Assembly: GCA_017480785.1 (NCBI GenBank)
Contig: JAFURZ010000002.1
Span: forward strand, 112,738 to 176,737
Length of the DNA stretch: 64,000 nucleotides
Origin: Bacteroidales bacterium
GTDB lineage: Bacteria > Bacteroidota > Bacteroidia > Bacteroidales > P3
Reading direction: 5' to 3'
Position numbers and translations under genes: made by a program. The notes below the pieces were generated by a model. It saw only the letters and a list, made by a program, of their open reading frames with translations. It was not told the DNA's origin and did no database searches. Below are positions 1 through 64,000 of this stretch, in pieces; the first letter of the stretch is position 1, and each line of letters begins with the position of its first letter.

Positions 1-1338
<1,338 letters not shown>

Positions 1339-1412
1339 ATTTCCTGTTGTTTTCTTTCTATTATTATATTAATCAATTAATTGTCCGAATGGACCGGACA
1401 AATGCCAAAATG

Positions 1413-1443
1413 CAAAGATACGAACTTTTTTCCATTCGTGCAA
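1413..1443 (-). promoter_or_regulatory. Bacteroidota-type promoter for secA
   Basis: On the minus strand a TTG (complement of 1441-1443) is separated by 20 bp from TATCTTTG (complement of 1413-1420), matching the TTTG / TAnnTTTG promoter form of this phylum. The leader to the secA ATG is about 65 nt. Confidence 0.6.
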
Positions 1444-1459
1444 GGGGAGAGGGCCTTTT

Positions 1460-1541
1460 GTTCTTTTGTTGTTCTTTTGTTGTTCTTTTACTGTTCTTTT
1501 ACAAAAAGCGTAATACTACCGTAATACTACCGAAGAACAGT
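1460..1541. repeat. Composite 11-bp tandem array (two unit types)
   Basis: Four consecutive 11-bp units lie at 1460-1503: GTTCTTTTGTT twice, then GTTCTTTTACT and GTTCTTTTACA. They are followed by two copies of GTAATACTACC at 1510-1531 and an inverted half-unit GAAGAACAGT. The first unit type also builds arrays near 20.4, 38.6 and 60.1 kb, and the second builds the array near 48.3 kb. The locus sits in the 301-bp gap between the lipoprotein gene's stop and secA, upstream of the secA promoter. No other feature is seen in this gap. Confidence 0.85.
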
Positions 1542-1639
1542 GGTCGAAAACCCAGAGGATGTGGGGATTGTAGAAGGTGAAATGTGGAATGGGGCGTGGT
1601 CAGAGCGCGTCGTGGACGACGTTGGAGCTGCCGGAGGTG

Positions 1640-2188
1640 CTATTTGACCAAGCGGACGGAATGCCCTTGGTCGCGGTGATGGTTGGTCACACTCACGTTG
1701 TCGGCATTGAAGACAAGCGCCCATGCGTTGTTCTGCCCGTCCTGTGTGGACGACCAGTAGTTGCCCATAACACCCTCCTGTTGCACTGTGCCGTCGTACC
1801 AGCGATAGCCGACAGCAGGCAAAAAGATGCTGTTACCGTTGGCGCCGACTACGGAATATCCCGTACCCGTCCATGTCCATTGGCACTCATCCTTCAGTTC
1901 GCGCAACTGGTCGACTGTGGGCATCCCGTCTCCGAATGCGGCCTTGGCGGCGTTGTAGTCGTAGAAGCCGAAGGTGGTGTCGGCGTCGTTAGGCTCGTTT
2001 TGTTCGCACCACAGTGTTCCGCTCGGAAGTCCAAGGTCGACATACTCTTCCTGAACGTCAGGCACATCGCCGCCTCCCGATGTGGTGTCCTGGGCAGGCA
2101 GTGAGTTGTTGTCTTTCTTGCAGCCTGTGACTGTAACGGCTGCGACAGCCATAAGGCACAAGGCGGTGGTATAAATTATTCTTCTCAT
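1640..2188 (-). CDS. Lipoprotein with a FISUMP/DUF1566-like domain
   Basis: A 182-residue protein with a lipoprotein signal peptide: positive MRR, a hydrophobic stretch, then VTGC with the lipidated Cys at about residue 22. The mature part begins with an acidic linker and VDLGLPSGTLWCEQN, then a domain ending in GNYWSSTQDGQNNAWALVF and a basic HSVRLVK tail. The 'VDLGLPSGTLW' and 'YWSST' motifs typify the Fibrobacter/Bacteroidota surface-protein domain related to DUF1566. No catalytic site is recognisable, so the role is unknown. It starts 20 bp after the era stop on the same strand and is probably co-transcribed with era. The lipoprotein call is firm; the domain name rests on these motifs. 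Confidence 0.8.
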   Translation of the reverse strand: MRRIIYTTALCLMAVAAVTVTGCKKDNNSLPAQDTTSGGGDVPDVQEEYVDLGLPSGTLWCEQNEPNDADTTFGFYDYNAAKAAFGDGMPTVDQLRELKDECQWTWTGTGYSVVGANGNSIFLPAVGYRWYDGTVQQEGVMGNYWSSTQDGQNNAWALVFNADNVSVTNHHRDQGHSVRLVK

Positions 2189-2208
2189 GGTTGACGGGTT
2201 TGTTATTG

Positions 2209-3087
2209 CTAGTCCTCCACGGCGTAGCCGAACTGCTTCAGGGCGCGGTCGCTGTTGCGCCAGTCCTTGAGTACCTTTACGTGGAGGCTGAGGAAGCAGC
2301 GCTTGCCGGTGAACTCCTCGATGTCCTTGCGGGCCTCGGTGCCCAGTTTCTTGATGGCCTTGCCCTGGTGGCCTATGAGGATGGCTTTCTGGCTCTCGCG
2401 CTCGACGAAGATGATGCAGTCGATGTTGTCGATGCCGTCGCGCTCCTCGTAGCTGCCCACGGCCACCTCGCAGCTGTAGGGTATCTCCTTCTGGTAGTAG
2501 AGGAGTATCTTCTCGCGCACTATCTCGCTGACGAAGAAGCGCATGGTCTGGCTCGTGAGCTCGTCCTCGGGGAAGTAGGCGGGGTGCTCGGGCAGCAGGG
2601 CCAGGATGGTGTTGAAGATGCGGGTCAGGTTGAAGCCCTCGGTGGCGGAGCAGGGGATGACGACGGCGCGCGGTATCTCCTGCTGCCAGTAGTCTATCTT
2701 CTCCTGCACGGCCTGCTGGTTCGAGAGGTCAATCTTGTTGATGACAAGCAGCACGGGCACCTTCGACTTGACGATGCGCTCCTGGAGGGCCTTGTTCTTC
2801 AGGGGCTCGCCCATCTCGGTGACCAGCAGGAAGAGGTCGGCATCCTGCAGGGCGGTGCCTATGTAGCCCATCATCTGCTCGTGCAGCTTGTTGGCGGGGT
2901 TGACGATACCGGGGGTGTCGGTGTAGATGATTTGGAAGCCCGCGCCGTTGACGATGCCCATCACGCGCTTGCGCGTGGTCTGCGCCTTGCTGGTGATGAT
3001 GCTCAGGCGCTCTCCCACGAGGGCGTTCATCAAGGTCGACTTGCCCACGTTGGGGTTCCCGATGATATTTACGAAACCGCTTTTCAT
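2209..3087 (-). CDS. era: GTPase Era
   Basis: Era binds the 3' end of 16S rRNA and acts in 30S assembly. The 292-residue sequence has the normal length and order: G1 GNPNVGKS near residue 10, a conserved TTR in switch I, G3 DTPG near residue 57, G4 NKID near residue 117, G5-like SATEG, and a C-terminal KH domain with GHQGKAIKKLGTEARKDIE. The start is the ATG at 3087, giving MKSGFVNIIGNPNVGKS. A heptamer array (3087-3107) begins exactly at this start codon, so the upstream leader is built of repeat DNA. The lipoprotein gene follows 20 bp downstream. Confidence 0.97.
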   Translation of the reverse strand: MKSGFVNIIGNPNVGKSTLMNALVGERLSIITSKAQTTRKRVMGIVNGAGFQIIYTDTPGIVNPANKLHEQMMGYIGTALQDADLFLLVTEMGEPLKNKALQERIVKSKVPVLLVINKIDLSNQQAVQEKIDYWQQEIPRAVVIPCSATEGFNLTRIFNTILALLPEHPAYFPEDELTSQTMRFFVSEIVREKILLYYQKEIPYSCEVAVGSYEERDGIDNIDCIIFVERESQKAILIGHQGKAIKKLGTEARKDIEEFTGKRCFLSLHVKVLKDWRNSDRALKQFGYAVED

Positions 3088-3107
3088 TTCTAATTTCTAA
3101 ATTCTAA
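3087..3107. repeat. Heptamer array, TTTCTAA type, left flank of the four-helix gene
   Basis: Three 7-bp units on the plus strand: TTTCTAA, TTTCTAA, ATTCTAA. The stop codon of the four-helix-bundle gene (3104-3106) lies within the last unit. The same unit appears in inverted orientation at 3523-3550, on the other side of that gene. Confidence 0.8.
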
Positions 3108-3484
3108 TTTTTGAGTGGCTGACGCGGTAGGGATAATCTTTTTTTCACTGTAATGACGGAAGCTGTCATCATTTTGTAGATTTCTTCCGATAAACTATAC
3201 AGTGTATCGTAATACTCGTCAGTTATGTAACGACTGTCTTTTAGCAAGTCGAGCCAATACTGTGTTTCATGGGTCTCTTTAAGAGAAACAGATATTTTAT
3301 GGATAAAATCGGAATCACTTTCTGCACCAAGAGCTTCACTATAGTTTGCCCCCATACTGGTTGCCGACCTTATTATTTGTTTTGAAATAATAAACTCGTT
3401 CATGCCTTCCAATTTGCGGCAAAGTTCGATAATAAGGAGCGAAAATTGCTTGCACTTTTCGTAGATGATGCCTTTGTCTCTCAT
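3104..3484 (-). CDS. Four-helix-bundle protein of the 23S rRNA intervening-sequence (IVP) family
   Basis: A 126-residue protein beginning MRDKGIIYEKCKQFSLLIIE. The motif IRSATSMGANYSEALGAES followed by KISVSLKETHETQYWLDLL is diagnostic of the TIGR02436/S23 four-helix-bundle family. That family includes proteins encoded in 23S rRNA intervening sequences and is related to Avd, the accessory protein of diversity-generating retroelements. Its biochemical function is not established. The ATG at 3484 was chosen because the upstream GTG at 3520 would translate through a transcription terminator hairpin. The gene is AT-rich relative to its neighbours and is bracketed by inverted heptamer arrays (3087-3107 and 3523-3550), which suggests an inserted cassette. 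The family call is confident; mobility is inference. Confidence 0.88.
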   Translation of the reverse strand: MRDKGIIYEKCKQFSLLIIELCRKLEGMNEFIISKQIIRSATSMGANYSEALGAESDSDFIHKISVSLKETHETQYWLDLLKDSRYITDEYYDTLYSLSEEIYKMMTASVITVKKRLSLPRQPLKN

Positions 3485-3522
3485 AAAAAAGAAAAAGTGA
3501 GCAATACCTGCGTAGCTCACTT
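3485..3522 (-). terminator. Intrinsic terminator after the secreted-protein gene
   Basis: Read on the minus strand, AAGTGAGC (from 3522) and GCTCACTT (to 3495) form an 8-bp stem followed by TTTCTTTTTT. It lies just downstream of the gene ending at 3542 and 11 bp before the four-helix ATG, so it should separate the two transcripts. Confidence 0.7.
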
Positions 3523-3550
3523 AGAAATCAGAAATTAGAAATTAGAAATA
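3523..3550. repeat. Heptamer array, right flank of the four-helix gene (inverted)
   Basis: Four 7-bp units on the plus strand: AGAAATC, AGAAATT, AGAAATT, AGAAATA. They are the reverse complement of the TTTCTAA units at 3087-3107. The last codons of the gene ending at 3542 (…IEYF and stop) are encoded by the array. Confidence 0.8.
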
Positions 3551-4321
3551 TTCTATGGTCCGGACGGTGGTGTAGGTGGGAATCATGCGGTCGCCCAGCA
3601 TGTCGTACTCGGTGCAGCGCACCCAGTTGCCGTGGGCGTCGTATTCGCGCATATAGAGGGTGACGAACATCTCGGGCTCCTCCTCGGTGTAGTCATAGAG
3701 GGTGTAGCTCGTGGGGTAGCCCTGCTCGTCATACTCCCAGCGCTTCTCCTGCACCTTCTGCTTCGAGCGGTCGTAGACGACGGCCTTGTTGATGGTACCG
3801 TCGGGGTTGTAGGTGTACACCTCGCGCTTGAAAATGTCGTTCCGGTGGTCGTTGTAGGAACGCTGGCTGATGCGGCCCATGGCGTCGTGTATGAGCAGCA
3901 TGCGGCTCTCCACCTGCCGCTCGGCGTCCTCCACATACACCTCGGTCAGCGTGTGCTCGGCGTCGTACACATAGTAGGTGCGGCCCACCACGTGCTCCTG
4001 GTTGTCGACGATGTGCTCGAGGGTGGTCAGCCCGAAGCCGTCGTGCTTGTAGCGGGTGCGGAAGATGATGTCCTCGGCCACCGAGAGGTAGGTCTGCGAC
4101 CGACGCTGCCCGTTCTGCTTGTACTCGGTGACCAGATGCTCGAGCTGCTCGCCGCGCCGGAGGTTGTCGTTCAGGTCGTAGCCGGCCTCATACATGCGTG
4201 AGTCGATGCGCTTCACGGTGCCGTGCAGCTCGTCGTCCTGCAGGTCGCGACCCGTCTGCGCCGCTGCCGTGCCGCACAGGGCCAGCGCTGCCAATGCCAG
4301 AAATATCTTGCCTATTTTCAT
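3542..4321 (-). CDS. Secreted protein with YD-repeat-like strands, function unknown
   Basis: A 259-residue protein with a cleavable signal peptide (MKIGKIFLALAALALCGTAAAQ). The mature part is rich in short repeats of the form 'YxYDxxGxxxxxxxYD' (for example RTRYKHDGFGLTTLEHIVD, YTYNPDGTINKAVVYD, WEYDEQGYPTSYTLYDY, REYDAHGNWVRCTEYD), which resemble YD/RHS-type beta-strand repeats in periplasmic Bacteroidota proteins. No enzyme motif is seen. The C-terminus (IEYF) is encoded by a heptamer array, and a terminator follows at 3522-3485. It reads divergently from the accessory island at 4.6-7.1 kb. Being a real gene is well supported; the function is unknown. Confidence 0.8.
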   Translation of the reverse strand: MKIGKIFLALAALALCGTAAAQTGRDLQDDELHGTVKRIDSRMYEAGYDLNDNLRRGEQLEHLVTEYKQNGQRRSQTYLSVAEDIIFRTRYKHDGFGLTTLEHIVDNQEHVVGRTYYVYDAEHTLTEVYVEDAERQVESRMLLIHDAMGRISQRSYNDHRNDIFKREVYTYNPDGTINKAVVYDRSKQKVQEKRWEYDEQGYPTSYTLYDYTEEEPEMFVTLYMREYDAHGNWVRCTEYDMLGDRMIPTYTTVRTIEYF

Positions 4322-4421
4322 GGTCTGTTTTATCTGTTGATTCGACCCTCTAAACGGATGATTGTGTTTTTTATTGTGTTATATCGCTTTTTTTTCTTCC
4401 TTTTCCACTTGCTTTTTTCTT

Positions 4422-4471
4422 CATTTCGACTTGAGTTCGACTTGAAAACAAGTCGAACTCAAGTCGAAATG
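4422..4471. repeat. Perfect fold-back with an 11-bp step
   Basis: Two perfect 23-bp arms (4422-4444 and 4449-4471) flank an AAAA loop. Within each arm the core TTCGACTTG recurs at an 11-bp step, giving two units per arm. It lies between the start of the secreted-protein gene (minus) and the island promoter (plus), so it is not at a gene 3' end. Confidence 0.85.
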
Positions 4472-4591
4472 CGGCTAAATTGTTGAATACAAGGCCGTCT
4501 TGATACGTCGCCTTGCCAGCGCCGTAGGCTGTGCTTCCAGGTGTGACGCCAATGGGTTGGGCACGGGCGATTTGCATACAGCAAAAATATA

Positions 4592-4623
4592 TTTGGCCAT
4601 GTCAGGAATAATTTGTACTTTTG
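4592..4623 (+). promoter_or_regulatory. Consensus promoter leading into the accessory island
   Basis: TTTG at 4592-4595, a 20-bp spacer beginning GCCATGTC, and TACTTTTG at 4616-4623, followed by CACC. The spacer motif GCCATGTC is shared with the tRNA-Leu and M13-peptidase promoters. The next gene downstream on the plus strand starts at 4884, giving a leader of about 255 nt with a hairpin at its start. Confidence 0.7.
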
Positions 4624-4699
4624 CACCTGCTTTCGAGAGCGAAAGCAGTAAGCAAGAAAAGCATTGCGATACAGTCCCTTTACCGAATTTCGCCAAAGT

Positions 4700-4858
4700 T
4701 CAAATGGGTGGACCGAGCATATAATGCTTTCGCTTGAATGTGTATGCTATACCCAATAGCATATCTTCAGGCGTGAGATATGTTCCCCACGACCCCGTAC
4801 CCATAAAGGTGTTTGGCGATACCTGGTAAAGACGGACATGAGCACATAACCTCATGCC
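4700..4858 (-). pseudogene. C-terminal remnant of an outer-membrane beta-barrel protein
   Basis: Read on the minus strand, about 50 codons encode RLYQVSPNTFMGTGSWGTYL, then TPEDMLLGIAYTFKRKHYML, then a stop at 4700. An aromatic-rich final strand of this kind is typical of the C-terminus of Bacteroidota outer-membrane barrels. No start codon with a signal peptide or upstream barrel is present: the frame fades into the island leader near 4860. I infer that the 5' part of this gene was lost when the island arrived. The coordinates are approximate. Confidence 0.45.
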
Positions 4859-4883
4859 TTTTCTTATTGGTAAAAAAATAACA

Positions 4884-5126
4884 ATGGAAGCAGAACTGTT
4901 TATAGAGAAATTGTTTACGGAGGAAATGTACCTAATGCCGGAATGTGGCAACTATATATATCACTCTGTCCCTGACAAGCCTTTTGGATGGAAGGTTTGG
5001 CGCAAAACTATTGGTCAAGGCAATGAACAACTTTACAACTGGAAGGAAGATGTCGGCCCAGGCTGTTGGTGGGAAGCAGTGATGATGAGATTTCCGGTCA
5101 CAAAAGAACGCTACAATAACTTCTAA
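4884..5126 (+). CDS. Small protein, first gene of the accessory island
   Basis: An 80-residue product beginning MEAELFIEKLFTEEMYLMPE and rich in aromatic residues (FGWKVWRKTIG, GPGCWWEAVMMRF). No family is recognised and there is no signal peptide or membrane segment. It ends 13 bp before the next gene on the same strand, so the three island genes look like one operon. An upstream ATG at 4854 would add ten residues; 4884 is preferred because those residues overlap the outer-membrane remnant. The base composition is AT-richer than that of the core genes. It is supported as a gene mainly by its tight spacing and sensible composition. Confidence 0.55.
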   Translation: MEAELFIEKLFTEEMYLMPECGNYIYHSVPDKPFGWKVWRKTIGQGNEQLYNWKEDVGPGCWWEAVMMRFPVTKERYNNF

Positions 5127-5139
5127 ATACACAATAGCC

Positions 5140-6276
5140 ATGTACAAGAACTATGGAGGGCGGCTGCTGTCGCTTGAACCAATCAAAGGACTGTCGCTCT
5201 GCGAGGTTTTCGTGTTCGGAAGCAATTTGCTGGGTCATCATCGTGGCGGTGCGGCACGGATGGCCATGGACCACTTCGGCGCCCAATGGGGAAACGGTGT
5301 CGGACCACAGGGCAAATGCTATGCCATCCCTACCATGTTCCGCAATGTAGAGGAGATAAAGCCTTACGCCGAGGCGTTTGTGGAATACGTGAAATCTCAT
5401 CCTTTGAACAGATTTCTCATCACCCGTTTGGGTTGTGGCATAGCAGGCTTCAGTGACGAACAAGTCGCGCCACTGTTTGATGGCCTGTACAATGTAAAGA
5501 ATGCTGTCTTTTCATTAGAATGGTGGTGGGTGTTACAGGAATTGCACTATGGGGAGAAGGAAGAATCTCCCGAAGTGCCTGAATCTGTAGATGAGCAGAA
5601 ACTGTTGGAACTGAGCCGACAGTACAGGTATGAAATTGGCGCAGGCTTACACAATAGCGTTCCGAGCATCACAATCAGATATATTGAAGAGGAAGGGAAG
5701 TTCGGTTATACCGGACTGATGAACAGTTTCTTCTTCCACAGTCCGAATGAATTCTATGTTTTCAGTACCGAAGAAAAATATAAGGAGCGACACGAGGGGC
5801 ATATACTGCTTGATGAATTCCACGACCAATGCTTTAACCAGGGATATGTGAGAAGAGTGCATTTCGCAGGAGTGCGAACGCCCTTCAAGGACAGCCGTGG
5901 TGATAGCATTTACACAGGTGACATCGTGAAGGCTTACTTCCACGGTTCGCAGTATATATTGCCCGTTGCCGCATTCCCTGGAAGATACGTATTACCGCTT
6001 GACAACCATTGCATACCCATGTCCGAGTGTTCGAAATTTGTCCGACTTGGCACGGTGTTTTACAAGATGGATAAAGAATATGACTGGCGTGAGCCGTTGG
6101 TGAATGGCCGATGCATGAGCTTCTTTCAAAGTGTGTATGGCACCTTTGGATGCCCACCAAGCAGCACATTGGGAAAAGAATTGACCAAAGCCCAACGCAC
6201 CCCAAGTTTCTATACAGAGGACTGGCAATATGCGGTTTTGAAAGGGCTGGATATTGAATACAATTGGAGACATTAA
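5140..6276 (+). CDS. Phage-type fusion: macro-like/A1S_2505-type N-domain with a YopX-like C-domain
   Basis: A 378-residue cytosolic protein. Residues about 22-125 carry EVFVFGSNLLGHHRGGAARM, AMDHFGAQWGNGVGPQGKCYAIPT and, later, RLGCGIAGFSD. This glycine-rich pattern is typical of the phage-associated A1S_2505-like family and resembles nucleotide-sugar (macro-type) pockets. Residues about 240-300 contain GVRTPFKDSRGDSIYTGDIVK, close to the YopX signature of phage proteins (RG…IYxGDIV). The long middle part (about 130-235) is not recognised. It sits 13 bp after the small gene and 24 bp before the GIY-YIG gene. The domain names are recalled by motif, not by a search, and the function is unknown. 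Confidence 0.7.
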   Translation: MYKNYGGRLLSLEPIKGLSLCEVFVFGSNLLGHHRGGAARMAMDHFGAQWGNGVGPQGKCYAIPTMFRNVEEIKPYAEAFVEYVKSHPLNRFLITRLGCGIAGFSDEQVAPLFDGLYNVKNAVFSLEWWWVLQELHYGEKEESPEVPESVDEQKLLELSRQYRYEIGAGLHNSVPSITIRYIEEEGKFGYTGLMNSFFFHSPNEFYVFSTEEKYKERHEGHILLDEFHDQCFNQGYVRRVHFAGVRTPFKDSRGDSIYTGDIVKAYFHGSQYILPVAAFPGRYVLPLDNHCIPMSECSKFVRLGTVFYKMDKEYDWREPLVNGRCMSFFQSVYGTFGCPPSSTLGKELTKAQRTPSFYTEDWQYAVLKGLDIEYNWRH

Positions 6277-6300
6277 GTTTAACAAAATAATAATAAGATT

Positions 6301-7125
6301 ATGATTATCACGATTCAAGAACTGCTGAACAGACATGGTCTGGATGCAAAGGCCAAGGTGAAACTTGTCCGCCACAAAGACAACCGCCCGGATAGATTCG
6401 ACGCTTATGACAACTATCGCCATCACAAAGATGAGTTTCTGCTTTATCAGGCTTCACAAAGTTCGCCTGTCTTCCATGGCGTGGACTACATTGTCAGTTT
6501 TATAGGCGAAGAAGGCAATCGTGCTCGTTTTGTAGGTGTGTACAAAATAATCGAAGAAAGACCGATGGACGAGGCACATCGCACAGACCCTTCTGACCAA
6601 TACTACTATGTGATGGAAGAGGTCGTAGGATTTGGAGAGTTGAAAGAGCGAGTCATCATACAATGGAATAACCCCAGGGCATGGTGCCAGTGGTATAAGA
6701 ACGAGATGGATGTCATTGAGGTAACGAAGGGCTTTGACCATATCCCTTTCACTGGCTATCTGGACTTCATTGTTTCTTTTGATGAGCTGAAGGAAATTGT
6801 TACAAATCAGTATGAGGATTGGAAGAACATGCTTTCATGCGTTTATGGTGTCTATGCTATCAGAGATACGAAAACCAACAGGTTGTATATCGGTTCGGCA
6901 TACGGAAAGGAAGGCATCTGGCAACGCTGGGAGACATATGTTAAAACTGGTGGGCATGGAGGCAACAAGACACTGAAAGCATTGGTGGACAATAATCCTG
7001 GTTATTCAAAGTACTTCACTTTTACTCTGTTGATGATAACAACCAAGAGTACACCCGACAAGATGGTGATAGATCAGGAACAGCTCTACAAACACAAGCT
7101 CGGTGCAGAACTGTGTAATAATTGA
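6301..7125 (+). CDS. GIY-YIG nuclease-domain protein
   Basis: A 274-residue protein. The C-terminal part (about 178-272) is a GIY-YIG endonuclease fold: GVYAIRDTKTNRLYIGSAYG supplies the paired GVY/YIG strands, WQRW the catalytic Arg, and DQEQLYKHKLGAELCNN the metal-binding Glu with the conserved K..LG. The first 175 residues form an unrecognised domain containing HGVDYIVSFIGEEGNRARFVGVYKI and a proline/aromatic stretch; it may serve DNA recognition. The gene is the last of the three-gene island and ends before the hairpin at 7185-7212. Stand-alone proteins of this type occur as homing or defence nucleases and as repair enzymes; which applies here is open. Confidence 0.8.
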   Translation: MIITIQELLNRHGLDAKAKVKLVRHKDNRPDRFDAYDNYRHHKDEFLLYQASQSSPVFHGVDYIVSFIGEEGNRARFVGVYKIIEERPMDEAHRTDPSDQYYYVMEEVVGFGELKERVIIQWNNPRAWCQWYKNEMDVIEVTKGFDHIPFTGYLDFIVSFDELKEIVTNQYEDWKNMLSCVYGVYAIRDTKTNRLYIGSAYGKEGIWQRWETYVKTGGHGGNKTLKALVDNNPGYSKYFTFTLLMITTKSTPDKMVIDQEQLYKHKLGAELCNN

Positions 7126-7184
7126 TAGGGTACTTAGCTGAAGGGCCACAGAAAGACCATAGAACCCATAAAGAATACAAGTGT

Positions 7185-7212
7185 ATCGGAGCGGTCATTC
7201 GGCCGCTCCGAT
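7185..7212. terminator. GC hairpin between convergent genes
   Basis: Arms ATCGGAGCGG and CCGCTCCGAT close around a short loop between the convergent island and ATPase genes, and can end both transcripts. A closely related hairpin lies at 8532-8559, on the other side of the ATPase gene. Confidence 0.6.
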
Positions 7213-7217
7213 TATCA

Positions 7218-8390
7218 TTAATAGTTCAGGCCGAAGGCCCAGAGGGGGATTGTGGTCTTGGTGGCGTACTCGATGTCGTCTTTCACCACGTAGCCATTCT
7301 CTATGTCGGCCACCTGGCGACGGGTCTTTTTCTTGCCGCCCACCTCGAAGGTGTAATCGCCGATGCTGAAATCGGACACGTCGGAGCTGTGTACCTCGTT
7401 GCGGATGCGCATCTGGTTGTAGAAGAAGGTCTCGCGCAGGTTGCCTGTGTCGGCATGTCCGCCACTGAGGGCATACATCAGGTTGGGGTTGTCGAGGTAT
7501 ATCTTCTCTACCTTTGAAAGCAGGTTCATTCCCTTATCGGGCGCAGTAAGGCATTGTATCATGCCTGACTTCTCGAGATAAAACAAGTAGTCCTTGAGGT
7601 CGCTGCGGTTGACGGTCAGGTCGCGGGCGAGGTCGCTATAGTTGGGCTTGAAAGGCGAAATCTGCGAGATAATCTGCATCAGCTGTTTCAGCTTACGCAT
7701 CACGCCGACACTCAGCCCTGCAAACTGCGGTATGTCGGTCTCGATGGTCTGGTCCACCACGGCGTTCAGTCGCTCAAGATAGTTCTCCTCGCGGCAGAAT
7801 GGATAGTAGCCCTGTATCAAATACTCTTTGAACAATGGCAGGGGGCGGTGCTGGCTGTAGGGGAACACAATCTTGCCATCCAGTATCTGCTCCAGCGTGA
7901 GCGTCGGCACCTCGATGTTTTTAACCATTAGCAGCCACTCGCGGAACGACATACCGTACATATAATTTTTCAGCTGTCGGCGCGAGAGGTCGGCCCCACC
8001 TTTCTCAAGGTCGAGAATGGACGAACCCGTGTAGACGATGTTTAGCTCAGGGATTTGGTCGTAGATATTCTTTATCTCGGTAGACCAATTGGCGTACTTG
8101 TGAACCTCGTCGATGTAGAGGTATTTGCCTCCGTTCTTGTAGAAGGTGTCGGCCAGGTCCAGCAGGGTGTGGTTGGCGAAGTAGATGTCGTCGGCAAAGA
8201 CAACCAGTGAGACATCGCGTTGACTGGTCAATTTGATATGCTGGAAGAGCAATGTTGTCTTTCCCACCCCTCGGGCACCGAGGATGGCGTTCAGCCGAGC
8301 ACCCCAACGAATGGTTTTCTGCGGATAGCGTACGAAATCTGTGCTGGTTTTATCAAGCTGATTATTATACCTTTGCAATAGCTTTTCCAT
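7218..8390 (-). CDS. AAA_14/DUF4143-type ATPase (copy 1)
   Basis: A 390-residue protein with an N-terminal P-loop ATPase domain: Walker A GARGVGKTTLL near residue 38, Walker B KYLYIDEVHKY near residue 88, a sensor VYTGSSILDLEKGGADLSRR, then SFREWLLM. The C-terminal half has a winged-helix region and the nuclease-like DUF4143 strand YTFEVGGKKKTRRQV, ending IPLWAFGLNY. Such ATPases are abundant in Bacteroidota with no settled function; toxin or defence-like roles have been suggested. A paralogue lies at 10557-11762. This copy follows nqrF but is separated from it by a stable hairpin and has its own promoter (8416-8448). Confidence 0.88.
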   Translation of the reverse strand: MEKLLQRYNNQLDKTSTDFVRYPQKTIRWGARLNAILGARGVGKTTLLFQHIKLTSQRDVSLVVFADDIYFANHTLLDLADTFYKNGGKYLYIDEVHKYANWSTEIKNIYDQIPELNIVYTGSSILDLEKGGADLSRRQLKNYMYGMSFREWLLMVKNIEVPTLTLEQILDGKIVFPYSQHRPLPLFKEYLIQGYYPFCREENYLERLNAVVDQTIETDIPQFAGLSVGVMRKLKQLMQIISQISPFKPNYSDLARDLTVNRSDLKDYLFYLEKSGMIQCLTAPDKGMNLLSKVEKIYLDNPNLMYALSGGHADTGNLRETFFYNQMRIRNEVHSSDVSDFSIGDYTFEVGGKKKTRRQVADIENGYVVKDDIEYATKTTIPLWAFGLNY

Positions 8391-8415
8391 GATTGTTCAC
8401 ATTTTATTTACGCTG

Positions 8416-8448
8416 CAAATATACAAAATGTTTTTAATTCCAGTCAAA
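8416..8448 (-). promoter_or_regulatory. Promoter for the first AAA ATPase
   Basis: On the minus strand TTTG (complement of 8445-8448), a 21-bp spacer and TATATTTG (complement of 8416-8423), 25 bp before the ATG at 8390. The surrounding 140 bp are strongly AT-rich. Confidence 0.6.
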
Positions 8449-8531
8449 TTAATGTAAAAATTGAACCTTGTTTATGTCAATTTATGAATAAAATGGTATT
8501 TTGTAAAGTGCAGATATGGCATATTAATAGT

Positions 8532-8559
8532 AGCGGAGCGGCCGAAAGGCCGCTCCGCT
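8532..8559. terminator. Stable hairpin after nqrF
   Basis: Perfect 12-bp arms AGCGGAGCGGCC and GGCCGCTCCGCT with a GAAA tetraloop, 25 bp past the nqrF stop. There is no long U-run, so it may be a terminator or a 3'-end stabiliser. Its stem is shared with the hairpin at 7185-7212. Confidence 0.65.
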
Positions 8560-8584
8560 TAGTATGTTAGTATCGCCCCGAGTT

Positions 8585-9889
8585 TCACTTTTTCGGGGCG
8601 CCGCCGCCGAAGTCGTCGTAGGCAATGCTTTCGGGCTGGACGCCGAGGGAGTCGAGCATGGCGACGACGGCACTGCTCATGGGGCCGGGGCCACACATGT
8701 AGTACTCGATGTCCTCGGGGGCGGGGTGGTCCTTGAGGTAGGTCTCGAGCATGACGTTGTGGACGAAACCGGGGGTGTACTTCACGCCGGCGGCATCGGC
8801 AGCGGGGTCGGGACGGTCGAGGGCCAGGTGGAAGTGGAAGTTGGGGTGCGTCTTCTCCAGTTCGAGGAAATCCTGCAGGTAGAAGACCTCGTTGAGGGCG
8901 CGGGCGCCGTAGAAGTAGTGCATCGGACGCTGCGTGCAGTTGAGGGTGCGTGTGAGGTGCATGATCTGTGCGCGGAGGGGTGCCATGCCGGCGCCGCCGC
9001 CGACCCATATCATCTCGTTGCCCTGCGGGTCGTCGGTCCAGGTGCCGTCGGTGGTGCCGCGGACGCTGAACTCGCCGTAGGGGCCGGACATGATGACCTT
9101 GTCGCCAGGCTTCAGCGAGAAGATGTAGCTGGAGGCGATGCCGGGGTTGACGTTCTGGAAGCCGCTGCGGTCGGGCTTGAAGGGCGGCGTGGCGATGCGG
9201 ACGGTGAGCATGAAGACGTCGCCCTCGGCGGGATAGTTGGCCATAGAGTAGGCGCGGACTGTGGGCTCGGGGTTGGTGCAGACGAGGTCGAACATCTTGG
9301 CCTTCTCCCAGGCGGGCAGGTATTCGTCGCCGATGAGGGAGCGGTCGAAGTCGCTATACTTCACCGTGAACTTCGGTATCTTGATCTGGGCATAGCTGCC
9401 GGGCACGAAGTCCATGTGCTCGCCGGCAGGCAGCTGCACCTTGAACTCCTTGATGAAGGTGGCGACGTTCTTGTTGCTCACCACGGTGCACTCGTATTCC
9501 TTGATGCTGAGGATGCTCTCGGGGAGTTTCAACGCAAGGTCTTCCTTGACCTTGACCTGGCAGCCGAGGCGCCAGCCTTCCTGCTGCTGCTTGCGGCTGA
9601 AGAAACCTTTCTCGGTGGGGAGTATCTCGCCGCCACCTTTAACGACGCGGCATTTGCACTGGCCGCAGCTGCCTTTGCCGCCGCAGGCCGAGGGCAGGTG
9701 GATGCCCTGCTCGCCAATGGTGGAGATGAGGGTGCCGCCGGTGGGCACGTTCAGTTCTTTGTCGTCGTTGATGGTGATTTTGACGTTGCCCTGCGGGATG
9801 AGCTTGGCGCGCAGCACGAGGAGCAGCGCCACGAGGAGCAGGATGACGACCAGGATGATGATGATTGCAGATGTTAATGTTGTTGTCAT
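8585..9889 (-). CDS. nqrF: Na+-translocating NADH:quinone reductase subunit F
   Basis: NqrF takes electrons from NADH through FAD and a [2Fe-2S] centre into the sodium-pumping NQR complex. The 434-residue protein has one N-terminal membrane helix (residues 8-28), a plant-type ferredoxin domain with CGGKGSCGQCKC and a later Cys in RLGCQV, an FAD domain with RAYSMANYP, and an NADH domain with WVGGGAGMAPLRAQI and YYMCGPGPM. The conserved C-terminus YDDFGGGAPKK is present. The start overlaps the nqrE stop by 4 bp, so the two are translationally coupled. Length and motifs are normal. Confidence 0.97.
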   Translation of the reverse strand: MTTTLTSAIIIILVVILLLVALLLVLRAKLIPQGNVKITINDDKELNVPTGGTLISTIGEQGIHLPSACGGKGSCGQCKCRVVKGGGEILPTEKGFFSRKQQQEGWRLGCQVKVKEDLALKLPESILSIKEYECTVVSNKNVATFIKEFKVQLPAGEHMDFVPGSYAQIKIPKFTVKYSDFDRSLIGDEYLPAWEKAKMFDLVCTNPEPTVRAYSMANYPAEGDVFMLTVRIATPPFKPDRSGFQNVNPGIASSYIFSLKPGDKVIMSGPYGEFSVRGTTDGTWTDDPQGNEMIWVGGGAGMAPLRAQIMHLTRTLNCTQRPMHYFYGARALNEVFYLQDFLELEKTHPNFHFHLALDRPDPAADAAGVKYTPGFVHNVMLETYLKDHPAPEDIEYYMCGPGPMSSAVVAMLDSLGVQPESIAYDDFGGGAPKK

Positions 9890-10500
9890 AGCTTAAATCC
9901 CATAAAAGACATGAAGGCCATACCCATGAGGCCGGTGATGATGAAGGTGATGCCGACGCCGCGGAGGGCGGGCGGGATGTGGCTGTAGCGCAGTTTCTCG
10001 CGGATGGCGGCGATGGCCACGATGGCCAGGAACCAGCCGATGCCGCTGCCGAGGGCGAAGACCGTTGCCTCGCCGATGTTCTGGTAGCCGCGCTCCTGCA
10101 TGAAGAGCGAGCCCGACATGACGGCGCAGTTCACCGCGATGAGCGGCAGGAAGATGCCCAGCGAGTTGTACAGCGAAGGACTGAACTTCTCCACCACCAT
10201 CTCCACCATCTGCACGATGGCCGCGATGACGGCGATGAACATGATGAGGCTGAGGAAGCTGAGGTCCACGTCGGCTAGCGAGGGCGAGATCCAGGCCATG
10301 GCTCCCGGCGCCAGGAAGTAGCGGTTCAGCAGGAAGTTGATGGGCACGGTGATAAGCAGCACGAAGGTGACCGCTATACCGAGGCCCGCCGAGGTCTTCA
10401 CGGTCTTCGAGACGGCAAGGTAGGAGCACATGCCGAGGAAGAAGGCGAAGATCATGTTGTCGACGAAAATCGACTTGATGAATATGTTTACGTAGTCCAT
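9886..10500 (-). CDS. nqrE: Na+-NQR subunit E
   Basis: An integral-membrane subunit of 204 residues with six predicted helices. It begins MDYVNIFIKSIFVDNMIFAF and contains the cysteine-bearing helices FFLGMCSYLAVSK and LIAVNCAVMSGSLFM. These two cysteines bind an iron centre in the membrane core of NQR. It pairs with NqrD, its pseudo-symmetric homologue. Unusually, nqrE does not follow nqrD: three unrelated genes (fic, a T9SS cargo and an AAA ATPase) lie between them. The leader carries an 8-bp tandem repeat (10512-10543). It overlaps nqrF by 4 bp. Confidence 0.97.
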   Translation of the reverse strand: MDYVNIFIKSIFVDNMIFAFFLGMCSYLAVSKTVKTSAGLGIAVTFVLLITVPINFLLNRYFLAPGAMAWISPSLADVDLSFLSLIMFIAVIAAIVQMVEMVVEKFSPSLYNSLGIFLPLIAVNCAVMSGSLFMQERGYQNIGEATVFALGSGIGWFLAIVAIAAIREKLRYSHIPPALRGVGITFIITGLMGMAFMSFMGFKL

Positions 10501-10511
10501 TTATTGAATTT

Positions 10512-10543
10512 GTTAATTCGTTAATTTGTTAATTCGTTAGTGC
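10512..10543. repeat. 8-bp tandem repeat upstream of nqrE
   Basis: Units GTTAATTC, GTTAATTT, GTTAATTC and GTTAGTGC, four in a row, in the 56-bp gap between the ATPase stop and the nqrE start. It resembles the 7-bp arrays in layout, but the step is 8. Confidence 0.75.
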
Positions 10544-10556
10544 ATTGTTGTTTTAA

Positions 10557-11762
10557 TTAATATAACAGGCCGAACATCCAGAGGGGGATGCGGTTGTGGC
10601 TACCGATTTCGATGCCATCGATAGCCAAATAGCTGTCCGGTTGGTCTTTGATTTGTGCGAAAGTCTTATTGCGGCCACCAACCTCGAATAGATGGCGGTG
10701 GTCTACCATGAAGTCGCCCTGTTTGGGGTAAATTACTTCGTGGTCGGCCTGCAGTTGGTTGAGAAAGAAGGCCTCGCGAAGGGTACCTATGTCGACACGC
10801 GGCGTGAGGGCGTACATCAGGTTGGGGTTGTTGAGATATATCTTGTCGGGTCGCGACATCCGCTTCAGGCTTTTGGCATCGTCGCTAAGCAGGTTTATCA
10901 GGCCGCTGCGCTGAAGGGCATGGAGCATCTTGAGGCCTTGGTTGCGGTCGGTTTCCAATTCGCGGAAGAGACTGCTCATGTTCACCACCTGCGGTACGGA
11001 TTCGGCCAGTATCATCAGCATCTTGCGTATCTTGCGGGTAGTGGTTACCGACACTTCGTCGATGGCAGGATAGTCACTCTCCAGCACTTGGTTCACCACT
11101 TGAGACAGCCGTCCGGCATACCCTTTGCCAGCCTCCTTGTAGTAGGGGTAATATCCCGAAACGCAGTATTTCTCGAACAGCGGCAGGATGCTAACTTGCG
11201 AGGTAATCTCTGACGCAATGTCAATGTGGTGTAGGAGCAGTTCGTCGAGGGACACCGGCTCTATTTTACAAATCCCTTCAAACACCAAGTACTCACGAAA
11301 GGAGAGTCCCTGCATGTTGTAGGGCGCCAATCGGCGTGACAGGTCGGCTTGGGCGTGGTCGATTTGCAGCATGGACGAGCCTGTGAAGGCAATCCTCATG
11401 TCGGGGTATTCGTCATAGAGATTCTTGATTAGTCGTTGCCAAAGGGGGAAATAGTGTACCTCGTCAATGAAGAGATTTCTGACTCCGTGGGTGTAAAGGT
11501 ACTCCACCAAATCTTTCACGTCGTGTGATGCAAACCACAGGTTGTCCAACGAGATATAAAAAGCCGTATTCCTGTCTGGAATCCGCTCCTTGATATATTG
11601 CAGCATCATAGTTGTTTTTCCGCACCCACGGGGACCCATGATGCTGATAAGGCGGTTGTCCCAGTTGATATGGTCGTACATGTAGCGATAAAACAACTTG
11701 GGTGCGCTGTTGATGCGTCTGTCGCTCGTTGTCTGCAACTGTGTATAGTCCTCTTGTGTCAT
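10557..11762 (-). CDS. AAA_14/DUF4143-type ATPase (copy 2) inside the nqr cluster
   Basis: A 401-residue paralogue of the ATPase at 7218-8390. It has Walker A GPRGCGKTTMM near residue 43, Walker B RNLFIDEVHYF near residue 95, AFTGSSMLQIDHAQADLSRR, SFREYLVFEG, the C-terminal strand HLFEVGGRNKTFAQI, and an ending IPLWMFGLLY. The two proteins are clearly related but diverged throughout, so they are old paralogues rather than a recent duplication. This copy lies between the T9SS cargo gene and nqrE on the same strand and probably shares their transcript. Its function is unknown. Confidence 0.88.
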   Translation of the reverse strand: MTQEDYTQLQTTSDRRINSAPKLFYRYMYDHINWDNRLISIMGPRGCGKTTMMLQYIKERIPDRNTAFYISLDNLWFASHDVKDLVEYLYTHGVRNLFIDEVHYFPLWQRLIKNLYDEYPDMRIAFTGSSMLQIDHAQADLSRRLAPYNMQGLSFREYLVFEGICKIEPVSLDELLLHHIDIASEITSQVSILPLFEKYCVSGYYPYYKEAGKGYAGRLSQVVNQVLESDYPAIDEVSVTTTRKIRKMLMILAESVPQVVNMSSLFRELETDRNQGLKMLHALQRSGLINLLSDDAKSLKRMSRPDKIYLNNPNLMYALTPRVDIGTLREAFFLNQLQADHEVIYPKQGDFMVDHRHLFEVGGRNKTFAQIKDQPDSYLAIDGIEIGSHNRIPLWMFGLLY

Positions 11763-11879
11763 AGGTTCTTTCTGATGATAACGGACAATGTTTTAAAATA
11801 TTGTCTCGTTTGTATAAAAGATGTTTTGAAACATTTTCTTTTGTTTGAATTTAGTTTTTTTAGACATTGAATATTGGGT

Positions 11880-13922
11880 TTATCTTCCGAAGATGTCGGA
11901 TTGTTTGAGGAGGCGGAGGGTGTGGGTTTGGCCGGTGGCGGTGGTGAGGGTGAGGAGATAGGTGGATTGGGGGCGGGAGGTGAGGTCCAATGTGTATTGG
12001 CCGGGGGCGGTGGGGGAGAGGCGGACCTCCTCGCGGCGGCCGGAGAGGTCGGTGAGGATGGCGGTCTCCCGCAGGCAGGATGCCTGCGCACCATCCAGAC
12101 GGACGGTGACCCTCTGCCGGAAGGGGTTGGGGTAGGCCACCAGCGCCGCGTCGTCGTCCACCAGCGTGATATGAACCTCGCCAGGGTCTTCTGTATGGAC
12201 GTAGGGTGTCATAAAGGCGGTGTCGGTGTAGTGGGCGATGTATGCGTGGCTGTTGGAGGCGGCGTCCACGTGGATACTGCCGAAGTCGGCATCGGCGGTA
12301 AGGGTGCCGGTAAGCCACAATGAGCTATCCTTTAGGTGAATGTATCCTTGCTCATTATATCTGCCATTTGAGTTATAGTCTATGTAAGCTAATTCCCGAC
12401 CGTCATAGTCCCATATAAAGAGTCCCATGCCATAGGGACTGTTTATATGAGTGTTCTGGAAGAGTATATTGGATTGGAAATTCACTTGGCAGAAAACCCT
12501 GTTGTCTGTTGCCACAAACGAACCGTAGTGTGCCCACCAATAACTGTCGCCCTTGAAATATGTTCTTTCGTAAGTCTGTGTGCCTGCGGAGCGAGTCTTG
12601 CCGTAGGAGATAAGGCTGAGGTCGTCGGCGTTGAGACGCAGCCAGCAGGCGTTGTTCATAAGGTTGAGTGTATCGCCTCTGTAGTTCAATGTGGAGTATT
12701 CAGGTTTTCTCGTTGATGTTCCACGCAGGAAGAGCGAGTGCGATGTTGTATCATAGTAAGTACCAGATATCTCTAATGCCCCGGCATAGTGCCCATTAGG
12801 TTGGTATGAGGCTGTCACCTGGGCAAGTCCTGTCGGCATCAGATTCGAGTCGTAACGAATCATGCACGAGCGCCACTCCATTGCCAGCGAATCGGAGTTT
12901 TTGACAGGTATCCTGTCTAACGGATATTGTGTCCGCTGCAAACTCAAATACATATTGTCGCCCTCGTCGAGATCAATAGCGTCAATGTAGGAGACTGTCA
13001 AATCATTGTAACTGTAGTGCCAAGTAGAGTCGAAGACATAGGTACTGGCAATCACGCTGTCGAGATGGGGAGAGAATTTGATGATTTGATAATTCCAAGG
13101 GCATGAAGGTTCGAGGGGTATCTCCATTTGCTTTGAGGCTCCATCGACAAGGATACGGAGGGCACTGATGTTGCTGTCAGAGGGCGACCAGTAGAAGTAT
13201 CCATCATTACAGGTGTCGCAAAGTTCCATAAAATAGTCGTTTGTTTTGCGGATGAAGATGATGTTGCCCTGGTGGTCGACCGAGAAATAATTGCGCTGAT
13301 GGAAGTTGGCCTGGAGGTTTCCGCGGATTCTCAGCAGGGAGCCGTCGTTTTTGACCATTGCCGGTATCCAGAAATGCTCCTCGATGACATTGCCGCTTTC
13401 GAGTCCCAGGGTAATAAAGGCATTGTAATAGTTGGGGGACTGAAGGCTGTCGGGCGATTGTGGAAACATATCTGGAGTGGTCAGGAGTTTGTCAAAGTAA
13501 TATAACTCATTCCTTTCGCCATAACCGTGGTCGAAAGGGAACTCAAACATGGCATACAGCATCAGTGCGGAATCACCTACCATCTTGATGGTGTAGGCAT
13601 CTATATCATCGAAGCTGGAATAGAGCTCTTTGTGCCACAACAGGTTGCCATTGGGAGAGAATTTTGCTATCAACGCCCCCCGTTTGCGTTGTTCCGAAAA
13701 AGGCATTATTCCCGATTCGTCATCCCATCGGGCTCCACGGAAAAACTGTCCAAGAATATAGATGTTCCCTTCGCTGTCCATAACCGAGCCGTAAATCTCG
13801 TTGGCAACGGCTCCATCCAAGAAGTCCGGTCCATAATAACTTTTCACCCAGTCGAAGTGCTGGGCGTGGGCGGTGATTGCCATCAGCGCGAGAAGCGCAA
13901 AAGTGAGGGTCTTTCTTGCCAT
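11880..13922 (-). CDS. Secreted protein with a T9SS (Por) C-terminal sorting domain
   Basis: A 680-residue protein with a signal peptide (MARKTLTFALLALMAITAHAQ) and a type IX secretion sorting domain at the end: DAALVAYPNPFRQRVTVRLD, then TDLSGRREEVRL and YLLTLTTATGQTHTLRLLK. The central 500 residues look like a beta-propeller or SBBP-type surface protein (for example GNIYILGQFFRGARWDD, GDNMYLSLQRT, YDGRELAYIDYNSNGRYNEQ). It should be exported across the outer membrane and anchored or released. The segment encoding GAQASCLRETAI inside the sorting domain derives from a palindromic DNA word (GGCAGGATGCC) and may be a small repeat insertion. It lies between fic and the ATPase within the nqr cluster. 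Confidence 0.85.
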   Translation of the reverse strand: MARKTLTFALLALMAITAHAQHFDWVKSYYGPDFLDGAVANEIYGSVMDSEGNIYILGQFFRGARWDDESGIMPFSEQRKRGALIAKFSPNGNLLWHKELYSSFDDIDAYTIKMVGDSALMLYAMFEFPFDHGYGERNELYYFDKLLTTPDMFPQSPDSLQSPNYYNAFITLGLESGNVIEEHFWIPAMVKNDGSLLRIRGNLQANFHQRNYFSVDHQGNIIFIRKTNDYFMELCDTCNDGYFYWSPSDSNISALRILVDGASKQMEIPLEPSCPWNYQIIKFSPHLDSVIASTYVFDSTWHYSYNDLTVSYIDAIDLDEGDNMYLSLQRTQYPLDRIPVKNSDSLAMEWRSCMIRYDSNLMPTGLAQVTASYQPNGHYAGALEISGTYYDTTSHSLFLRGTSTRKPEYSTLNYRGDTLNLMNNACWLRLNADDLSLISYGKTRSAGTQTYERTYFKGDSYWWAHYGSFVATDNRVFCQVNFQSNILFQNTHINSPYGMGLFIWDYDGRELAYIDYNSNGRYNEQGYIHLKDSSLWLTGTLTADADFGSIHVDAASNSHAYIAHYTDTAFMTPYVHTEDPGEVHITLVDDDAALVAYPNPFRQRVTVRLDGAQASCLRETAILTDLSGRREEVRLSPTAPGQYTLDLTSRPQSTYLLTLTTATGQTHTLRLLKQSDIFGR

Positions 13923-14002
13923 AGTTGTGTTGTTTTTGTGCGTTTATAAATACGTTTTCTTAAACGAGCCTTTTGGGGGCTTCTATATATAAGACGCGGG
14001 GA

Positions 14003-15046
14003 TCATAGAAGGCACGAAGAAGGATCGAAGAAAGGGGGAGGGGCCTCCAGCTGTTCCCAGTGGCCACCTTTGTCGGGGCCGACACGGCGCAGGAGGCCGT
14101 CGGCTTTGAGACGGTTGAGGTGCTTGGAGACGGCGCTACGGTTGATGCCGAGGGCGGCGGCCATCTGCGTGGTGGTGACGGCAGGGTCGGCAGCTATCAT
14201 TCGTAGCAGGGCTTCGCGGGTTTTCTGTCCACCTTTTCTGTCTACCTCCACGGTTTTCTGTCCACCAGTCTGCCGCTTGTACTCCGCCAATTCGCGGCTT
14301 AGGTTGGCGATATGTTCCTTGAGCATAAAGCGGCGGAAGGGCTCCGGCGACTCGGCTTCGCGCGAAGCGATGAGGGCATTGATGTATTCGGATTTGCTCT
14401 CCTTGTTGACCCGTGTGGGAACAAGACCGTACTCAAATTGCAGGTGGTTCATCAGCAGTCGCGCCATACGCCCATTGCCGTCCACCCACGGATGGATGGT
14501 TACCAGTCGCAGATGGGCGTCGAAGCTAATGATATACTGTTCTATCGGATTGTCGCCCACGGTAGTGCGCCGCTCGTTGAGCCATTGGCAGAACTCAGCG
14601 AGAGCGGCAGGCACCTTATGGAAGTCCATATAGGAACTGCCGCCAAAGCCAGCGCTGACATTCACCAGCCGCAGGTCGCCTTTCGAGGCATCGAAGGAGC
14701 CCAGCACCGTGTTGTAGACAGAGCCGGTGTTTTTCATCACGATGGCGGAGAGTCCGCACAGCATCTCGGTGGAGAAGTCGGTATGGGCTTTTGCCAAGCG
14801 GATGCTTTGCTCGTAGGCGCTCTTGAGATCGAGGTTCATCAGTTGCTCCTGCATTGTGCGGCCTTTGGCGGTGATGCCCTCGTCGAAGAGGAGCTGGTTC
14901 TCTACCTCGGTGACCGTGGAGCCTTCGATGGCGGTGGAATGGGTAATGAGGGAGTAGAGATAGAACTTGTCGTAGTCTATCTGCTCGGCGATTCCCATCC
15001 ATCGGTACTCTTCGAGTACTTTCTGCAACTGTTGAGCCTGTGTCAT
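14003..15046 (-). CDS. Fic-family AMP/NMP transferase with N-terminal inhibitory helix and C-terminal winged helix
   Basis: A 347-residue protein. The Fic active site HPWVDGNGRMARLLMN is intact (His185 to Arg193). A class II-type inhibitory motif STAIEGS (residues 37-43) would place a Glu in the ATP pocket and hold the enzyme inactive. The C-terminus (about 265-340) is a winged helix, VTTTQMAAALGINRSAVSKHLNRL, implying DNA binding and possibly autoregulation. Such enzymes transfer nucleotidyl groups to target-protein hydroxyls; the target is unknown. The ATG at 15046 is preferred to the TTG at 15061. It begins 15 bp after nqrD, so it is almost certainly expressed from the nqr message. Confidence 0.92.
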   Translation of the reverse strand: MTQAQQLQKVLEEYRWMGIAEQIDYDKFYLYSLITHSTAIEGSTVTEVENQLLFDEGITAKGRTMQEQLMNLDLKSAYEQSIRLAKAHTDFSTEMLCGLSAIVMKNTGSVYNTVLGSFDASKGDLRLVNVSAGFGGSSYMDFHKVPAALAEFCQWLNERRTTVGDNPIEQYIISFDAHLRLVTIHPWVDGNGRMARLLMNHLQFEYGLVPTRVNKESKSEYINALIASREAESPEPFRRFMLKEHIANLSRELAEYKRQTGGQKTVEVDRKGGQKTREALLRMIAADPAVTTTQMAAALGINRSAVSKHLNRLKADGLLRRVGPDKGGHWEQLEAPPPFFDPSSCLL

Positions 15047-15061
15047 GGTGGTGTGTGTCAA

Positions 15062-15679
15062 TTATTGTTCGACGAGGTCTTTGTTGCGGGAGCGGTGCCA
15101 CCAGATGATGAGGCCGACGAGGATGAGGGCCATGGGGGGCATGATCATCAGGCCGTTGTTCTCGTAGCCTATATTATACAGGCCGAGCTTCTCCATGACG
15201 GGGTAGCCCCAGAGGGTGCCGCTGCCGAAGAGCTCGCGGACGAAGCCGAGGACGATGAGGATGACGCTGTAGCCGAGGCCGTTGCCCAGGCCGTCGAGCA
15301 ACGAGGGCCACGGTTTCTGCACCATGGCAAAGGCTTCGAGGCGGCCCATGACGATGCAGTTGGTGATGATGAGGCCCACGAAGACGGAGAGCTGTTTGCT
15401 GACGTCGTACATGTAGGCCTTCAGCACCTGGTCGACCAGCACGACGAGGGTGCTGACGACGACGAGCTGCACGATGATGCGGATGCGCGGCGGGATGGTG
15501 CCTCGCATGAGCGAGATGATGAGGTTGGCCAGGGCGACGACGACGGTGACCGAGACGGCCATGACGACGGCGGGCTTGAGCTGCGCCGTCACCGCGAGGC
15601 AGGAACAGACACCCAGCACCTGCACGAGGATGGGGTTGTTCTTGCTGAAGGGGAGTTTTATAAGGTCGGTGTTCTTCAT
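15062..15679 (-). CDS. nqrD: Na+-NQR subunit D
   Basis: A 205-residue membrane subunit beginning MKNTDLIKLPFSKNNPILVQ with six helices. The conserved cysteine motifs QVLGVCSCLAVTAQLKPAVVM and GLIITNCIVMGRLEAF pair with those of NqrE to bind an iron centre. The end of the protein (WWHRSRNKDLVEQ) is normal. It follows nqrC after an 18-bp gap made of heptamer repeat and is followed directly by fic, where nqrE would normally stand. Confidence 0.96.
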   Translation of the reverse strand: MKNTDLIKLPFSKNNPILVQVLGVCSCLAVTAQLKPAVVMAVSVTVVVALANLIISLMRGTIPPRIRIIVQLVVVSTLVVLVDQVLKAYMYDVSKQLSVFVGLIITNCIVMGRLEAFAMVQKPWPSLLDGLGNGLGYSVILIVLGFVRELFGSGTLWGYPVMEKLGLYNIGYENNGLMIMPPMALILVGLIIWWHRSRNKDLVEQ

Positions 15680-15688
15680 TGTTGTAAA

Positions 15689-15773
15689 GTTTAAGGTTTA
15701 AGGTTTAAGGTTTAAAGTGTCAGAGACTTCGGGTTGCGTAGCTTCCTTAAACTTTAAACCGTAACCCTTAAAC
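15689..15773. repeat. Inverted pair of heptamer arrays at the nqrC 3' end
   Basis: Plus-strand units GTTTAAG x3 and GTTTAAA at 15689-15716, then a 29-bp loop, then CTTAAAC, TTTAAAC, CGTAACC and CTTAAAC at 15746-15773. The two arrays are mutually inverted. Together they encode the last residues of NqrC (…[11 protein letters not shown]… and …SDTLNLKP), so the NqrC C-terminus is repeat-derived. Confidence 0.8.
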
Positions 15774-16315
15774 TGTTCGTAGGCTTGCTGCAGCATGGCG
15801 GTAACGCCGTTGCTGGTCATGGTGCCGCCGCTGATGGCGTCGACTTCGTAGGGGTTGGCGGGGTCGGCGTTCTTCTTCAGGTGGATGGGCTCGGCGTCCA
15901 TGCGCTTGCCGATGAAGCGGGCGGCGAACTTGTCGGAGGCTATCTCGCCGCCGAGGCCTGGGGTCTCGCCCTTATGGTCGAAGACGGCGCCGACGACGGT
16001 GCTCTCGGCGTCAAGCGCCAGGTAGCCCCAGATGGGTCCCCAGAGGCCGGTGCCGTGGAGGGGGATGATGATGCCGCCAGAGAAGGTGTAGTAGCCGTCG
16101 GCCTCGGTGATGTGCTTGGCGTAGAGCTCTGCGGCGTTGTCGCGGGTGGATTCGATGCCGATGGTCTTGAGGATCATCTGCTTGGTCTCGGCCTGCTGGT
16201 TCTTCTCCTGGGCGGGCTTGAGGCTGACGGCGACAACCGTCAGTATCAGCGCCGCCACCACGACGAGCACACCGGAGTAGATGAAGATGTAGCGGTTGCT
16301 GAAGGTTTTTTTCAT
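15698..16315 (-). CDS. nqrC: Na+-NQR subunit C (covalent FMN)
   Basis: A 205-residue protein with one N-terminal membrane helix ([21 protein letters not shown]) and a periplasmic domain. The flavinylation site is intact: [18 protein letters not shown], matching the ApbE-type consensus D-A-I-S-G-x-T, so FMN should be attached to the Thr of GGT. Also conserved is [17 protein letters not shown] and [12 protein letters not shown]. The final ~20 residues are encoded by an inverted pair of heptamer arrays and are not conserved sequence. The start overlaps the nqrB end by 4 bp. Confidence 0.95.
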
Positions 16316-17449
16316 TTTCCTATCCTCCTTTCTCTCATCTTAATGTTTCTGGCCACGACGCAGTGGTCGATCAGCGGGGCCATGCAGTTCATGAAGAGGA
16401 TGCTGAGCATCATGCCCTCGGGATAGGCGGGGTTGCAGACGCGCAGCAGGACGGCGAAGGCGCCGATGAGCAGTCCGTAGATCCACTTGCCGGTGTTGGT
16501 CTGCGCGGCGGTGACGGGGTCGGTGGCCATGAAGACGGCACCGAAGGCGAAGCCGCCCATCAGGAAGTGGTAGTAGAACGGCAACTGGAAGTAATTTGAA
16601 AATTGAAATTAGGTTGAACAATAAGCCCATCAGGCCGCCGCCGAGGAAGACGCTGAACATGATGCGCCACGAGGCGATGCCGGTGAAGAGGAGGAGCATC
16701 GCACCGAGTGCGATGGCAATAAACGAAGTCTCGCAGGTGGAGCCAGGGATGGTTCCAATCAGCATGTCGAGGGCCGAGGCACTCGGATGGGCACCGGTGG
16801 CCAGCTCGCCCATGGGGGTGGCGCCGGCAATGGCGTCGTTGCCCCAGAGGCCGGCGGCAATCCACACCTTGTCGCCACTCATGTGGGTGGGGTAGGCGAA
16901 GAAGAGGAAGGCGCGCGCCACCAGGGCGGGGTTGAGGAAGTTCATGCCGCTGCCGCCGAAGACCTCCTTGCCGATGATGACGGCAAAGGCAACGGCTAAC
17001 GCCAGTTGCCACAAGGGCGTGGTGACGGGGACAATCATCGGTATCAGCAGGCCTGTGGCGAGGAAGCCCTCGTTGACCTCGTGGTGACGGTATTGCGCGA
17101 AGGCAAACTCGATAAACAGGCCCACCACATAACTCACCACAATCATGGGCAGCATTCTTAAGAATCCGAACCACCACATGTAGAGCCAGTGCCAGTCGGC
17201 GCCGGTGTTCATGGCGGTCTGGTAGCCGATGTTCCACATGCCGAAAAGCAGAGCGGGAATGAGGGCGATGACCACGACGATGATGCTGCGCTTCATGTCG
17301 ACGGCGTCGCGGATGTGGCTGCCCGTGCGGGTCACCGTCTTGGGCGTGAAGGCGAAGGTGTGGAACGCCTCGTAGGTGCTCCCCAGCCAGGCCCACTTGC
17401 CCTTGGGTTCAATCTTGTCGAACCAATCTTCTAACCATTTCATATTCAT
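16312..17449 (-). pseudogene. nqrB: Na+-NQR subunit B, reading frame interrupted at a heptamer repeat
   Basis: NqrB is the large membrane subunit carrying covalent FMN. Residues 1-281 read normally from MNMKWLEDWFDKIEPKGKWA through the flavinylation motif NDAIAGATPMGE and GLLFNLIS. The frame then shifts: the conserved end [20 protein letters not shown] through [16 protein letters not shown] is in another frame (16312-16584). The break falls in a 7-bp repeat (16592-16619). Deleting one heptamer gives a continuous reading [19 protein letters not shown], which fits the family. It is therefore phase-variable, a recent mutation or a sequence error. As written, the first frame runs on to 16340 with a non-native tail. 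It overlaps nqrA and nqrC by 4 bp each. Confidence 0.9.
16592..16619. repeat. Heptamer array at the nqrB frame break
   Basis: Four 7-bp steps on the plus strand: TAATTTG, AAAATTG, AAATTAG, GTTGAAC. The copy number sets the nqrB frame: the present number is one unit (or any 3n+1) out of phase. Confidence 0.75.
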
Positions 17450-18801
17450 GCGGTAGCCTCCTTTCTGAGGACCTCGAGGGCCTCGCGGATGATGGTCTGT
17501 ATGTCGGTCTTGGAGGGGTCGATGAACTCGCAGAGGGCGAAGTCCTCGGGCTCCACCTCGTAGATGCCCAGCTGCTCCTGCAGTTCGATGTCGCCCACGA
17601 TGCAGGCCTTGATGAGCTGCAGGGGGTAGATGTCCATCGGGAAGACTTTTTCAAAAGAGCCCGTGAAGAGGAAAGGCCTTACGGAACCATGCATATTGGT
17701 GTTGAACTGAGTGGGCAGTGGGTAGTAGGCAGTGGGTAGCAGGCGGGCGAAGCCGCTGAGGAATGTCTTGCTGAAGCTGAACTTCTTCAGGCCGGGCATG
17801 AGCCAACCCATGAACTCGTAGTGGTCGCCCTCCTCGATGAAGGTGAGCTGCTGGTCGTAGAGGCCGAGGAAGCCGTCGGGGGCGACGGTGGTGCCGCTCA
17901 GCACGCTGCCGCTGATCACTCGAGTGGAAAGTGGAAAGTTGAAAGTTGAAAGTGCAGGATACTCCGGGTTCATCAGCTGGACGTCGGCTATCTGCTTGAT
18001 GCTGGCGCCACAAACCACCCTATAGTATTTGGGGGATTTGGCTGCTGGGCCACCGACGGCGATGACACGTTCGGGACGGTACTCGCCGGTGGTCACCCAG
18101 CGGCCGATGTTGGCCACGTCCTGCGCACCCACATGCCAAATGCACTCGCCCTTGTTGATGGGGTCGAGGGTTGCCACGATGGTGCCGATATTGCCGGCAG
18201 GGTGGGGGCCTTCGGCGCGGACGACATGCACAGGGGCGTAGGCCTTCAGGGCCTCGATGCCGGCCTCGAACTCATGCTCGCGGCCGCGCAGGGCGAAGTC
18301 GATGTCCGGCGCCAGGGGGTTGGTGTCGCGCATGCTGACGTAGATGCCCTTGGGCTTGTGGTCGGGGTTGGCGATGGTGCCGAAGGGGCGCTCGCGGAGC
18401 ATCCACCAGACGGGGGAGAGGGCCTCACCCCCGACCCCTCTCCGAATGGAGAGGGGGGAGGAATGCTGGGAGTCTCCACTCCCCTCTCCAATCGGAGAGG
18501 GGCATGGGGTGAGGCTTACTACTACCTCCAGCAGCTTTCTCTTCTCGCCGCGCACAATGGCCTCCACCGTGCCGTCGACTGGCGACGGCACGGTGAGCCT
18601 CGGGTCGTTTTTGTCGGCCACCAGCGGCTGGCCGGCGTGTACGCTGTCACCTTCGGCCACCAGCAGGCGTGGAGTGAAGCCCACCACATCGGGCGGGCGC
18701 ACGGCATAGCGGCCGATGCTTCGGGCGTCGATTATCGTCCTTTCGGCGGTGCCGCCCAAAGGAATGTCGAGCCCTTTCTTTATCTTTATTGTCTCATTCA
18801 T
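17446..18801 (-). CDS. nqrA: Na+-NQR subunit A, with repeat-derived segments
   Basis: A peripheral cytoplasmic NQR subunit linked to quinone binding, 451 residues, beginning MNETIKIKKGLDIPLGGTAE. Conserved stretches include DVVGFTPRLLVAEGDSVHAGQPL, FVSMRDTNPLAPDIDF-like YVSMRDTNPLAPDIDFALRG, HPAGNIGTIVATLDPINKGE, IAVGGPAAK and LFTGSFEKVFPMDIYPLQLI. Three parts are not native: residues about 96-126 come from a REP doublet ([19 protein letters not shown]…), about 283-292 from a GTTGAAA heptamer array (STFNFPLST) and about 352-364 from a GTGGGTA array (LLPTAYYPLPTQ). All are in frame, and the total length stays normal because they appear to replace variable linkers. It overlaps aspA and nqrB by 4 bp each. 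Confidence 0.93.
   Translation of the reverse strand: MNETIKIKKGLDIPLGGTAERTIIDARSIGRYAVRPPDVVGFTPRLLVAEGDSVHAGQPLVADKNDPRLTVPSPVDGTVEAIVRGEKRKLLEVVVSLTPCPSPIGEGSGDSQHSSPLSIRRGVGGEALSPVWWMLRERPFGTIANPDHKPKGIYVSMRDTNPLAPDIDFALRGREHEFEAGIEALKAYAPVHVVRAEGPHPAGNIGTIVATLDPINKGECIWHVGAQDVANIGRWVTTGEYRPERVIAVGGPAAKSPKYYRVVCGASIKQIADVQLMNPEYPALSTFNFPLSTRVISGSVLSGTTVAPDGFLGLYDQQLTFIEEGDHYEFMGWLMPGLKKFSFSKTFLSGFARLLPTAYYPLPTQFNTNMHGSVRPFLFTGSFEKVFPMDIYPLQLIKACIVGDIELQEQLGIYEVEPEDFALCEFIDPSKTDIQTIIREALEVLRKEATA
17711..17738. repeat. Heptamer array (GTGGGTA type) inside nqrA
   Basis: Units GTGGGCA, GTGGGTA, GTAGGCA, GTGGGTA on the plus strand, then a decayed fifth. On the coding strand they give a Leu-Pro-Thr-rich segment. 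The same unit is used in valS and folC. Confidence 0.8.
17924..17951. repeat. Heptamer array (GTGGAAA/GTTGAAA type) inside nqrA
   Basis: Units GTGGAAA twice and GTTGAAA twice. The coding strand reads STFNFPLST within NqrA. Confidence 0.8.
18422..18515. mobile_element. REP doublet inserted in frame in nqrA
   Basis: A 94-bp element bounded by GCCTCACCCCCGACCCC (left) and the inverted GGGGTGAGGC (right). Each end carries an internal hairpin of the CTCTCCnATnGGAGAG type. The same ends bound the 134- and 132-bp elements at 43899-44032 and 46017-46148. It contains no stop in the nqrA frame. Confidence 0.8.
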
Positions 18802-20216
18802 TTCTTCAAGGTAAGGTCTACCGGCTGAAGCATGTTCTCAGGCTTCAGTATCTCGTCCAGCTGCTCCTTGGTGAGCAGTCCGTGTTCCAGCACCAGCTCG
18901 TACACGCCGCGGCCGGTCTCGCTGGCCTCTTTGGCTATCTTCGTGCTCTGCTTGTAGCCGATGATGGGGTTGAGCATGGTGACGATGCCGATGGAGTGCT
19001 CCACGAGCTGGCGGCAGCGCTCCTCGTTGGCGCGGATGCCGTCGATGCAGAGTGTGCGGAGGGTGTCGAGTCCGTTCTCGAGCAGGTGGATACTCTCGAA
19101 GAGGGTGTAGGCGATGACGGGCTCCATGACGTTCAGCTCCAGCTGTCCGTTGTCGGAGGCGAGGCTGATGCACATGTCGTTGCCGATGACCTTGTAGCAC
19201 ACCTGGTTCATCACCTCGGGGATGACGGGGTTCACCTTGCCGGGCATGATGCTGCTGCCGGGCTGCCGTTCGGGCAGGTGTATCTCGTTGAGGCCGCAGC
19301 GGGGGCCGCTGCTGAGGAGGCGCAGGTCGTTGCACATCTTGTTGATTTTGATGGCCAGGCGCTTCATGGCCGAGCTGTAGGCAATCATGCAGGTGGTGGC
19401 GCTGGTGGCCTCGATGAGGTTGTCCGCCAGGGTGATGTTCCAGCCCGTAATCTTGCGCAGGGCCTTGATGCAGGCCTCGCTGTAGCCGGGCTTGGAGCAG
19501 ATGCCGGTGCCGATGGCCGTGGCGCCCATGTTCACCACCAGGAACTCGTCGGCGGTGGTTCGCAGGTTCTTGTATTCCCCGCGCAGCGAGTCGGCGAAGG
19601 CGCCGAAGGTCTGGCCGAGGGTCATGGGCACGGCGTCCTGCAGCTGTGTGCGCCCCATCTTGATGACGTGGGCAAACTCCTTGCGCTTGTAGTCGAGGGC
19701 GGCAATCATCTGCTCCAGGTGGGGCATGAAGCCCAGGTGCTCCAGCGCCAGGGCCATGTGGATGGCGCAGGGATAGGCGTCGTTGGTGCTCTGCGAGGCG
19801 TTCACCACGTCGTTCGGCGAGCAGTATTGGTATTCGCCCTTCTGGTAGCCCATGCGCTCCAACGCCAGGTTGGCAATCACCTCGTTGGCGGCCATGTTGG
19901 TGCTTGTGCCTGCACCGCCCTGAATCATGTCGATGGGGAACTGGTCGTGGTACTTGCCTTCAATCAACTGGTCGCAGGCCCACTGGATGGCCTCGCCCTG
20001 CTCCTTCGTAATCATTTCCACCTCCATGTTGGCAATAGCCGCCGCTTTTTTCGTCAGGGCCATGCCGCGGATGAAGTTGGAGTAGTTCGACAACAGGTGT
20101 CCGCTGATGCGGAAATTCTCGATGGCGCGTGAAGTCTGGACGCCATAGTAGGCTTCTGCCGGCACCTCGCGGCTGCCCAGCAGGTCACTCTCGGTACGAT
20201 ATTTCTTTTTTTCCAT
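18798..20216 (-). CDS. aspA: Aspartate ammonia-lyase (aspartase)
   Basis: Converts L-aspartate to fumarate and ammonia. The 472-residue protein has the fumarase/aspartase signature GSSIMPGKVNPVIPE, the N-terminal TESDLLGSREVPAEAYYGVQT, IQGGAGTSTNMAANEVIANLAL, VNASQSTNDAYP and KMGRTQLQDAVPMTLGQTFGAFA. AspA is preferred to class II fumarase because of the TESDLLGSREVP…YYGVQTSRAIENF start, which is typical of aspartases. Its stop overlaps the nqrA start (ATGA), so fumarate production from aspartate is translationally linked to the sodium-pumping NADH dehydrogenase. Fumarate could then feed the SdhCAB reductase at 43-47 kb. Confidence 0.93.
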   Translation of the reverse strand: MEKKKYRTESDLLGSREVPAEAYYGVQTSRAIENFRISGHLLSNYSNFIRGMALTKKAAAIANMEVEMITKEQGEAIQWACDQLIEGKYHDQFPIDMIQGGAGTSTNMAANEVIANLALERMGYQKGEYQYCSPNDVVNASQSTNDAYPCAIHMALALEHLGFMPHLEQMIAALDYKRKEFAHVIKMGRTQLQDAVPMTLGQTFGAFADSLRGEYKNLRTTADEFLVVNMGATAIGTGICSKPGYSEACIKALRKITGWNITLADNLIEATSATTCMIAYSSAMKRLAIKINKMCNDLRLLSSGPRCGLNEIHLPERQPGSSIMPGKVNPVIPEVMNQVCYKVIGNDMCISLASDNGQLELNVMEPVIAYTLFESIHLLENGLDTLRTLCIDGIRANEERCRQLVEHSIGIVTMLNPIIGYKQSTKIAKEASETGRGVYELVLEHGLLTKEQLDEILKPENMLQPVDLTLKK

Positions 20217-20607
20217 AGATGGATATTTTTTTAGATTTTGTTAATGAATAGTTTATTACAGTCGTTGCCTTTTCAGGCGACCGCAAAGATACGAAAAAAA
20301 AACCGAATGTGAGAAGCCTCGATTTTGTCGAAAAACAGGCCTCGTGAGGGTGCTTTCGGGAGGCCTTGTTTTTCAGCCGATTAGTCGGAATTCTTTAGGA
20401 GTTCTTTACGAATTTGTAAAAGAACAGTAAAAGAACAGTAAAAGAACAGTAAAAGAACAGCGGGGTAAATGGCGGAGAGACAGGGGGATGCGGGGCGGGG
20501 TGTTTTGTGGGTGTCAACAGCCTGTTGTTGATAGATTTTCTATGATATGGATGCAATAATAATGTAGCTGGGACGTTATATGTTTGTTTTATATGAAATG
20601 ATAAAAG
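20217..20607. other. Divergent intergenic region aspA / thioredoxin-fold gene
   Basis: A 391-bp gap between divergent starts. A minus-strand TATCTTTG (complement of 20284-20291) could be the aspA -7 box, but no clear TTTG lies 19-21 bp upstream. An 11-bp array occupies 20390-20460. The remainder, up to the GTG at 20608, is AT-rich with no recognised site. Confidence 0.5.
20390..20460. repeat. 11-bp array around a short centre
   Basis: Left units ATTCTTTAGGA and GTTCTTTACGA (20390-20411), a centre ATTTGT, then four inverted units AAAAGAACAGT x3 plus AAAAGAACAG (20418-20460). The arm copy numbers are unequal (2 versus 4). The array lies in a divergent promoter region, so it is not a simple terminator. 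Confidence 0.88.
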
Positions 20608-22083
20608 GTGAGAATTCGACTGTTGATACTGGTGATGTGGCTGCTTCCGTGTGTGGTGCGGGCGCAGGTGAATGTTGATATTGTGGGCGAGAGCGCCAAT
20701 GCCGCGGGCAAGCGAGTGGTGCTGCTCGGCTACGAGGACATGCTCACGCTGGGCGAGCAGGTGCTCGACACGGCAGTGGTGGACAGTGAGGGTCGGTTCC
20801 ACCTGGGTTGCTATGTGACCTATCCGCGGCTGGTGGTGGTGCAGATAGAGTGCTACAGCCAGTCGTTCTATGTCGAGCCTGGACGGCGCTATGATGTGTG
20901 GCTGCCGGAGTTCAGGTGGGAGCAGAACGAGGAGCGCAATGTGTACCTGGACCCTGTGGCCCTGCCGCTGGAGTTCCTCAACCTGCCGTCCGACGAGCTG
21001 AACCTGCAGATGCTGCGGCTGGAGGAGGTGGTGGACAGTGTGGTGAGCTCTATGCGGGTGCATCTGGACTTCAAGTACCGCCGACAGCGGCGGAGCTTCG
21101 ACACCCTTGTGGCGGCGGTGGAGCGGGAGGTGCCGGACGGGGAGAATGCCTTTATGGCTCGCTACAAGCGGTTCCTGCTGGCGCAGATGCGCTACGATAT
21201 GGGCTTTGCGAGCCGCAAGCAGATGCTGGAGAGGGTGTTGCCGCAGCCGATACTGTACCACGACGAGTGCTATATGCGTGCGTTGTTCGACGTGCTGGGC
21301 GGGATGGTGAGCCAGGGGATGAGGAGGGTGCCGAAGTGGCGCCTGGTGGAGTGGGTGCGCCGAGGGGACCTGGACCGCTACCTGGACTCGCTGGGCACGG
21401 AGCAGCTGCTCTATGACGAGCAGGTGCGCGAGCTGGCGGCGCTGGTGGCGCTGAGGGAGAGCCTTTATGACCCAGACTACAGCTCCGAGGGCGTGACGCG
21501 CATGCTGGTGGCGTTGTCGCGGCGGAGCAAGTGGAGGGAGCACCGGCTGCTGGCGGAGCGGTTGTCTCCCCGCTTCGCAGAAAGCGGTCAATCCAGTCGG
21601 GGTACCGCAAAGGGTTTCTGGCTTTCGCCGCAGGGGGAAGCTACGCTGCCGGATGTGGACGGTAACCGTGTGAGTCTGGACTCGTTGCGTGGCAAGTGGG
21701 TGTATATGAGTTTTGTGCGGGTGGACGACCCGAATTCGCTGCGGGAGCTGGAGACGCTGGCGCACTTCAAGGACAGCGTGTATGCGAAGTATGACGACGT
21801 GGTGTTTGTCACGGTGTCGTGCGACCGTGAGTTCCAGAAGATGTACCACCTGCTGCGCAACAGCCGTCGGGGTGCGCGCTACACGTGGACGTGGCTTCAC
21901 TTCGACGGGAACTACCGGTGGCTGGAGGGGCTGGGAGTGGTGAGCTATCCGAGCTTCATCCTTCTGGACCCGGAGGGGCGGAGACCCTACAGCGTCACGC
22001 CGACGCCGGAGAGCGGCTTCCTGCTGCATGCGCCGTGGGAACGCCGGGAGGTGGAGCACGAGAAGTTGGAGTTTACGGACTAG
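20608..22083 (+). CDS. Periplasmic thioredoxin-fold protein lacking the CxxC
   Basis: A 491-residue protein with a signal peptide (MRIRLLILVMWLLPCVVRAQ) and a DUF4369-like beta-rich N-domain (VNVDIVGESANAAGKRVVLLGYEDM). A long helical middle follows, then a C-terminal AhpC/TSA-TlpA fold: ATLPDVDGNRVSLDSLRGKWVYMSFVRVDDPN…ELETLAHF…VSCDRE…LGVVSYPSFILLDPEGR. Where active family members have W-C-x-x-C, this one reads VRVDDPNS, so disulfide chemistry is unlikely. GTG at 20608 is the only sensible start with the signal peptide. It is followed by a heptamer array and the TPR gene. A paralogue of similar layout with an intact DCHHC motif is at 58621-60012. Confidence 0.8.
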   Translation: MRIRLLILVMWLLPCVVRAQVNVDIVGESANAAGKRVVLLGYEDMLTLGEQVLDTAVVDSEGRFHLGCYVTYPRLVVVQIECYSQSFYVEPGRRYDVWLPEFRWEQNEERNVYLDPVALPLEFLNLPSDELNLQMLRLEEVVDSVVSSMRVHLDFKYRRQRRSFDTLVAAVEREVPDGENAFMARYKRFLLAQMRYDMGFASRKQMLERVLPQPILYHDECYMRALFDVLGGMVSQGMRRVPKWRLVEWVRRGDLDRYLDSLGTEQLLYDEQVRELAALVALRESLYDPDYSSEGVTRMLVALSRRSKWREHRLLAERLSPRFAESGQSSRGTAKGFWLSPQGEATLPDVDGNRVSLDSLRGKWVYMSFVRVDDPNSLRELETLAHFKDSVYAKYDDVVFVTVSCDREFQKMYHLLRNSRRGARYTWTWLHFDGNYRWLEGLGVVSYPSFILLDPEGRRPYSVTPTPESGFLLHAPWERREVEHEKLEFTD

Positions 22084-22085
22084 AT

Positions 22086-22127
22086 GGTTTACGGTTTACA
22101 GTTTAAGGTTTACGGTTTACAGTTTAA
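22086..22127. repeat. Heptamer array (GGTTTAC/AGTTTAA)
   Basis: Six 7-bp units: GGTTTAC, GGTTTAC, AGTTTAA, GGTTTAC, GGTTTAC, AGTTTAA. It fills most of the 70-bp gap between the thioredoxin-fold gene and the TPR gene. The 21-bp super-repeat occurs twice. Confidence 0.85.
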
Positions 22128-22153
22128 TAATTAAGATAAAACAGAGTCAAATA

Positions 22154-25100
22154 ATGAATAAAAGTAAGCACATTTTGATGTTCGTGGCTGCCGTGCTCTT
22201 GGTGGTGCCGGTGCTGGGACAGAGGACGACGGACGGGGAGCGGCTGCACGCCCGCTACCGCCAGGCGACGGACCTGTACGGGAAGCAGAAGTATGCCGCG
22301 GCGCAGCAACTGTTCGACCAGGTGGTGCCGGCGGAGGTGGACTGGCTGACAGCGAGCGACGCGGCCTACTATGCGGCGGTGTGCTCGGAGAAGCTTGACA
22401 ACAACGACGCCTACTACCGCCTGGAGGAGTTCCTGCGGGTGTATCCGCAGAGCTCGCGGTGCAACATGGCGCGCTTCTACCTTGGCAACTTCTACTATGC
22501 GCGAGGGGACTACGAGCGGGCGCTGACGTACTACCGTGAGGTGGACGGGGCTGAGGTGGAGTACGACCACCGGAGCGAGTATAACTTCAAGATGGGCTAC
22601 TGCTATTTCCAGAGGGGCGACACGCAGAGGGCGGCGAAGCTGTTCTCGCAGCAGATAGATGGGCAGTCGAAGTACCGCGCGTCGAGCCTGTACTATTATG
22701 CCCACATCCAGTACATGAACGGGCAGTACGACCTGGCGTTGAAGAATTTCAAGGAGCTGGAGCGTGACCGCAAGTTTGCGAAGATAGCCCCGAGCTATAT
22801 CGCCCGCATCTACTACTACCTGGGGAAGGACGACGAGCTGCTGGCGATGGCGCCGCAGCTGATGGCCGAGCGCGATGCCTTCAAGAAGAACGAGATACAC
22901 CAGATGATAGGCGAGATATACTTCAACCGGGGCGAGTATGCGAAGGCGTTGGAGCAGTACCGCGAGGTGGAGGTGGAGCAGCGCAAGGTGGAGAACTGCA
23001 CCCCGCAGGACAACGACTACCAAGTGGGCTACAGCTACTACATGCTCGGCAAGTACGACGAGGCGGCCATCTACCTGGCCAAGAAGACGAACTGTAGCGA
23101 CAGTGTGGCGCAGAATGCCCTGTATGTGTTGGGCGACACGTATGTGAAGCTTGGGCGTAAGATGGAGGCCCGCAGTATGTTCCTGCAGGCGTCGAAGATG
23201 GACTATGACAAGAAGGTGAAGGAGGATGCGCTGTTCAACTATGCGAAGCTGAGCTGCGAGCTGAACCAGAACGCGATGGGCGAGAGCATCAAGAGTTTCG
23301 AGAGCTACCTGAAGAAATACCCCAAGAGCCGCCACAAGACGGAGGCTGAGGAGATATTGACGGAGCTGTACTGCTCGACGAACAACTACAAGGAGGCCAT
23401 CAGGCTGCTGGAGCAGGTGGAGCAGCGCAACGCTGCCCTGGAGCAGGCCTACCAGCGCGCTCTCCTCAACCGGGGCATCGAACTGAGCAACAGCGGCAAG
23501 GAGAGCGAGGGGGTGGCCTATTACGAGAAGGCGGTCAAGGTGAATGCGGTGCCGCGTATCACGGCCGACGGGCTCTACCTCCTCGGCGAGTGGCAGTACC
23601 GCCACGGGCAGAGCCGCGAGGCGGAGCGCAACATCAACCGATTCCTGCTTTCGTCGTTTGCCGGCACGTCGGCCTATGCCAACGATGCCCGCTACACCTA
23701 CGGTTACCTGCAGATGAAGAAGAAGCAGTATGCCGACGCCGGAGAGACTTTCAAGGAGCTGGCGGAGCGCCTGACCGGGGCGGACAAGAAGACGGTGTCT
23801 ATGCGCAACGACGTGTATAACCGCCTGGGTGACTGCCTGTATGTGCAGAGCCGCTTTGCGGAGTGCATTCCGCAGTATGACAAGGTGATCGAGGCCAACG
23901 GGCGCGACGCCGACTATGCGACCTACCAGAAGGCGCTGGCCTACGGCGCACAGGGCAAGAACAGCGACAAGCTGACCTACCTCAACTACATTTTCGAGCG
24001 CTTCAACAATTCACCCCTGCGCTCGAAGGCGATGCTGGAGATAGCCAATACCTACATGATGTGCGACAACAACGAGATGGCTATGACGTACTACAACAAT
24101 TTCGTCAAGCAGTATCCCCAGAGCGTGTATGTGAAGAGCGCCCTCCTCAACCAGGGCCTTATCTACTACAACACGGACCGTAATGCAGAGGCCTTGCGCA
24201 CATTCGACCGGCTGCTGACGCAGTATCCGGGCACGGACGAGGCGCGCGACGCCCTCAGTACGGTGAAGAATATCTATATTGCCCAGAACCGGGTGGACGA
24301 GTACTTCGCCTATGTGCAGCGCACGACGAAGGTCACGGTCTCGACGGTGGAGCAGGACTCGACGACTTTCCTTGCCGCCGAGGAGCGCTACCAGGAGGGG
24401 GACTACGCGGGGGCCACAACGGCTATGGAGGGTTACCTGAAGCGGTTCCCGAACGGCCTGTTCGCCCTGAAGGCCCACTACCTGCTGGCCGACAGCTACC
24501 TGCGCCAGGAGCAGGCGGAGAAGGCCTTGCCGCATTACGAGGCGGTGGCGGCGATGGGTACAAATCAATACAGCGAGCGCGCCCTCTTGAACGCAGCCAC
24601 CATTGCCTATAACAAGGGCGACTACACCAAGGCCATCTCCCTCTATGAGCGCCTCGCTGCCAACGCCGAGAGCGACAACAGCCTGCTGCAGGGCAAGGTG
24701 GGCGCCCTGCGTAGCGCGGTGGCCCAGGGTGCCCAAGCCGCGACCATCGAACGCCTGGGACGCAACCTGCTGGCAGAGGAGAAGGCCACGGTGGAGCTGA
24801 GGGAGGAGGCCTGCCTTGCTATGGCGCGCAGTTTCTTCGACAACGGCAACCGTGATTCGTCGTATGTCTACTACGGATACATTGCCTCCTCGACCAACGG
24901 CGAGTACAACGGCGAGGCCCGCTGCCGCCAGGCCGAGATACTCATGCTCCGCGAGCAGTACAGCCAGGCTGAGCGTATCATCGAGTCTATCGTTGCCAGC
25001 TCGACGAGTGATTACTGGCTGGCCTATTCCTTCATCCTGTGGGCCGACATCTACTATGTCAGAGGCAACAGTCTGCAAGCCAAACAGACCCTCCAGAGCA

Positions 25101-25228
25101 TCATTGACAATTACGACGGCGAGGACCTGCTGGCCATCGCGCGACAGAAGTATGCCGCCATTGTCGCCGCCGAGAGCACCCCCACGCCGAGTGACAACGA
25201 AGAGGAAGAGATAACCATAGAATTATAA
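22154..25228 (+). CDS. Large periplasmic tetratricopeptide-repeat protein
   Basis: A protein of 1,024 residues starting MNKSKHILMFVAAVLLVVPV, a signal peptide ending near VLGQ. The rest is almost entirely TPR-type helical hairpins, many with clear patterns (YPQSSRCNMARFYLGNFYYARGDYERALTYY, YDLALKNFKELERD, GEYAKALEQYREVE, LYYCS-type linkers, FVKQYPQSVYVKSALLNQGLIYYN). It ends in an acidic tail, EEEEITIEL. The ATG at 22154 is preferred over frame-open upstream positions because it starts the signal peptide. The stop overlaps the next start in TAATG, so it is tightly coupled to an outer-membrane barrel protein. Such TPR/barrel pairs are common in Bacteroidota; the likely role is envelope assembly or scaffolding, which is inference. 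Confidence 0.85.
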   Translation: MNKSKHILMFVAAVLLVVPVLGQRTTDGERLHARYRQATDLYGKQKYAAAQQLFDQVVPAEVDWLTASDAAYYAAVCSEKLDNNDAYYRLEEFLRVYPQSSRCNMARFYLGNFYYARGDYERALTYYREVDGAEVEYDHRSEYNFKMGYCYFQRGDTQRAAKLFSQQIDGQSKYRASSLYYYAHIQYMNGQYDLALKNFKELERDRKFAKIAPSYIARIYYYLGKDDELLAMAPQLMAERDAFKKNEIHQMIGEIYFNRGEYAKALEQYREVEVEQRKVENCTPQDNDYQVGYSYYMLGKYDEAAIYLAKKTNCSDSVAQNALYVLGDTYVKLGRKMEARSMFLQASKMDYDKKVKEDALFNYAKLSCELNQNAMGESIKSFESYLKKYPKSRHKTEAEEILTELYCSTNNYKEAIRLLEQVEQRNAALEQAYQRALLNRGIELSNSGKESEGVAYYEKAVKVNAVPRITADGLYLLGEWQYRHGQSREAERNINRFLLSSFAGTSAYANDARYTYGYLQMKKKQYADAGETFKELAERLTGADKKTVSMRNDVYNRLGDCLYVQSRFAECIPQYDKVIEANGRDADYATYQKALAYGAQGKNSDKLTYLNYIFERFNNSPLRSKAMLEIANTYMMCDNNEMAMTYYNNFVKQYPQSVYVKSALLNQGLIYYNTDRNAEALRTFDRLLTQYPGTDEARDALSTVKNIYIAQNRVDEYFAYVQRTTKVTVSTVEQDSTTFLAAEERYQEGDYAGATTAMEGYLKRFPNGLFALKAHYLLADSYLRQEQAEKALPHYEAVAAMGTNQYSERALLNAATIAYNKGDYTKAISLYERLAANAESDNSLLQGKVGALRSAVAQGAQAATIERLGRNLLAEEKATVELREEACLAMARSFFDNGNRDSSYVYYGYIASSTNGEYNGEARCRQAEILMLREQYSQAERIIESIVASSTSDYWLAYSFILWADIYYVRGNSLQAKQTLQSIIDNYDGEDLLAIARQKYAAIVAAESTPTPSDNEEEEITIEL

Positions 25229-26982
25229 TGTATATGAAAAAGACAATGATAGTGGCAGCCCTCGCGGTGCTGGCCATCCCGCTGAAGGCCCAGAACGACT
25301 ATAACGAGAGTGTCGTCGTCAAGGGGTCCTATACGCCCGTCATCGAGCAGGCCGAGAAGCTGAACTTCCCTGCCATGGTCACCGACACCCTTTCCCGGAT
25401 AGAGCATGTGTTCCATTACAGCATCACGCCCACCCGCCTGCGCGCCATGTACGAGCCCACGCGTATCCGAGCCGCCCGCATCATCGGCGAGCCGGCCACC
25501 AAGCTCTACAACAACTACCTGCGCCTCGGCTTCGGCAACTATTGGAGCCCCCTGGCCGACCTCAACTGGTGTTCCACGCGCGACAGGCTGAAGACCTACG
25601 GAGTCCGGCTGAACCACTTCTCCTCCTGGGACAAGCTGGCCAAGATGCCCGAATACGGCAACGCCCAGTACGGCAACACCGACATCACCCTCTTCGGCAA
25701 GTACATCGTCGGCGACGTGCTGCAGCTCTCGTCCGATATCAGCTACGAGCACGACCACAACCTCTACTACGGCTTCACCGACAGCACCCTGCAGGCAGCC
25801 CTCGGATTGACGCGCGACAATATCAGCCTCTCCGACTACAGGGCGTCTTACAATGTGGCTACCTGGAACATCGGTGTCAAGAACATGGAACTCGACGTCA
25901 ACAAACTGGGCTACTCCGCCGATGTGCACCTGAGCGACCTCTGGACCGTGTGGGGCGCCAACGAGTTGAACCTTACCCTGAGTGGCGACATACACTATGG
26001 TTTCCCCATAATGAGGGATTACAAAGGGGTGGCCTATCTGCATGTCGATTGGGAGCACTACAGGAACGTGTCGCCGGGTGACGGAATTGACAACTTCCTG
26101 GGCATTTTATATTCCCGTCCTGAATACATAGACCATACCAACATCCTCAGGGTTAACCCCTATGTCGACTTCCTCTTCCGTGGACTCAACATCCATGCCG
26201 GCCTTCTCTATGCCTGGGACGGATATAGCGCCGCCGGTACCGATAAACAGAACCTCGTCTACCCCGACGTCACGGTAAGCAAGAAACTGATGAAGGACAA
26301 CCTTGTCCTCAGCCTTGCCGCCACCGGTGGAGCTGAGGCCAATACCCTCAACCGTTTGCGGATGGTGAACCCTTACATCGACCCCGATTTCTCTCCCGGT
26401 GTCGTCGCTTCCCACTACGACTTCGTCGGCCACGCCCGCTGGACGTTGAGCAAGAAGCTCGAGGCCAACGCCGAGGTGAGCTACTCCCTGCGCTCGGCCG
26501 ACCTCACCTTCGCGCTCGGCCCCCGCTACAGCCTGAACAATGTCTATAGTGATGTCTACAACAACCTGAACCGCCTCACCGTGGGTGGCGACATCACCTT
26601 CGTCAACGACGAGATGATTACCCTCCGCGCCGGCGGCCACTATTATCATTACACCATTACCGACCTTGGCGCCGTGACGCCGGCCTGGAGTGAATACTAC
26701 CGCCCCGACTGGGACGCCTTGCTGGCTATAGACCTCAACTACCACTACAAGTGGTTCCTCCACCTCGAAAGCCAACTGCTAGGCCGTATGGACTCCGACC
26801 AAGGCACCCTCCCCATGCGCTACGGCATCGACGCCCAGGTGGAGTACCGCCACAACCGCGCCCTCTCCTTCTTCCTCCGCATGGATAACCTCGCCTTCCA
26901 GCGCTACTGGTACTGGGCCAACTACCCCTCGCAGCGCGGCCTCTTCCTCGTCGGTCTCACCTACACCATCCCGCACAAATGA
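25228..26982 (+). CDS. Outer-membrane beta-barrel protein coupled to the TPR protein
   Basis: A 584-residue protein with a signal peptide (MYMKKTMIVAALAVLAIPLKAQ) followed by NDYNESVVVKGSYTPVIEQAEKLNFPAMV, a short plug-like or periplasmic segment. Many alternating amphipathic strands follow (YLRLGFGNYWSPLADLNW, LSSDISYEHDHNLYYGF, LNLTLSGDIHYGF, LEANAEVSYSLRS, GLFLVGLTYTIPHK), with an aromatic-rich last strand as expected of a barrel. It lacks the full TonB-dependent receptor plug, so it is best called a TonB-independent or truncated-plug barrel. The start overlaps the TPR stop by one base, and the end overlaps the folC start by four. The physical function is unknown. Confidence 0.82.
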   Translation: MYMKKTMIVAALAVLAIPLKAQNDYNESVVVKGSYTPVIEQAEKLNFPAMVTDTLSRIEHVFHYSITPTRLRAMYEPTRIRAARIIGEPATKLYNNYLRLGFGNYWSPLADLNWCSTRDRLKTYGVRLNHFSSWDKLAKMPEYGNAQYGNTDITLFGKYIVGDVLQLSSDISYEHDHNLYYGFTDSTLQAALGLTRDNISLSDYRASYNVATWNIGVKNMELDVNKLGYSADVHLSDLWTVWGANELNLTLSGDIHYGFPIMRDYKGVAYLHVDWEHYRNVSPGDGIDNFLGILYSRPEYIDHTNILRVNPYVDFLFRGLNIHAGLLYAWDGYSAAGTDKQNLVYPDVTVSKKLMKDNLVLSLAATGGAEANTLNRLRMVNPYIDPDFSPGVVASHYDFVGHARWTLSKKLEANAEVSYSLRSADLTFALGPRYSLNNVYSDVYNNLNRLTVGGDITFVNDEMITLRAGGHYYHYTITDLGAVTPAWSEYYRPDWDALLAIDLNYHYKWFLHLESQLLGRMDSDQGTLPMRYGIDAQVEYRHNRALSFFLRMDNLAFQRYWYWANYPSQRGLFLVGLTYTIPHK

Positions 26983-28352
26983 CCTATCAAGATTGTCAGC
27001 ATGTTGGCTCCATAAAGTCGCCGACATCCTATCAGGATTGTCAGCATGTTGGCTCCATAAAGTCGCCGACATCCTATCAAGAGACACTGGACTACATGTT
27101 CGCGCAGCTGCCGATGTATCACCGCATCGGCGCTGCCGCTTATAAGGCCGACATCCAGCCTACCCTCGACATGATGGAAGCCCTCGGCCACCCCGAGCGC
27201 AAGTTCCGCAGCATCCACGTGGCCGGCACCAACGGCAAAGGCTCCGTATCCCACTTCCTCGCCTCCATCCTCCAGGAGGCAGGCTACAAGGTGGGCCTCT
27301 ACACCTCGCCCCACCTCGTCGACTTCCGCGAAAGAATCAGAATCAACGGCGAAATGATACCGGAGCAGGCCGTCGTTGACTTTGTATCTACCCACTACCC
27401 ACTACTCACTACCCACTCCCTTTCTTTCTTCGAGATGACCGTGGGGCTGGCCTTCGACTATTTCGCCCGCGAGCAAGTCGACATCGCCGTCATCGAGGTG
27501 GGCATGGGCGGACGGCTGGACTCCACCAATGTCATCACCCCGTTGCTCAGTATCATCACCAATATCGGCCTCGACCACACCCAGTTCCTCGGCGACACGC
27601 TGGAGAAGATAGCCGCCGAGAAGGCCGGCATCATCAAGGAGGGCGTGCCCGTCGTCATCGGCGAGACGCAGCCCGAGACAGCCCCCGTCTTCAGTGCAAC
27701 CGCCGAAAGGCTCCACGCCCCCATCACCTTTGCCGACCAACACCATCATGTCGACCGCGTCGAGGACTACACCACTGAACTTACTGGCGAGTACCAGAAA
27801 AAAAACCTCGCCACCGTCCTTGAAGCCGTCGATGTGCTTCGCCGCACTACCGACCTGAGCCTTCCCCAGGCTCCTGTGCAACGCGGCATCAGCCGCGTGG
27901 TCACCAACACCCACCTGCACGGCCGCTGGCAGAAGATAGGGGAGAGCCCCCTCACCATCTGCGAGACCGCCCACAACGAGCCCGGCATCCGCGCCATGCT
28001 CCAGGGCGTCGCCAACACCCCGCATGCCAACCTGCATGTCATCTACGGATGCGTCAACGACAAGGACTACCGGCACATCCTGCAGTACCTCGATTCCGAG
28101 CTTCGGGCACTCAATCCCGGACTCACCTGGCGCTTCACCCAACCCAGCGTGCCCCGGGGCCTTCCGGTGGCCGACCTCGAGGCCGCTGCCAGTGCCCTAG
28201 GTATCCATGGCAAGGCCTACGGGCGGGTAGGGGAGGCCATCGACGCAGCCCGCGCAGCAGCGCAACCCGATGACATGGTGCTGGTTACAGGCTCTATCTT
28301 CCTTGTCGCCGATGCACTGGCTTTCACCAATATTGGTGAGGATGCCGTTTGA
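26979..28352 (+). CDS. folC: Folylpolyglutamate synthase / dihydrofolate synthase
   Basis: Adds glutamate to folates (and to dihydropteroate if bifunctional). The 457-residue protein has the P-loop HVAGTNGKGSVSHFLASILQ, YTSPHLVDFRERIRING, EVGMGGRLDSTNVI, LDHTQFLGDTLEKIAAEKAGIIK and the C-terminal Mur-ligase domain with GRWQ and NEPG. Two oddities are visible. The first 30 residues come from two tandem 45-bp DNA units (SYQDCQHVGSIKSPT twice) before the conserved start SYQETLDYMFAQLPMYHRIG. A heptamer array encodes residues about 137-146 (STHYPLLTTHS). Both are in frame. The ATG overlaps the barrel-gene stop (ATGA). Confidence 0.94.
   Translation: MTYQDCQHVGSIKSPTSYQDCQHVGSIKSPTSYQETLDYMFAQLPMYHRIGAAAYKADIQPTLDMMEALGHPERKFRSIHVAGTNGKGSVSHFLASILQEAGYKVGLYTSPHLVDFRERIRINGEMIPEQAVVDFVSTHYPLLTTHSLSFFEMTVGLAFDYFAREQVDIAVIEVGMGGRLDSTNVITPLLSIITNIGLDHTQFLGDTLEKIAAEKAGIIKEGVPVVIGETQPETAPVFSATAERLHAPITFADQHHHVDRVEDYTTELTGEYQKKNLATVLEAVDVLRRTTDLSLPQAPVQRGISRVVTNTHLHGRWQKIGESPLTICETAHNEPGIRAMLQGVANTPHANLHVIYGCVNDKDYRHILQYLDSELRALNPGLTWRFTQPSVPRGLPVADLEAAASALGIHGKAYGRVGEAIDAARAAAQPDDMVLVTGSIFLVADALAFTNIGEDAV
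26983..27080. repeat. 45-bp tandem duplication at the folC start
   Basis: Two 45-bp units beginning at 26983 and 27028, and a partial third at 27073 (CCTATCAAG…). They differ at one base (CAAGATT versus CAGGATT). Each unit adds 15 residues in frame (YQDCQHVGSIKSPTS). Confidence 0.9.
27388..27415. repeat. Heptamer array (CTACCCA type) inside folC
   Basis: Units CTACCCA, CTACCCA, CTACTCA, CTACCCA. This is the reverse complement of the GTGGGTA unit in valS and nqrA. Confidence 0.82.
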
Positions 28353-28404
28353 CAGAATGTTCGTAATTTTGCAAAACGAAATCAAACTAAAAAACAACCG
28401 CATT

Positions 28405-29364
28405 ATGTCACACGAACATCACCACCACGACCACGGGCATTGCCCTGACCACGAGCATGCCCACCACGGTCACCATCACCATCACGTCCACTCCATCGAG
28501 CACCTCTCTACAATATATATTGTAGCCGTAGCGCTCAACCTCGCTTTCGTCGTTGTCGAGGCCGTCGCCGGCCTCGTCGGCCACTCGCTGGGCCTGCTCT
28601 CCGACGCGGGGCACAACCTCTCCGACGTCTTCTCCCTCCTGCTGGCCATGGTGGCCCTCAAGCTGGCCTCCAGCCGTGCCACCCGCCGCTTCACCTACGG
28701 CCACCGCAAGGCGTCGGTGCTCATCTCCCTGCTCAACGCCATCATCCTCCTTGTCGCCGTGGGCGCCATCATGGTGGAGAGCGTGCGCAAGTTCATGCAC
28801 CCCGCCGACGTCAATGGCACCCTCATCATCTGGACCGCCGCCGTGGGCATCCTCATCAACGGCTTCACCGCCTGGCTCCTCGGCCGGCAGCACCAGCACG
28901 ACATCAACACCCGCGGAGCCTTCCTCCACATGCTGGCCGATACGCTGGTCAGCATCGGGGTGGTCGTCAGCGGCGTGGTCATCAACCTCACCGGCTGGAC
29001 CGTCGTCGACCCCATCATTGGCCTTGTGGTCGCCATTGTCATCCTCGTCAGCACCTGGAGTCTCCTCTCCGAGAGCCTCCGCATGAGCACCGACGCCGTG
29101 CCCGAAGGCTACGACGTGGAGGAAATCAAGCAGAAGGTGGAGAGCCTCGACGAGGTCCTCAATGTGCACCACATGCACATCTGGCCCATCTCGACCACCG
29201 AGACGGCTCTCACGGCCCACGTCGTCATCCCCTCCTCCGACCGGCTCGAAGCCGTCACCGACCGCGTGAAGGACCTGCTCGACGAACTGGGCATCCATCA
29301 CAGCACCCTGGAACTGGAAACCCAGAGCAGCCACTGCCACGACCGCCACTGCTGCGCCGAATAG
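28405..29364 (+). CDS. Cation diffusion facilitator (zinc/cobalt/cadmium exporter family)
   Basis: A 319-residue proton-coupled divalent-metal exporter of the inner membrane. The His-rich N-terminus MSHEHHHHDHGHCPDHEHAH is a metal-binding tail. The CDF signature SLGLLSDAGHNLSDVFSLLLA supplies the HxxxD half of the transport site, and MLADTLVSIGVVVSGV the second half. Six membrane helices lie between about 34 and 215. The C-terminal domain (LDEVLNVHHMHIWPISTTETALTAHVVIP) is cytosolic, followed by a His/Cys-rich end, SSHCHDRHCCAE. The ATG at 28405 was chosen for this N-terminus; 53 bp separate it from folC, with a possible TAATTTTG box at 28364. Confidence 0.94.
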   Translation: MSHEHHHHDHGHCPDHEHAHHGHHHHHVHSIEHLSTIYIVAVALNLAFVVVEAVAGLVGHSLGLLSDAGHNLSDVFSLLLAMVALKLASSRATRRFTYGHRKASVLISLLNAIILLVAVGAIMVESVRKFMHPADVNGTLIIWTAAVGILINGFTAWLLGRQHQHDINTRGAFLHMLADTLVSIGVVVSGVVINLTGWTVVDPIIGLVVAIVILVSTWSLLSESLRMSTDAVPEGYDVEEIKQKVESLDEVLNVHHMHIWPISTTETALTAHVVIPSSDRLEAVTDRVKDLLDELGIHHSTLELETQSSHCHDRHCCAE

Positions 29365-29402
29365 GCTGAGCACCTGTTTTTTACGGGTTCGGCAGGCACC
29401 AT

Positions 29403-29475
29403 CGCCTTACCAAGGCCTTATCAAGTCCTTACCAACGCCTTATCAAGTCTTACCACGGTGGTAAGAGGTAAGGCG
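29403..29475. repeat. 11-bp array with central fold-back, CTTACCAA type
   Basis: Four 11-bp units CGCCTTACCAA, GGCCTTATCAA, GTCCTTACCAA, CGCCTTATCAA (29403-29446), then a hairpin CTTACCAC/GTGGTAAG (29449-29465) and one inverted unit GGTAAGGCG. It lies between the convergent CDF and gmhB genes, where it could also terminate transcription. Confidence 0.85.
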
Positions 29476-29497
29476 TTTAATGGTTTGAAAACAAGCT

Positions 29498-30040
29498 TTA
29501 TGCAAAATTTGTGTTCTGAAGCCCCTTCGGGAGGTTTTGTGCGAAGTCGAGCAGGGTGGGAAATCGGTAGTCGACCAGGTGGGGTGCATCGGTGGCTACG
29601 GTGGAGTTGCAGCCCACCAGCACGGTGGTCATGCCCGCACGGCGTCCGAAGAGAATGTCGGTCTTGCTGTCGCCTACCATCACGCTGTCTTTCAGTCGTA
29701 TGTCGGGATAATCTCTGCGGGCTTGCAGCGCCATGCCTATGTTGGGCTTGCGGCGGAAGCTGTGCGAGCGCTCCAGGTCGGGGCAGTGGTAGATGCGGTC
29801 CACGGGTCCGACGGCCTCCAGCAGTTTGCGGTGGATGGCCTCCAGGTCGGCCTCGGTCATCAGCCCTTTGCCGATGCCCTGTTGGTTGGTGACGATGAAG
29901 AGATGGCTGAAGCGCCGGCGGCAGATATCCAGTGCCTCTTTCACGCCGGGCAGCATCACCAGCTCGTCGGGCGACTTCACATAGTCGTTCGGGCGCAACA
30001 CGTTGAGCACCCCGTCGCGGTCGAGGAAGAGGGCACTCAT
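29498..30040 (-). CDS. gmhB: D-glycero-alpha-D-manno-heptose-1,7-bisphosphate 7-phosphatase
   Basis: Removes the C7 phosphate in the GDP-heptose pathway. The 180-residue HAD-superfamily protein starts MSALFLDRDGVLNVLRPNDY: the DxD nucleophile motif is LDRDG. It also has IVTNQQGIGKG, the zinc-type region YHCPDLERSHSFRRKPNIGM, and VMVGDSKTDILFGRRAGM. The start overlaps the hddC stop by 4 bp. Together with gmhA, hddA and hddC it makes the complete nucleotide-activated heptose set. It is the last gene of the cluster, ending before the 11-bp array. Confidence 0.92.
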   Translation of the reverse strand: MSALFLDRDGVLNVLRPNDYVKSPDELVMLPGVKEALDICRRRFSHLFIVTNQQGIGKGLMTEADLEAIHRKLLEAVGPVDRIYHCPDLERSHSFRRKPNIGMALQARRDYPDIRLKDSVMVGDSKTDILFGRRAGMTTVLVGCNSTVATDAPHLVDYRFPTLLDFAQNLPKGLQNTNFA

Positions 30041-30726
30041 AGCAGTGGCAGTTCCGTTTGTGCGCGCCGGTAGTCGTCGGGCACGCCGATATCGATGAAA
30101 TAGCCGTCGAGGGCATAGGCGTGGACGGGCTCGCGCAGGGGTTGAAGCACCTCTTTCTCGAAGGAGAACTGCTGTCCGGCGGGGTAGTTGTCGAGCAGCG
30201 AGCGGTGCATGCGGTAGATGCCGGCGTTGATGAGGCCTGCGCCGGCGGTCGGGTCTTTCTCGCGGAAGGCGGTGACGAGCCCTTTGCCGTCGGTCTCCAC
30301 GGCGCCGTAGCGTCCTGCGTCGGGCACGTAACGCAGCAGGAGTGCCAGGCGGCATCCGGCGTGGTCGGCCTGCAGCAGGGGGGTGTGGTCCACGTGGAAG
30401 AGGGTGTCGCCGTTGAGCACGGTGATGCGCTCCTCGGAGCAGTGTTGCAGGCCGTTGACGATGGCCCCGCCCGTGCCCAGGGGACTGAGCTCGCGGGCGT
30501 AGTCGACGGCCATGCCGCCGTACTCGTTCCCGTAGCAGGCCTCCACCTTCTCGTGCAGGTAGCCGGTGGCGAGGACGACGTGCCGGTAGCCCTGCCGCGA
30601 CAGGTCGTCGAGCAGGTAGCTCAGGAACGGCCGTCCGGCGACGGGGGCCATGGGCTTGGGCACGTCGCTCACCACGGTGCGCAGGCGGGTGCCGAAGCCC
30701 CCGGCCAGTATGATGGCTTCCTTCAT
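30037..30726 (-). CDS. hddC: D-glycero-alpha-D-manno-heptose 1-phosphate guanylyltransferase
   Basis: A 229-residue nucleotidyltransferase beginning MKEAIILAGGFGTRLRTVVS, with the metal-binding VLNGDTLFHVD and C-terminal YFIDIGVPDDYRRAQTEL. The fold is shared with RmlA and mannose-1-phosphate guanylyltransferases. The HddC assignment rests on its location between gmhA/hddA and gmhB, which completes GDP-D-glycero-alpha-D-manno-heptose synthesis. It overlaps gmhA and gmhB by 4 bp each. The product would supply heptose for surface glycans. Confidence 0.88.
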   Translation of the reverse strand: MKEAIILAGGFGTRLRTVVSDVPKPMAPVAGRPFLSYLLDDLSRQGYRHVVLATGYLHEKVEACYGNEYGGMAVDYARELSPLGTGGAIVNGLQHCSEERITVLNGDTLFHVDHTPLLQADHAGCRLALLLRYVPDAGRYGAVETDGKGLVTAFREKDPTAGAGLINAGIYRMHRSLLDNYPAGQQFSFEKEVLQPLREPVHAYALDGYFIDIGVPDDYRRAQTELPLL

Positions 30727-31304
30727 TTGAACATCGCCGTTTCGACCAGCTCGCAGATGATGTGGCCCAGCATGATGTGGCTCTCCTGGATGCGGGGTGT
30801 GTCGGTGCTGGGTACGTTGAGCAGCAGCCCGCCGCAGTCGCGCATCTTGCCGCCCGTGGCACCGGTCATGGAGACGATGCTTACCCCCAGCTCGCGGGCC
30901 ACCTTGTAGGCTTCCAGTATGTTGCGGCTGTTGCCGCTGGTCGAGATGCCCACCAGCACGTCGCCTCGCTTGGCGGTGCCGCGCAGCAGGCGTGCGAAGA
31001 TGTACTCATAGCCGTAGTCGTTGCCCACGGCGGTGAGGTAGGAGGTGTTGCAGTGCAGCGCCTCGGCGTTGAGGGGAGGCCGGTCGAAGTAGAAGCGGCC
31101 GCTCAGCTCGGCAGCCAGGTGCTGTGCGTCGGCGGCGCTGCCGCCGTTGCCGCAGAAGTGTATCTTGCCTCCCGCCCGCAGCGAGGCCTCTATCAGCAGG
31201 GCTGCGTCGGCCACGGTCTGCATCAGCACACTGTCGGCCAGGATGGCCTGCTTCACGGCGATGCTCTGGGCTATTGATTCCTGTATTCTATCCATACTAT
31301 TCAT
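30723..31304 (-). CDS. gmhA: Sedoheptulose 7-phosphate isomerase
   Basis: Converts sedoheptulose 7-phosphate to heptose 7-phosphate, the first step of heptose nucleotide synthesis. The 193-residue SIS-fold protein has IHFCGNGGSAADAQHLAAELSGRF and VLVGISTSGNSRNILEAYKVA, with the metal-type TDTPRIQESHIMLGHIICELVE near the end. All are typical of GmhA. The start is MNSMDRIQES; the inner ATG three codons in is an alternative. It lies 3 bp from hddA and overlaps hddC. Confidence 0.94.
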   Translation of the reverse strand: MNSMDRIQESIAQSIAVKQAILADSVLMQTVADAALLIEASLRAGGKIHFCGNGGSAADAQHLAAELSGRFYFDRPPLNAEALHCNTSYLTAVGNDYGYEYIFARLLRGTAKRGDVLVGISTSGNSRNILEAYKVARELGVSIVSMTGATGGKMRDCGGLLLNVPSTDTPRIQESHIMLGHIICELVETAMFK

Positions 31305-31307
31305 CAG

Positions 31308-32330
31308 TTATTCCGTTATCCATGTCTTGAGACCTTCGGCGGTGAAGTCGTAGCGCTTGGTCTCGCCGCCGAATTGCGCCAGTGCCTTGCGCACGGCAAA
31401 CCGTGTCAGGCCCGGGCAGTAGAAGAACATGAAGCCGCCGCCGCCGGCACCGCTTATCTTGCCGCCGGTGGCCCCGGCCGCGAGGGCGGCCTCGTAGATG
31501 GCGTCGATGCGGGCATTGCTGACGCTCTGGGCCATCTGCTTCTTGTGCTGCCACCCGAAGTTCAGTATCCTCCCGATGTCGCCCACATGCCCTTTCAGCA
31601 GGGCCTCCTTCATCTGTTGCGCCTGCTCTTTCAAGCGGTGCATGCTCTCGATGCTGGAGGTCTTCTTGTTCTTGACGTTCTGCTGCTGTTCGCGTATGAT
31701 GTCGGCGCTGACGTGCGACGTGTCGGTCCAGTAGAGCAGCAGGTTGTGGTTCAGCTCGTCGATGTAGCTCTGCCGCACCCGCAGGGGGTTGACAATGACG
31801 TTGTCGCCGTTGAACTCCATGTAGTTGAATCCGCCGAAGGTGGCGGCATACTGGTCCTGCTTGCCGCCGGCCAGGCCCAGGTCGATACGCTCTATCTCGT
31901 AGGCCAGCCGGGCGATGTCGTATTCGCCCAGCGGCAGCTTGAGCCATTCCACGTAGGCCCCCAGGATGCTCACCACCAGCGTCGACGAGGTGCCCAGACC
32001 GCTGCCGGCCGGGGCGTCGACGAAGGAGGCTATGCGCATTGACAGGGGGTGGTGGGTGAACTGCCGCACGATGCGGTTGTACACCCCCTTGTGCAGGATG
32101 AAGTATCCGTCGGTATCCACCTCGCTGGCGTCCTTGTACACCTCGCGCAGTCCCTTGTCGGGAGCCAGGAACTCCACCTGTCCGTCGTCGGTGGGCTCTA
32201 TCGTGGTGTAGGCCGCCATGCTGATGGTGGCGTTGAGGATGGCACCTCCGTAGAGGTCGCTGTAGGGGCTCACGTCGGTGCCGCCGCCCGCCAAACCCAG
32301 TCTCAAAGGTGCTTTGCTTCTGATTGTCAT
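31308..32330 (-). CDS. hddA: D-glycero-alpha-D-manno-heptose 7-phosphate kinase (GHMP kinase)
   Basis: Phosphorylates heptose 7-phosphate at C1. The 340-residue GHMP-family protein starts MTIRSKAPLRLGLAGGGTDV. It has the ATP loop DAPAGSGLGTSSTLVVSILG and the C-terminal glycine motif GATGGKISGAGGGGFMFFYC. HddA fits better than other GHMP kinases because of the 'LGLAGGGTDV' start and the neighbouring gmhA, hddC and gmhB. It lies in the same operon as the glycosyltransferase upstream (8 bp) and gmhA downstream (3 bp). Confidence 0.92.
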   Translation of the reverse strand: MTIRSKAPLRLGLAGGGTDVSPYSDLYGGAILNATISMAAYTTIEPTDDGQVEFLAPDKGLREVYKDASEVDTDGYFILHKGVYNRIVRQFTHHPLSMRIASFVDAPAGSGLGTSSTLVVSILGAYVEWLKLPLGEYDIARLAYEIERIDLGLAGGKQDQYAATFGGFNYMEFNGDNVIVNPLRVRQSYIDELNHNLLLYWTDTSHVSADIIREQQQNVKNKKTSSIESMHRLKEQAQQMKEALLKGHVGDIGRILNFGWQHKKQMAQSVSNARIDAIYEAALAAGATGGKISGAGGGGFMFFYCPGLTRFAVRKALAQFGGETKRYDFTAEGLKTWITE

Positions 32331-32338
32331 AAACCTTA

Positions 32339-33472
32339 TTATACTTTAAACTTTAAACTCCCGATAGCTTCGGTCATGTTGCTCCAAGCGTATTTCCGCT
32401 TCTCTTCGCGCACGCCCTCGGTGAGGCGGCTGGCCCAGTCCTCCTCGAAGAAGCGCACCAGCGCGTCGGCGATGCTCCCGGCCGCGGGCTCCACGACGAA
32501 GCCCACCTTGCCGTCGGGCACTATCTCCGGCAGGCCGCCCACGTTGGTCACCAGCATGGGCTTCTCAAAGTGGAAGGCTATCTGGGTCACCCCGCTTTGG
32601 GTGGCTGTCTTGTAGGGCTGCGCCACCAGGTCGGCGGCACAGAAATAGCGGTTCACCTCGTGGTCGGGAATGAAGTCGGTCTTCAGCACCACGCGGTCGC
32701 CGATGCCGAGCCGTTCGATGAGCTCCATGTAGGGCTTCGGGTCGCCGTAGAATTCGCCCGCCACGATGAGCTTCGTCCCCAGGGTCTTGATGCGTTCGTC
32801 GGCCATGGCCTCCAGCAGCAGGTCGAGCCCCTTGTAGTCGCGTATGAAGCCGAAGAAAAGCACGTAGCGCGGTGCGGAGTCGAGGTCGAGCATCCGCAGC
32901 GCCTCATCGCGGCCGACGATGGCGCCGTAATGGTCGTAGAGCGGATGGGGGCAGAAGGCGCGTGCCTTGCGGCCGTGGGGGTCGAAAAGGTCTGCGTCAG
33001 CCAGCACCGAGCGGCTCATGGCCACCATCCCGTCGACCGAGCCCACGAAGTAGCGGGCAAACAGCTTGTCGCCGAAGCGCTTCTCGTGGGGAATGAGGTT
33101 GTCGAGTATGCTGATGCGGCGCGTGCCTTTGCGCTTGGCCACGCGGTTCACCGTGCCCAGTGCCGGCGCCATGAAGGGCAGCCAGAACTTGGTGATGAGC
33201 AGGTCGGGGCGCTGCTTCTTGATGTACCGTCCGACTTTGAGCCAGTTGAAGGGGTTGATGGCGTTCAGCCGGCGGCTGATGGTCAGCCCCTCGGGGGCCG
33301 GCTCGTCGCTGTATTGCGTCTTGCCGGGGAAGAGAAACGACGGATACTGGAGCATGAAGGTGACCACCTCCACCTCGTGTCCCTGCGACTGGTACTCGCG
33401 TGCCAGCCGCTCGTTGAAGGCCGCCAGTCCGCCTCGGTAGGGCCATGCTGTGCCCAGGATGATGACTTTCAT
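32339..33472 (-). CDS. GT4-type glycosyltransferase
   Basis: A 377-residue GT-B protein starting MKVIILGTAWPYRGGLAAFN, with the nucleotide-binding C-domain containing VLFFGFIRDYKGLDLLLEAM, KLIVAGEFYGDP and YFCAADLVAQPYKTATQSGV, then GGLPEIVPDGKVGFVV. The acceptor and donor are unknown; beside a heptose operon it may transfer heptose or another sugar onto a surface glycan. The last codons (GSLKFKV) are encoded by two heptamer units, ACTTTAA (32343-32356). Confidence 0.9.
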   Translation of the reverse strand: MKVIILGTAWPYRGGLAAFNERLAREYQSQGHEVEVVTFMLQYPSFLFPGKTQYSDEPAPEGLTISRRLNAINPFNWLKVGRYIKKQRPDLLITKFWLPFMAPALGTVNRVAKRKGTRRISILDNLIPHEKRFGDKLFARYFVGSVDGMVAMSRSVLADADLFDPHGRKARAFCPHPLYDHYGAIVGRDEALRMLDLDSAPRYVLFFGFIRDYKGLDLLLEAMADERIKTLGTKLIVAGEFYGDPKPYMELIERLGIGDRVVLKTDFIPDHEVNRYFCAADLVAQPYKTATQSGVTQIAFHFEKPMLVTNVGGLPEIVPDGKVGFVVEPAAGSIADALVRFFEEDWASRLTEGVREEKRKYAWSNMTEAIGSLKFKV

Positions 33473-33475
33473 GGA

Positions 33476-33886
33476 CTATTGGAGATAGAAAACAATAGGT
33501 AGGTTAAACTGCACGCGCACCTTCTTGCCGCGCACCTTTCCGGGCTCCCACTTGGGCATTGCGCGCACCACACGTACCGCCTCCTCCTCGAGCAGGGCCA
33601 TCTTCTCCCTGGGTGCCACAATCCGCACATTCGTGATGCTGCCGTCGCGTTCCACCACGAAAGTCACATACACCTTCCCTTCCAGTTTCTCGGCCTTTGC
33701 CTTTTCGGGGTATTGCACATGGGTTCCCAGCCACTGCAGCAGGGCGTCTTCGCCACCGGGGAACTGAGGTTTCTGCTCCACAACCGTGTATATCTCGTCG
33801 CCCACGGTGGCAGAGCCGTTGTTTTGCGCCATGACTGCGCCGACGGTCAGTAGCGCAAATGCCAGAAGTGATAGTATTTTCTTCAT
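33476..33886 (-). CDS. Secreted TonB C-terminal domain protein
   Basis: A 136-residue protein with a signal peptide (MKKILSLLAFALLTVGAVMAQ) and a TonB_C domain (residues about 40-136): FPGGEDALLQWLGTHVQYPEKAKAEKLEGKVYVTFVVERDGSITNVRIV, KWEPGKVRGKKVRVQFNLPIVF. It has no membrane anchor, proline linker or ExbB/D neighbours, so it is not a classical energising TonB. Many Bacteroidota carry such soluble TonB_C proteins of unknown role. The ATG at 33886 is chosen because it opens the signal peptide; the longer frame above it crosses the tRNA-Leu gene. It lies 3 bp upstream of the glycosyltransferase. Confidence 0.85.
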   Translation of the reverse strand: MKKILSLLAFALLTVGAVMAQNNGSATVGDEIYTVVEQKPQFPGGEDALLQWLGTHVQYPEKAKAEKLEGKVYVTFVVERDGSITNVRIVAPREKMALLEEEAVRVVRAMPKWEPGKVRGKKVRVQFNLPIVFYLQ

Positions 33887-33960
33887 AAGACAACTAATTT
33901 TTATATATGTGTAACGCGACACATGATATTTTATTGTCAAAAGGTTGTTTTTACTGCACA

Positions 33961-33997
33961 AAAAAAACGGAGGCGGTGGTCGTTCGACCACCGCCTC
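33961..33997 (-). terminator. Intrinsic terminator of tRNA-Leu
   Basis: On the minus strand, GAGGCGGTGGTCG pairs with CGACCACCGCCTC across a short AA loop, followed by CGTTTTTTT. It lies just past the tRNA 3' end. Confidence 0.9.
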
Positions 33998-34005
33998 TGT
34001 CCTTG

Positions 34006-34088
34006 TACCCCGGGAGGGACTTGAACCCTCACGCCCTTGCGAGCAGCAGATTTTGAGTCTACCGTGTCTACCATTCCACCACCAGGGC
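34006..34088 (-). tRNA. tRNA-Leu (CAA)
   Basis: An 83-nt cloverleaf with a long variable arm. Acceptor GCCCTGG pairs with CCGGGGT, the anticodon stem GTAGA/TCTGC encloses the loop CTCAAAA with anticodon CAA, and the T-arm reads GAGGGTTCAAGTCCCTC. CCA is not encoded. It has its own consensus promoter (34120-34150) and intrinsic terminator. Confidence 0.93.
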
Positions 34089-34119
34089 TCATCTAGTTTT
34101 CCTCTCTCAAAATCGGGTG

Positions 34120-34150
34120 CAAAAGTACGCACTTTTTCCGACATGGCAAA
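34120..34150 (-). promoter_or_regulatory. Promoter of tRNA-Leu
   Basis: On the minus strand TTTG (complement of 34147-34150), a 19-bp spacer starting CCATGTCGG, TACTTTTG (complement of 34120-34127), then CACC. This is a textbook Bacteroidota promoter, back to back with the prs promoter. Confidence 0.85.
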
Positions 34151-34157
34151 ACTTTTT

Positions 34158-34188
34158 TTTGTAGGTCGTCCGAAAATGTGTATCTTTG
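34158..34188 (+). promoter_or_regulatory. Promoter of prs
   Basis: TTTG at 34158-34161, a 19-bp spacer and TATCTTTG at 34181-34188, giving a leader of about 60 nt before the prs ATG at 34254. Confidence 0.85.
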
Positions 34189-34253
34189 CACTCGAATTAG
34201 GAAGGTAAAAATCAATACTAAAACAATATAAACTACCTTAAATCAACGTTGTA

Positions 34254-35240
34254 ATGAACGACATGCGTTCTGACAAAGTTTTCATTTTTGCCGGCCGTGC
34301 CACCGAGGATCTGGCACGCCGCGTGGCCGAAATCTATGGCATCCCGCTGGGAAATTCGACGGTTTTTCAGTATGCCGACGGTGAATTCCAGCCCTCCTAC
34401 GAGGACACCATCCGCGGAGGTATCGTGTTCATCATCCAAAGCACTATCCCGCCGACGGACAACCTGTTTGAGCTTCTGATGATGATAGACGCCGCCAAGC
34501 GCGCCTCGGCTCAGAAGATTGTCGCCGTGATACCTTATTACGGCTTCGCCCGTCAGGATCGCAAAGACAAACCCCATGTGCCCATTGCCTCAAAGCTCAT
34601 CGCCGACATGCTCAGCGTGGCCGGCGTCGACCGCGTCATCACCATGGACCTCCATGCCGACCAGATACAGGGGTTCTTCAATATCCCCGTCGACCACCTC
34701 TACGGCTCGAGCCTCTTCATGCCCTACATCCGTGAGAAATTCGACATCGACGACGTGATGTTCGCCAGCCCCGACATGGGTGGCAGCAAGCGTGCCGGCA
34801 CATACGCCAAGACCCTCAACAATAGCTTCGTCATCTGCTACAAGCACCGCAACAAGCCCAACGAGATTGGCGAGATGCGCCTCATCGGTGACGTGCAGGA
34901 CAAGCATGTCATCCTGCTGGACGACATTATCGACACCGGCTCGACCATCTGCAAGGCCGCCGGCATCATCAAGCAGAGCGGAGCCAAGAGTGTGCGCGCC
35001 ATGATTACCCATCCTGTGCTCAGCGGCAACGCCATCGAGAAGGTGGAGGCCTCGGACCTGGAAGAGCTCGTGGTGGCCGACACTATCCCCCTGAAGCGCC
35101 AAAGCCCGAAGATTCACGTGCTGAGTTGCGACTGGCTGCTGGCCGAGGCCATCCGCCGTGTGGTCAACTACGAGAGTCTCGACAACCTCTACGAGACCAC
35201 CCTCCACCGCAAGGGTGTCATCAAAAGAATGAACGAATAA
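34254..35240 (+). CDS. prs: Ribose-phosphate pyrophosphokinase
   Basis: Makes PRPP from ribose 5-phosphate and ATP. The 328-residue protein has FIFAGRATEDLARRVAEIYG, YADGEFQPSYEDTIRGGIVF, the PRPP-synthase signature VDRVITMDLHADQIQGFFNI, and the PRPP loop VILLDDIIDTGSTICKAAG. Length and motifs are normal. It is the first gene after a consensus promoter; rplY follows 77 bp downstream across a palindromic AT-rich spacer. Confidence 0.97.
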   Translation: MNDMRSDKVFIFAGRATEDLARRVAEIYGIPLGNSTVFQYADGEFQPSYEDTIRGGIVFIIQSTIPPTDNLFELLMMIDAAKRASAQKIVAVIPYYGFARQDRKDKPHVPIASKLIADMLSVAGVDRVITMDLHADQIQGFFNIPVDHLYGSSLFMPYIREKFDIDDVMFASPDMGGSKRAGTYAKTLNNSFVICYKHRNKPNEIGEMRLIGDVQDKHVILLDDIIDTGSTICKAAGIIKQSGAKSVRAMITHPVLSGNAIEKVEASDLEELVVADTIPLKRQSPKIHVLSCDWLLAEAIRRVVNYESLDNLYETTLHRKGVIKRMNE

Positions 35241-35276
35241 TAGTTATAGGAACTATAGTACCTATAGTAACTATAA
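35240..35276. repeat. Palindromic AT-rich spacer between prs and rplY
   Basis: The core TATAGTxxCTATA recurs three times with overlap: AACTATAGTACC, TATAGTAAC and CTATAATTT, after TTATAGGAACTATA. It can fold into alternative short hairpins. A regulatory or weak-terminator role is possible but unproven. Confidence 0.5.
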
Positions 35277-35317
35277 TTTAGATAAAACATTTTATAAATC
35301 TCAAAAACAAAAAAACA

Positions 35318-35902
35318 ATGAGAGTAGTATCAATGAGCGGTTCTCTCCGCGAGAACGTAGGGAAAAAGGATGCTAAGGCTCTGCGTCGCGACGCCAAAGT
35401 GCCTTGCGTAATGTACGGTAAAGGTGAGCAGATTCTGTTCAGCGTTGACCAGACGGCCTTCCAGCGCGTGCTGTTCAACCCCGAGCCCTGCTATGTGAAA
35501 ATCAGCATCAACGGCACCGACCACATGGCCATGCTGAAAGACATCGACTTCCACCCCGTGACCGAAATCGTCTACCATGCCGACTTCTACGAGCTGACCG
35601 ACGACAAACCCATCGTGATGTCCATCCCCGTCCACACCACCGGCACCAGCAAGGGTGTCATGAAGGGCGGCAAGTTGGCTTACAAGCAGAAACGCCTCAA
35701 CTGCAAGGCTCTGCCCGCCAACATGCCCAGCGAGGTGCTCCTCGACATCACCAACCTCGATGTCAACCAGCGCATCCGTGTGCAGGACATCGCCACCGAG
35801 AACTACTGCATCCTCAACCCGAAGAGCAGTGAGGTGGTCAACGTCCTCAGTACCCGTGCCAGCGCCACTGCCGGCGACGGCGAAGAGGCTGCCGCCGAGT
35901 AA
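35318..35902 (+). CDS. rplY: 50S ribosomal protein L25 (Ctc/TL5 type)
   Basis: Binds 5S rRNA. The 194-residue protein has the N-terminal L25 domain (SGSLRENVGKKDAKALRRDAKVPCVMYGKGEQILFSVDQ) and the C-terminal TL5 extension (IPVHTTGTSKGVMKGGKLAYKQKRLNCKALPANMP, then DVNQRIRVQDI), ending in an acidic EEAAAE tail. The first ATG (35318) gives MRVVSMSGSLREN; the internal Met at residue 6 is an alternative start. It ends in a bidirectional terminator at 35930-35953. Confidence 0.95.
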   Translation: MRVVSMSGSLRENVGKKDAKALRRDAKVPCVMYGKGEQILFSVDQTAFQRVLFNPEPCYVKISINGTDHMAMLKDIDFHPVTEIVYHADFYELTDDKPIVMSIPVHTTGTSKGVMKGGKLAYKQKRLNCKALPANMPSEVLLDITNLDVNQRIRVQDIATENYCILNPKSSEVVNVLSTRASATAGDGEEAAAE

Positions 35903-35929
35903 AAGGCAGTTCGAGCTCTACAAACGAAA

Positions 35930-35953
35930 AGAGGCAACCATACGGTTGCCTCT
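35930..35953. terminator. Bidirectional terminator between rplY and tRNA-Ser
   Basis: Arms AGAGGCAACC and GGTTGCCTCT with an ATAC loop. On the plus strand it is followed by TCTTCTTGTATTTT, and on the minus strand by TTTCG, so it can serve both convergent units. Confidence 0.75.
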
Positions 35954-35972
35954 CTTCTTGTATTTTCAATCC

Positions 35973-36062
35973 TGGCGGAGAGACAGGGATTCGAACCCTG
36001 GGACCAGCAAGCTGGTCAACGGTTTTCGAGACCGCCCCGATCGACCACTCCGGCATCTCTCC
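35973..36062 (-). tRNA. tRNA-Ser (CGA)
   Basis: A 90-nt tRNA including an encoded CCA. Acceptor GGAGAGA pairs with TCTCTCC, a GCGGT stem and loop CTCGAAA hold anticodon CGA, a long variable arm (TTGACCAGCTTGCTGGTC) is typical of Ser, and the T-arm reads CAGGGTTCGAATCCCTG. Confidence 0.93.
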
Positions 36063-36127
36063 AGTCGTTGCTTTCCTTTTTTGAACGGGTAGCTCCACAA
36101 GGGAGGCTCGCCGTTAAAAAGCGGGTG

Positions 36128-36159
36128 CAAAAGTACTACTTTTTCGCGATATGGCCAAA
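36128..36159 (-). promoter_or_regulatory. Promoter of tRNA-Ser
   Basis: On the minus strand TTTG (complement of 36156-36159), a 20-bp spacer beginning GCCATATCG, and TACTTTTG (complement of 36128-36135) followed by CACCC. It sits immediately past the rnz stop. Confidence 0.8.
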
Positions 36160-36160
36160 T

Positions 36161-36991
36161 TTATTTTTCATCTGCCGAAAGGTCAATCGGTTGTGTCGGG
36201 GTGTGACTGATGGGGAGGCGCATGTTGTCGGCAGCCAGGACGCTGTTTGGGAACTCGGCGCGTGCTTGTCCGATGATGGGCTCGTCCTCGCGGAAGCGGG
36301 CGCTGATGTGGGTCAGCAGCAGCTGCTTGACGTCGGCCAGCCGTGCCAGGCGGCCGGCTTGGCCGGCGGTGAGGTGCTTGCGCTCGGTGGCGAGGCGCTC
36401 GTATTCGTTGCTGAAGGTGCACTCGAGGCAGAGCAGGTCGACGCCCCGCACGTGCTCCACCAGCCGCTCGTCGTAGGCCGTGTCACAGCAGTAGGCGTAG
36501 GTGAGCGGCTCGGTGGCGTTGCGCGGCCGCTCCGCGATGCGGAAGCCGTAGTCGGGCACCGAATGGTCCAGTGGAAAGGCGTCGATGGTGCAGCGATGGT
36601 TCTCGAAGATACGCTGTTCGCCCTCGCTGAAATCCATCTCACACCATTCGATGGGGAAGCCCACGTGGTTGCCCGTGAGCTCGAAGGTGGTCTCTATCAC
36701 CTGCCGTGCCCCTTGGGGAGCGGCGATGAAGACGGGCTCGGTGCGGCCGCAAAGGTGCATGGTGCTCAGCAGGCCCGGCAGGCCGAAGAAGTGGTCGCCG
36801 TGGAGGTGCGAGATGACGATGGTGGATATCGACTGCAGCTTCAGGTGGTTGTAGCGGATGCGGTCCTGGGTGGCCTCGGCACAGTCAATGAGCAGTTTGA
36901 AGCCACCGATGTTGAGCACCTGTGCCGAGCAGCGCCGTGCGCCGATGGGCAGGGCGGCTCCCGAGCCTAGTATGGTGAGGAACATGTTCAT
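36161..36991 (-). CDS. rnz: Ribonuclease Z
   Basis: The tRNA 3'-processing endonuclease of the metallo-beta-lactamase fold. The protein (276 residues from this start) has the zinc motif STIVISHLHGDHFFGLPGLL, DHSVPDYGFRIAER (a third ligand His), CCDTAYDE and the final LLTHISARF. The N-terminus FLTILGSGAALPIGARRCSAQ is conserved. Starting at the second Met (MFLTIL) would be closer to the family start. It lies directly downstream of the SSS symporter gene across a heptamer array, and abuts the tRNA-Ser promoter. Confidence 0.94.
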   Translation of the reverse strand: MNMFLTILGSGAALPIGARRCSAQVLNIGGFKLLIDCAEATQDRIRYNHLKLQSISTIVISHLHGDHFFGLPGLLSTMHLCGRTEPVFIAAPQGARQVIETTFELTGNHVGFPIEWCEMDFSEGEQRIFENHRCTIDAFPLDHSVPDYGFRIAERPRNATEPLTYAYCCDTAYDERLVEHVRGVDLLCLECTFSNEYERLATERKHLTAGQAGRLARLADVKQLLLTHISARFREDEPIIGQARAEFPNSVLAADNMRLPISHTPTQPIDLSADEK

Positions 36992-37012
36992 GTGTTCAGT
37001 GTTTGGTGTTTA
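36992..37012. repeat. Heptamer array (GTGTTTA type) at the rnz/symporter junction
   Basis: Units GTGTTCA, GTGTTTG, GTGTTTA. The symporter stop (36996-36998) lies inside, so its last residues (LNTKH) are repeat-encoded. Confidence 0.7.
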
Positions 37013-38489
37013 GTGAGGAGAGCCACAGCAGGGCGAAGGTGATGAGGCCGTTGAGGAGCAGCAGCTCGAAGCCGAAGCGGTAGCCGAACCACTGGAAGGA
37101 GTGTAGCTTGAGGACGTAGCAGATGACCGGCGAGGCGACGGCGATGAAGGGCACCCAGCGGTCGCGTGCCTTGCGCCGCGTGAAGAGGCCGAAGGCATAG
37201 AGTCCCAGCAGGGGGCCGTAGGTGAAGCCTGCCACGTCGAACAGCGTGTCGATGAGCGACTGGCGGTGGAAGGGGCGGAAGGCGATAATCACCAGCAGGT
37301 AGAGCAGGGCGAAGCCTATGTGCACCAGGCGGCGCACCTGTAGCTCCGACAGTCTGGATTTTCTAGATGCTCTAGATGGTCTAGAGGAACTGGACTCCCC
37401 GAACCCCAGGAAGTCGTAGCAGAAGGTGGTGGTGAGGGCGGTGAGGGTGCCGTCGGCGCTGCTGTAGCCCGCCGCCACCATGCCCAGCACGAAGCACACG
37501 GCCGTGAAGCCGCTCAGCGAGAAGGCCACCGACGGGAATATCTTGTCGGGCACCACGGCCCCCGCCTCGTTCACGGGCAGCGCGAAGCCGGTCTGCGCCG
37601 CGTAGGCCAGCAGGGCGGCGCCGAGGCTGAGGAAGAGGATGTTCACCACGATGAAAAGCAGCGACGAGGTCATCACATTCTTCTGTGCATCGCGCAGCGA
37701 CTTGCAGGTGAGGTTCTTCTGCATCATGTCCTGGTCGAGTCCCGTCATGGTGATGGTGATGAACATGCCGGCCACCACCTGCTTCACCCAGAACTTGGGG
37801 GCCGACGGGTCGGTCTCGAACATGCGGGTATAGCCTTTGTCGGCCGAGACCTTGAGCAGCTCGCCGAGACCCATATCCAGGTTGTTCAGTATGGCCACCA
37901 CCGTGGCTATGGCGGCCAGCAGCAGGAAGGTGGTCTGCAACATGTCGGTCCACACCACCGTCTTGATGCCGCTGCGGAAGGTGTATAATAATATGATGGC
38001 TATAAACACCACCGCCGGCACCCAGAAGGGGATGCCCCAGGCGCGGAAGACGAATTCGTAGAGCACAAAGACGACGAGATACATCCTCAGCGCCGACCCG
38101 AGCAGGCGGCTCAGGATGAAGAACAGGGCGCCGGTCTTCTCGCTGCGCAGGCCGAAGCGCTGGTCGAGGTAGGTGTAGATGGAGGTCAGGTTGAGGCGGT
38201 AGTAGAGCGGCAGCAGCACCAGCGCGATGACGGCGTAGCCCAGCACGTAGCCGAACACCAGGGGCATATAGGTCCAATCGCCCGCATACACGCCCCCCGG
38301 CACCGACATGAAGGTCACGCCGCTGAGCGACGCCCCAATCATGCCGTAGGCCACCACGGGCCACGGCGACCGCCGGCCGGCGCGGAAGAAAGCCTCGTTG
38401 CCCTTGGCTCCGCGGCGTCCCGTGAGCCACATGACGAAAAACAATAGTGCCGTATATAGTGCAAAGCACACTAAGATAGTTAGTTCCAT
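36996..38489 (-). CDS. Sodium:solute symporter (SSS family)
   Basis: A 497-residue inner-membrane transporter with about 13 helices, beginning MELTILVCFALYTALLFFVM. Family features include FRAGRRSPWPVVAYGMIGASLSGVTFMSVPG, RLLGSALRMYLVVFVLYEFVF and GLDQDMMQKNLTCKSLRDAQKNV. The substrate cannot be read from sequence. A cytoplasmic loop reads ESSSSRPSRASRKSRLSELQ and is encoded by a 9-bp tandem (CTAGATGCT, CTAGATGGT, CTAGAGGAA near 37367-37393), an in-frame expansion. The ATG at 38489 was chosen because the longer frame passes through the likely -7 box (complement of 38515-38522). Confidence 0.9.
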   Translation of the reverse strand: MELTILVCFALYTALLFFVMWLTGRRGAKGNEAFFRAGRRSPWPVVAYGMIGASLSGVTFMSVPGGVYAGDWTYMPLVFGYVLGYAVIALVLLPLYYRLNLTSIYTYLDQRFGLRSEKTGALFFILSRLLGSALRMYLVVFVLYEFVFRAWGIPFWVPAVVFIAIILLYTFRSGIKTVVWTDMLQTTFLLLAAIATVVAILNNLDMGLGELLKVSADKGYTRMFETDPSAPKFWVKQVVAGMFITITMTGLDQDMMQKNLTCKSLRDAQKNVMTSSLLFIVVNILFLSLGAALLAYAAQTGFALPVNEAGAVVPDKIFPSVAFSLSGFTAVCFVLGMVAAGYSSADGTLTALTTTFCYDFLGFGESSSSRPSRASRKSRLSELQVRRLVHIGFALLYLLVIIAFRPFHRQSLIDTLFDVAGFTYGPLLGLYAFGLFTRRKARDRWVPFIAVASPVICYVLKLHSFQWFGYRFGFELLLLNGLITFALLWLSSLNTKH

Positions 38490-38609
38490 TGGTCGAGCGG
38501 TTTCTTTGTTCCCTGCAAAGATACGAATAAAAAAAGAATATGGACTGCCTGGAAAATCGAAATCCCTAACGTGCTCTCTCCCGGTAATTTCTGCTCCTGG
38601 TCTATTGTT

Positions 38610-38646
38610 GTTCTTTTCCTGTTCTTTTACTTTTCTAAAAGAACAG
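38610..38646. repeat. 11-bp array with fold-back
   Basis: Units GTTCTTTTCCT and GTTCTTTTACT (38610-38631), then an inverted unit TAAAAGAACAG (38636-38646). The hairpin arms CTGTTCTTTTA and TAAAAGAACAG are perfect. It has the same unit as the arrays at 1.5, 20.4 and 60.1 kb. Confidence 0.85.
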
Positions 38647-38742
38647 CAAGTCATCACGCTGACAATCAATGAACAATACCCTGCCGCCTACGGTTGATGT
38701 GGCGTTGTAGTGAGGTCCACCCCTCCGAGGAGGGGCGGGGAC

Positions 38743-38816
38743 AGCCTCGAAGAGGCTGAATTTCAATAACCCCACACGGCAGTGTGGGGTTATTGAGATT
38801 GAGCCTCTTCGAGGCT
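38743..38816. repeat. Long fold-back repeat (35-bp arms)
   Basis: Arms 38743-38777 and 38782-38816 around GGCA, with two mismatches. The outer part AGCCTCGAAGAGGCT is itself palindromic and the inner part is ATAACCCCACAC. Three hairpins can form. It resembles the REP-like elements scattered through Bacteroidota intergenic DNA. Confidence 0.8.
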
Positions 38817-38875
38817 CGTGTCTGCTGAGCCGATGTTATTTTTGACGCGTATGCCCTGCCGGAAGAGAAATTAAA

Positions 38876-38907
38876 TTTGGCCGAAATGCAGAAATAGCGT
38901 ATCTTTG
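38876..38907 (+). promoter_or_regulatory. Promoter of the 6S-like RNA
   Basis: TTTG at 38876-38879, a 20-bp spacer and TATCTTTG at 38900-38907. No protein start lies within 280 bp downstream, consistent with a non-coding transcript. Confidence 0.75.
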
Positions 38908-38913
38908 TATCGT

Positions 38914-39151
38914 AAAAGAAAGAACTGATAGATGTACAAAACACTGAATAATAAAGGAAAATAATAAAGTAAAAGAATAAAAAAACATTGCATTTGCTGT
39001 TTGTTCGGACATTCTGAAACCTAGGAAATTTCTGAAGACGTTATACCTCGAACAAGTAGGAGATGTCTGCGTCATACGTGGACTCTGCTTGTCTGATATA
39101 ACGGGTTTACCTAGGACCTCAGAATGTGGATAAGTCAAGTCCACATTTTTT
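38914..39151 (+). ncRNA. ssrS: 6S RNA, Bacteroidales type (probable)
   Basis: 6S RNA mimics an open promoter and sequesters RNA polymerase holoenzyme. After a consensus promoter the transcript can form a closing stem ACATTCTGA (39009-39017) with TCAGAATGT (39119-39127), then CCTAGG (39020-39025) with CCTAGG (39110-39115). A large, poorly paired centre follows, with a terminal arm whose ends ACAAG…CTTGT enclose about 30 nt. This closed stem, bubble and apical arm is the 6S layout, and it matches my memory of the Bacteroidales-1/6S motif. A terminator TGTGGA…TCCACA plus TTTTTT ends it at 39151. The exact 5' end is estimated from the promoter. Confidence 0.6.
39125..39151 (+). terminator. Intrinsic terminator of the 6S-like RNA
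   Basis: TGTGGA and TCCACA enclose a 9-nt loop and are followed by six Ts. Confidence 0.75.
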
Positions 39152-39208
39152 GTTCCCAGGTACCCCCCGACAGCGGACAGGCGGCCGATGCACCAGAGTC
39201 GACACGCT

Positions 39209-39421
39209 ATGCCTCAGACAATCAATATCGGTCAACTGATTAGGGACGAACTCCGTCGCCAAAACCGCACCAACCACTGGCTCGCCGAGCAGCTGGGGGT
39301 CAATGCGCGCACTGTGAACAAGATATTCCAGAAGAGCGTGATGGATACGCAACAGTTGATGGCTATCTCCCAAATACTTCATACAGACTTCTTTGCATAC
39401 TATTCCGAGGCGCTTGCATGA
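39209..39421 (+). CDS. Small XRE-type helix-turn-helix protein
   Basis: A 70-residue protein, MPQTINIGQLIRDELRRQNR, with an HTH: TNHWLAEQLGVNARTVNKIF followed by QKSVMDTQQLMAISQILHTDFFAYYSE. The pattern (two helices with LAEQLG and TVNKIF) is that of Cro/CI-type regulators. An upstream ATG at 39188 would add seven residues. The stop is followed at once by two tandem palindromes (39423-39455) upstream of the next promoter, so this protein may bind there. No partner toxin gene is seen. Confidence 0.75.
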   Translation: MPQTINIGQLIRDELRRQNRTNHWLAEQLGVNARTVNKIFQKSVMDTQQLMAISQILHTDFFAYYSEALA

Positions 39422-39422
39422 C

Positions 39423-39455
39423 TGCCCATTTTGGGCAATTGCCCATATTGGGCAA
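39423..39455. promoter_or_regulatory. Two tandem operator-like palindromes
   Basis: TGCCCA-TTT-TGGGCA (39423-39437) and TTGCCCA-TAT-TGGGCAA (39439-39455). Their centres are 17 bp apart. They lie between the HTH gene and the promoter of the following envelope genes. Confidence 0.6.
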
Positions 39456-39457
39456 TG

Positions 39458-39485
39458 TTTGACTCTATATTCTTTTGTACCTTTG
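39458..39485 (+). promoter_or_regulatory. Promoter for the envelope-protein operon
   Basis: TTTG (39458-39461), a 16-bp spacer and TACCTTTG (39478-39485), then CACCC. The spacer is shorter than usual. It abuts the palindromes at 39423-39455. Confidence 0.55.
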
Positions 39486-39523
39486 CACCCAGATTTGATT
39501 ATCAACTTTAAACATATATTTTT

Positions 39524-40519
39524 ATGCAAAGAAAGAATACCGTTTTATGGATTGCCTTGCCTGTGTTGGCATTGCTGGCTGCGGGATGCACCGGCGCGCA
39601 AATCGACTTCACGCGCAGCTATGTGCCCGAGGAAGGAGGCATCAACTTTATGAAGGTGACCGACGAGACGCAGGAGAGCCTCTCGACACCCAGCGTGACG
39701 CGCACCGCCGGCCGCATGACCTGGTGGGTCAACCCGATTTTCGCCATCAACCACGACGGCACGAGCATCGCCTACAACACCTTCAAGAACGACAAGCGCA
39801 ATATCTTCGTCCGCTCGCTCGACGTGCGTGCCGCCTCCACCCAGCGCACCTTCCGCACCCTGGTGAACGACGTGTGCTTCTCGGCCGACGGCAAGATGCT
39901 GTGCTTCAGTGAAATCGTGGGCAACTACAGCCGCCTCTGCCTGACCGATGCCGCACAGGGCACGGTGGTGCAGCAGGTGTCGCCCATCAACACGCGCGAT
40001 TACGGTCCCCGCTACTCGGTCGACGGCAAGCGCATCTTCTTCTCGCGCGCCGACGGGGCCAACTACTCCATCTGGAGCTATGAGCTGGCCACCGGCTCCT
40101 TCTCCAACTATTGCTACGGCCTCAACCCCATGCCTATCAGCGAGGAGGAGTTCCTCTGCACCCGAATGAACAGCGAGCGCAACTACGAGGTGTGGCGCAT
40201 CAACTTTGTCAAAGGGTCGGAGAGCCTCGTGCTGAGTCAGGACGACCGCTCGTTCACCACCGCGTCGCTCTCGCCCGACGGCAAATGGATTGTCTGCGTG
40301 AGCAACACCCCCAGCACCGACCAGCCCGGGAGCCGCGAGAACCTTGACATCTACGCCGTGCGTCCCGACGGCTCGCGCCTCACCCAGCTCACCTACCACC
40401 AGGGCGACGACTGCTCGCCCGTGTGGAGCCCCGACGGACAGTACATCTACTTCCTCTCGCAGCGCGGCACCGAGAAGGGCGAATACAACATCTGGCGTAT
40501 GAATTTTAATCTCCAATAA
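39524..40519 (+). CDS. TolB-like beta-propeller lipoprotein
   Basis: A 331-residue protein with a lipoprotein signal: WIALPVLALLAAGC, Cys at residue 22. The rest is a propeller built of PD40/TolB-type blades: HDGTSIAYNTFKNDKRNIFV, SADGKMLCFSEI, RYSVDGKRIFFSRADGANYSIW, SPDGKWIVCVSNTP, VWSPDGQYIYFLSQRGTEKGEYNIW. It should be anchored in the outer or inner membrane facing the periplasm. It is too short for TolB itself and has no tol neighbours. It lies 3 bp before the next gene. Confidence 0.85.
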   Translation: MQRKNTVLWIALPVLALLAAGCTGAQIDFTRSYVPEEGGINFMKVTDETQESLSTPSVTRTAGRMTWWVNPIFAINHDGTSIAYNTFKNDKRNIFVRSLDVRAASTQRTFRTLVNDVCFSADGKMLCFSEIVGNYSRLCLTDAAQGTVVQQVSPINTRDYGPRYSVDGKRIFFSRADGANYSIWSYELATGSFSNYCYGLNPMPISEEEFLCTRMNSERNYEVWRINFVKGSESLVLSQDDRSFTTASLSPDGKWIVCVSNTPSTDQPGSRENLDIYAVRPDGSRLTQLTYHQGDDCSPVWSPDGQYIYFLSQRGTEKGEYNIWRMNFNLQ

Positions 40520-40522
40520 GTT

Positions 40523-41128
40523 ATGAAAAGAATCATTACTCTTGTCTTGGCAATCATGTGCCTTGCGACGGCAGGCACGACACAGGCGCAGATAGTGGGC
40601 GCCAACACACAGCGCGAATCGCTCATCAAGCCGAAGAAACAGCTGCCCGAATACCGACCCACCGGCGGACTGGTACAACTCGAGCTGGGCAATCCTACCG
40701 GCCTGGTGGTGGGCTCGCAGGTTTCGTCCAGCTTCATGGTGGGCGGCGGCATCGGCATCATGGGCTGTGCCTTCGGAAACGACTGGGATCACGGCGACTG
40801 GGTGGCCCCTGTTTTCGTCGAGATGCGCCTCAGCACTCCGAAATATAATTTTGCCGTCTTCGCCGACCTCAGGCTCGGTGTCGATATCCAGGGCGATTAC
40901 GATGAATACTACTTCTATGCCGACAGCAAGTGGAAGCGCTACCCCCACGCCTCGCTCCAGCTGGGCATCATGTGGCGCGACCTCAGCATTGGTATCGGCC
41001 CCTTCTTCTTCTTTGATGAAAAGAACTACGTGTATTCGGACTACTATAAATCGGGTCTCAACTGGGACCTCAGTTTCTCAATCAGCTATCGCATCACTTT
41101 CGATGCCATCAAGCGGGTACTGTTATAA
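40523..41128 (+). CDS. Putative outer-membrane beta-barrel protein
   Basis: A 201-residue protein with a signal peptide (MKRIITLVLAIMCLATAGTTQAQ). The mature chain has short, glycine-rich amphipathic strands (GLVQLELGNPTGLVVGSQ, FMVGGGIGIMGC, FAVFADLRLGVDI, ASLQLGIMWRDLSIGIGPFFFF, LNWDLSFSISYRITFDAI), as in small eight-stranded outer-membrane barrels. No ligand site is recognised. It lies between the propeller lipoprotein (3 bp) and the following lipoprotein (18 bp), probably in one operon. Confidence 0.75.
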   Translation: MKRIITLVLAIMCLATAGTTQAQIVGANTQRESLIKPKKQLPEYRPTGGLVQLELGNPTGLVVGSQVSSSFMVGGGIGIMGCAFGNDWDHGDWVAPVFVEMRLSTPKYNFAVFADLRLGVDIQGDYDEYYFYADSKWKRYPHASLQLGIMWRDLSIGIGPFFFFDEKNYVYSDYYKSGLNWDLSFSISYRITFDAIKRVLL

Positions 41129-41146
41129 AATAAAGGAGACAGCGTT

Positions 41147-42454
41147 ATGAAGACCAAAGGATATGTACTCGGCCTGACCCTCATGCTGGGCCTGACAGGA
41201 TGCACCAAGGAGATTACGGCTCCGGCGGTGGAGCTGGATTTCGACCAGACCATCTACTCGTCTGTCACGGGCGACGCCACCATCATCGGGCGTGTCACCG
41301 ACGATGGGGGCGAGCTGTCCGACGCGGGCATCTGCTACATCAAGGCCACCAGCGGTGTGCCTGAGATGAACGACAATAAGCACAGCGTGGGTGCCAACAA
41401 GGAGATAAAGGTGGAGCTGACAGGCCTCAGCGCCGGCACCTACCGCGTGCGAGCCTACGCCACCAACCGCGTGGCCACGGCCTACAGCGACATCGGCGTG
41501 CTCACCATCACGGGCCCGTCCTATGCCCCCACGGTGGTGTGGAACACATCGAGCAGCAGCTACAATGCCTCGGCCGGCACGGCGTCGCTCTATGCCACGG
41601 TGACCAGCAACGGGGGCGCCGCCGTCACGTCGGCGGGCTTCTGCTACATCAAGGGCGACTCGGGCACCCCGACGACAGCGAATTCGCGCTGGGCGAGTTC
41701 CTCGCTCACCGATATCCATGTGGAGGTCAGCAACCTCACCTCGGGCACCTACCGCATGCGGCCCTACGCCACCAACAGCCAGGGCACGGGCTACGGCGAG
41801 GTGAGGACGATGACAATCGACCGCTCCGGCGGCACGCGCACCCTGAACGACTTCCTCGGCACCTGGTCGTGCCAGGCCACCGACTGGAGAAACAACAGCC
41901 TCTCGTGGTACGGCACCTCCATCACCTCGCTGAGTGGTAATCAGGTGTTGGTGGAAGGCCTCTACCGCAAGTCCAACGGCGGTCCTGCAGGGTCTTACTT
42001 CTATGCCGTGGGAGAATTCAATGCAACAAAGCAGTGCATCGTCTTGAAAGGAGGATATATTCTGACCGACCTCTCGGACTACACTTATCACTGGAACAGT
42101 GCACCCGACACCGTTTTGATAGCGACTTTCTATCCGATGTATGAGAACAGTGACGGCAGCTGGTACGCACTGAAGGATGCCAACGGGGGATACAATGGTG
42201 AGGCCTACCTGAAGTTCAACAGCGCCGGCAAGCTGGTCTTCGGCCCCTCCGACACCCCCAGCAGCGACGGACATTATGCGGATGGATACAGCTTCTACGA
42301 GTCCTATGCCGACACAGAGCAACCGCGCGGATGGGCCTCGTTTGTCATCACCAGTCTGACGATGACCAAGACCTCCTCCAAGGGAGGCGGCGGGCTGGAG
42401 GCGGTGGCGCCTCTGCCGGACCCCGACGGAGCACGACCTTTCAAGCAGCGTTAA
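41147..42454 (+). CDS. Lipoprotein with two fibronectin/Ig-like repeats
   Basis: A 435-residue lipoprotein (LTLMLGLTGC). Two homologous domains of about 85 residues occupy the first half: …SDAGICYIKATSGVPEMND…LSAGTYRVRAYATNRVATAYSD… and …TSAGFCYIKGDSGTPTTAN…LTSGTYRMRPYATNSQGTGYGE…. This is the pattern seen in Bacteroidota surface lipoproteins. The C-terminal 200 residues (TLNDFLGTWSCQATDWRNNS…) look lipocalin- or carbohydrate-like but are unassigned. It is the last gene before the repeat-rich gap at 42455-42936. Confidence 0.8.
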   Translation: MKTKGYVLGLTLMLGLTGCTKEITAPAVELDFDQTIYSSVTGDATIIGRVTDDGGELSDAGICYIKATSGVPEMNDNKHSVGANKEIKVELTGLSAGTYRVRAYATNRVATAYSDIGVLTITGPSYAPTVVWNTSSSSYNASAGTASLYATVTSNGGAAVTSAGFCYIKGDSGTPTTANSRWASSSLTDIHVEVSNLTSGTYRMRPYATNSQGTGYGEVRTMTIDRSGGTRTLNDFLGTWSCQATDWRNNSLSWYGTSITSLSGNQVLVEGLYRKSNGGPAGSYFYAVGEFNATKQCIVLKGGYILTDLSDYTYHWNSAPDTVLIATFYPMYENSDGSWYALKDANGGYNGEAYLKFNSAGKLVFGPSDTPSSDGHYADGYSFYESYADTEQPRGWASFVITSLTMTKTSSKGGGGLEAVAPLPDPDGARPFKQR

Positions 42455-42529
42455 TGATAGTGCGGGCGCCACTCCAGAGTGGCGCCCGCTGCTTTCTTAC
42501 TTCTGTGCTCACTCTGTGCACGTTCCATA

Positions 42530-42581
42530 CGAGTTCTTTAGGAGTTCTTTACGATTTTGTAAAGAACTCCTAAAGAACTCG
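42530..42581. repeat. Perfect 11-bp array fold-back
   Basis: CGAGTTCTTTA and GGAGTTCTTTA, a loop CGATTTTG, then TAAAGAACTCC and TAAAGAACTCG. There are two units per arm and 22-bp perfect arms. It is closely related in unit to the array at 62461-62523. Confidence 0.9.
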
Positions 42582-42628
42582 TGGCAAACCGATGTCGAAG
42601 ACAGAGCCCTGAAAGGGCGGCAATCGAT

Positions 42629-42778
42629 AGCCGTGGGCGTAAGCCCACGGAATCGGACAGTCAAATTGTTCTTCGAACCCACGGAGTGGGCGGCACTATA
42701 CGATGACAGATGTGCCGCCCACTCCGTGGGCTCATGGGATGATGACAACGTACTTTCCGTGGGCTTACGCCCACGGCT
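42629..42778. repeat. Nested REP-like cruciform
   Basis: The outer 23-bp arms (42629-42651 and 42756-42778; AGCCGTGGGCGTAAGCCCAC…) are perfect, and each is itself a hairpin. The inner 19-bp arms (42678-42696 and 42712-42730; CCCACGGAGTGGGCGGCAC) are also perfect. The flanking AGCCCTGAAAGGGC (42605-42618) is another small stem. Confidence 0.85.
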
Positions 42779-42936
42779 AACATATATCGCCCACGCCGTG
42801 GGCTATTCGGCCTAATTCGGGGGAATGCGGATAATCATATATTGTTTTTTTCATACGTCTGTGTTTAAATCAAATTTTTTTGTGTAAATTTGCAGTCTAT
42901 TATCTTAATTAATATAACGTATAACAAGTTGTAAAT

Positions 42937-43896
42937 ATGAACTTACCGAAACTACATTCTGTCACCAAGAAGATACTGGTGGCGCTGTTGGGTGGCTTTC
43001 TGCTGCTGTTCCTGCTCTTCCATGCCACGGCCAACCTTTTTGTGCTGCGTCACGACGACGGAGCCTGGTATTCGGCTTTCTGCCATTTCATGGGTGAAAA
43101 CTGGATTGTGAAGATATTCGAGGTCGTCCTGCTCGGCTGCCTCGCCCTGCACGTCGTCATCACCCTGTGGCTGGCGCTGACCAACCGCCTGGCGCGCCCT
43201 GTGCGCTACCATCAGTCGCAGCGTTCCACCACCCACACCACGTCGAAGCTGATGATGTGGACCGGCATCCTCATCTTCGCCTTCCTGGTGATGCACTTCT
43301 GCCAGTTCTACTTCGTGAAGATAGGCTGGGTGAAGGGCGAGTACATGGTGAAGACCGAGAAGCTGCAGAGCGACGAGCTGATGGGGGTGGTGCAATATGC
43401 CCAGAGCATGAACATGACGCCCGAGGAGTTCATCGGCGAGCTGGAGAACGAAGCCATGATGTATGCCGACGAGAACGGCGACGCCGGCGAGGTGACGCAA
43501 TACATCGACGGCTTGCGCGACAAGCTGGCCGTCCTCGACATCCTGCAGCGGGCGCAGGCCGAGGGCAACTTCAGCCAGGACGGTGCGTGGATACGCCACC
43601 TGACCTACGACGAGCGGCAGACGCTGAAGCACGTGATGCCCGAGAGCAAGCCCGAGCCCGACTTCTACTTCATGGTGCGCGAGCTGTTCCACAACCCGCT
43701 GATGGTGCTGCTCTACCTCATCGCCTTCGTGGCCCTGTTCATGCACATGCGCCACGCCTTCCCGTCGGCCTTCCAGACCCTCGGCCTGAACAACTACAAG
43801 TACAACAACATCATCGAGTGGTGCGGCCGCGCCTACGCCTGGCTCATCTGCCTGATGTTCACCGCCGTGCCGGTGCTGGTCTTCCTCGGATTATAG
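42937..43896 (+). CDS. sdhC: Succinate dehydrogenase/fumarate reductase cytochrome b subunit, enlarged
   Basis: The single membrane subunit (B-type, five helices) binding two haems b. Helices are at about 12-34, 57-80, 105-127, 252-272 and 293-318; candidate haem ligands are His29, His72, His120 and His270/273. The conserved DFYFMVRELFHNP and HAFPSAFQTLGLNN are present. The protein is 319 residues where the family is about 225: a hydrophilic insert of roughly 100 residues (about 131-238), rich in Asp/Glu and helical, lies between helices 3 and 4. It starts the sdhCAB operon. Fumarate reduction is the likely direction. Confidence 0.92.
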   Translation: MNLPKLHSVTKKILVALLGGFLLLFLLFHATANLFVLRHDDGAWYSAFCHFMGENWIVKIFEVVLLGCLALHVVITLWLALTNRLARPVRYHQSQRSTTHTTSKLMMWTGILIFAFLVMHFCQFYFVKIGWVKGEYMVKTEKLQSDELMGVVQYAQSMNMTPEEFIGELENEAMMYADENGDAGEVTQYIDGLRDKLAVLDILQRAQAEGNFSQDGAWIRHLTYDERQTLKHVMPESKPEPDFYFMVRELFHNPLMVLLYLIAFVALFMHMRHAFPSAFQTLGLNNYKYNNIIEWCGRAYAWLICLMFTAVPVLVFLGL

Positions 43897-43898
43897 GG

Positions 43899-44032
43899 GC
43901 CTCACCCCCCGACCCCCTCTCCGATTGGAGAGGGAAGAGTTAGAATGTTCAATGATAATGTATAATAGATAAAAACCGACAGCCATGGTGCCCACCCCCC
44001 CTCTCCAATCGGAGAGGGGTCGGGGGTGAGGC
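43899..44032. mobile_element. REP doublet between sdhC and sdhA
   Basis: A 134-bp element from GCCTCACCCCC to GGGGGTGAGGC, with two facing CTCTCCnAT..GGAGAG hairpins and an AT-rich core (AATGTTCAATGATAATGTAT). The related copy at 46017-46148 has the same orientation and core. It ends 9 bp before the sdhA ATG. Confidence 0.85.
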
Positions 44033-44040
44033 TGATTGAT

Positions 44041-46014
44041 ATGAAACTAGATTCCAAGATACCCGAAGGTCCGCTCAGTCAGAAATGGACCAATTACAAG
44101 GCCAGCCAGAAGCTGGTGAACCCCGCCAACAAGCGCAAACTCGACATCATCGTCGTCGGTACCGGCCTGGCCGGTGCCTCGGCCGCCGCCTCGCTCGGCG
44201 CCCTGGGCTTCCACGTCGACATCTTCTGCATCCAGGACTCGCCGCGCCGCGCCCACAGCATCGCCGCCCAGGGCGGCATCAACGCTGCCAAGAACTACCA
44301 GAACGACGGCGACAGCGTGGAGCGCCTCTTCAAGGACACCATCAAGGGCGGCGACTACCGTGCCCGCGAGGCCAACGTCTACCGCTTGGCCGAGGTCAGC
44401 GGCGACATCATCGACCAGTGCGTGGCGCAGGGCGTGCCCTTCGCCCGCGACTATAGCGGCCTGCTCGACAACCGTTCGTTCGGCGGCGCGCAGGTGAGCC
44501 GCACCTTCTATGCCCGCGGCCAGACGGGCCAGCAGCTGCTGCTGGGTGCCTACGGTGCCCTGAGCCGCGAGATTGCCCGCGGCACCGTGGTGCTGCACGA
44601 GCGGCACGAGATGATGGACCTCGTGGTGGTGCCCGACCAGGACGGCAAGCCCCGCGCCCGCGGCATCATCGCCCGCAACCTGGTGACCGGCGAGCTGGAG
44701 CGCTACGCCGCCCACGCCGTCGTGGTGGCCTCGGGTGGCTACGGCAACGTATATTATCTGAGCACCAACGCCATGAACAGCAACGGCTCGGCGGCCTGGG
44801 TGTGCCATCGCCGCGGCGCCGCCTTCGCCAATCCCTGCTACGTGCAGATACACCCCACCTGCATCCCCGTGCACGGCGACTACCAGAGCAAGCTCACGCT
44901 GATGAGCGAAAGTCTCCGCAACGACGGCCGCATCTGGGTGCCCAAGAAGAAAGAGGACGCCGAGGCCATCCGCCGCGGCGAGAAAGGACCCCTGGACATC
45001 CCCGACGAAGACCGCGACTACTACCTGGAGCGCCGCTATCCCGCCTTCGGCAACCTGGTGCCGCGCGACGTCGCCAGCCGTGCCGCCAAGGAGCGCTGCG
45101 ATGCCGGCTACGGCGTGGGCCCCACGGGCCTGGCAGTCTACCTCGACTTCGCCGACGCCATCAAGCGCCTGGGCCGCGACGTCGTGGAGCAGAAGTACGG
45201 CAACCTCTTCCAGATGTACTACAAGATTGTCGACACCGACCCCTACAAGGAGCCGATGATGATATACCCCGCCATCCACTACACCATGGGCGGCCTGTGG
45301 GTCGACTACGAGTTGCAGACCACCATCCCCGGCCTCTTCGCCGCGGGCGAGGCCAACTTCAGCGACCATGGCGCCAACCGACTCGGCGCCTCGGCCCTCA
45401 TGCAGGGTCTGGCCGACGGCTACTTCGTCCTGCCCTACACGCTGCAGAACTACCTGGCCGACCAAATCTACGTCGGTAAAATCAAAGCCGAAGGCCCCGA
45501 GTTCGACGAGGCCGAAGCCAATGTGCGCGCCCGCCTCGATGGCCTGATGGATATCAGCCACAGCGCATCGGACGTCAGTCCGATGCATAGCGTCGACCAC
45601 TACCACAAGGCCCTCGGCCGCGTTATGTGGGAATACTGTGGCATGGCCCGTAGCAAGGAGAGTCTCGCCACCGCCGCCGAGAAGATTGCCGAGTTGGAAG
45701 CCGACTTCTACCAGCATGTCTTCATTCCCGGCAAGGCCGCCGAGATGAACCCAGAGCTGGAGAAGGCCTACCGCCTGGCCGACTACTTCGAGCTGGCACG
45801 CCTCATCGTGGCCGACGCCACGCAGCGCGAAGAGAGCTGCGGCGGCCACTTCCGCATCGAGCACCAGACCGAGGACGGCGAGACCCTGCGCGACGACGAG
45901 CACTTCATGTTCGTCGCCGCCTGGGAGTACCAAGGCCACGACCAGCCCGAGAAGATGTACAAGGAAGACCTCAACTACGAGCATATACAGATTGTGAAGA
46001 GAAACTACAAATAA
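44041..46014 (+). CDS. sdhA: Succinate dehydrogenase/fumarate reductase flavoprotein subunit
   Basis: The catalytic subunit with covalent FAD, interconverting fumarate and succinate. The 657-residue protein starts [20 protein letters not shown] and has the FAD motif [21 protein letters not shown], the flavinylated His region [37 protein letters not shown], the active-site region [16 protein letters not shown] and [24 protein letters not shown]. These are features of the B-type Bacteroidota enzyme. The ATG at 44041 is preferred to 44026, which lies inside the REP element. Confidence 0.96.
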
Positions 46015-46016
46015 GG

Positions 46017-46148
46017 GCCTCACCCCCGGCCCCCTCTCCGATTGGAGAGGGGGAGAATAGAATGTTCAATGACAATGTATAACAAATAAAAACCGACAGC
46101 CATGGTACCCACTCCCCTCTCCAATAGGAGAGGGGCAGGGGGTGAGGC
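46017..46148. mobile_element. REP doublet between sdhA and sdhB
   Basis: A 132-bp element with the same ends, hairpins and core as 43899-44032, in the same orientation. It begins 2 bp after the sdhA stop and ends 11 bp before the sdhB ATG. Confidence 0.85.
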
Positions 46149-46159
46149 TGATAAACAAT

Positions 46160-46918
46160 ATGAAATTCACCCTCCATATCTGGCGCCAGGAGAACGCCCG
46201 CGCCAAAGGGCACTTCGAGACCTACGAGATCGACAACATCAGCGCCGACTGCTCGTTCCTCGAGATGCTTGACCAGCTCAACGAGAAGCTGGTCAATGAC
46301 CATATCACCCATCCCGTCTGCTTCGACAACGACTGCCGCGAGGGCATCTGCGGCATGTGCGGCCTATACATCAACGGCCGTCCGCACGGCAACGACGACG
46401 GCGTGACCACCTGCCAGCTCCACATGCGCCACTTCCACGACGGCGACGAGATATGGGTGGAGCCCTGGCGCGCCAAAGCTTTCCCGATTATCCGCGACCT
46501 CGTGGTGGACCGCACGGCCTTCGACAAGATTATCCAGGCCGGCGGCTACATCAGCGCCACCACCGGTGGCGTGCCCGACGCCAACAACATCCTCGTGCCG
46601 AAACACATTGCCGACCAGGCCATGGATGCCGCCGCCTGCATCGGCTGCGGTGCCTGCGTGGCGGCCTGCAAGAATGCCAGCGCCATGCTCTTCGTCGGCG
46701 CCAAGGTGAGCCACCTCAACCTCCTGCCGCAGGGCCATCCCGAGGCGATGGACCGTGCGCGCAAGATGATTGTCAAGATGGACGAGCTGGGCTTCGGCGG
46801 CTGCACCAACACCTACGCCTGCGAAGCCGAGTGCCCCAAGCAAATCAAGCGCCAGAACATCGCCCGCCTGAACCGCGCCTGGATCGGTCAGGCCTTCGGC
46901 CGCGACCGGAACAACTAA
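46160..46918 (+). CDS. sdhB: Succinate dehydrogenase/fumarate reductase iron-sulfur subunit
   Basis: Carries electrons between flavin and haem. The 252-residue protein starts [20 protein letters not shown]. It has the [2Fe-2S] site [19 protein letters not shown] followed by TTCQLHM, and the two ferredoxin-type clusters [15 protein letters not shown] and [17 protein letters not shown]. Spacing and length are normal for the B-type enzyme. The ATG at 46160 is used because the upstream ATG (46142) lies in the REP element. It is the last gene of the operon. Confidence 0.96.
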
Positions 46919-46989
46919 AGAGCCCCGTAAGGGCGACAGAACTTAGCCGTGGGCGTTAGTCCACGGAAACGAAGTTAGCAATTGATTTT

Positions 46990-47040
46990 GAGCCCCGTAG
47001 GGACGACACAAAGACCTGCAGTGTCGCCCCGTCGGGGCTC
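46990..47040. repeat. REP-like hairpin after sdhB
   Basis: GAGCCCCGTAGGGACGACAC (46990-47009) faces GTGTCGCCCCGTCGGGGCTC (47021-47040). It is preceded by AGCCGTGGGCGTTAGTCCACGG, a word also found in the 42.6-kb element. It may also terminate the sdh transcript. Confidence 0.7.
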
Positions 47041-47115
47041 GATTTGTATCAGTCCATTTCTTACCGAGGGGCGGCTATCTGCCGTCGTTCCCTCCGGGGA
47101 CTTACGGGATATGGT

Positions 47116-47274
47116 TTATTTTTCAATCACCACAATGTTGTTTTTCGGGTCGGGCTGACCGATGGAGATGATGGAGTAGCCCTCGCTTTCAAACGAGTAG
47201 TCGGTGTGGCTGTCGATTTCCCAGGCGTAGGCGCTTTCGGGCTCGTACCACACGCTGTCCTCGTTGTCCTTCAT
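47116..47274 (-). pseudogene. Short reading frame, probable gene fragment
   Basis: 52 codons from an ATG at 47274: MKDNEDSVWYEPESAYAWEI…SISIG-type end GYSIISIGQPDPKNNIVVIEK. No family is recognised and there is no RBS or promoter. The frame is open for nine more codons upstream without a start. It could be a small gene but is more likely the 3' end of a lost gene. Confidence 0.3.
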
Positions 47275-47385
47275 CCGATTCTGATGCCTTTCATTACATT
47301 GTTGTTACCGAATAAAAAAAAACTATGTCCTTACACTTGAATTGACGCACAAAAGGACCAAATCTTACAGGTGGTAATCGTTTTA

Positions 47386-47706
47386 TTATTCCTGCAGGCG
47401 GGAGAACATTCTGTAGTAGGCACCGTCGTAGAGCGCAATCGTGTTGTTGCTGGCGTTGTAGGAGAAGTTGAACGTCTCGGTTTGGCCACCTTCGCTAATA
47501 GTGATTGTACCGTTAGGCGTGGAGTAGGTGTAGGTGAACGGGTAGCTCTCGTCCTCGTTCTGCGTGGCCGTCACATACTTGTACTCCATGCGTCCTGTCG
47601 TCTCGGTCTCGAACCTGATAATGTTGGTCTCGACCGATTCGTGCAGGTTGCCGTACTCGTCTTCGTAGGTGTCGTTTTCCTCGTTAATCCACGCGGTGCG
47701 GTACAC
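47386..47706 (-). pseudogene. C-terminal fragment of a secreted or lipoprotein-like protein
   Basis: About 107 codons reading …YRTAWINEENDTYEDEYGNL…, EYKYVTATQNEDESYPFTYT, YSTPNGTITISEGGQTETFN, ALYDGAYYRMFSRLQE. The beta-strand pattern resembles the end of a lipocalin-like or DUF-type lipoprotein. The frame opens upstream with a stop at 47749 and no usable ATG or signal peptide, so the 5' end is missing. Confidence 0.4.
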
Positions 47707-47849
47707 CTCGCTTACCGGATTGGCAGGGTGCCCGGGATTGGGGGAAACTTAAAACCGGTAGTTTACTTCCGAATTTAATGAAAAAATAAGGAGTATAGTC
47801 ACGAAATTCGACCATCTTCTTCATCATCAGCGGCTCCAGTTCGAGGAAA

Positions 47850-48115
47850 CTCAAACGTTCGGGGGCCAATACCCTCGGTGGACGTGCCATCCCGGAGACG
47901 CTCTATCCGCTTGTGTGGCCCGAGGTGACCGACTTCCAGATTGACCGTGCCGTGCGGAACGGCATGCTGCCGCGTCACTACGTGGTCGGGAGGAGCATCT
48001 CGACAGCCGTCTGATTCTCGTTTCCCTCGACCCCGTCACCCGCCGTTCGGGCGACGTGGAACTCATCTATGTCACAGACTTTTTCCGGATGTTTTGGGGC
48101 GGAGAAATATTCTAA
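47850..48115 (+). pseudogene. Frameshifted gene debris
   Basis: Two plus-strand pieces in different frames look coding: LGGRAIPETLYPLVWPEVTD with FQIDRAVRNGMLPRHYVVGR to about 48013, then LDSRLILVSLDPVTRRSGDV, ELIYVTDFFRMFWGGEIF and a stop at 48115. No start is present. The parent family is not recognised. Confidence 0.35.
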
Positions 48116-48249
48116 AGTTACATCAATGTTCTTAAGTGCAGGAAGGTATGTTCCAATAAGGAACGCAACTTTTTGAGTGAGGAACAAGGTTGTAAAAGGA
48201 GTTATATCCGGCAATGTAAGAGAGGGGAAACACTTCCGTCCCCCTACAT

Positions 48250-48336
48250 CCTCTGCCATTTTAACGGTAGTATTACGCTAGTATTACGGTAGTATTACGC
48301 TTTAAAAGCGTAATACTACCGTTAAAATGGCAGAGG
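48250..48336. repeat. 11-bp array inside a 16-bp inverted repeat
   Basis: Outer perfect 16-bp arms CCTCTGCCATTTTAAC (48250-48265) and its complement (48321-48336). Inside are GGTAGTATTAC, GCTAGTATTAC, GGTAGTATTAC, a palindromic 11-bp centre GCTTTAAAAGC (48299-48309) and one inverted unit GTAATACTACC. The arm counts are 3 versus 1. The unit recurs at 1510-1531. Confidence 0.9.
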
Positions 48337-48482
48337 AAACCCTGCTCGATTCGTTTGAACGTGGATTGCCGGGAATGGGCTGTTGATTGTCCGTTAATTG
48401 TTGTGTGACAGACGACTTTCTTCCTGTCACTACGCAGATGGCGTGGCAAGTGCTTTTCTTATAAGTCAGCTACTCGCCTATG

Positions 48483-51125
48483 CTACCAGTTCTTTATTAA
48501 ATCAAGAAAGTTCGATTTGGTAAAGGCTCCATCTACCTGACGGTCGCCGTACACCAGGCAGTAGCGGTAGTCGTTGCCGGCCTTGGTTGCCCACAGGTTA
48601 CCCAACCGTATTTTCTTGCCGGCCTCCAGGTGGTCGCCTTTGGTTTCGAGCAGCACAATCTTTCCTTTCTGGGTCTTAATGATGAAATCGGGATAGTGGT
48701 TGATGAACCCGTTGATGCAGAAGCCGCGTCGCTCCACATTCCGAGTCCACCATTCCACATTGTCCAAATTGGCGACATCGTTGATCACTTCTCGCTCGAA
48801 TCCATTGACCGACTCCTCTTTTGAACGGAGCATCTTGGGGATGCCGTCCAAAGGCTTTGAGAGGGTGATTGAACGCGGAATGGAATATGTCGCCTTCAGG
48901 TATATCTCGTCGGCAGCCAACATGCGCTCGAACTCCTTCTCTTTGTGCTCGTCTTCCAATGCCAGTATCCTTTTCTTGATGACGGCAGTATGGTCACTCA
49001 AGTGCTGCATAAATTCATCCAAGTCAACCTCAGTGAATCCCTCAAAGATTCGAGTTACATAGCCTTGAATATCTCTGTCCGTCAGAGGTATCATATTCCC
49101 CATCACACCTGCCACATGCTGAGCGCAGCGGCTACGCATATCCTCTACATTTTTCGCTTGACGGATATTCTCTAAGATGTATTTGTAGGTGGCACCTTTC
49201 ACCTTCACCAGCGTCGGTTTATGCTCGTCTGTTTGCTCGTCGATATCCACTTTGTACATATTCGTCTCAGCGGCTGCATAGTTGATGTCGGCAGGTTGTT
49301 TCGTCAGCTGGAAGGTCTTCAGCAGATGCTGCCCCTCGAATTGTGTATCCTCTTTTGGCCACAGGCCGTTGTCCATTTGGTTAGTGTCGTCCTTCACGTA
49401 GAACGACGGCAGCTTCACTTCGCTGGCCGATTTAATGTACACCGATTGGATAACGCCTGTTTTTACGGCCGGTGCCAGTTCGTGTGGTATCATTTCTTCG
49501 TCTGTGTTTTCCAGTTGTTCGTTCATTGCGTCGGCCTCATTCTGCGCGTGTTGCAGTATGTCGTCGACAACTTTTGGTAGCTGCTGGATGAGTGCATTAC
49601 CATTCTCTGTTGTCTTCGCTGTTGCCGGTGCAGGATCATCCGCACGGAAGGTTACCTGGGTGGTGTTTATGGTTTCTTCCTCTTCCGTAGGTTCAGAATC
49701 TTCGTCGAACAACGTTGCCTCTTCTGCCTTAGGCATTTCCATAGCAGTTTCTTTAGGCTTGGTTGCATCCTCTGCTCGATAATCCAAACTGGAGAACCCC
49801 GCGTTGTTCAATCCTTTCACCACGTTGTCGAGTGTCTCCTGGAATTTCGACGAGGCTGTAAGCACATAGCTCAGGTTGAGTATCTCGCTTATGTTCTTTC
49901 TTGCGTTTGGCAGTCGAAGCACGCGCCCCACAATCTGCTCCACATCTACCGTCGACGAACGGTCGGCCAACGATGCCAGTATGTACGCAAACGGGCAATC
50001 CCATCCTTCTTTTAGCGCGTTGATGGTAATGATGTATCGCACGGGACAGTCGCGCGACATCAGGTCTTCGCCTTTCAGTTCGTCGATGGTGGCAGTCTTT
50101 ATCCGGATTTGTGCTTCAGGAATTCCGAGTTCCAATAGTTTCTGTTTCACCTTCTCGAAGGTCTCTCGGTCCTCGGCTCCCGCCTGTTTCGATTCGGCTT
50201 GGAACAGCACTATCGGACGTATGTATTCTCCGCCTTGCTCCCGTGCCGCCTGTTCCAGCCGTCGTTGCAGGTGCAACGCCGAGTCCATCACCTGTGTCTT
50301 GCTCGCGTGGTTGTACACTATCACCGGCAGCTTTACCATATTCTCTTTCTTCAGTTCCAGCGCATCGGTGAAGCAGATGACGTTGCTGTTTTCGCGCGGT
50401 GTGGCCGTGAGGTCTATCACCAGCGAGGGGTGCAGGTCGTTAAGCATCTGTTCCGACAGGCGCGAGGTGGCGTTGTGGCTTTCGTCGACCACCACAACAG
50501 GGTTGACGGCTTGCAGCACCCGCATCAGCTGCACCTCGTCGTCGCCATCGTTCAGTTGCGACACAATGGGCGCGAACGATTGCAGGTAGCCGTTCTCCTG
50601 ATACACTTTGCGCCCCTCTTTGTTGTTTGTACGGAACGAGTCGAACGACATCACCAGCACCGTTAGCTTCTCCCTTACGGTGGTCAACGTGAAATCCTGT
50701 CCTGTCAAAGCCTGCTGCTTGTCGAGCACCGCCACGCGGTTCTGGAAGTCGGTGTCGATGCGCTGACGGTAAGGGTGCTGCTTGTTGCGGAGGTTGCGCA
50801 ATGTCTGCTCCAAGATGGCGTTGCTTGGCACCAGCCACACCACCACCTTGTACTGTGGGTCGATGTGCTGCATAGCCACTTTCAGCGCCGCTGCCGCTAT
50901 GAGGGTCTTGCCGCCGCCGGTGGGTACCTTGTGGCAGATGTGTGGCGCACCCTTCACATTATCGCGATAGGGCTCGATGGCCGTACCGGGCACAGGAGTT
51001 ACAGGCGGGTTGTTCGTCTGCCAGAAGGCTGTGAATGCCTTTGCGATATTCCGATGCTCTTCCACGCATCCAAGGAAGCGGTCGAGCGCGTCGAGGTTTG
51101 TCTGTTGATAGCCTTTCAGTTCCAT
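48483..51125 (-). CDS. res: Type III restriction enzyme Res subunit
   Basis: An 880-residue helicase-nuclease. Superfamily 2 motifs are in order: Walker A KVPTGGGKTLIAAAALK (residues 67-83), VWLVPSNAILEQTL, the DEAD-box variant VVVDESHNATSR, LTATPRENSN, ALKEGWDCPFAYILA, and the arginine-finger motif QIVGRVLRLPNA. The C-terminal nuclease is PD-(D/E)xK type: NHYPDFIIKTQKGKIVLLETKGDH. The ATG at 51125 (MELKGYQQ) is preferred to the GTG at 51134. It follows mod after 35 bp, so both subunits are co-expressed. All catalytic motifs look intact. It ends at the border of the decayed region. Confidence 0.93.
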   Translation of the reverse strand: MELKGYQQTNLDALDRFLGCVEEHRNIAKAFTAFWQTNNPPVTPVPGTAIEPYRDNVKGAPHICHKVPTGGGKTLIAAAALKVAMQHIDPQYKVVVWLVPSNAILEQTLRNLRNKQHPYRQRIDTDFQNRVAVLDKQQALTGQDFTLTTVREKLTVLVMSFDSFRTNNKEGRKVYQENGYLQSFAPIVSQLNDGDDEVQLMRVLQAVNPVVVVDESHNATSRLSEQMLNDLHPSLVIDLTATPRENSNVICFTDALELKKENMVKLPVIVYNHASKTQVMDSALHLQRRLEQAAREQGGEYIRPIVLFQAESKQAGAEDRETFEKVKQKLLELGIPEAQIRIKTATIDELKGEDLMSRDCPVRYIITINALKEGWDCPFAYILASLADRSSTVDVEQIVGRVLRLPNARKNISEILNLSYVLTASSKFQETLDNVVKGLNNAGFSSLDYRAEDATKPKETAMEMPKAEEATLFDEDSEPTEEEETINTTQVTFRADDPAPATAKTTENGNALIQQLPKVVDDILQHAQNEADAMNEQLENTDEEMIPHELAPAVKTGVIQSVYIKSASEVKLPSFYVKDDTNQMDNGLWPKEDTQFEGQHLLKTFQLTKQPADINYAAAETNMYKVDIDEQTDEHKPTLVKVKGATYKYILENIRQAKNVEDMRSRCAQHVAGVMGNMIPLTDRDIQGYVTRIFEGFTEVDLDEFMQHLSDHTAVIKKRILALEDEHKEKEFERMLAADEIYLKATYSIPRSITLSKPLDGIPKMLRSKEESVNGFEREVINDVANLDNVEWWTRNVERRGFCINGFINHYPDFIIKTQKGKIVLLETKGDHLEAGKKIRLGNLWATKAGNDYRYCLVYGDRQVDGAFTKSNFLDLIKNW

Positions 51126-51160
51126 AATTTGCACATTTACGCATTAACGCATTCCCACAT

Positions 51161-52792
51161 TCAGACGCGTTTTATGTCTCTTGGTATTTTCTTGAACCTG
51201 ATGTTCTTCAGCAGCATCTCATCGGGTGAGATCAGGCAGCGGTCGGCATAGATGATGTACATCTCAGCTTTGTCCTTTATGGTGAAGGTGCGCAGGAAGT
51301 CCCGATCCAGGCAGGTCTCCTCGCCGCGGATGTAGTAGAAGTAGTAGTTGTTCTCTTGGTGGGTGCCGAGCAGGTAGGGGTGGCTCTCATTGCCGGGAGC
51401 GATGTAAGGCGAGTTGGTCTCGCTGAACCATACGTAACGGCGTATCTGCTCAGTGTCGGCTTGGTCGTTGAGGTTGCCGGTCACGGGGTCGAAGATGGTC
51501 TCGCCCAGCTCGTAGAAGTCGAAGCTGCTGCCTGTGCCCTCCACCTTGTTATTGCCCTCTCCGTAGCCCTTCATCACGCGGCGCACACGCTCGGCGGTGA
51601 TTCTCTCGGCATAATCCATCATTTCGCAGAGGATAAACTTGCGGTTGCCGCCATCCTGCTTGTTGAGATTAAGGACAGCGTGAGCCGTTGTGCCGCTGCC
51701 AGCAAAGCTGTCGAGGATGATGGAGTCTTTGTCGGCGTTTGCCATTTTTAGAACAATCTCCAACAACTCTACTGCTTTAGGGTAGTCAAATGGGGATGTT
51801 CCATAGAATACTTCTTTGAGTGTCTTTGTACCGTTGCCTATCTCGTCAACCCACGTAGTAAACTTCTTTGTTTCAAACTCACCCTCATTAGGTGCATATA
51901 TACGTTCGTAGGGTGTCCATTCACCATACTCATTCTTCACAAATTCCACCCTCTTCTCGTTGATTGCATTTGTCATGTTGCTGGCGCTCCAGCGCCAGCG
52001 ACTCTCAATTTTAATAAATTGAGAGTCGCTACCACTGGGCGCCTGATAGATTATAGGGTATACATCCGTCCCGTCGGGTGCTTTTATTGGATAGTACAAA
52101 TTTGGTCTGTTTTCTCTGAGGCTGTTTGAACCCCACTTACGCAAAAGTTGTGTTTTGTAATATCTACCTGTTTCTGTATCATACTTTGGGTACACAGAAC
52201 CCTCTTTTATCTGAACACCAGCCTTAAAATTGCTAATACTTTTTGCGTAGCATATTAGGTACTCATGTACAACAGCGTAGTATTTACTATCCTGCCTTCC
52301 TCCTTGTCTGTGGATAGGCATACTTGCAAGATGATTTGTTTTTCCAAATACCTCATCACAAATCAACTTCAGATTAGCCTGCTCGTTATCGTCGATAGAG
52401 ATGAATATTGCTCCATCTTCAGACAGCAACTTTTGCAGCAGCACCAGCCGGGGGTACATCATGCAGATCCACTTGTCGTGTCGGGTGAGGTCGTCAACCT
52501 CGGAGCCGACCACCTTGCCGAGCCAACGGCGGATGTGCGGGTCGTTCACATTGTCGTTGTACACCCATCCCTCGTTGCCGGTGTTGTAGGGCGGGTCGAT
52601 GTAGATGCACTTCACCTTCCCTTCGTACTGAGGCAGCAGCGCTTTGAGGGCTTCGAGGTTGTCCCCGTGTATAATCATATTGCCGGAGTCGGGAGAGTCT
52701 CCGAAAGTGTATTTGCGGTCGAGCACACGATATGGCACATCCAAATGGTGTGTGACGACCTTCTCCTTGCCAATCCAATCGAGTGTGGGCAT
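51161..52792 (-). CDS. mod: Type III modification methyltransferase Mod subunit
   Basis: A 543-residue DNA adenine methyltransferase providing sequence recognition for the type III system. Motif IV DPPYNTG (residues 66-72) precedes motif I DSFAGSGTTAHAV (about residue 365), the beta-class order. The stretch between them holds the target-recognition region (about 140-300). Typical landmarks include GNMIIHGDNLEALKALLPQY, FISIDDNEQANLKLICDEVFG and the C-terminal RDFLRTFTIKDKAEMYIIYAD. No simple-sequence tract that would suggest phase variation is seen. The promoter is probably at 53106-53136 with a leader of about 300 nt. Confidence 0.94.
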   Translation of the reverse strand: MPTLDWIGKEKVVTHHLDVPYRVLDRKYTFGDSPDSGNMIIHGDNLEALKALLPQYEGKVKCIYIDPPYNTGNEGWVYNDNVNDPHIRRWLGKVVGSEVDDLTRHDKWICMMYPRLVLLQKLLSEDGAIFISIDDNEQANLKLICDEVFGKTNHLASMPIHRQGGRQDSKYYAVVHEYLICYAKSISNFKAGVQIKEGSVYPKYDTETGRYYKTQLLRKWGSNSLRENRPNLYYPIKAPDGTDVYPIIYQAPSGSDSQFIKIESRWRWSASNMTNAINEKRVEFVKNEYGEWTPYERIYAPNEGEFETKKFTTWVDEIGNGTKTLKEVFYGTSPFDYPKAVELLEIVLKMANADKDSIILDSFAGSGTTAHAVLNLNKQDGGNRKFILCEMMDYAERITAERVRRVMKGYGEGNNKVEGTGSSFDFYELGETIFDPVTGNLNDQADTEQIRRYVWFSETNSPYIAPGNESHPYLLGTHQENNYYFYYIRGEETCLDRDFLRTFTIKDKAEMYIIYADRCLISPDEMLLKNIRFKKIPRDIKRV

Positions 52793-53105
52793 AGTTAGTC
52801 TGCTTTTCAGCGCAGCTGCCTATCGAGAATTGCGGGTCGGGATATAAAAGGCGACGAGGCTTCAGTTTGTGCCTATCGTCTTTCAAGGTATCCGCATACC
52901 CACATCATCAATAAGCAGACTTACGCCTCGCGCGCAGACGTCTTGCCTATTTGCGATGATGTTCTTTTCTATATTGCGGATTTTAGAAAGACTCGAATAT
53001 CAGCAAACGCTATGTTATTTTGTATCTTTGTTATTGTCTTTGATACTATTTATTTCTCTGTCGTTTAGTTTGTTACTATTATTGTTGTTTTGTCGTTACG
53101 TACCG

Positions 53106-53136
53106 CAAAGATACGGAGATTATTTTAAATTTCCAA
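53106..53136 (-). promoter_or_regulatory. Probable promoter of the type III system
   Basis: On the minus strand TTG (complement of 53134-53136), a 20-bp spacer and TATCTTTG (complement of 53106-53113), about 310 bp before the mod ATG. Confidence 0.5.
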
Positions 53137-53429
53137 GCAACTTTCTTGTCTTCACAGGACATTTGTTATAGAGAGTCTCACCTCTCCGAGGTGATTCATT
53201 CTTATTTTTCGTGTAATTCGCCGTTCAAAAATGGTGTTTTTGCCGTCGGGGAGGAAGTGGGCGGAGTGGGAAAGATGTGTCTGTTTGTGGGAAAGTTGGG
53301 TACTTTCGTGGGTCGATTTTAGGCATTTTGCATTTTTGCCCTTATATTGTCCGGCAGAGCAGACAAAAAAGCTCGCTTGTGTGGGCTGAAAAAAAACAAA
53401 AAATGCATTACTATGAAAAGGACATTTAC

Positions 53430-53472
53430 AAAAAAGACCCCGAGAGACAGTCCTGACGGATGCCTCCCGGGG
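53430..53472 (-). terminator. Intrinsic terminator of valS
   Basis: On the minus strand CCCCGGGAG pairs with CTCTCGGGG around a 17-nt loop and is followed by TCTTTTTT, just past the valS stop. Confidence 0.8.
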
Positions 53473-53495
53473 GGAGGGGTAGAGGCGCGCAAGGT

Positions 53496-56216
53496 TTATT
53501 GCAGGGCCTCGATTTGGGCCTTGAGGGCTGCAATCTTGGTCTCGGCGTCGCGCTGCTTGTTGCGCTCTTTCTCGATGACGGCTGCGGGGGCGCCGCCCAC
53601 GAACTTCTCGTTGGAGAGTTTCTTCAGCACGCTGGCCAGAAAGCCTTCGGCGTATTTCAGTTCCTCCTGCAGCTTGCGCAGCTCTTCCGCCTTGTTGACG
53701 TTCTGGCTCATGGGCACGAAGCATTCGGTGGTGCCAATCATAAAGCTCAGGGCACTGGAGGGTTTCTCGCTGACAGCCTGCACGGCGCTGACGTTGGCCA
53801 GTTTGCGGATGATGCCCTCGAAGCGGCTGACCTGGAAGCGGTTGTCGCTGGCGATGTAGCTCACCTCCAGTGGCTCTTTGGGCGAGAGGTTGCGCGTGTT
53901 GCGGATGTTGCGCACGCCGGCGATGACTTCGCGGGCGGTGTCGAACTCGTCGAGCAGGCGCTGGTCGTAGAAGACGCTGGTGGGCATGTGCTGGTTCATA
54001 ATGGAGAAATTGGCATTGAAGAAAGTGGCTTTCTCGTCGTCCTTGCCCATGGTTTGCAGGGCATGCCATATCTCTTCGGTGACGAAGGGCATGAAGGGGT
54101 GGAGGAGGAGCATGAGACGGGTGAAAATGGAGATGGTGGCGTCGTAGGTGTCGCGGTCGATGGGGGTGCCGTAGGCGGGCTTGACCATCTCGAGATACCA
54201 GGAGCAGAAGTCGTCCCAGGCCAGCTTGTAGGTGGCCATGAGGGCTTCGCTGAGGCGGTACTGGTCGAAGTCCTTCTCAATTTCCTCGATGACCTGCGCC
54301 ATGCGCTGCTCCATCCACTGGACGGCGACCTCGTTCTCCCGGCTCTGCTGCCCGTCGCCGACCTGCCAGCCGCTGACGAGGCGGAGGGCGTTCCAGAGCT
54401 TGTTGCTGAAGTTGCGGCCCTGTTCGCAGATGGCCTCGTCGAAGGGGAGGTCGTTACCCGCCGGGGCGGTGAGGAGCATGCCCATGCGGACGCCGTCGGC
54501 GCCGTATTTCTCGATGAGCATGATGGGGTCGGGGCTGTTGCCGAGGCTCTTGCTCATCTTGCGGCCCAGCTTGTCGCGTACGATGCCGGTGAAATAGACG
54601 TTGTGGAAGGGCACGTCGTGCATGTATTCCTCGCCGGCCATGATCATGCGGGCCACCCAGAAGAAGATGATGTCCGGGGCGGTGATGAGGTCGGCCGTGG
54701 GGTAGTAGTAGTTGATTTCGGGATTGCCGGGGTTGCGGATGCCGTCGAAGAGGGAGATGGGCCAGAGCCAGGAGGAAAACCACGTGTCGAGCACGTCCTC
54801 GTCCTGGCGCAGGGCGCCGGTGTAGTTGTACTTCTCGGCGGCAATCTTACGGGCTTCCTCCTCGTTGAGGGCCACGATGGTCTCCACACGGCCGTCGTGC
54901 TCGAAGTACCATGCGGGGATGCGCTGGCCCCACCAGAGCTGGCGGCTGATGCACCAGTCCTTGATGTTCTCCAGCCAGTGGCGGTAGGTGTTCTTGAACT
55001 TGGCGGGGTGGAAGCGGATGGTGTCGTCCTCGACGACTTCGAGGGCCTTCTTAGCCACGCCGTCCATCTTCATGAACCACTGGGCCGAGAGTTTGGGCTC
55101 GATGACGGCGTCGGTGCGCTCGCTGTGGCCCACCTTGTTGGTGTAGTCCTCGGTCTTCTCGACGAGGCCGGCCTCCTCGAGGTCTTTCATAATGGCCTTG
55201 CGGCAGGCAAAGCGGTCCATGCCGGCATACTTGCCTCCATGTTCGTTCAGTGTGCCGTTGTCGTTGAAGATGTCGATGCTCTCGAGGCCGTATTTCATGC
55301 CGAGGTTGTAGTCGTTGATGTCGTGGGCGGGGGTTATCTTCAGGGCGCCGGTGCCGAACTCACGGTCTACATACTCGTCCATGATGATGGGCACCACGCG
55401 GCCCACGCCGGGTACGATGACACGTTTGCCGCGGAGCCATGAGTAGCGCTCGTCCTCGGGGTGCACGCAGACGGCTGTGTCGCCCATGATGGTCTCGGGG
55501 CGCGTGGTGGCCACGACGATGTACTTTTCAGTGGGTAGTGGGTAGTGGGTAGTGGGTAGCGCATGTTCGCGAGTGCTATCCACTACACACTCCTCACTAT
55601 CCACTACATAGTATTTCAGGTAGAAGAGTTTGCCGTGGCTTTCCTTGTAGATGACCTCCTCGTCGCTGACGGCGGTGAGGGCCTGGGGGTCCCAGTTGAC
55701 CATACGCACGCCGCGGTAGATGAGGCCCTTGTTGTAGAGGTCGACGAAGACGCGGATGACGCTCTCGTAGCGTACCTCATCCATAGTGAAGGCGGTGCGG
55801 TCCCAGTCGCACGAGGCGCCGAGCTTGCGGAGCTGCTTCAGGATGATGCCGCCGTGCTCTTCCTTCCATTCCCATGCGTACTTCATGAACTCGTCGCGCG
55901 AGAGGGAGCGCTTGTCGATGCCACGGTCGGCGAGCATCTTCACCACTTTGGCCTCGGTGGCGATACTGGCGTGGTCGGTACCGGGTACCCAGCAGGCGTT
56001 TTTGCCCTGCATACGGGCGCGGCGGACGAGGACGTCCTGGATGGTGTTGTTGAGCATGTGGCCCATGTGGAGCACGCCGGTCACGTTAGGTGGCGGGATG
56101 ACCACGGTGTAGGGCACGCGGTTGTCGGGCTCCGAGTGGAAGAGTTTCTTGTCAAGCCAGAACTGGTACCATTTCTCCTCGATGGCACGAGGGTCGTATT
56201 TCGATGCTAATTCCAT
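53496..56216 (-). CDS. valS: Valyl-tRNA synthetase with an in-frame repeat insert
   Basis: Class Ia synthetase, 906 residues. HMGH ([15 protein letters not shown], near residue 51) and KMSKS ([11 protein letters not shown], near residue 552) are intact. The editing domain has [17 protein letters not shown], and the C-terminal coiled coil ([20 protein letters not shown]…) is present. Between LKYYV and [11 protein letters not shown], where family members have a few residues, about 27 residues ([24 protein letters not shown]) are encoded by two inverted heptamer arrays (55531-55612). The insert is in frame, at the entrance to the CP1 editing domain. It follows the rhomboid gene by 12 bp. Confidence 0.96.
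55531..55612. repeat. Inverted pair of heptamer arrays inside valS
   Basis: GTGGGTA x4 (55531-55558), a 19-bp spacer, then TATCCAC, TACACAC, TCCTCAC, TATCCAC, TACATAG (55578-55612). The second block is inverted relative to the first. The nine units total 63 bp, a multiple of three, so the frame is kept. Confidence 0.85.
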
Positions 56217-56228
56217 ATTGTGTATTGT

Positions 56229-56840
56229 TTATATTCTTGAAAAGGGGTGTTTTCGCCAGTAAAGGATGAGCAGGAAGCCGATGAGCATGCCGCCGAGGTG
56301 TGCGAAGTGGGCCACGCCGTCGTAGGAGCGGAAGATACCCTCGAAGAGCTCGATGGCTATCATGCCAATGATGAACCATTTGGTCTTGATGGGGACGAGG
56401 AAGTAGAGATATACGTATTCGTTGGGCCACATCATGCCGAAGGCCAGCAGGAGGGCGTAGACGGCGCCCGAGGCACCCACACTGACGTGTACACCCGGCA
56501 CCAGCAGGTTCAACAGGCCGGCCCCGATGCCGCAGACGAGGTAGTAGAAGAGGAAACGCCGCGTGCCCCAGTAGCGCTCCAGCACGGCACCGAACATCCA
56601 TAGGGAGAACATGTTGAAGAAGAGGTGGTCGAACGAGCCGTGCATGAACATGTAGGTCAGGGGTTGCCACAGACGGAACATGCCGCTGCTTGGCGTCCAG
56701 ATGCCGAGCCAGTAGTTGAGGTCTATTATCTGCTGTTTGGCCAGTATGTAGTAGGCGGCATAGCAGAGCACATTGATGATGAGCAGGTGCTTCACTGCCG
56801 GCGGCAGCAGGCGGTAGCCTTGGGGTTGGTATTGTGCCAT
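56229..56840 (-). CDS. Rhomboid-family intramembrane serine protease
   Basis: A 203-residue membrane protein with six helices. The catalytic Ser is in GASGAVYA (Ser124) and the His in AHFAHLGGMLIG (His181, fitting HxxGxxxG). The conserved loop FRLWQPLTYMFMHGSFDHLFFNMFSLWMFG and the WR-like ERYWGTRRF are present. It cleaves membrane-anchored substrates, which are unknown here. It lies 2 bp after mutL and 12 bp before valS in what looks like one operon with the thioredoxin gene. Confidence 0.93.
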   Translation of the reverse strand: MAQYQPQGYRLLPPAVKHLLIINVLCYAAYYILAKQQIIDLNYWLGIWTPSSGMFRLWQPLTYMFMHGSFDHLFFNMFSLWMFGAVLERYWGTRRFLFYYLVCGIGAGLLNLLVPGVHVSVGASGAVYALLLAFGMMWPNEYVYLYFLVPIKTKWFIIGMIAIELFEGIFRSYDGVAHFAHLGGMLIGFLLILYWRKHPFSRI

Positions 56841-56842
56841 TT

Positions 56843-58612
56843 CTATTTCAGTAGTTCTTCAGGTTTGACGATGGTGATGATTTTCTTGCCCGAGGGAGAC
56901 ACCTCGGCCATGGGGCAGGCGAAGAGGTCGGCCACCAGCTGCTGCATCTCCTCTTGCGAGAGGTGGGTGCCGGCGCGGACAGCCATCTGGCGGGCCAGCG
57001 AGCGGCTGAGGCTCTCCGAGCGATGGCTGAACTTCTGCATGGTGGAGCCTTTGTAGTCGGTGAGCAGCTGCTCGAGCAGCGCCTGCAGGTCGGCCTCCTT
57101 GAGGCTGGCGGGGGTGGCGGTGACCACGAAGGTGGTCTGTCCCACCGGCGTCATCTCGAAGCCATAGGCTTTGAGGTCGGGCATCAACTCGCCCAGCAAC
57201 TCGGCATCGGCGGCCGAGAAAGAGCAGTTGACGGGGAACAGCAATGTCTGCGAGACAGGGGGAAGCGAGTCGCCTTGGGTCATGAGGCGGTCGTAGATTA
57301 TCCGCTCGTGGGCCCGCTGCTGGTCAATGAGGGCCAGCCCCGACGAGAGGGTGGTGACGATATAGCGCCCCTGCACCTGCAGGCAGGTATTTGATGCCGG
57401 GGGAATGGGTTTGTCCAGACAGTCGAGTGGCTCAGGGCTCTCCATGCGCTCCAGGTTGGCCGGCTCTTCCGGCCGTTCCATCTTCATCCGCATCTGGCTG
57501 CTGCCGGCCTTGAAGGGGTTGTAGTCGGGGTCGTACTTCAGGTGTGGCATTGGCGGTGTATAGCCTTTGGGTGCTGGCGGCAGGTTGAACTCCTCGGGGG
57601 TATCGAAGCTCAGCTCTGTGGCCAGGCTGAACTGGCCCAGGGACCGCTTGACGACCGACCGCAGGATGGCGAACAGGGCGTGCTCGTCGACAAACTTCAC
57701 CTCGGTCTTGGTGGGGTGGATGTTGATGTCTATCTTTGACGGGTCGACCGTGAGGCCGATGAAGTAGCTGGGGTAGGAGTGGTCGGGCAGCAGGTCGCCA
57801 TAGGCGCGTTCCACCGCCGCGCTGAGGGCGGGGTGCTTGATGTAGCGCCCGTTGACGAAGATATACTGCTCGCTGCGCGTGCGCCGGCTATATTCCGGAC
57901 GGCTCACGAAGCCGCGAATGCTCACCAGGTCGGTCTGCTCCTCGACGGCGAACATGCGCTCCTTGTAGGCGTTGCCGTAGAGGCCTGCGATGCGTTGCAA
58001 CAGGGTGCCCGGCTTGAGGTCGTAGACCGTCTTGCCGTTGCTGCTGAGGGTGAAGCCCAGGTCGTGGTGGATGAGGGTGACGCGGCGGAACACCTCCTCG
58101 ATGTGGCTGAACTCGACGCTGTCTTTCTTCAGGAAGTTGCGTCGGGCCGGCACGTTGAAGAAGAGGTTCTTCACCGAGAGCGACGTGCCCGCCGGGCATA
58201 CCGTGGGCTGCTGGCTGACGATGTGCGAGCCCTCGATGAGCACCTGTGTACCCAGCTCGCTGTCGTGCTGCCGTGTGCGCAACTCCACCTGCGCGATGGC
58301 GGCGATGGATGCCAACGCCTCGCCGCGGAAGCCCATGGTGTGGATGGCGAAGAGGTCGTCGGCACGGTGTATCTTGCTCGTGGCATGGCGCTCGAAGCAG
58401 AGGCGCGCGTCGCTGTCGCTCATACCCTTGCCGTTGTCGATGACCTGAATCAGCGTGCGACCGGCATCCTTCACGACGAGGTCTATCTGTGTGGCCTCGG
58501 CGTCCATCGAGTTCTCCAGCAGCTCCTTCACCGCTCCGGCGGGACGGTCCACCACCTCGCCGGCCGCTATCTGGTTGGCTACGCTGTCGGGCAGTATGTT
58601 GATAATATCCAT
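56843..58612 (-). CDS. mutL: DNA mismatch repair protein MutL
   Basis: A 589-residue protein. The GHKL ATPase domain is intact: KELLENSMDAEATQIDL, DNGKGM, CFERHATSKI, GFRGEALASIAAI, then the transducer domain with NGRYIKHPALSAAV and DINIHPTKTEVKF. In the C-terminal dimerisation/endonuclease domain the usual DQHA(x)2E(x)4E reads DQQRAHERIIYD, with Gln for His and Asp for the last Glu. This departs from the metal-dependent nicking motif. The conserved C-terminal ACRMAVR-like region reads SLARQMAVRAGTHLSQEEM. It lies 8 bp after the thioredoxin gene and 2 bp before the rhomboid gene. Confidence 0.95.
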   Translation of the reverse strand: MDIINILPDSVANQIAAGEVVDRPAGAVKELLENSMDAEATQIDLVVKDAGRTLIQVIDNGKGMSDSDARLCFERHATSKIHRADDLFAIHTMGFRGEALASIAAIAQVELRTRQHDSELGTQVLIEGSHIVSQQPTVCPAGTSLSVKNLFFNVPARRNFLKKDSVEFSHIEEVFRRVTLIHHDLGFTLSSNGKTVYDLKPGTLLQRIAGLYGNAYKERMFAVEEQTDLVSIRGFVSRPEYSRRTRSEQYIFVNGRYIKHPALSAAVERAYGDLLPDHSYPSYFIGLTVDPSKIDINIHPTKTEVKFVDEHALFAILRSVVKRSLGQFSLATELSFDTPEEFNLPPAPKGYTPPMPHLKYDPDYNPFKAGSSQMRMKMERPEEPANLERMESPEPLDCLDKPIPPASNTCLQVQGRYIVTTLSSGLALIDQQRAHERIIYDRLMTQGDSLPPVSQTLLFPVNCSFSAADAELLGELMPDLKAYGFEMTPVGQTTFVVTATPASLKEADLQALLEQLLTDYKGSTMQKFSHRSESLSRSLARQMAVRAGTHLSQEEMQQLVADLFACPMAEVSPSGKKIITIVKPEELLK

Positions 58613-58615
58613 CTT

Positions 58616-58647
58616 CTCCTTTACTCCTTTACTCCTTTACTCCTCTT
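58616..58647. repeat. 8-bp tandem repeat at the thioredoxin/mutL junction
   Basis: CTCCTTTA three times, then CTCCTCTT. It spans the stop of the thioredoxin gene (encoding its EKRSKGVKE tail) and the leader of mutL. Confidence 0.75.
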
Positions 58648-60012
58648 CTCATAGTTGCTCAGGAATGGCAGCAGGCTCTTGATGGGCAGCACCTTGTTCA
58701 TTATAATGTCGCGCCGTTCGTTGAGGATTATCATCGTCGGGGCGCCGTGCACGTTGTAGGCCTCCTGGTAGTCGACGTTGACGTTCGGGCCGCCGACGTT
58801 CACCCAGCGGAAGTCGTGCTCCTTCACGTAGCGTTTCCATTTCTCCACGTCGCTGTCGTAGCCCACGGCGTAGACCTCGAAGCGGCGGTCGGGGGCTGTC
58901 TGCAGCGAGTCGTAGAGCACCTTCAGCTCGGCGCTCTGCTCCTGGCAGTGGTGGCAGTCGGGGTCCCAGAACCAGAGGATGACGTAGCGGGCAGGCTGCC
59001 GGTGCGACGAGTGCCAGTGTTCGGGGGCGTCAATCTGTGTCGTGTCGAGCATCCACAGCTCCTGTCCGTGGGCTCCGATGATGCTCTTGCTGATGCGGTC
59101 GTAGTTCTGGCGAGCCAGGTAGACCTCGCTCTCGCGCATCCACGGGCAGCGCCCTTTGAGGATGTATTCCCAGGCGATGTGGCACCACACGGCGTCCCAC
59201 CCGATGTTGCGCGTGGAGCGGTAGTAGCGGGGCTCGAGGAACTGCAGCACGTAGCGCGCCATGGCCGTGTCGGGGCCTATGCGCTGCATCAGGCGGTCCA
59301 GGTCCTTGACGATGGTGTCGGCATCGGCGCGGTAGAGCATGCCGAAGAAGAAGACGTTCATCTTGTCGAACAGCTGGGGGCTGTACAGCAGCTCCGTGCC
59401 GATGCCCTTGGGCTGGGCGTCGAACAGCGGGTCCCAGTAGTGGAGGCGGTAATAGAGAGCCTTGTCGGCTATGCTGTCGGGCACCATGGAGGGTTCGCAG
59501 AGGTCGATGAGTTGCAGGTAGAGGTTGTCCTTGCCCCGTTGGCGGGCCTGGGCCTCGTAGGCGTTCATGCGTGCCGCCAGCGCGTCGAGGGGTGCGCCGG
59601 CTTTCTGCAGGCTGTCGGCCTCGCGGCGGGCGGCCTCCTCGGTGGCGCGGTAGTCATACATCAGCTGGTTGGCCGCGCTCCCCTTCACCTTGATGCTGGC
59701 GGCCGAGAGCTTGGCGTCGCCCTTGATGGTGAAGGAGCGGCTGTCGTCAATCAGGAAGTCGGTGAGCACCGTCTTGTGGTCTTGCCGCACGAGGGCGTAG
59801 ATGCCGCGGCCCCAGGGGCGCTGACCGGCAAAGAGGCACCCCTTCGCGTCGAGGCGTGCCGAGTCGAGCAGGTGCACCTCGTCGCGGTAGTGGCGGGCCA
59901 CATAGAGCATCGTGTCGGTGCAGCCGTTGGCTACAAAGCGCAGCTTGACGGGTTGCGCCTCGGCCGCGAGAGCCAGCACCAGCAGGGGCAGTAGTGAGAA
60001 CAGTCGTTTCAT
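58621..60012 (-). CDS. Periplasmic TlpA-like thiol-disulfide protein
   Basis: A 463-residue protein with a signal peptide (MKRLFSLLPLLVLALAAEAQ) and a DUF4369-like N-domain (VKLRFVANGCTDTMLYVARHY). A helical middle (DUF5106-like) follows, then a C-terminal thioredoxin fold with an intact redox motif WDPDCHHCQEQSAELKVLYD and cis-Pro loop HGAPTMIILNERRD. It probably reduces or isomerises periplasmic disulfides. It shares layout with the Cys-lacking protein at 20608-22083. The final residues are encoded by an 8-bp repeat. It is the first gene of the operon with mutL, rhomboid and valS. Confidence 0.87.
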   Translation of the reverse strand: MKRLFSLLPLLVLALAAEAQPVKLRFVANGCTDTMLYVARHYRDEVHLLDSARLDAKGCLFAGQRPWGRGIYALVRQDHKTVLTDFLIDDSRSFTIKGDAKLSAASIKVKGSAANQLMYDYRATEEAARREADSLQKAGAPLDALAARMNAYEAQARQRGKDNLYLQLIDLCEPSMVPDSIADKALYYRLHYWDPLFDAQPKGIGTELLYSPQLFDKMNVFFFGMLYRADADTIVKDLDRLMQRIGPDTAMARYVLQFLEPRYYRSTRNIGWDAVWCHIAWEYILKGRCPWMRESEVYLARQNYDRISKSIIGAHGQELWMLDTTQIDAPEHWHSSHRQPARYVILWFWDPDCHHCQEQSAELKVLYDSLQTAPDRRFEVYAVGYDSDVEKWKRYVKEHDFRWVNVGGPNVNVDYQEAYNVHGAPTMIILNERRDIIMNKVLPIKSLLPFLSNYEKRSKGVKE

Positions 60013-60128
60013 CCCTTTTTAAATATTTAACTATTTACAACGCCCACGGCGCCGTTTTATTGTATGTCGCGAAAAAAAATATACCGACTCCTGCATAACT
60101 TCCTGTTTCCTATACTGGTTATGTGGCT

Positions 60129-60177
60129 GTTCTTTTACTTTTCCAAAAGAACAGTAAAAGAACAGCAAAGGAACAGT
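60129..60177. repeat. 11-bp array with fold-back
   Basis: One unit GTTCTTTTACT (60129-60139), a centre TTTCC, then inverted units AAAAGAACAGT, AAAAGAACAGC, AAAGGAACAGT (60145-60177). The arm counts are 1 versus 3. A separate intrinsic terminator for the M13 peptidase gene lies at 60205-60246, so the array is not needed for termination. Confidence 0.88.
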
Positions 60178-60204
60178 CGGGGAAACAGCGGGTTGTGGAT
60201 GGAT

Positions 60205-60246
60205 GAAAAACGGCAGCGGCCCGGCTGTTGTGCCAGCCGGACCGCC
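60205..60246 (-). terminator. Intrinsic terminator of the M13 peptidase gene
   Basis: On the minus strand GCGGTCCGGCT pairs with AGCCGGGCCGC (one G-T) and is followed by TGCCGTTTTTC. It lies 38 bp after the stop. Confidence 0.8.
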
Positions 60247-60283
60247 GTCGGAGAGAGTGTGTGTGTCGGGGCAGGGCGTGTGC

Positions 60284-62341
60284 CTACCAGAGGAGGGCGC
60301 GTTTCTCGGGGGCGAGCCACATGCCGTCGCCTTCCTGGATGCCGAAGGCGTCGATGAACTCGGTCACCTGCGGCAGGGCCACGTTGACGCGGTTGCGACC
60401 CAGCGAGTGCACATCCATCTGGGTGAGCTGCAGGGCGGCAGCGGGACGTATGTTCGAGGCCCACACGGCGGCGTAGGCCAGGAAGAAGCGCTGCTCGGGC
60501 GTGAAGCCGTCCATCTCGTTCTTGTTCACCTGCTTCTTGGCCATGGCGTTCTGCATGGCGAGGTAGCTCACGTGGAGGCCACCGTTGTCGGCGATGTTCT
60601 CGCCCAGGGTCAGCTCGCCGTTGCCGTGGATGAGACCCAGCTCGGGGTCGTCGAGGGCCACGCAGGCGTTGAAGGCGTCGATGAGCGACTGCTTGTTGGT
60701 GTTGAAGTTCTCGGCGTCCTCTTCGGTCCACCAGTCGTTCAGGTTGCCCTGCTCGTCGTATTGGCGGCCCTGGTCGTCGAAGCCGTGGGTCAGCTCGTGG
60801 CCGATGACCACGCCGATGGCGCCGTAGTTGGCGGCCTCGTCAGCCTCCATGTTGAAGAAGGGGGGCTGTAGGATGGCGGCGGGGAAGCAGATTTCGTTGG
60901 TGGTGGGGTTGTAGTAGGCGTTGACGGTCTGCGGGGTCATCAGCCACTCGTCCTTGTCGACGGGCTTGTTGATTTTGCTCAGCATGTAGGCCATGTCGAA
61001 CTCGTTGCTGCGCACCACGTTGGCGTAGTAGCTGTCGTCCTTGATTTCCAAGCCGCTGTAGTCGCGCCACTTGTTGGGATAGCCAATCTTGACGTAGATG
61101 GTCTCCAGCTTCTTGTGGGCGTTGGCCTTGGTGGCGTCGGTCATCCAGGTGGCCATGTCGATGCGCTGGCCGAGGGCGGTGATGAGGTTCTGCACGAGGG
61201 TCTCCATGCGGGCTTTGGCCTCGGCGGGGAAGAAGCGCTCGACGTAGAGCTGGCCGAGGGCCTCGCCCATGGCGCCTTCGACGGTGGAGGTGACGCGTTT
61301 CCAGCGCGGACGGTTCTGCTCGCGGCCGCTCATCAGCTTGCCGAAGAAGTCGAAGTTGGCGTTCACGAAGTCGTCGCTCAGGTAGCTGGCGGCGCTCACT
61401 ATCTCGTGCCATGCGAAGTAGGCCTTCAGGGTCTCCACGTCGGTGTCTTTCAGCACCTTGTTGACCTCGGTGAAGTATTTGGGCTGGGCAATGTTGAAGC
61501 TCTTCATGCCGTCCATGATGCCCATGGTCTCGAAGTAGCCTTTCCAGTCGATGTTGGGTGCGAAGGCGGCGGCCTCGTCCACAGTGTAGCGGTTGAAGGT
61601 GGCCTGCGGGTCGCGGTTCTCGAGCTTGGTGTTCATGGCCTTGGCCAGGCGGGTCTCGAAGGTCATCACGGTCTGGGCCAGCTTGTCGGCCTTCTTGCCG
61701 CTCAGTTTGTCGTAGCCGGCCATGGCGAATTCCTTGGTCATCAGCGACACGTAGCCGGCGCGGATGTTCCTGTTGTTGCCTTCGTCGAGCAGGTAGTAGT
61801 CGCGGTCACCCAGACCGAGGCCGCTCTGGTAGGCCCAGGCGATGCACATCGAGGCGTCGTCCTTGTCGGCCTCGCCGAAGACGCCGAAGAGCACGTGGTT
61901 GCCGCGGCGGTGCATCTTGAGCAGCTCGGCCCAGGCATCCTCGTTGGTCTTCACGTTGTTGATTTCCTCGAGGTAGGGCATCAGCGGGTCGGCGCCCTGC
62001 TCCTGCAGGAGCACGCTGTCCATGCCGATGTTGTACATCGTGGCGATTTTGTCGGCCAGCGAGCCGGCGGCGTTCTCGTTCTTCGAGACGCTGTCGATAA
62101 TCTCGTTGACGTTCTTCAGGGCGTTCTCGGAGAGCACGTCGAAGGCACCGTAGCGTGAGTGCTCGGCGTCGAGGGGGTTCTTGGCCATCCAGCCGCCGCA
62201 GGCAAACTGGTAGAAGTCGTCCTGCAGACGGGCCGTGGTGTCGAAGTTGTCAGCGTCGATGCCCGACGTGAGCTGGGCCTTGTGCTGGCATCCGGTAGCG
62301 ATAACTGCCATAGTAGCAATGCTTAAAAGGGTTTTCTTCAT
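60284..62341 (-). CDS. pepO: M13-family zinc endopeptidase lipoprotein (PepO/neprilysin-like)
   Basis: A 685-residue protein with a lipoprotein signal (MKKTLLSIATMAVIATGC) and the N-terminal M13 domain (DDFYQFACGGWMAKNPLDAE). The gluzincin motif VIGHELTHGFDDQGRQYD (HExxH near residues 514-518) and the downstream Glu in GENIADNGGL are intact. Substrate-binding NAYYNPTTNEICFPAAILQPPFF and C-terminal FGIQEGDGMWLAPEKRALLW complete the family signature. It should be anchored in the envelope and cleave oligopeptides. It has its own consensus promoter (62380-62410) and terminator. Confidence 0.96.
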   Translation of the reverse strand: MKKTLLSIATMAVIATGCQHKAQLTSGIDADNFDTTARLQDDFYQFACGGWMAKNPLDAEHSRYGAFDVLSENALKNVNEIIDSVSKNENAAGSLADKIATMYNIGMDSVLLQEQGADPLMPYLEEINNVKTNEDAWAELLKMHRRGNHVLFGVFGEADKDDASMCIAWAYQSGLGLGDRDYYLLDEGNNRNIRAGYVSLMTKEFAMAGYDKLSGKKADKLAQTVMTFETRLAKAMNTKLENRDPQATFNRYTVDEAAAFAPNIDWKGYFETMGIMDGMKSFNIAQPKYFTEVNKVLKDTDVETLKAYFAWHEIVSAASYLSDDFVNANFDFFGKLMSGREQNRPRWKRVTSTVEGAMGEALGQLYVERFFPAEAKARMETLVQNLITALGQRIDMATWMTDATKANAHKKLETIYVKIGYPNKWRDYSGLEIKDDSYYANVVRSNEFDMAYMLSKINKPVDKDEWLMTPQTVNAYYNPTTNEICFPAAILQPPFFNMEADEAANYGAIGVVIGHELTHGFDDQGRQYDEQGNLNDWWTEEDAENFNTNKQSLIDAFNACVALDDPELGLIHGNGELTLGENIADNGGLHVSYLAMQNAMAKKQVNKNEMDGFTPEQRFFLAYAAVWASNIRPAAALQLTQMDVHSLGRNRVNVALPQVTEFIDAFGIQEGDGMWLAPEKRALLW

Positions 62342-62379
62342 ATTGTTTATTGTTGATTTTTAGTGAGCGAAACAAAATG

Positions 62380-62410
62380 CAAAAATACACATTTTCCCCG
62401 ACATGGCAAA
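62380..62410 (-). promoter_or_regulatory. Promoter of the M13 peptidase gene
   Basis: On the minus strand TTTG (complement of 62407-62410), a 19-bp spacer beginning CCATGTCGG, and TATTTTTG (complement of 62380-62387). The spacer start is the same as in the tRNA-Leu promoter. Confidence 0.8.
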
Positions 62411-62460
62411 AAAGATTATTCACGTGCTCTTTCCTGCCACTGATACTCAGGTATTTGCAT

Positions 62461-62523
62461 GCAGTTCTTTACGAGTTCTTTACGATTTTGTAAAGAATGC
62501 GTAAAGAACTCGTAAGGAACGGC
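62461..62523. repeat. 11-bp array with fold-back
   Basis: Units GCAGTTCTTTA and CGAGTTCTTTA (62461-62482), a centre CGATTTTG, then TAAAGAATGCG, TAAAGAACTCG, TAAGGAACGGC (62491-62523). The same unit and centre occur at 42530-42581, but here the copies have diverged. Confidence 0.88.
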
Positions 62524-62556
62524 AAGGGAAAAACACTGGCTCGGTGCATCCTGCTG

Positions 62557-64000
62557 TCAGCTGGCGGTGCGGCCGGCCACGAGGTCGAGCAGTTCCTGGC
62601 CGAAGCGTTCCACGGTGCGGTCGCCGACCCAGGGCAGGGCGCGCAGCTCGTCGGCCGTGGCGGGCGGGTTGGCCACGATGGCCAGGAGGGCTTTCTGCTG
62701 CAGCACCATGTAGATGGGGATATTGAGCTCCTTGGCTTTGGCGCCGCGCCAGCGGCGCAGGCGGGTCTCGAGGTCGGGGAGTGGAGAGTGGCGGGTGGAG
62801 CGTGGAGAGCCTCCGGGTGCGGCAGCTCGTTCTCCGTTCTCCGTTCTCCGTTTTCCGTTTTCCGTTTTCCGTTTCCCGCCCTCCGTTTTCACCAGGGCGG
62901 CGGCCTTGGCTTTTTGCACGGCGGCCACGCTGTAGCCCTCGCGGAGGACGGCGTCGAGGCATGCCAGCTTCAGGTCGAAGGCCTCGAGGAGGGCCTTGCC
63001 GGCCTCGCGCACGGCTTTGGCGTTCTCCTTGTTGTCGATTTCCACGTCGAGGAGCACGGCGTAGCAGCTGCGGGCGGCGCCGAGCTGCCGGCGGTAGTGG
63101 TCGGCACCCTTGGCGGCGCGCTCGTTCTGCTGCCGCTCGTCGAGGCGCATGAGCTGTGCCTTGAAGCGCTCGCTGACGCCCTGCAGCTCGGCCAGCGACT
63201 GCTCCACCTGCTGCAGGCGCTCCACGTTGGCGGGGTAGAGGTTGCGCAGCTTGGCGTAGGGGACGGCCAGCCGCTCGGCCAGGTGCACGAGGTCGTCGAT
63301 GCCGAAGAGCTCCATGAGCTTCTCCAGCCGGTATTGCTGCTCGTAGGCGCCGGCCGCCTGGGCGGTCTGCTCGAAGGAGGGCTGCCGGTCGACGAACTGC
63401 GTCACCGCGCTATCGTTGAAGGCCACGCCGGCGCCGAGGGGTGTGGAGAGGGTGAGCCCCTCGAGGGTGCGGCAGCGGCTGAGGGCTACGTAGACCTGGC
63501 CGAAGGCGAAGGCGTCGGCGGCGTCGATGACGACACGGTCGAAGGTCAGGCCCTGCGCCTTGTGGATGGTGACGGCCCAGGCCGCCTGCAGGGGATACTG
63601 GCTGAAGGTGCCCTCCACCTCCTGCGTGATGGCTCCTGTCTTGGCGTCAAGGCTGTAGCGCAGGCTCTCCCACGTCTCGTGTCCCACGCCGATGGTGTCG
63701 CCGTCGTCGCTGACGACCTCGATAAGAGGCTCTCCATTCCCCTCTCCAATCGGAGAGGGGTCGGGGGTGAGGCTTGTGACCGTGCCCAGCATGCCGTTGT
63801 AGTAGCGGTGTCCGCCGCTGCTGTCGTTCTTGACGAACATCACCCGCTCGCCGACCTTCACCTCCAGCGTGCGGTTGCAGGGGAGCGCCTTCTCGGGGTA
63901 GTTGCCCGTGAGGAGGGCCTCGAAGGTGCGGCTCTCGCCGTGGAGGGCCTCCATGTGGCGCCGGTTGATGGCGTCGGCCTGCCGGTTGTGGGTGGTGAGG
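62557..64000 (-). CDS. Pif1/RecD-type helicase, C-terminal part with HRDC domain (runs off the edge)
   Basis: 481 codons to the window edge, with the frame still open at 64000 (…LTTHNRQADAINRRHMEAL). Helicase motifs of the C-terminal RecA domain are visible: TTHNRQADAIN, VGERVMFVKND, and AVTIHKAQGLTFDRVVID with VYVALSRCRTLEGL (motifs V-VI). A long charged middle follows, then an HRDC-like domain at the end (KAKELNIPIYMVLQQKALLA, LPWVGDRTVERFGQELLDLV). Two insertions are repeat-derived and in frame: [11 protein letters not shown] from a half REP element (63739-63773) and KTENGKRRTENGER from heptamers (62829-62891). The full protein would be about 700-800 residues. Confidence 0.88.
   Translation of the reverse strand, partial: LTTHNRQADAINRRHMEALHGESRTFEALLTGNYPEKALPCNRTLEVKVGERVMFVKNDSSGGHRYYNGMLGTVTSLTPDPSPIGEGNGEPLIEVVSDDGDTIGVGHETWESLRYSLDAKTGAITQEVEGTFSQYPLQAAWAVTIHKAQGLTFDRVVIDAADAFAFGQVYVALSRCRTLEGLTLSTPLGAGVAFNDSAVTQFVDRQPSFEQTAQAAGAYEQQYRLEKLMELFGIDDLVHLAERLAVPYAKLRNLYPANVERLQQVEQSLAELQGVSERFKAQLMRLDERQQNERAAKGADHYRRQLGAARSCYAVLLDVEIDNKENAKAVREAGKALLEAFDLKLACLDAVLREGYSVAAVQKAKAAALVKTEGGKRKTENGKRRTENGERAAAPGGSPRSTRHSPLPDLETRLRRWRGAKAKELNIPIYMVLQQKALLAIVANPPATADELRALPWVGDRTVERFGQELLDLVAGRTAS
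62829..62891. repeat. Heptamer array (GTTCTCC/GTTTTCC) inside the helicase
   Basis: Nine 7-bp units: GTTCTCC x3, GTTTTCC x3, GTTTCCC, GCCCTCC, GTTTTCA; 63 bp, so in frame. A second block of GTGGAGA-type units lies just upstream at about 62784-62811. Confidence 0.88.
63739..63773. mobile_element. Half REP element inside the helicase gene
   Basis: CCCTCTCCAATCGGAGAGGG followed by GTCGGGGGTGAGGC, the right end of the REP doublets at 18.4, 43.9 and 46.0 kb. The coding strand reads [11 protein letters not shown] in frame. Confidence 0.8.

Follow-up and report, generated by a model that had tools for sequence, protein, structure and literature searches.

REP and REPIN elements, the repeats of RAYT transposases, are palindromic, intergenic and high-copy, as are the arrays that we describe here. 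To our knowledge, a tandem step of 11 bp is not one of their features. They differ as well in that the repeats surrounding one resident Y1 gene are of another kind.

An 11-bp spacing is described for the operators of the MerR-family regulators CarH and CarA. As outlined in PMC9304148, these hold three to five head-to-tail 11-bp units (nnnnTnnACAn for CarH) with few fixed letters, bound on one DNA face, and the arrays likewise consist of tandem head-to-tail 11-bp direct repeats. The operators described there lie in promoters of carotenoid genes, genome-wide dispersal is not described in the pertinent parts of PMC9304148, and the TNNACA core is not enriched in the array units of congeners (8 of 74 units, where 6.1 would be expected and 103 of 400 shuffles reach 8). 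The bind locus of plasmid pMV158 carries a hairpin and three tandem repeats of 11 bp, together with 7-bp repeats, and RepB reads the 11-bp repeats from one DNA side; this hairpin-bearing origin resembles the arrays, but it is a single plasmid origin in the account consulted (PMC9943647). BrickBuilt, a MITE of Porphyromonas gingivalis, shares with the arrays the order Bacteroidales, intergenic position, tandem units, multiple copies and restriction to a species. According to the sections of PMC4596501 that describe it, it has one 23-nt unit sequence, 19 copies in one strain and terminal inverted repeats resembling those of resident IS. The arrays differ from it by their 11-bp step, their many unit sequences and a family B that lacks target-site duplications. 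Heptamer repeats such as TAACTGA in Beggiatoaceae, Cyanobacteria and some Bacteroidetes are also abundant, short, intergenic and of fixed step, but as presented in PMC4679880 they are 7 bp long, have a single unit sequence, are almost only direct repeats and, in the main genome of that source, lie mostly directly upstream of start codons. In the literature that we searched, we found no described bacterial repeat class working by an 11-bp length rule.

An 11-bp step limited to one genus among the sampled genomes

The window, i.e. the whole 64-kb stretch of DNA that was analysed, holds nine arrays (Table 1). All nine had been reported in a first-pass annotation, and 11-bp units are present in the printed sequence at every one of these places. 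The annotation had made its case depend on lag 11 being commoner than lags 10 and 12. This is what genome samples show, and the claim stands: in 63,942 sampled intergenic bases of the window's genome there are 63 repeat clusters at lag 11, none at lag 10 and two at lag 12. Within the window, exact (11/11) clusters number five at lag 11 and zero at lags 10 and 12. At a looser threshold of 10/11 the counts are 13, 0 and 4, with the 13 lag-11 clusters confined to the nine places, while lags 7, 14 and 21 reach 11, 11 and 13. Over 464 kb of the same genome, exact clusters at lags 10, 11 and 12 amount to 0, 41 and 7, other raised lags being 7, 14 and 22 (26, 24 and 29 clusters). At 10/11 in these 464 kb, codon-phase lags (9, 12, 21 and others) also rise, to 52-69 against 79 for lag 11, and masking of genes therefore matters. 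The assertion that the step never changes was nearly right, the exception being the array at 29403, for which TRF output gives 2-3% indels.

Table 1. Arrays of the window, with the z-score of their folding as single-stranded DNA relative to shuffled sequences.
Position	Element	Context	Units	Fold z
1460..1531	mosaic array	co-directional genes	4 GTTCTTTT units, then GCGTAATACTACC and GTAATACTACC	+0.75
4422..4471	family C palindrome	divergent gap (own gene calls)	TTCGACTTGAG, 2 per arm, AAAA centre	−12.4
20387..20461	chimeric palindrome	divergent gap	left, 2 family E units ATTCTTTAGGAGTTCTTTACG; right, 4 family A units AGTAAAAGAAC	−2.0
29403..29475	family D array	convergent gap	CGCCTTACCAA, small indels, arms 5/2	−4.9
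38609..38646	family A array	between 36996-38489 (−) and 39524 (+)	2/1	−4.8
42528..42583	family E perfect palindrome	adjoins separate terminator-like hairpin 42462-42489	CGAGTTCTTTAGGAGTTCTTTACG...	−12.2
48249..48337	family B element		CCTCTGCCATTTTAACGG, units GGTAGTATTAC/GCTAGTATTAC 3 left + 1 right, CCGTTAAAATGGCAGAGG	−11.7
60127..60178	family A array	adjoins separate terminator-like hairpin 60214-60247	1/3	−5.2
62459..62525	family E array	ortholog in L217 known	2/3	−10.7

The 11-bp step is limited to one genus among the sampled genomes. In 52 named loci of relatives, counted without runs of N, lag 11 has 69 clusters, lag 10 seven and lag 12 two, and the outgroup loci, four nearer and 23 more distant, have zero lag-11 clusters. 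Of the 52 loci, 36 contain arrays and 16 have none. The first congener stretches were partly chosen near GTTCTT matches (G023, G015, G035, G004, G002 and G044); among contig-1 genomes taken without this choice, five of eight contain an exact lag-11 array. Loci L092-L120 and the 52 named loci overlap in many genomes. In viruses, stretches with GTTCTT arrays number 60, a permuted control pattern gives 47, and the family A pattern gives none.

Units are mostly unlike between species: within the genus, unit sequence is almost free and the step is fixed. The orthologous site of the array at 62459 in L217 illustrates unit replacement with an exact two-unit length change, since it carries 1/2 units of the GTTCTTTTGCT type and is exactly 22 bp shorter between the flanks. 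At 60127, L191 and L227 have a spacer shorter by about 265 bp. These interval comparisons cover 25 joined rows over eight loci, with sequences inspected at six; the uninspected rows include longer intervals in relatives, for L017 against L180, L189, L188, L179 and L176 and for window position 62460 against L186 and L192. Among collinear relatives, the closest trio (L179, L188 and L189, 95-98% identical) has a sole array, identical in both aligned pairs.

Dispersed unit families and one register for unlike units

The units had been regarded as locus-specific, which fails within the window's genome: two unit types, GTTCTTTTACT and GTATTACGGTA, are found in dozens of places, and other types are also met repeatedly. 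Unit families are dispersed genome-wide. For example, GTTCTTTNNNNGTTCTTT has 88 matches in this genome and its reversed control 0, and TAGTATTACGNTAGTATTACG with up to two mismatches has 193 against 0 for the control. Family C is also found at L032:11175 and L047:5327, and a chimera similar to the one at 20387 at L045:1974. In the mosaic array at 1460, GCGTAATACTACC and GTAATACTACC together equal the right arm of family B and are followed by an end, GGTCGAAAACCCAGAGGATGTGGGG, that resembles the end of other mosaic elements.

Unlike units of the window's genome have one register in common, apparently a new observation. Near called arrays, all 15 distinct junctions between unlike units, which are not evolutionarily independent of each other, lie on one 11-bp grid with GT at the same phase (kinds F-B, B-F, C-B, B-C, F-C, C-F, A-E and F-E), in a stricter test that excluded family D and GCCATTT words. 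Away from called arrays, four of eight junctions are on the grid (B-C twice, B-A and A-B) and four are off it. Between anchors, five of the seven distinct units begin with GT at the anchor phase. With a wider word list, 40 junctions were counted, of which 31 fall on the grid and nine are off it or involve a family D word; the grid offsets used for family B and for the GCCATTT word were taken from the same data as tested.

The half-site motif is not established outside the window's genome. Before similar units were merged, GTWYWW occurred in 26 of 74 congener units against 10.0 expected. The excess shrank to 8 of 28 non-redundant units against 3.6 (8 of 500 shuffles as high), and to 5 of 25 against 3.1 once GTTCT units were left out (85 of 500 as high). 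The motif ranks 5th or 12th among 128 of the same shape, and we do not claim it as a genus-wide half-site. The top word of a 6-mer tally, AAGAAC, is present in 8 of 88 clusters, three of which are runs of N, with 0.86 expected and a maximum of 8 for any word in 300 shuffles. The variability of units appeared to cluster by half-turn in untrimmed arrays (z of 5.6 for 170 arrays and 3.8 for 32 distinct ones), but simulated neutral arrays gave the same signal (6.0), which identifies it as an edge effect. With 8 nt trimmed, z is 3.5 (66 arrays) and 1.9 (25 distinct), and with 11 nt trimmed, the strictest version, 0.4 (35 arrays) and 1.1 (19 distinct).

Arrays are concentrated in gaps between transcription units. 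Our gene calls come from a simple caller of our own and the context counts are approximate: 52 of 58 merged array loci are intergenic, five coding and one at an edge. Gaps shorter than 150 bp contain an array in 0 of 37 tandem and 6 of 8 convergent cases; for gaps of at least 150 bp, the figures are 19 of 28 for divergent and 22 of 66 for tandem ones. In the sample of the window's genome, 51 of 161 gaps of at least 60 bp, about a third, carry an array, so that much non-coding DNA follows a rule that we did not find in print. Family A units, read by eye, are of mixed orientation relative to co-directional genes (five against four), which favours a reading as DNA over one as RNA.

A proposed reader of the grid, mobile elements and other explanations

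The explanation that we tentatively favour, by analogy with CarH, takes the arrays to be a single class of DNA element, dispersed through intergenic regions and built on a fixed 11-bp grid. Their head-to-tail half-sites would be presented on one DNA face to a putative protein, while the elements would disperse and homogenise within each genome. In every unit, a short and degenerate half-site, roughly GT(T/A)(C/T), would lie on the same helix face, and the protein may bind the units head-to-tail, much as CarH binds 11-bp repeats with four fixed letters; inverted arms would then amount to two arrays turned towards each other. Units of any other length would lose their place on this face, and length would thereby be kept, while the letters facing away, and in time the half-site too, could drift and homogenise within the genome. 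Bound arrays might separate transcription units as a roadblock or insulator, a guess suggested by their position. The first-pass annotation had already proposed either a protein family reading same-face repeats or a copying mechanism with 11-nt steps: the same-face part gains support from the junctions and their GT in phase, and neither a protein nor a function was found. Mirror-perfect palindromes, common among the arrays, are not required by a protein lattice alone.

More broadly, the genus may inherit a length rule and not a sequence, i.e. an 11-bp grid on which unrelated bricks are swapped in register, at the same places, under one genus-specific reader protein or copying enzyme; we consider this unlikely as a whole. 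Were the grid read by one protein, this protein would act across the genus as a boundary or nucleoid factor of uncultured gut bacteria, with targets recognisable by their spacing. Were the grid made by copying, the process would be a new way of making tandem DNA.

A possible, on balance improbable, alternative is that the arrays are selfish non-autonomous elements (MITE- or REPIN-like palindromes) mobilised in trans by a transposase, for which the 11-bp units would serve as internal recognition repeats devoid of host function. Family B speaks for this. Its core is 73 bp long in 31 of 33 collected copies, a set which, like the alignment, does not include the shorter copy at 48249. These 31 copies align over 109 columns with 96% mean column identity and unlike flanks, and they show the terminal inverted repeats (CCTCCGCC...GGCGGAGG) and dispersed near-identical copies of DDE-type MITEs. 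The end motif has 49 matches with up to two mismatches, against one for the control. The family has 193 pattern matches in the window's genome and five in 4 of 98 congeners, and ATG stands outside exactly one end in 27 of 33 copies, both ends in two and neither in four. G115 and G111 also have high-copy palindromic families, for which 33 of 100 and 9 of 40 listed places, respectively, lie no more than about 110 bases from where a contig begins. BrickBuilt, as reported in PMC4596501, is a precedent for tandem repeats inside a Bacteroidales MITE.

Yet family B lacks the target-site duplications of DDE-type MITEs: 31 of 33 copies have none and two have one of 2 bp, where shuffled partners give 25.7 and 7.3. 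MITEs that make such duplications are not supported. Nor is an origin from resident Y1 transposases (RAYT). Y1 matches occur in 63 of 99 genomes, the window's among them, and the Y1 gene at L160 1867-2349 is bracketed by Acido-Lenti-1 copies (1777-1822 and 2364-2409), with the 11-bp array about 0.9 kb away. No 11-bp array occurs in the sequence retrieved around the remaining two Y1 matches (L159 and L161), and neither the array-rich G111 (97% complete; 55 GTTCTT matches) nor G028 (11 matches) has a Y1 match. Mobility also leaves unexplained why unlike units are 11 bp long in dozens of sampled genomes, and why there are arrays without an inverted arm; a strong one (score of at least 12, running through the array) was read by eye in 13 of 46 arrays.

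We judge it improbable that the arrays come from copying with an intrinsic 11-nt step (template switching, hairpin slippage or an A-form hybrid intermediate), which would accept any unit sequence and need no reader. Such copying accords with the almost free unit sequence and fixed step across the genus, with unequal copy numbers of the arms, and with the mirrored arms of family B, where changes fall on both sides in three pairs, as arm-to-arm copying predicts (22 cells; 1 of 500 shuffles as high). It does not predict, when a single unit is copied, unlike units in a shared register, which are hard to obtain by slippage of one unit. Against it stands also the mostly intergenic position of the arrays: 15 of 25 lag-7 arrays lie inside called coding frames, so that duplication in tandem is not in itself a feature of gaps only.

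It is less probable still that the arrays are transcription terminators or other RNA hairpins with chance internal repetition. The first-pass annotation described nearly all of the arrays as folding back on themselves, which holds for eight of nine (z from −2.0 to −12.4) and fails for the one at 1460. Short convergent gaps are often occupied, as by the array at L033:5998-6026, about 40 bp from either gene. The annotation had also argued that termination alone is insufficient, which is supported: separate GC-rich hairpins with T-rich tails adjoin the arrays at 42.5 and 60.1 kb, and divergent gaps are array-rich. Between window positions 42001 and 62000, which include three arrays, there are 27 terminator-like sites against 19.0 expected. 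The strongest hairpins near arrays sit beside them, none of the three arrays has the GC-rich stem and T run of an intrinsic terminator, and the only overlap is a five-pair call (48329-48346) at the outer end of the element at 48249. The mixed unit orientation, the many congener arrays without a strong inverted arm and the Rfam search of the window (five matches at the gathering threshold, none at an array) also speak against ordinary terminators, which are not supported as the identity of the arrays.

Least probable are sequence-free curvature modules, in which one-turn repeats would add in-phase bends and position supercoils, 11 bp fitting negative supercoiling. The ~11-bp periodicity of bacterial DNA is commonly tied to such supercoiling in PMC4132750; the bending reading of this periodicity is itself disputed in PMC7537859. 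Under a wedge model, the arrays exceed fully shuffled DNA in curvature by about 1 sd, but do not exceed arrays with permuted unit columns (mean z −0.04, se 0.07, 149 arrays), so that under this model their letters are not selected for bending. Curvature does not predict a shared register with GT in phase either, and selection for it is not supported.

The flanks of the arrays hold two minor signals. A motif, CTGATAATCAG, is found with up to two mismatches in 16 of 212 flanks against 1.2 after shuffling, having been picked from those same flanks; too few arrays carry it for the motif to define the elements. The first unit outside arrays matches on the grid at 0.32 in the window's genome and 0.31 in congeners (off the grid, 0.24 and 0.26), and further out the match is 0.25-0.28, with small excesses (z no higher than 3.0) between units +5 and +8.

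Reality and reach of the 11-bp step

The nine intergenic arrays reported in the window were present as described at 9/9 places when their sequences were inspected. The first-pass annotation had set as a check that self-matches at an 11-bp offset (lag 11) should be commoner than at lags 10 and 12. This was borne out in our sample of the window's own genome: with called genes masked and a threshold of 16/20 matches, we counted 63 intergenic lag-11 clusters, no lag-10 cluster and 2 lag-12 clusters. Within the window, every one of the 13 lag-11 clusters fell at the nine places, and lags 10 and 12 gave 0 and 4 clusters (10/11 match). With an exact threshold (11/11), 464 kb of this genome yielded 41 clusters for lag 11, 7 for lag 12 and none for lags 10 and 13. 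Lag 22 (29 clusters) accompanies lag 11, and a second, heptamer class appears as lags 7 and 14 (26 and 24). At the looser 10/11 threshold in unmasked DNA, codon-phase lags come near lag 11 (69 clusters at lag 21, 79 at lag 11). Fold-back, also claimed for the arrays, held for eight of the nine, which beat dinucleotide shuffles as single-stranded DNA, and failed for 1460-1531.

The sampled lag-11 loci, 58 after merging, were mostly intergenic (52); five were coding and one lay at an edge. Among gaps shorter than 150 bp, arrays occupied 6/8 convergent, 0/37 tandem and 0/8 divergent ones; among gaps of at least 150 bp, the figures were 4/14, 22/66 and 19/28, respectively. Divergent gaps held 17/33 of family B and 9/37 of families A and E. 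Two window arrays are adjoined by terminator-like hairpins.

The genome comprises 2.25 Mb in 19 contigs; its relatives by protein match are, from their record titles, Bacteroidales MAGs, many from ruminant rumen or gut. In 52 named relative loci, defined by a match to the window's M13 peptidase at an identity of at least 64%, there were 69, 7 and 2 intergenic clusters at lags 11, 10 and 12. The distribution is patchy within the genus, with at least one array in 36/52 loci. Four loci at 51-53% peptidase identity had no lag-11 arrays in 10,694 intergenic bases, 23 more distant loci gave 0, 1 and 4 clusters at lags 11, 10 and 12, and 18 unmasked stretches from other genera of the order gave 1, 1 and 2.

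One register for unlike units

Between species the 11-bp step is constant and the unit letters mostly are not. Three GTTCTT cores at this step occurred in 24/99 genomes of the genus, the window's included, with 1 to 351 matches (the maximum in G115). A reversed control matched in three genomes (6, 5 and 3 times), so the lowest counts may be due to chance. Copies of family B are dispersed genome-wide, and the same is likely for family A and for the GTTCTT families of three congeners (G111, G115 and G118). Arrays lay no more than about 110 bases from the start of a contig at 33 of the 100 places listed for G115 and 9 of the 40 listed for G111, as if the assemblies were broken by arrays.

When units of two families adjoin within an arm in the window's genome, their spacing modulo 11 is constant. 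The family B offset was derived from the same data, and copies related to each other do not give independent evidence. In a strict count, 15/15 distinct junctions near called arrays were on this common 11-bp grid, and the eight junctions away from called arrays were split evenly (four on, four off). A wider count placed 31/40 on the grid, the nine others being off grid or involving the family D word. Under the common register, GT falls at one phase in families A, B, C, E and F, and 5/7 distinct units between anchors begin with GT.

We favour as mechanism a putative protein that would read one helix face across the 11-bp units, for two reasons. A reader of this type would force unlike units into a common register, and the proteins already known to read tandem 11-bp repeats touch the DNA on one side, as described for CarH, where only part of each turn is fixed (PMC9304148), and for RepB (PMC9943647). 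Arrays bound in this way may function at transcription-unit boundaries. The genome has three matches to Y1 (IS200-like/RAYT) transposases. Repeats of a different type flank one of these genes on both sides, and the DNA stretches around the other two lack an 11-bp array. By kind, the arrays are dispersed intergenic repeats; the unusual part is a length rule with exchangeable bricks. In open-licence literature on bacterial intergenic 11-bp tandem repeats, on 11-bp repeats in general and on 11-bp periodicity with supercoiling, our searches found no description of them.

Units, junctions and sites of the arrays and other repeats (families A-F recur in the window's genome; L, fetched DNA loci; G, genomes of the genus; C, contigs)
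Feature	Sequence or value	Location
Family A unit	GTTCTTTTACT	
Family B unit	GTATTACGGTA/GCTA	
Family C unit	GTTC(A/G)ACTTGA	
Family D unit	CGCCTTACCAA	
Family E unit	GTTCTTTACGA/AGGA	
Family F unit	GTTCTTCGGCT	
Units in other species, 11-bp step	TACGGTGCATG, CAGGCGTTGAT, CTTGTACAATA, CTAGGTCAATA, TAGGAGTTGAG, others	
Junction spacing mod 11	0	A-E, F-E; also F-C, C-F near arrays
Junction spacing mod 11	10	C-B, A-B, F-B
Junction spacing mod 11	1	B-C, B-A, B-F
Contigs with arrays near start		G115 C9, C19, C20, C28, C36, C37, C45, C53, others; G111 C1, C2, C10, C17, others
Terminator-like hairpins		window 42462-42489, 60214-60247
Phage arrays		L259:12821-13041, L258:1270-1479
Flank motif	CTGATAATCAG-like	L104:1260, L046:13682, L055:5106, window 62438, others
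Acido-Lenti-1	RF01687	window 42605-42650, 42757-42804, 46921-46966
Acido-Lenti-1, inverted pair	RF01687	L160:1777-1822, 2364-2409
Y1 gene between the pair		L160:1867-2349
Second Y1 gene		L159:1989-2606
Repeat resembling that at L159	AGCCTCGAAGAGGCT...CAATAACCCCACAC	window 38743-38816
Heptamer tandem repeats		window 15685-15718, 22086-22127, 55530-55559, 62828-62890, others
C/G-rich inverted repeat	CCCCGACCCCCTCTCCGATTGGAGAGGG-like	window 18422-18515, 43907-44026, 46024-46142
45-bp unit	x2.2, 96% match	window 26983-27082

Orthologous sites and family B

We compared orthologous sites by inspecting sequences at 6/8 loci with joined rows. Upstream of the M13 peptidase gene, five family E units stand opposite three GTTCTTTTGCT-type units in a relative (L217), with 83 versus 61 bp separating the conserved flanks, a two-unit difference. 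At a site behind a different gene, the counterpart of a family B element is an unlike 11-bp hairpin array, CAACACCGTAC (L061). At four further sites some relatives' spacers are far shorter (103 and 101 versus 368; 74 versus 256; 14 versus 281; 216 versus 744), and in some of the remaining rows it is the relative whose interval is longer. These lengths and unlike arrays show that arrays appear and vanish together with spacer DNA, and that at some places a sister species has another array type in the same spot.

Thirty-one equal-length family B copies form a gap-free alignment with a mean column identity of 96%. In their layout, CCTCCGCCATTTT(T/A)ACGG leads into three TAGTATTACG units and then a TTTAAAA-like centre, after which the mirror follows. 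Among mirror pairs, 3/53 changed on both sides (22 cells, equally high in 1/500 shuffles), and the covariation score of 0.042 was reached by 0/500 shuffles. Neither pairs with two-sided change (3 versus 4.3 shuffled) nor further pair types (7 versus 8.1) were in excess, and 12/26 rows lack pairing at the third pair from the centre. In 27/33 copies an ATG, mostly as ATGT(A/G)GGGG, lies beyond the palindrome at one end only. No target-site duplication was found at family B copies. Family B appears to be an element that spread recently, its pattern having 193 matches in this genome and 5 in 4/98 congeners.

In a tailed-phage contig, the region upstream of the gene for the small terminase contains two arrays with the 11-bp step, possibly a packaging site: ATTACGGTAGT x3.8, whose unit is identical to host family B, and TCACTGAACGC/TCACTGATCAT x10.7. 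A near-reversed B pattern, one letter longer, had 0 matches in the collection searched.

Flanks and other repeats

In this genome and its congeners, outward flanks are G-rich on either side of arrays, the plus strand being C-rich to the left and G-rich to the right. Allowing one mismatch, GGAGGGGG occurs in 20/82 own flanks versus 1.8 expected, family B ends contributing. A CTGATAATCAG-like motif, chosen from these same flanks, lies within 60 bp of array ends in 16/212 flanks of several species (at most two mismatches) versus 1.2 shuffled.

Copies of the Acido-Lenti-1 'sRNA' (Rfam) bracket an IS200-like Y1 gene in inverted orientation; on this evidence, Acido-Lenti-1 resembles the end of a REP-type transposon. 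A second Y1 gene sits amid hairpin-like sequence with CAATAACTCCA, and a similar repeat occurs in the window, as do a distinct, recurring C/G-rich inverted repeat and a 45-bp tandem unit. The 52 named loci likewise show raised counts for the heptamer step, with 71 clusters for lag 7 compared with 22 for lag 8 and 2 for lag 6. In our own-genome sample, 15/25 heptamer repeats lie inside called coding frames. A 7-bp step there changes the reading frame, which makes these possible phase-variable sites.
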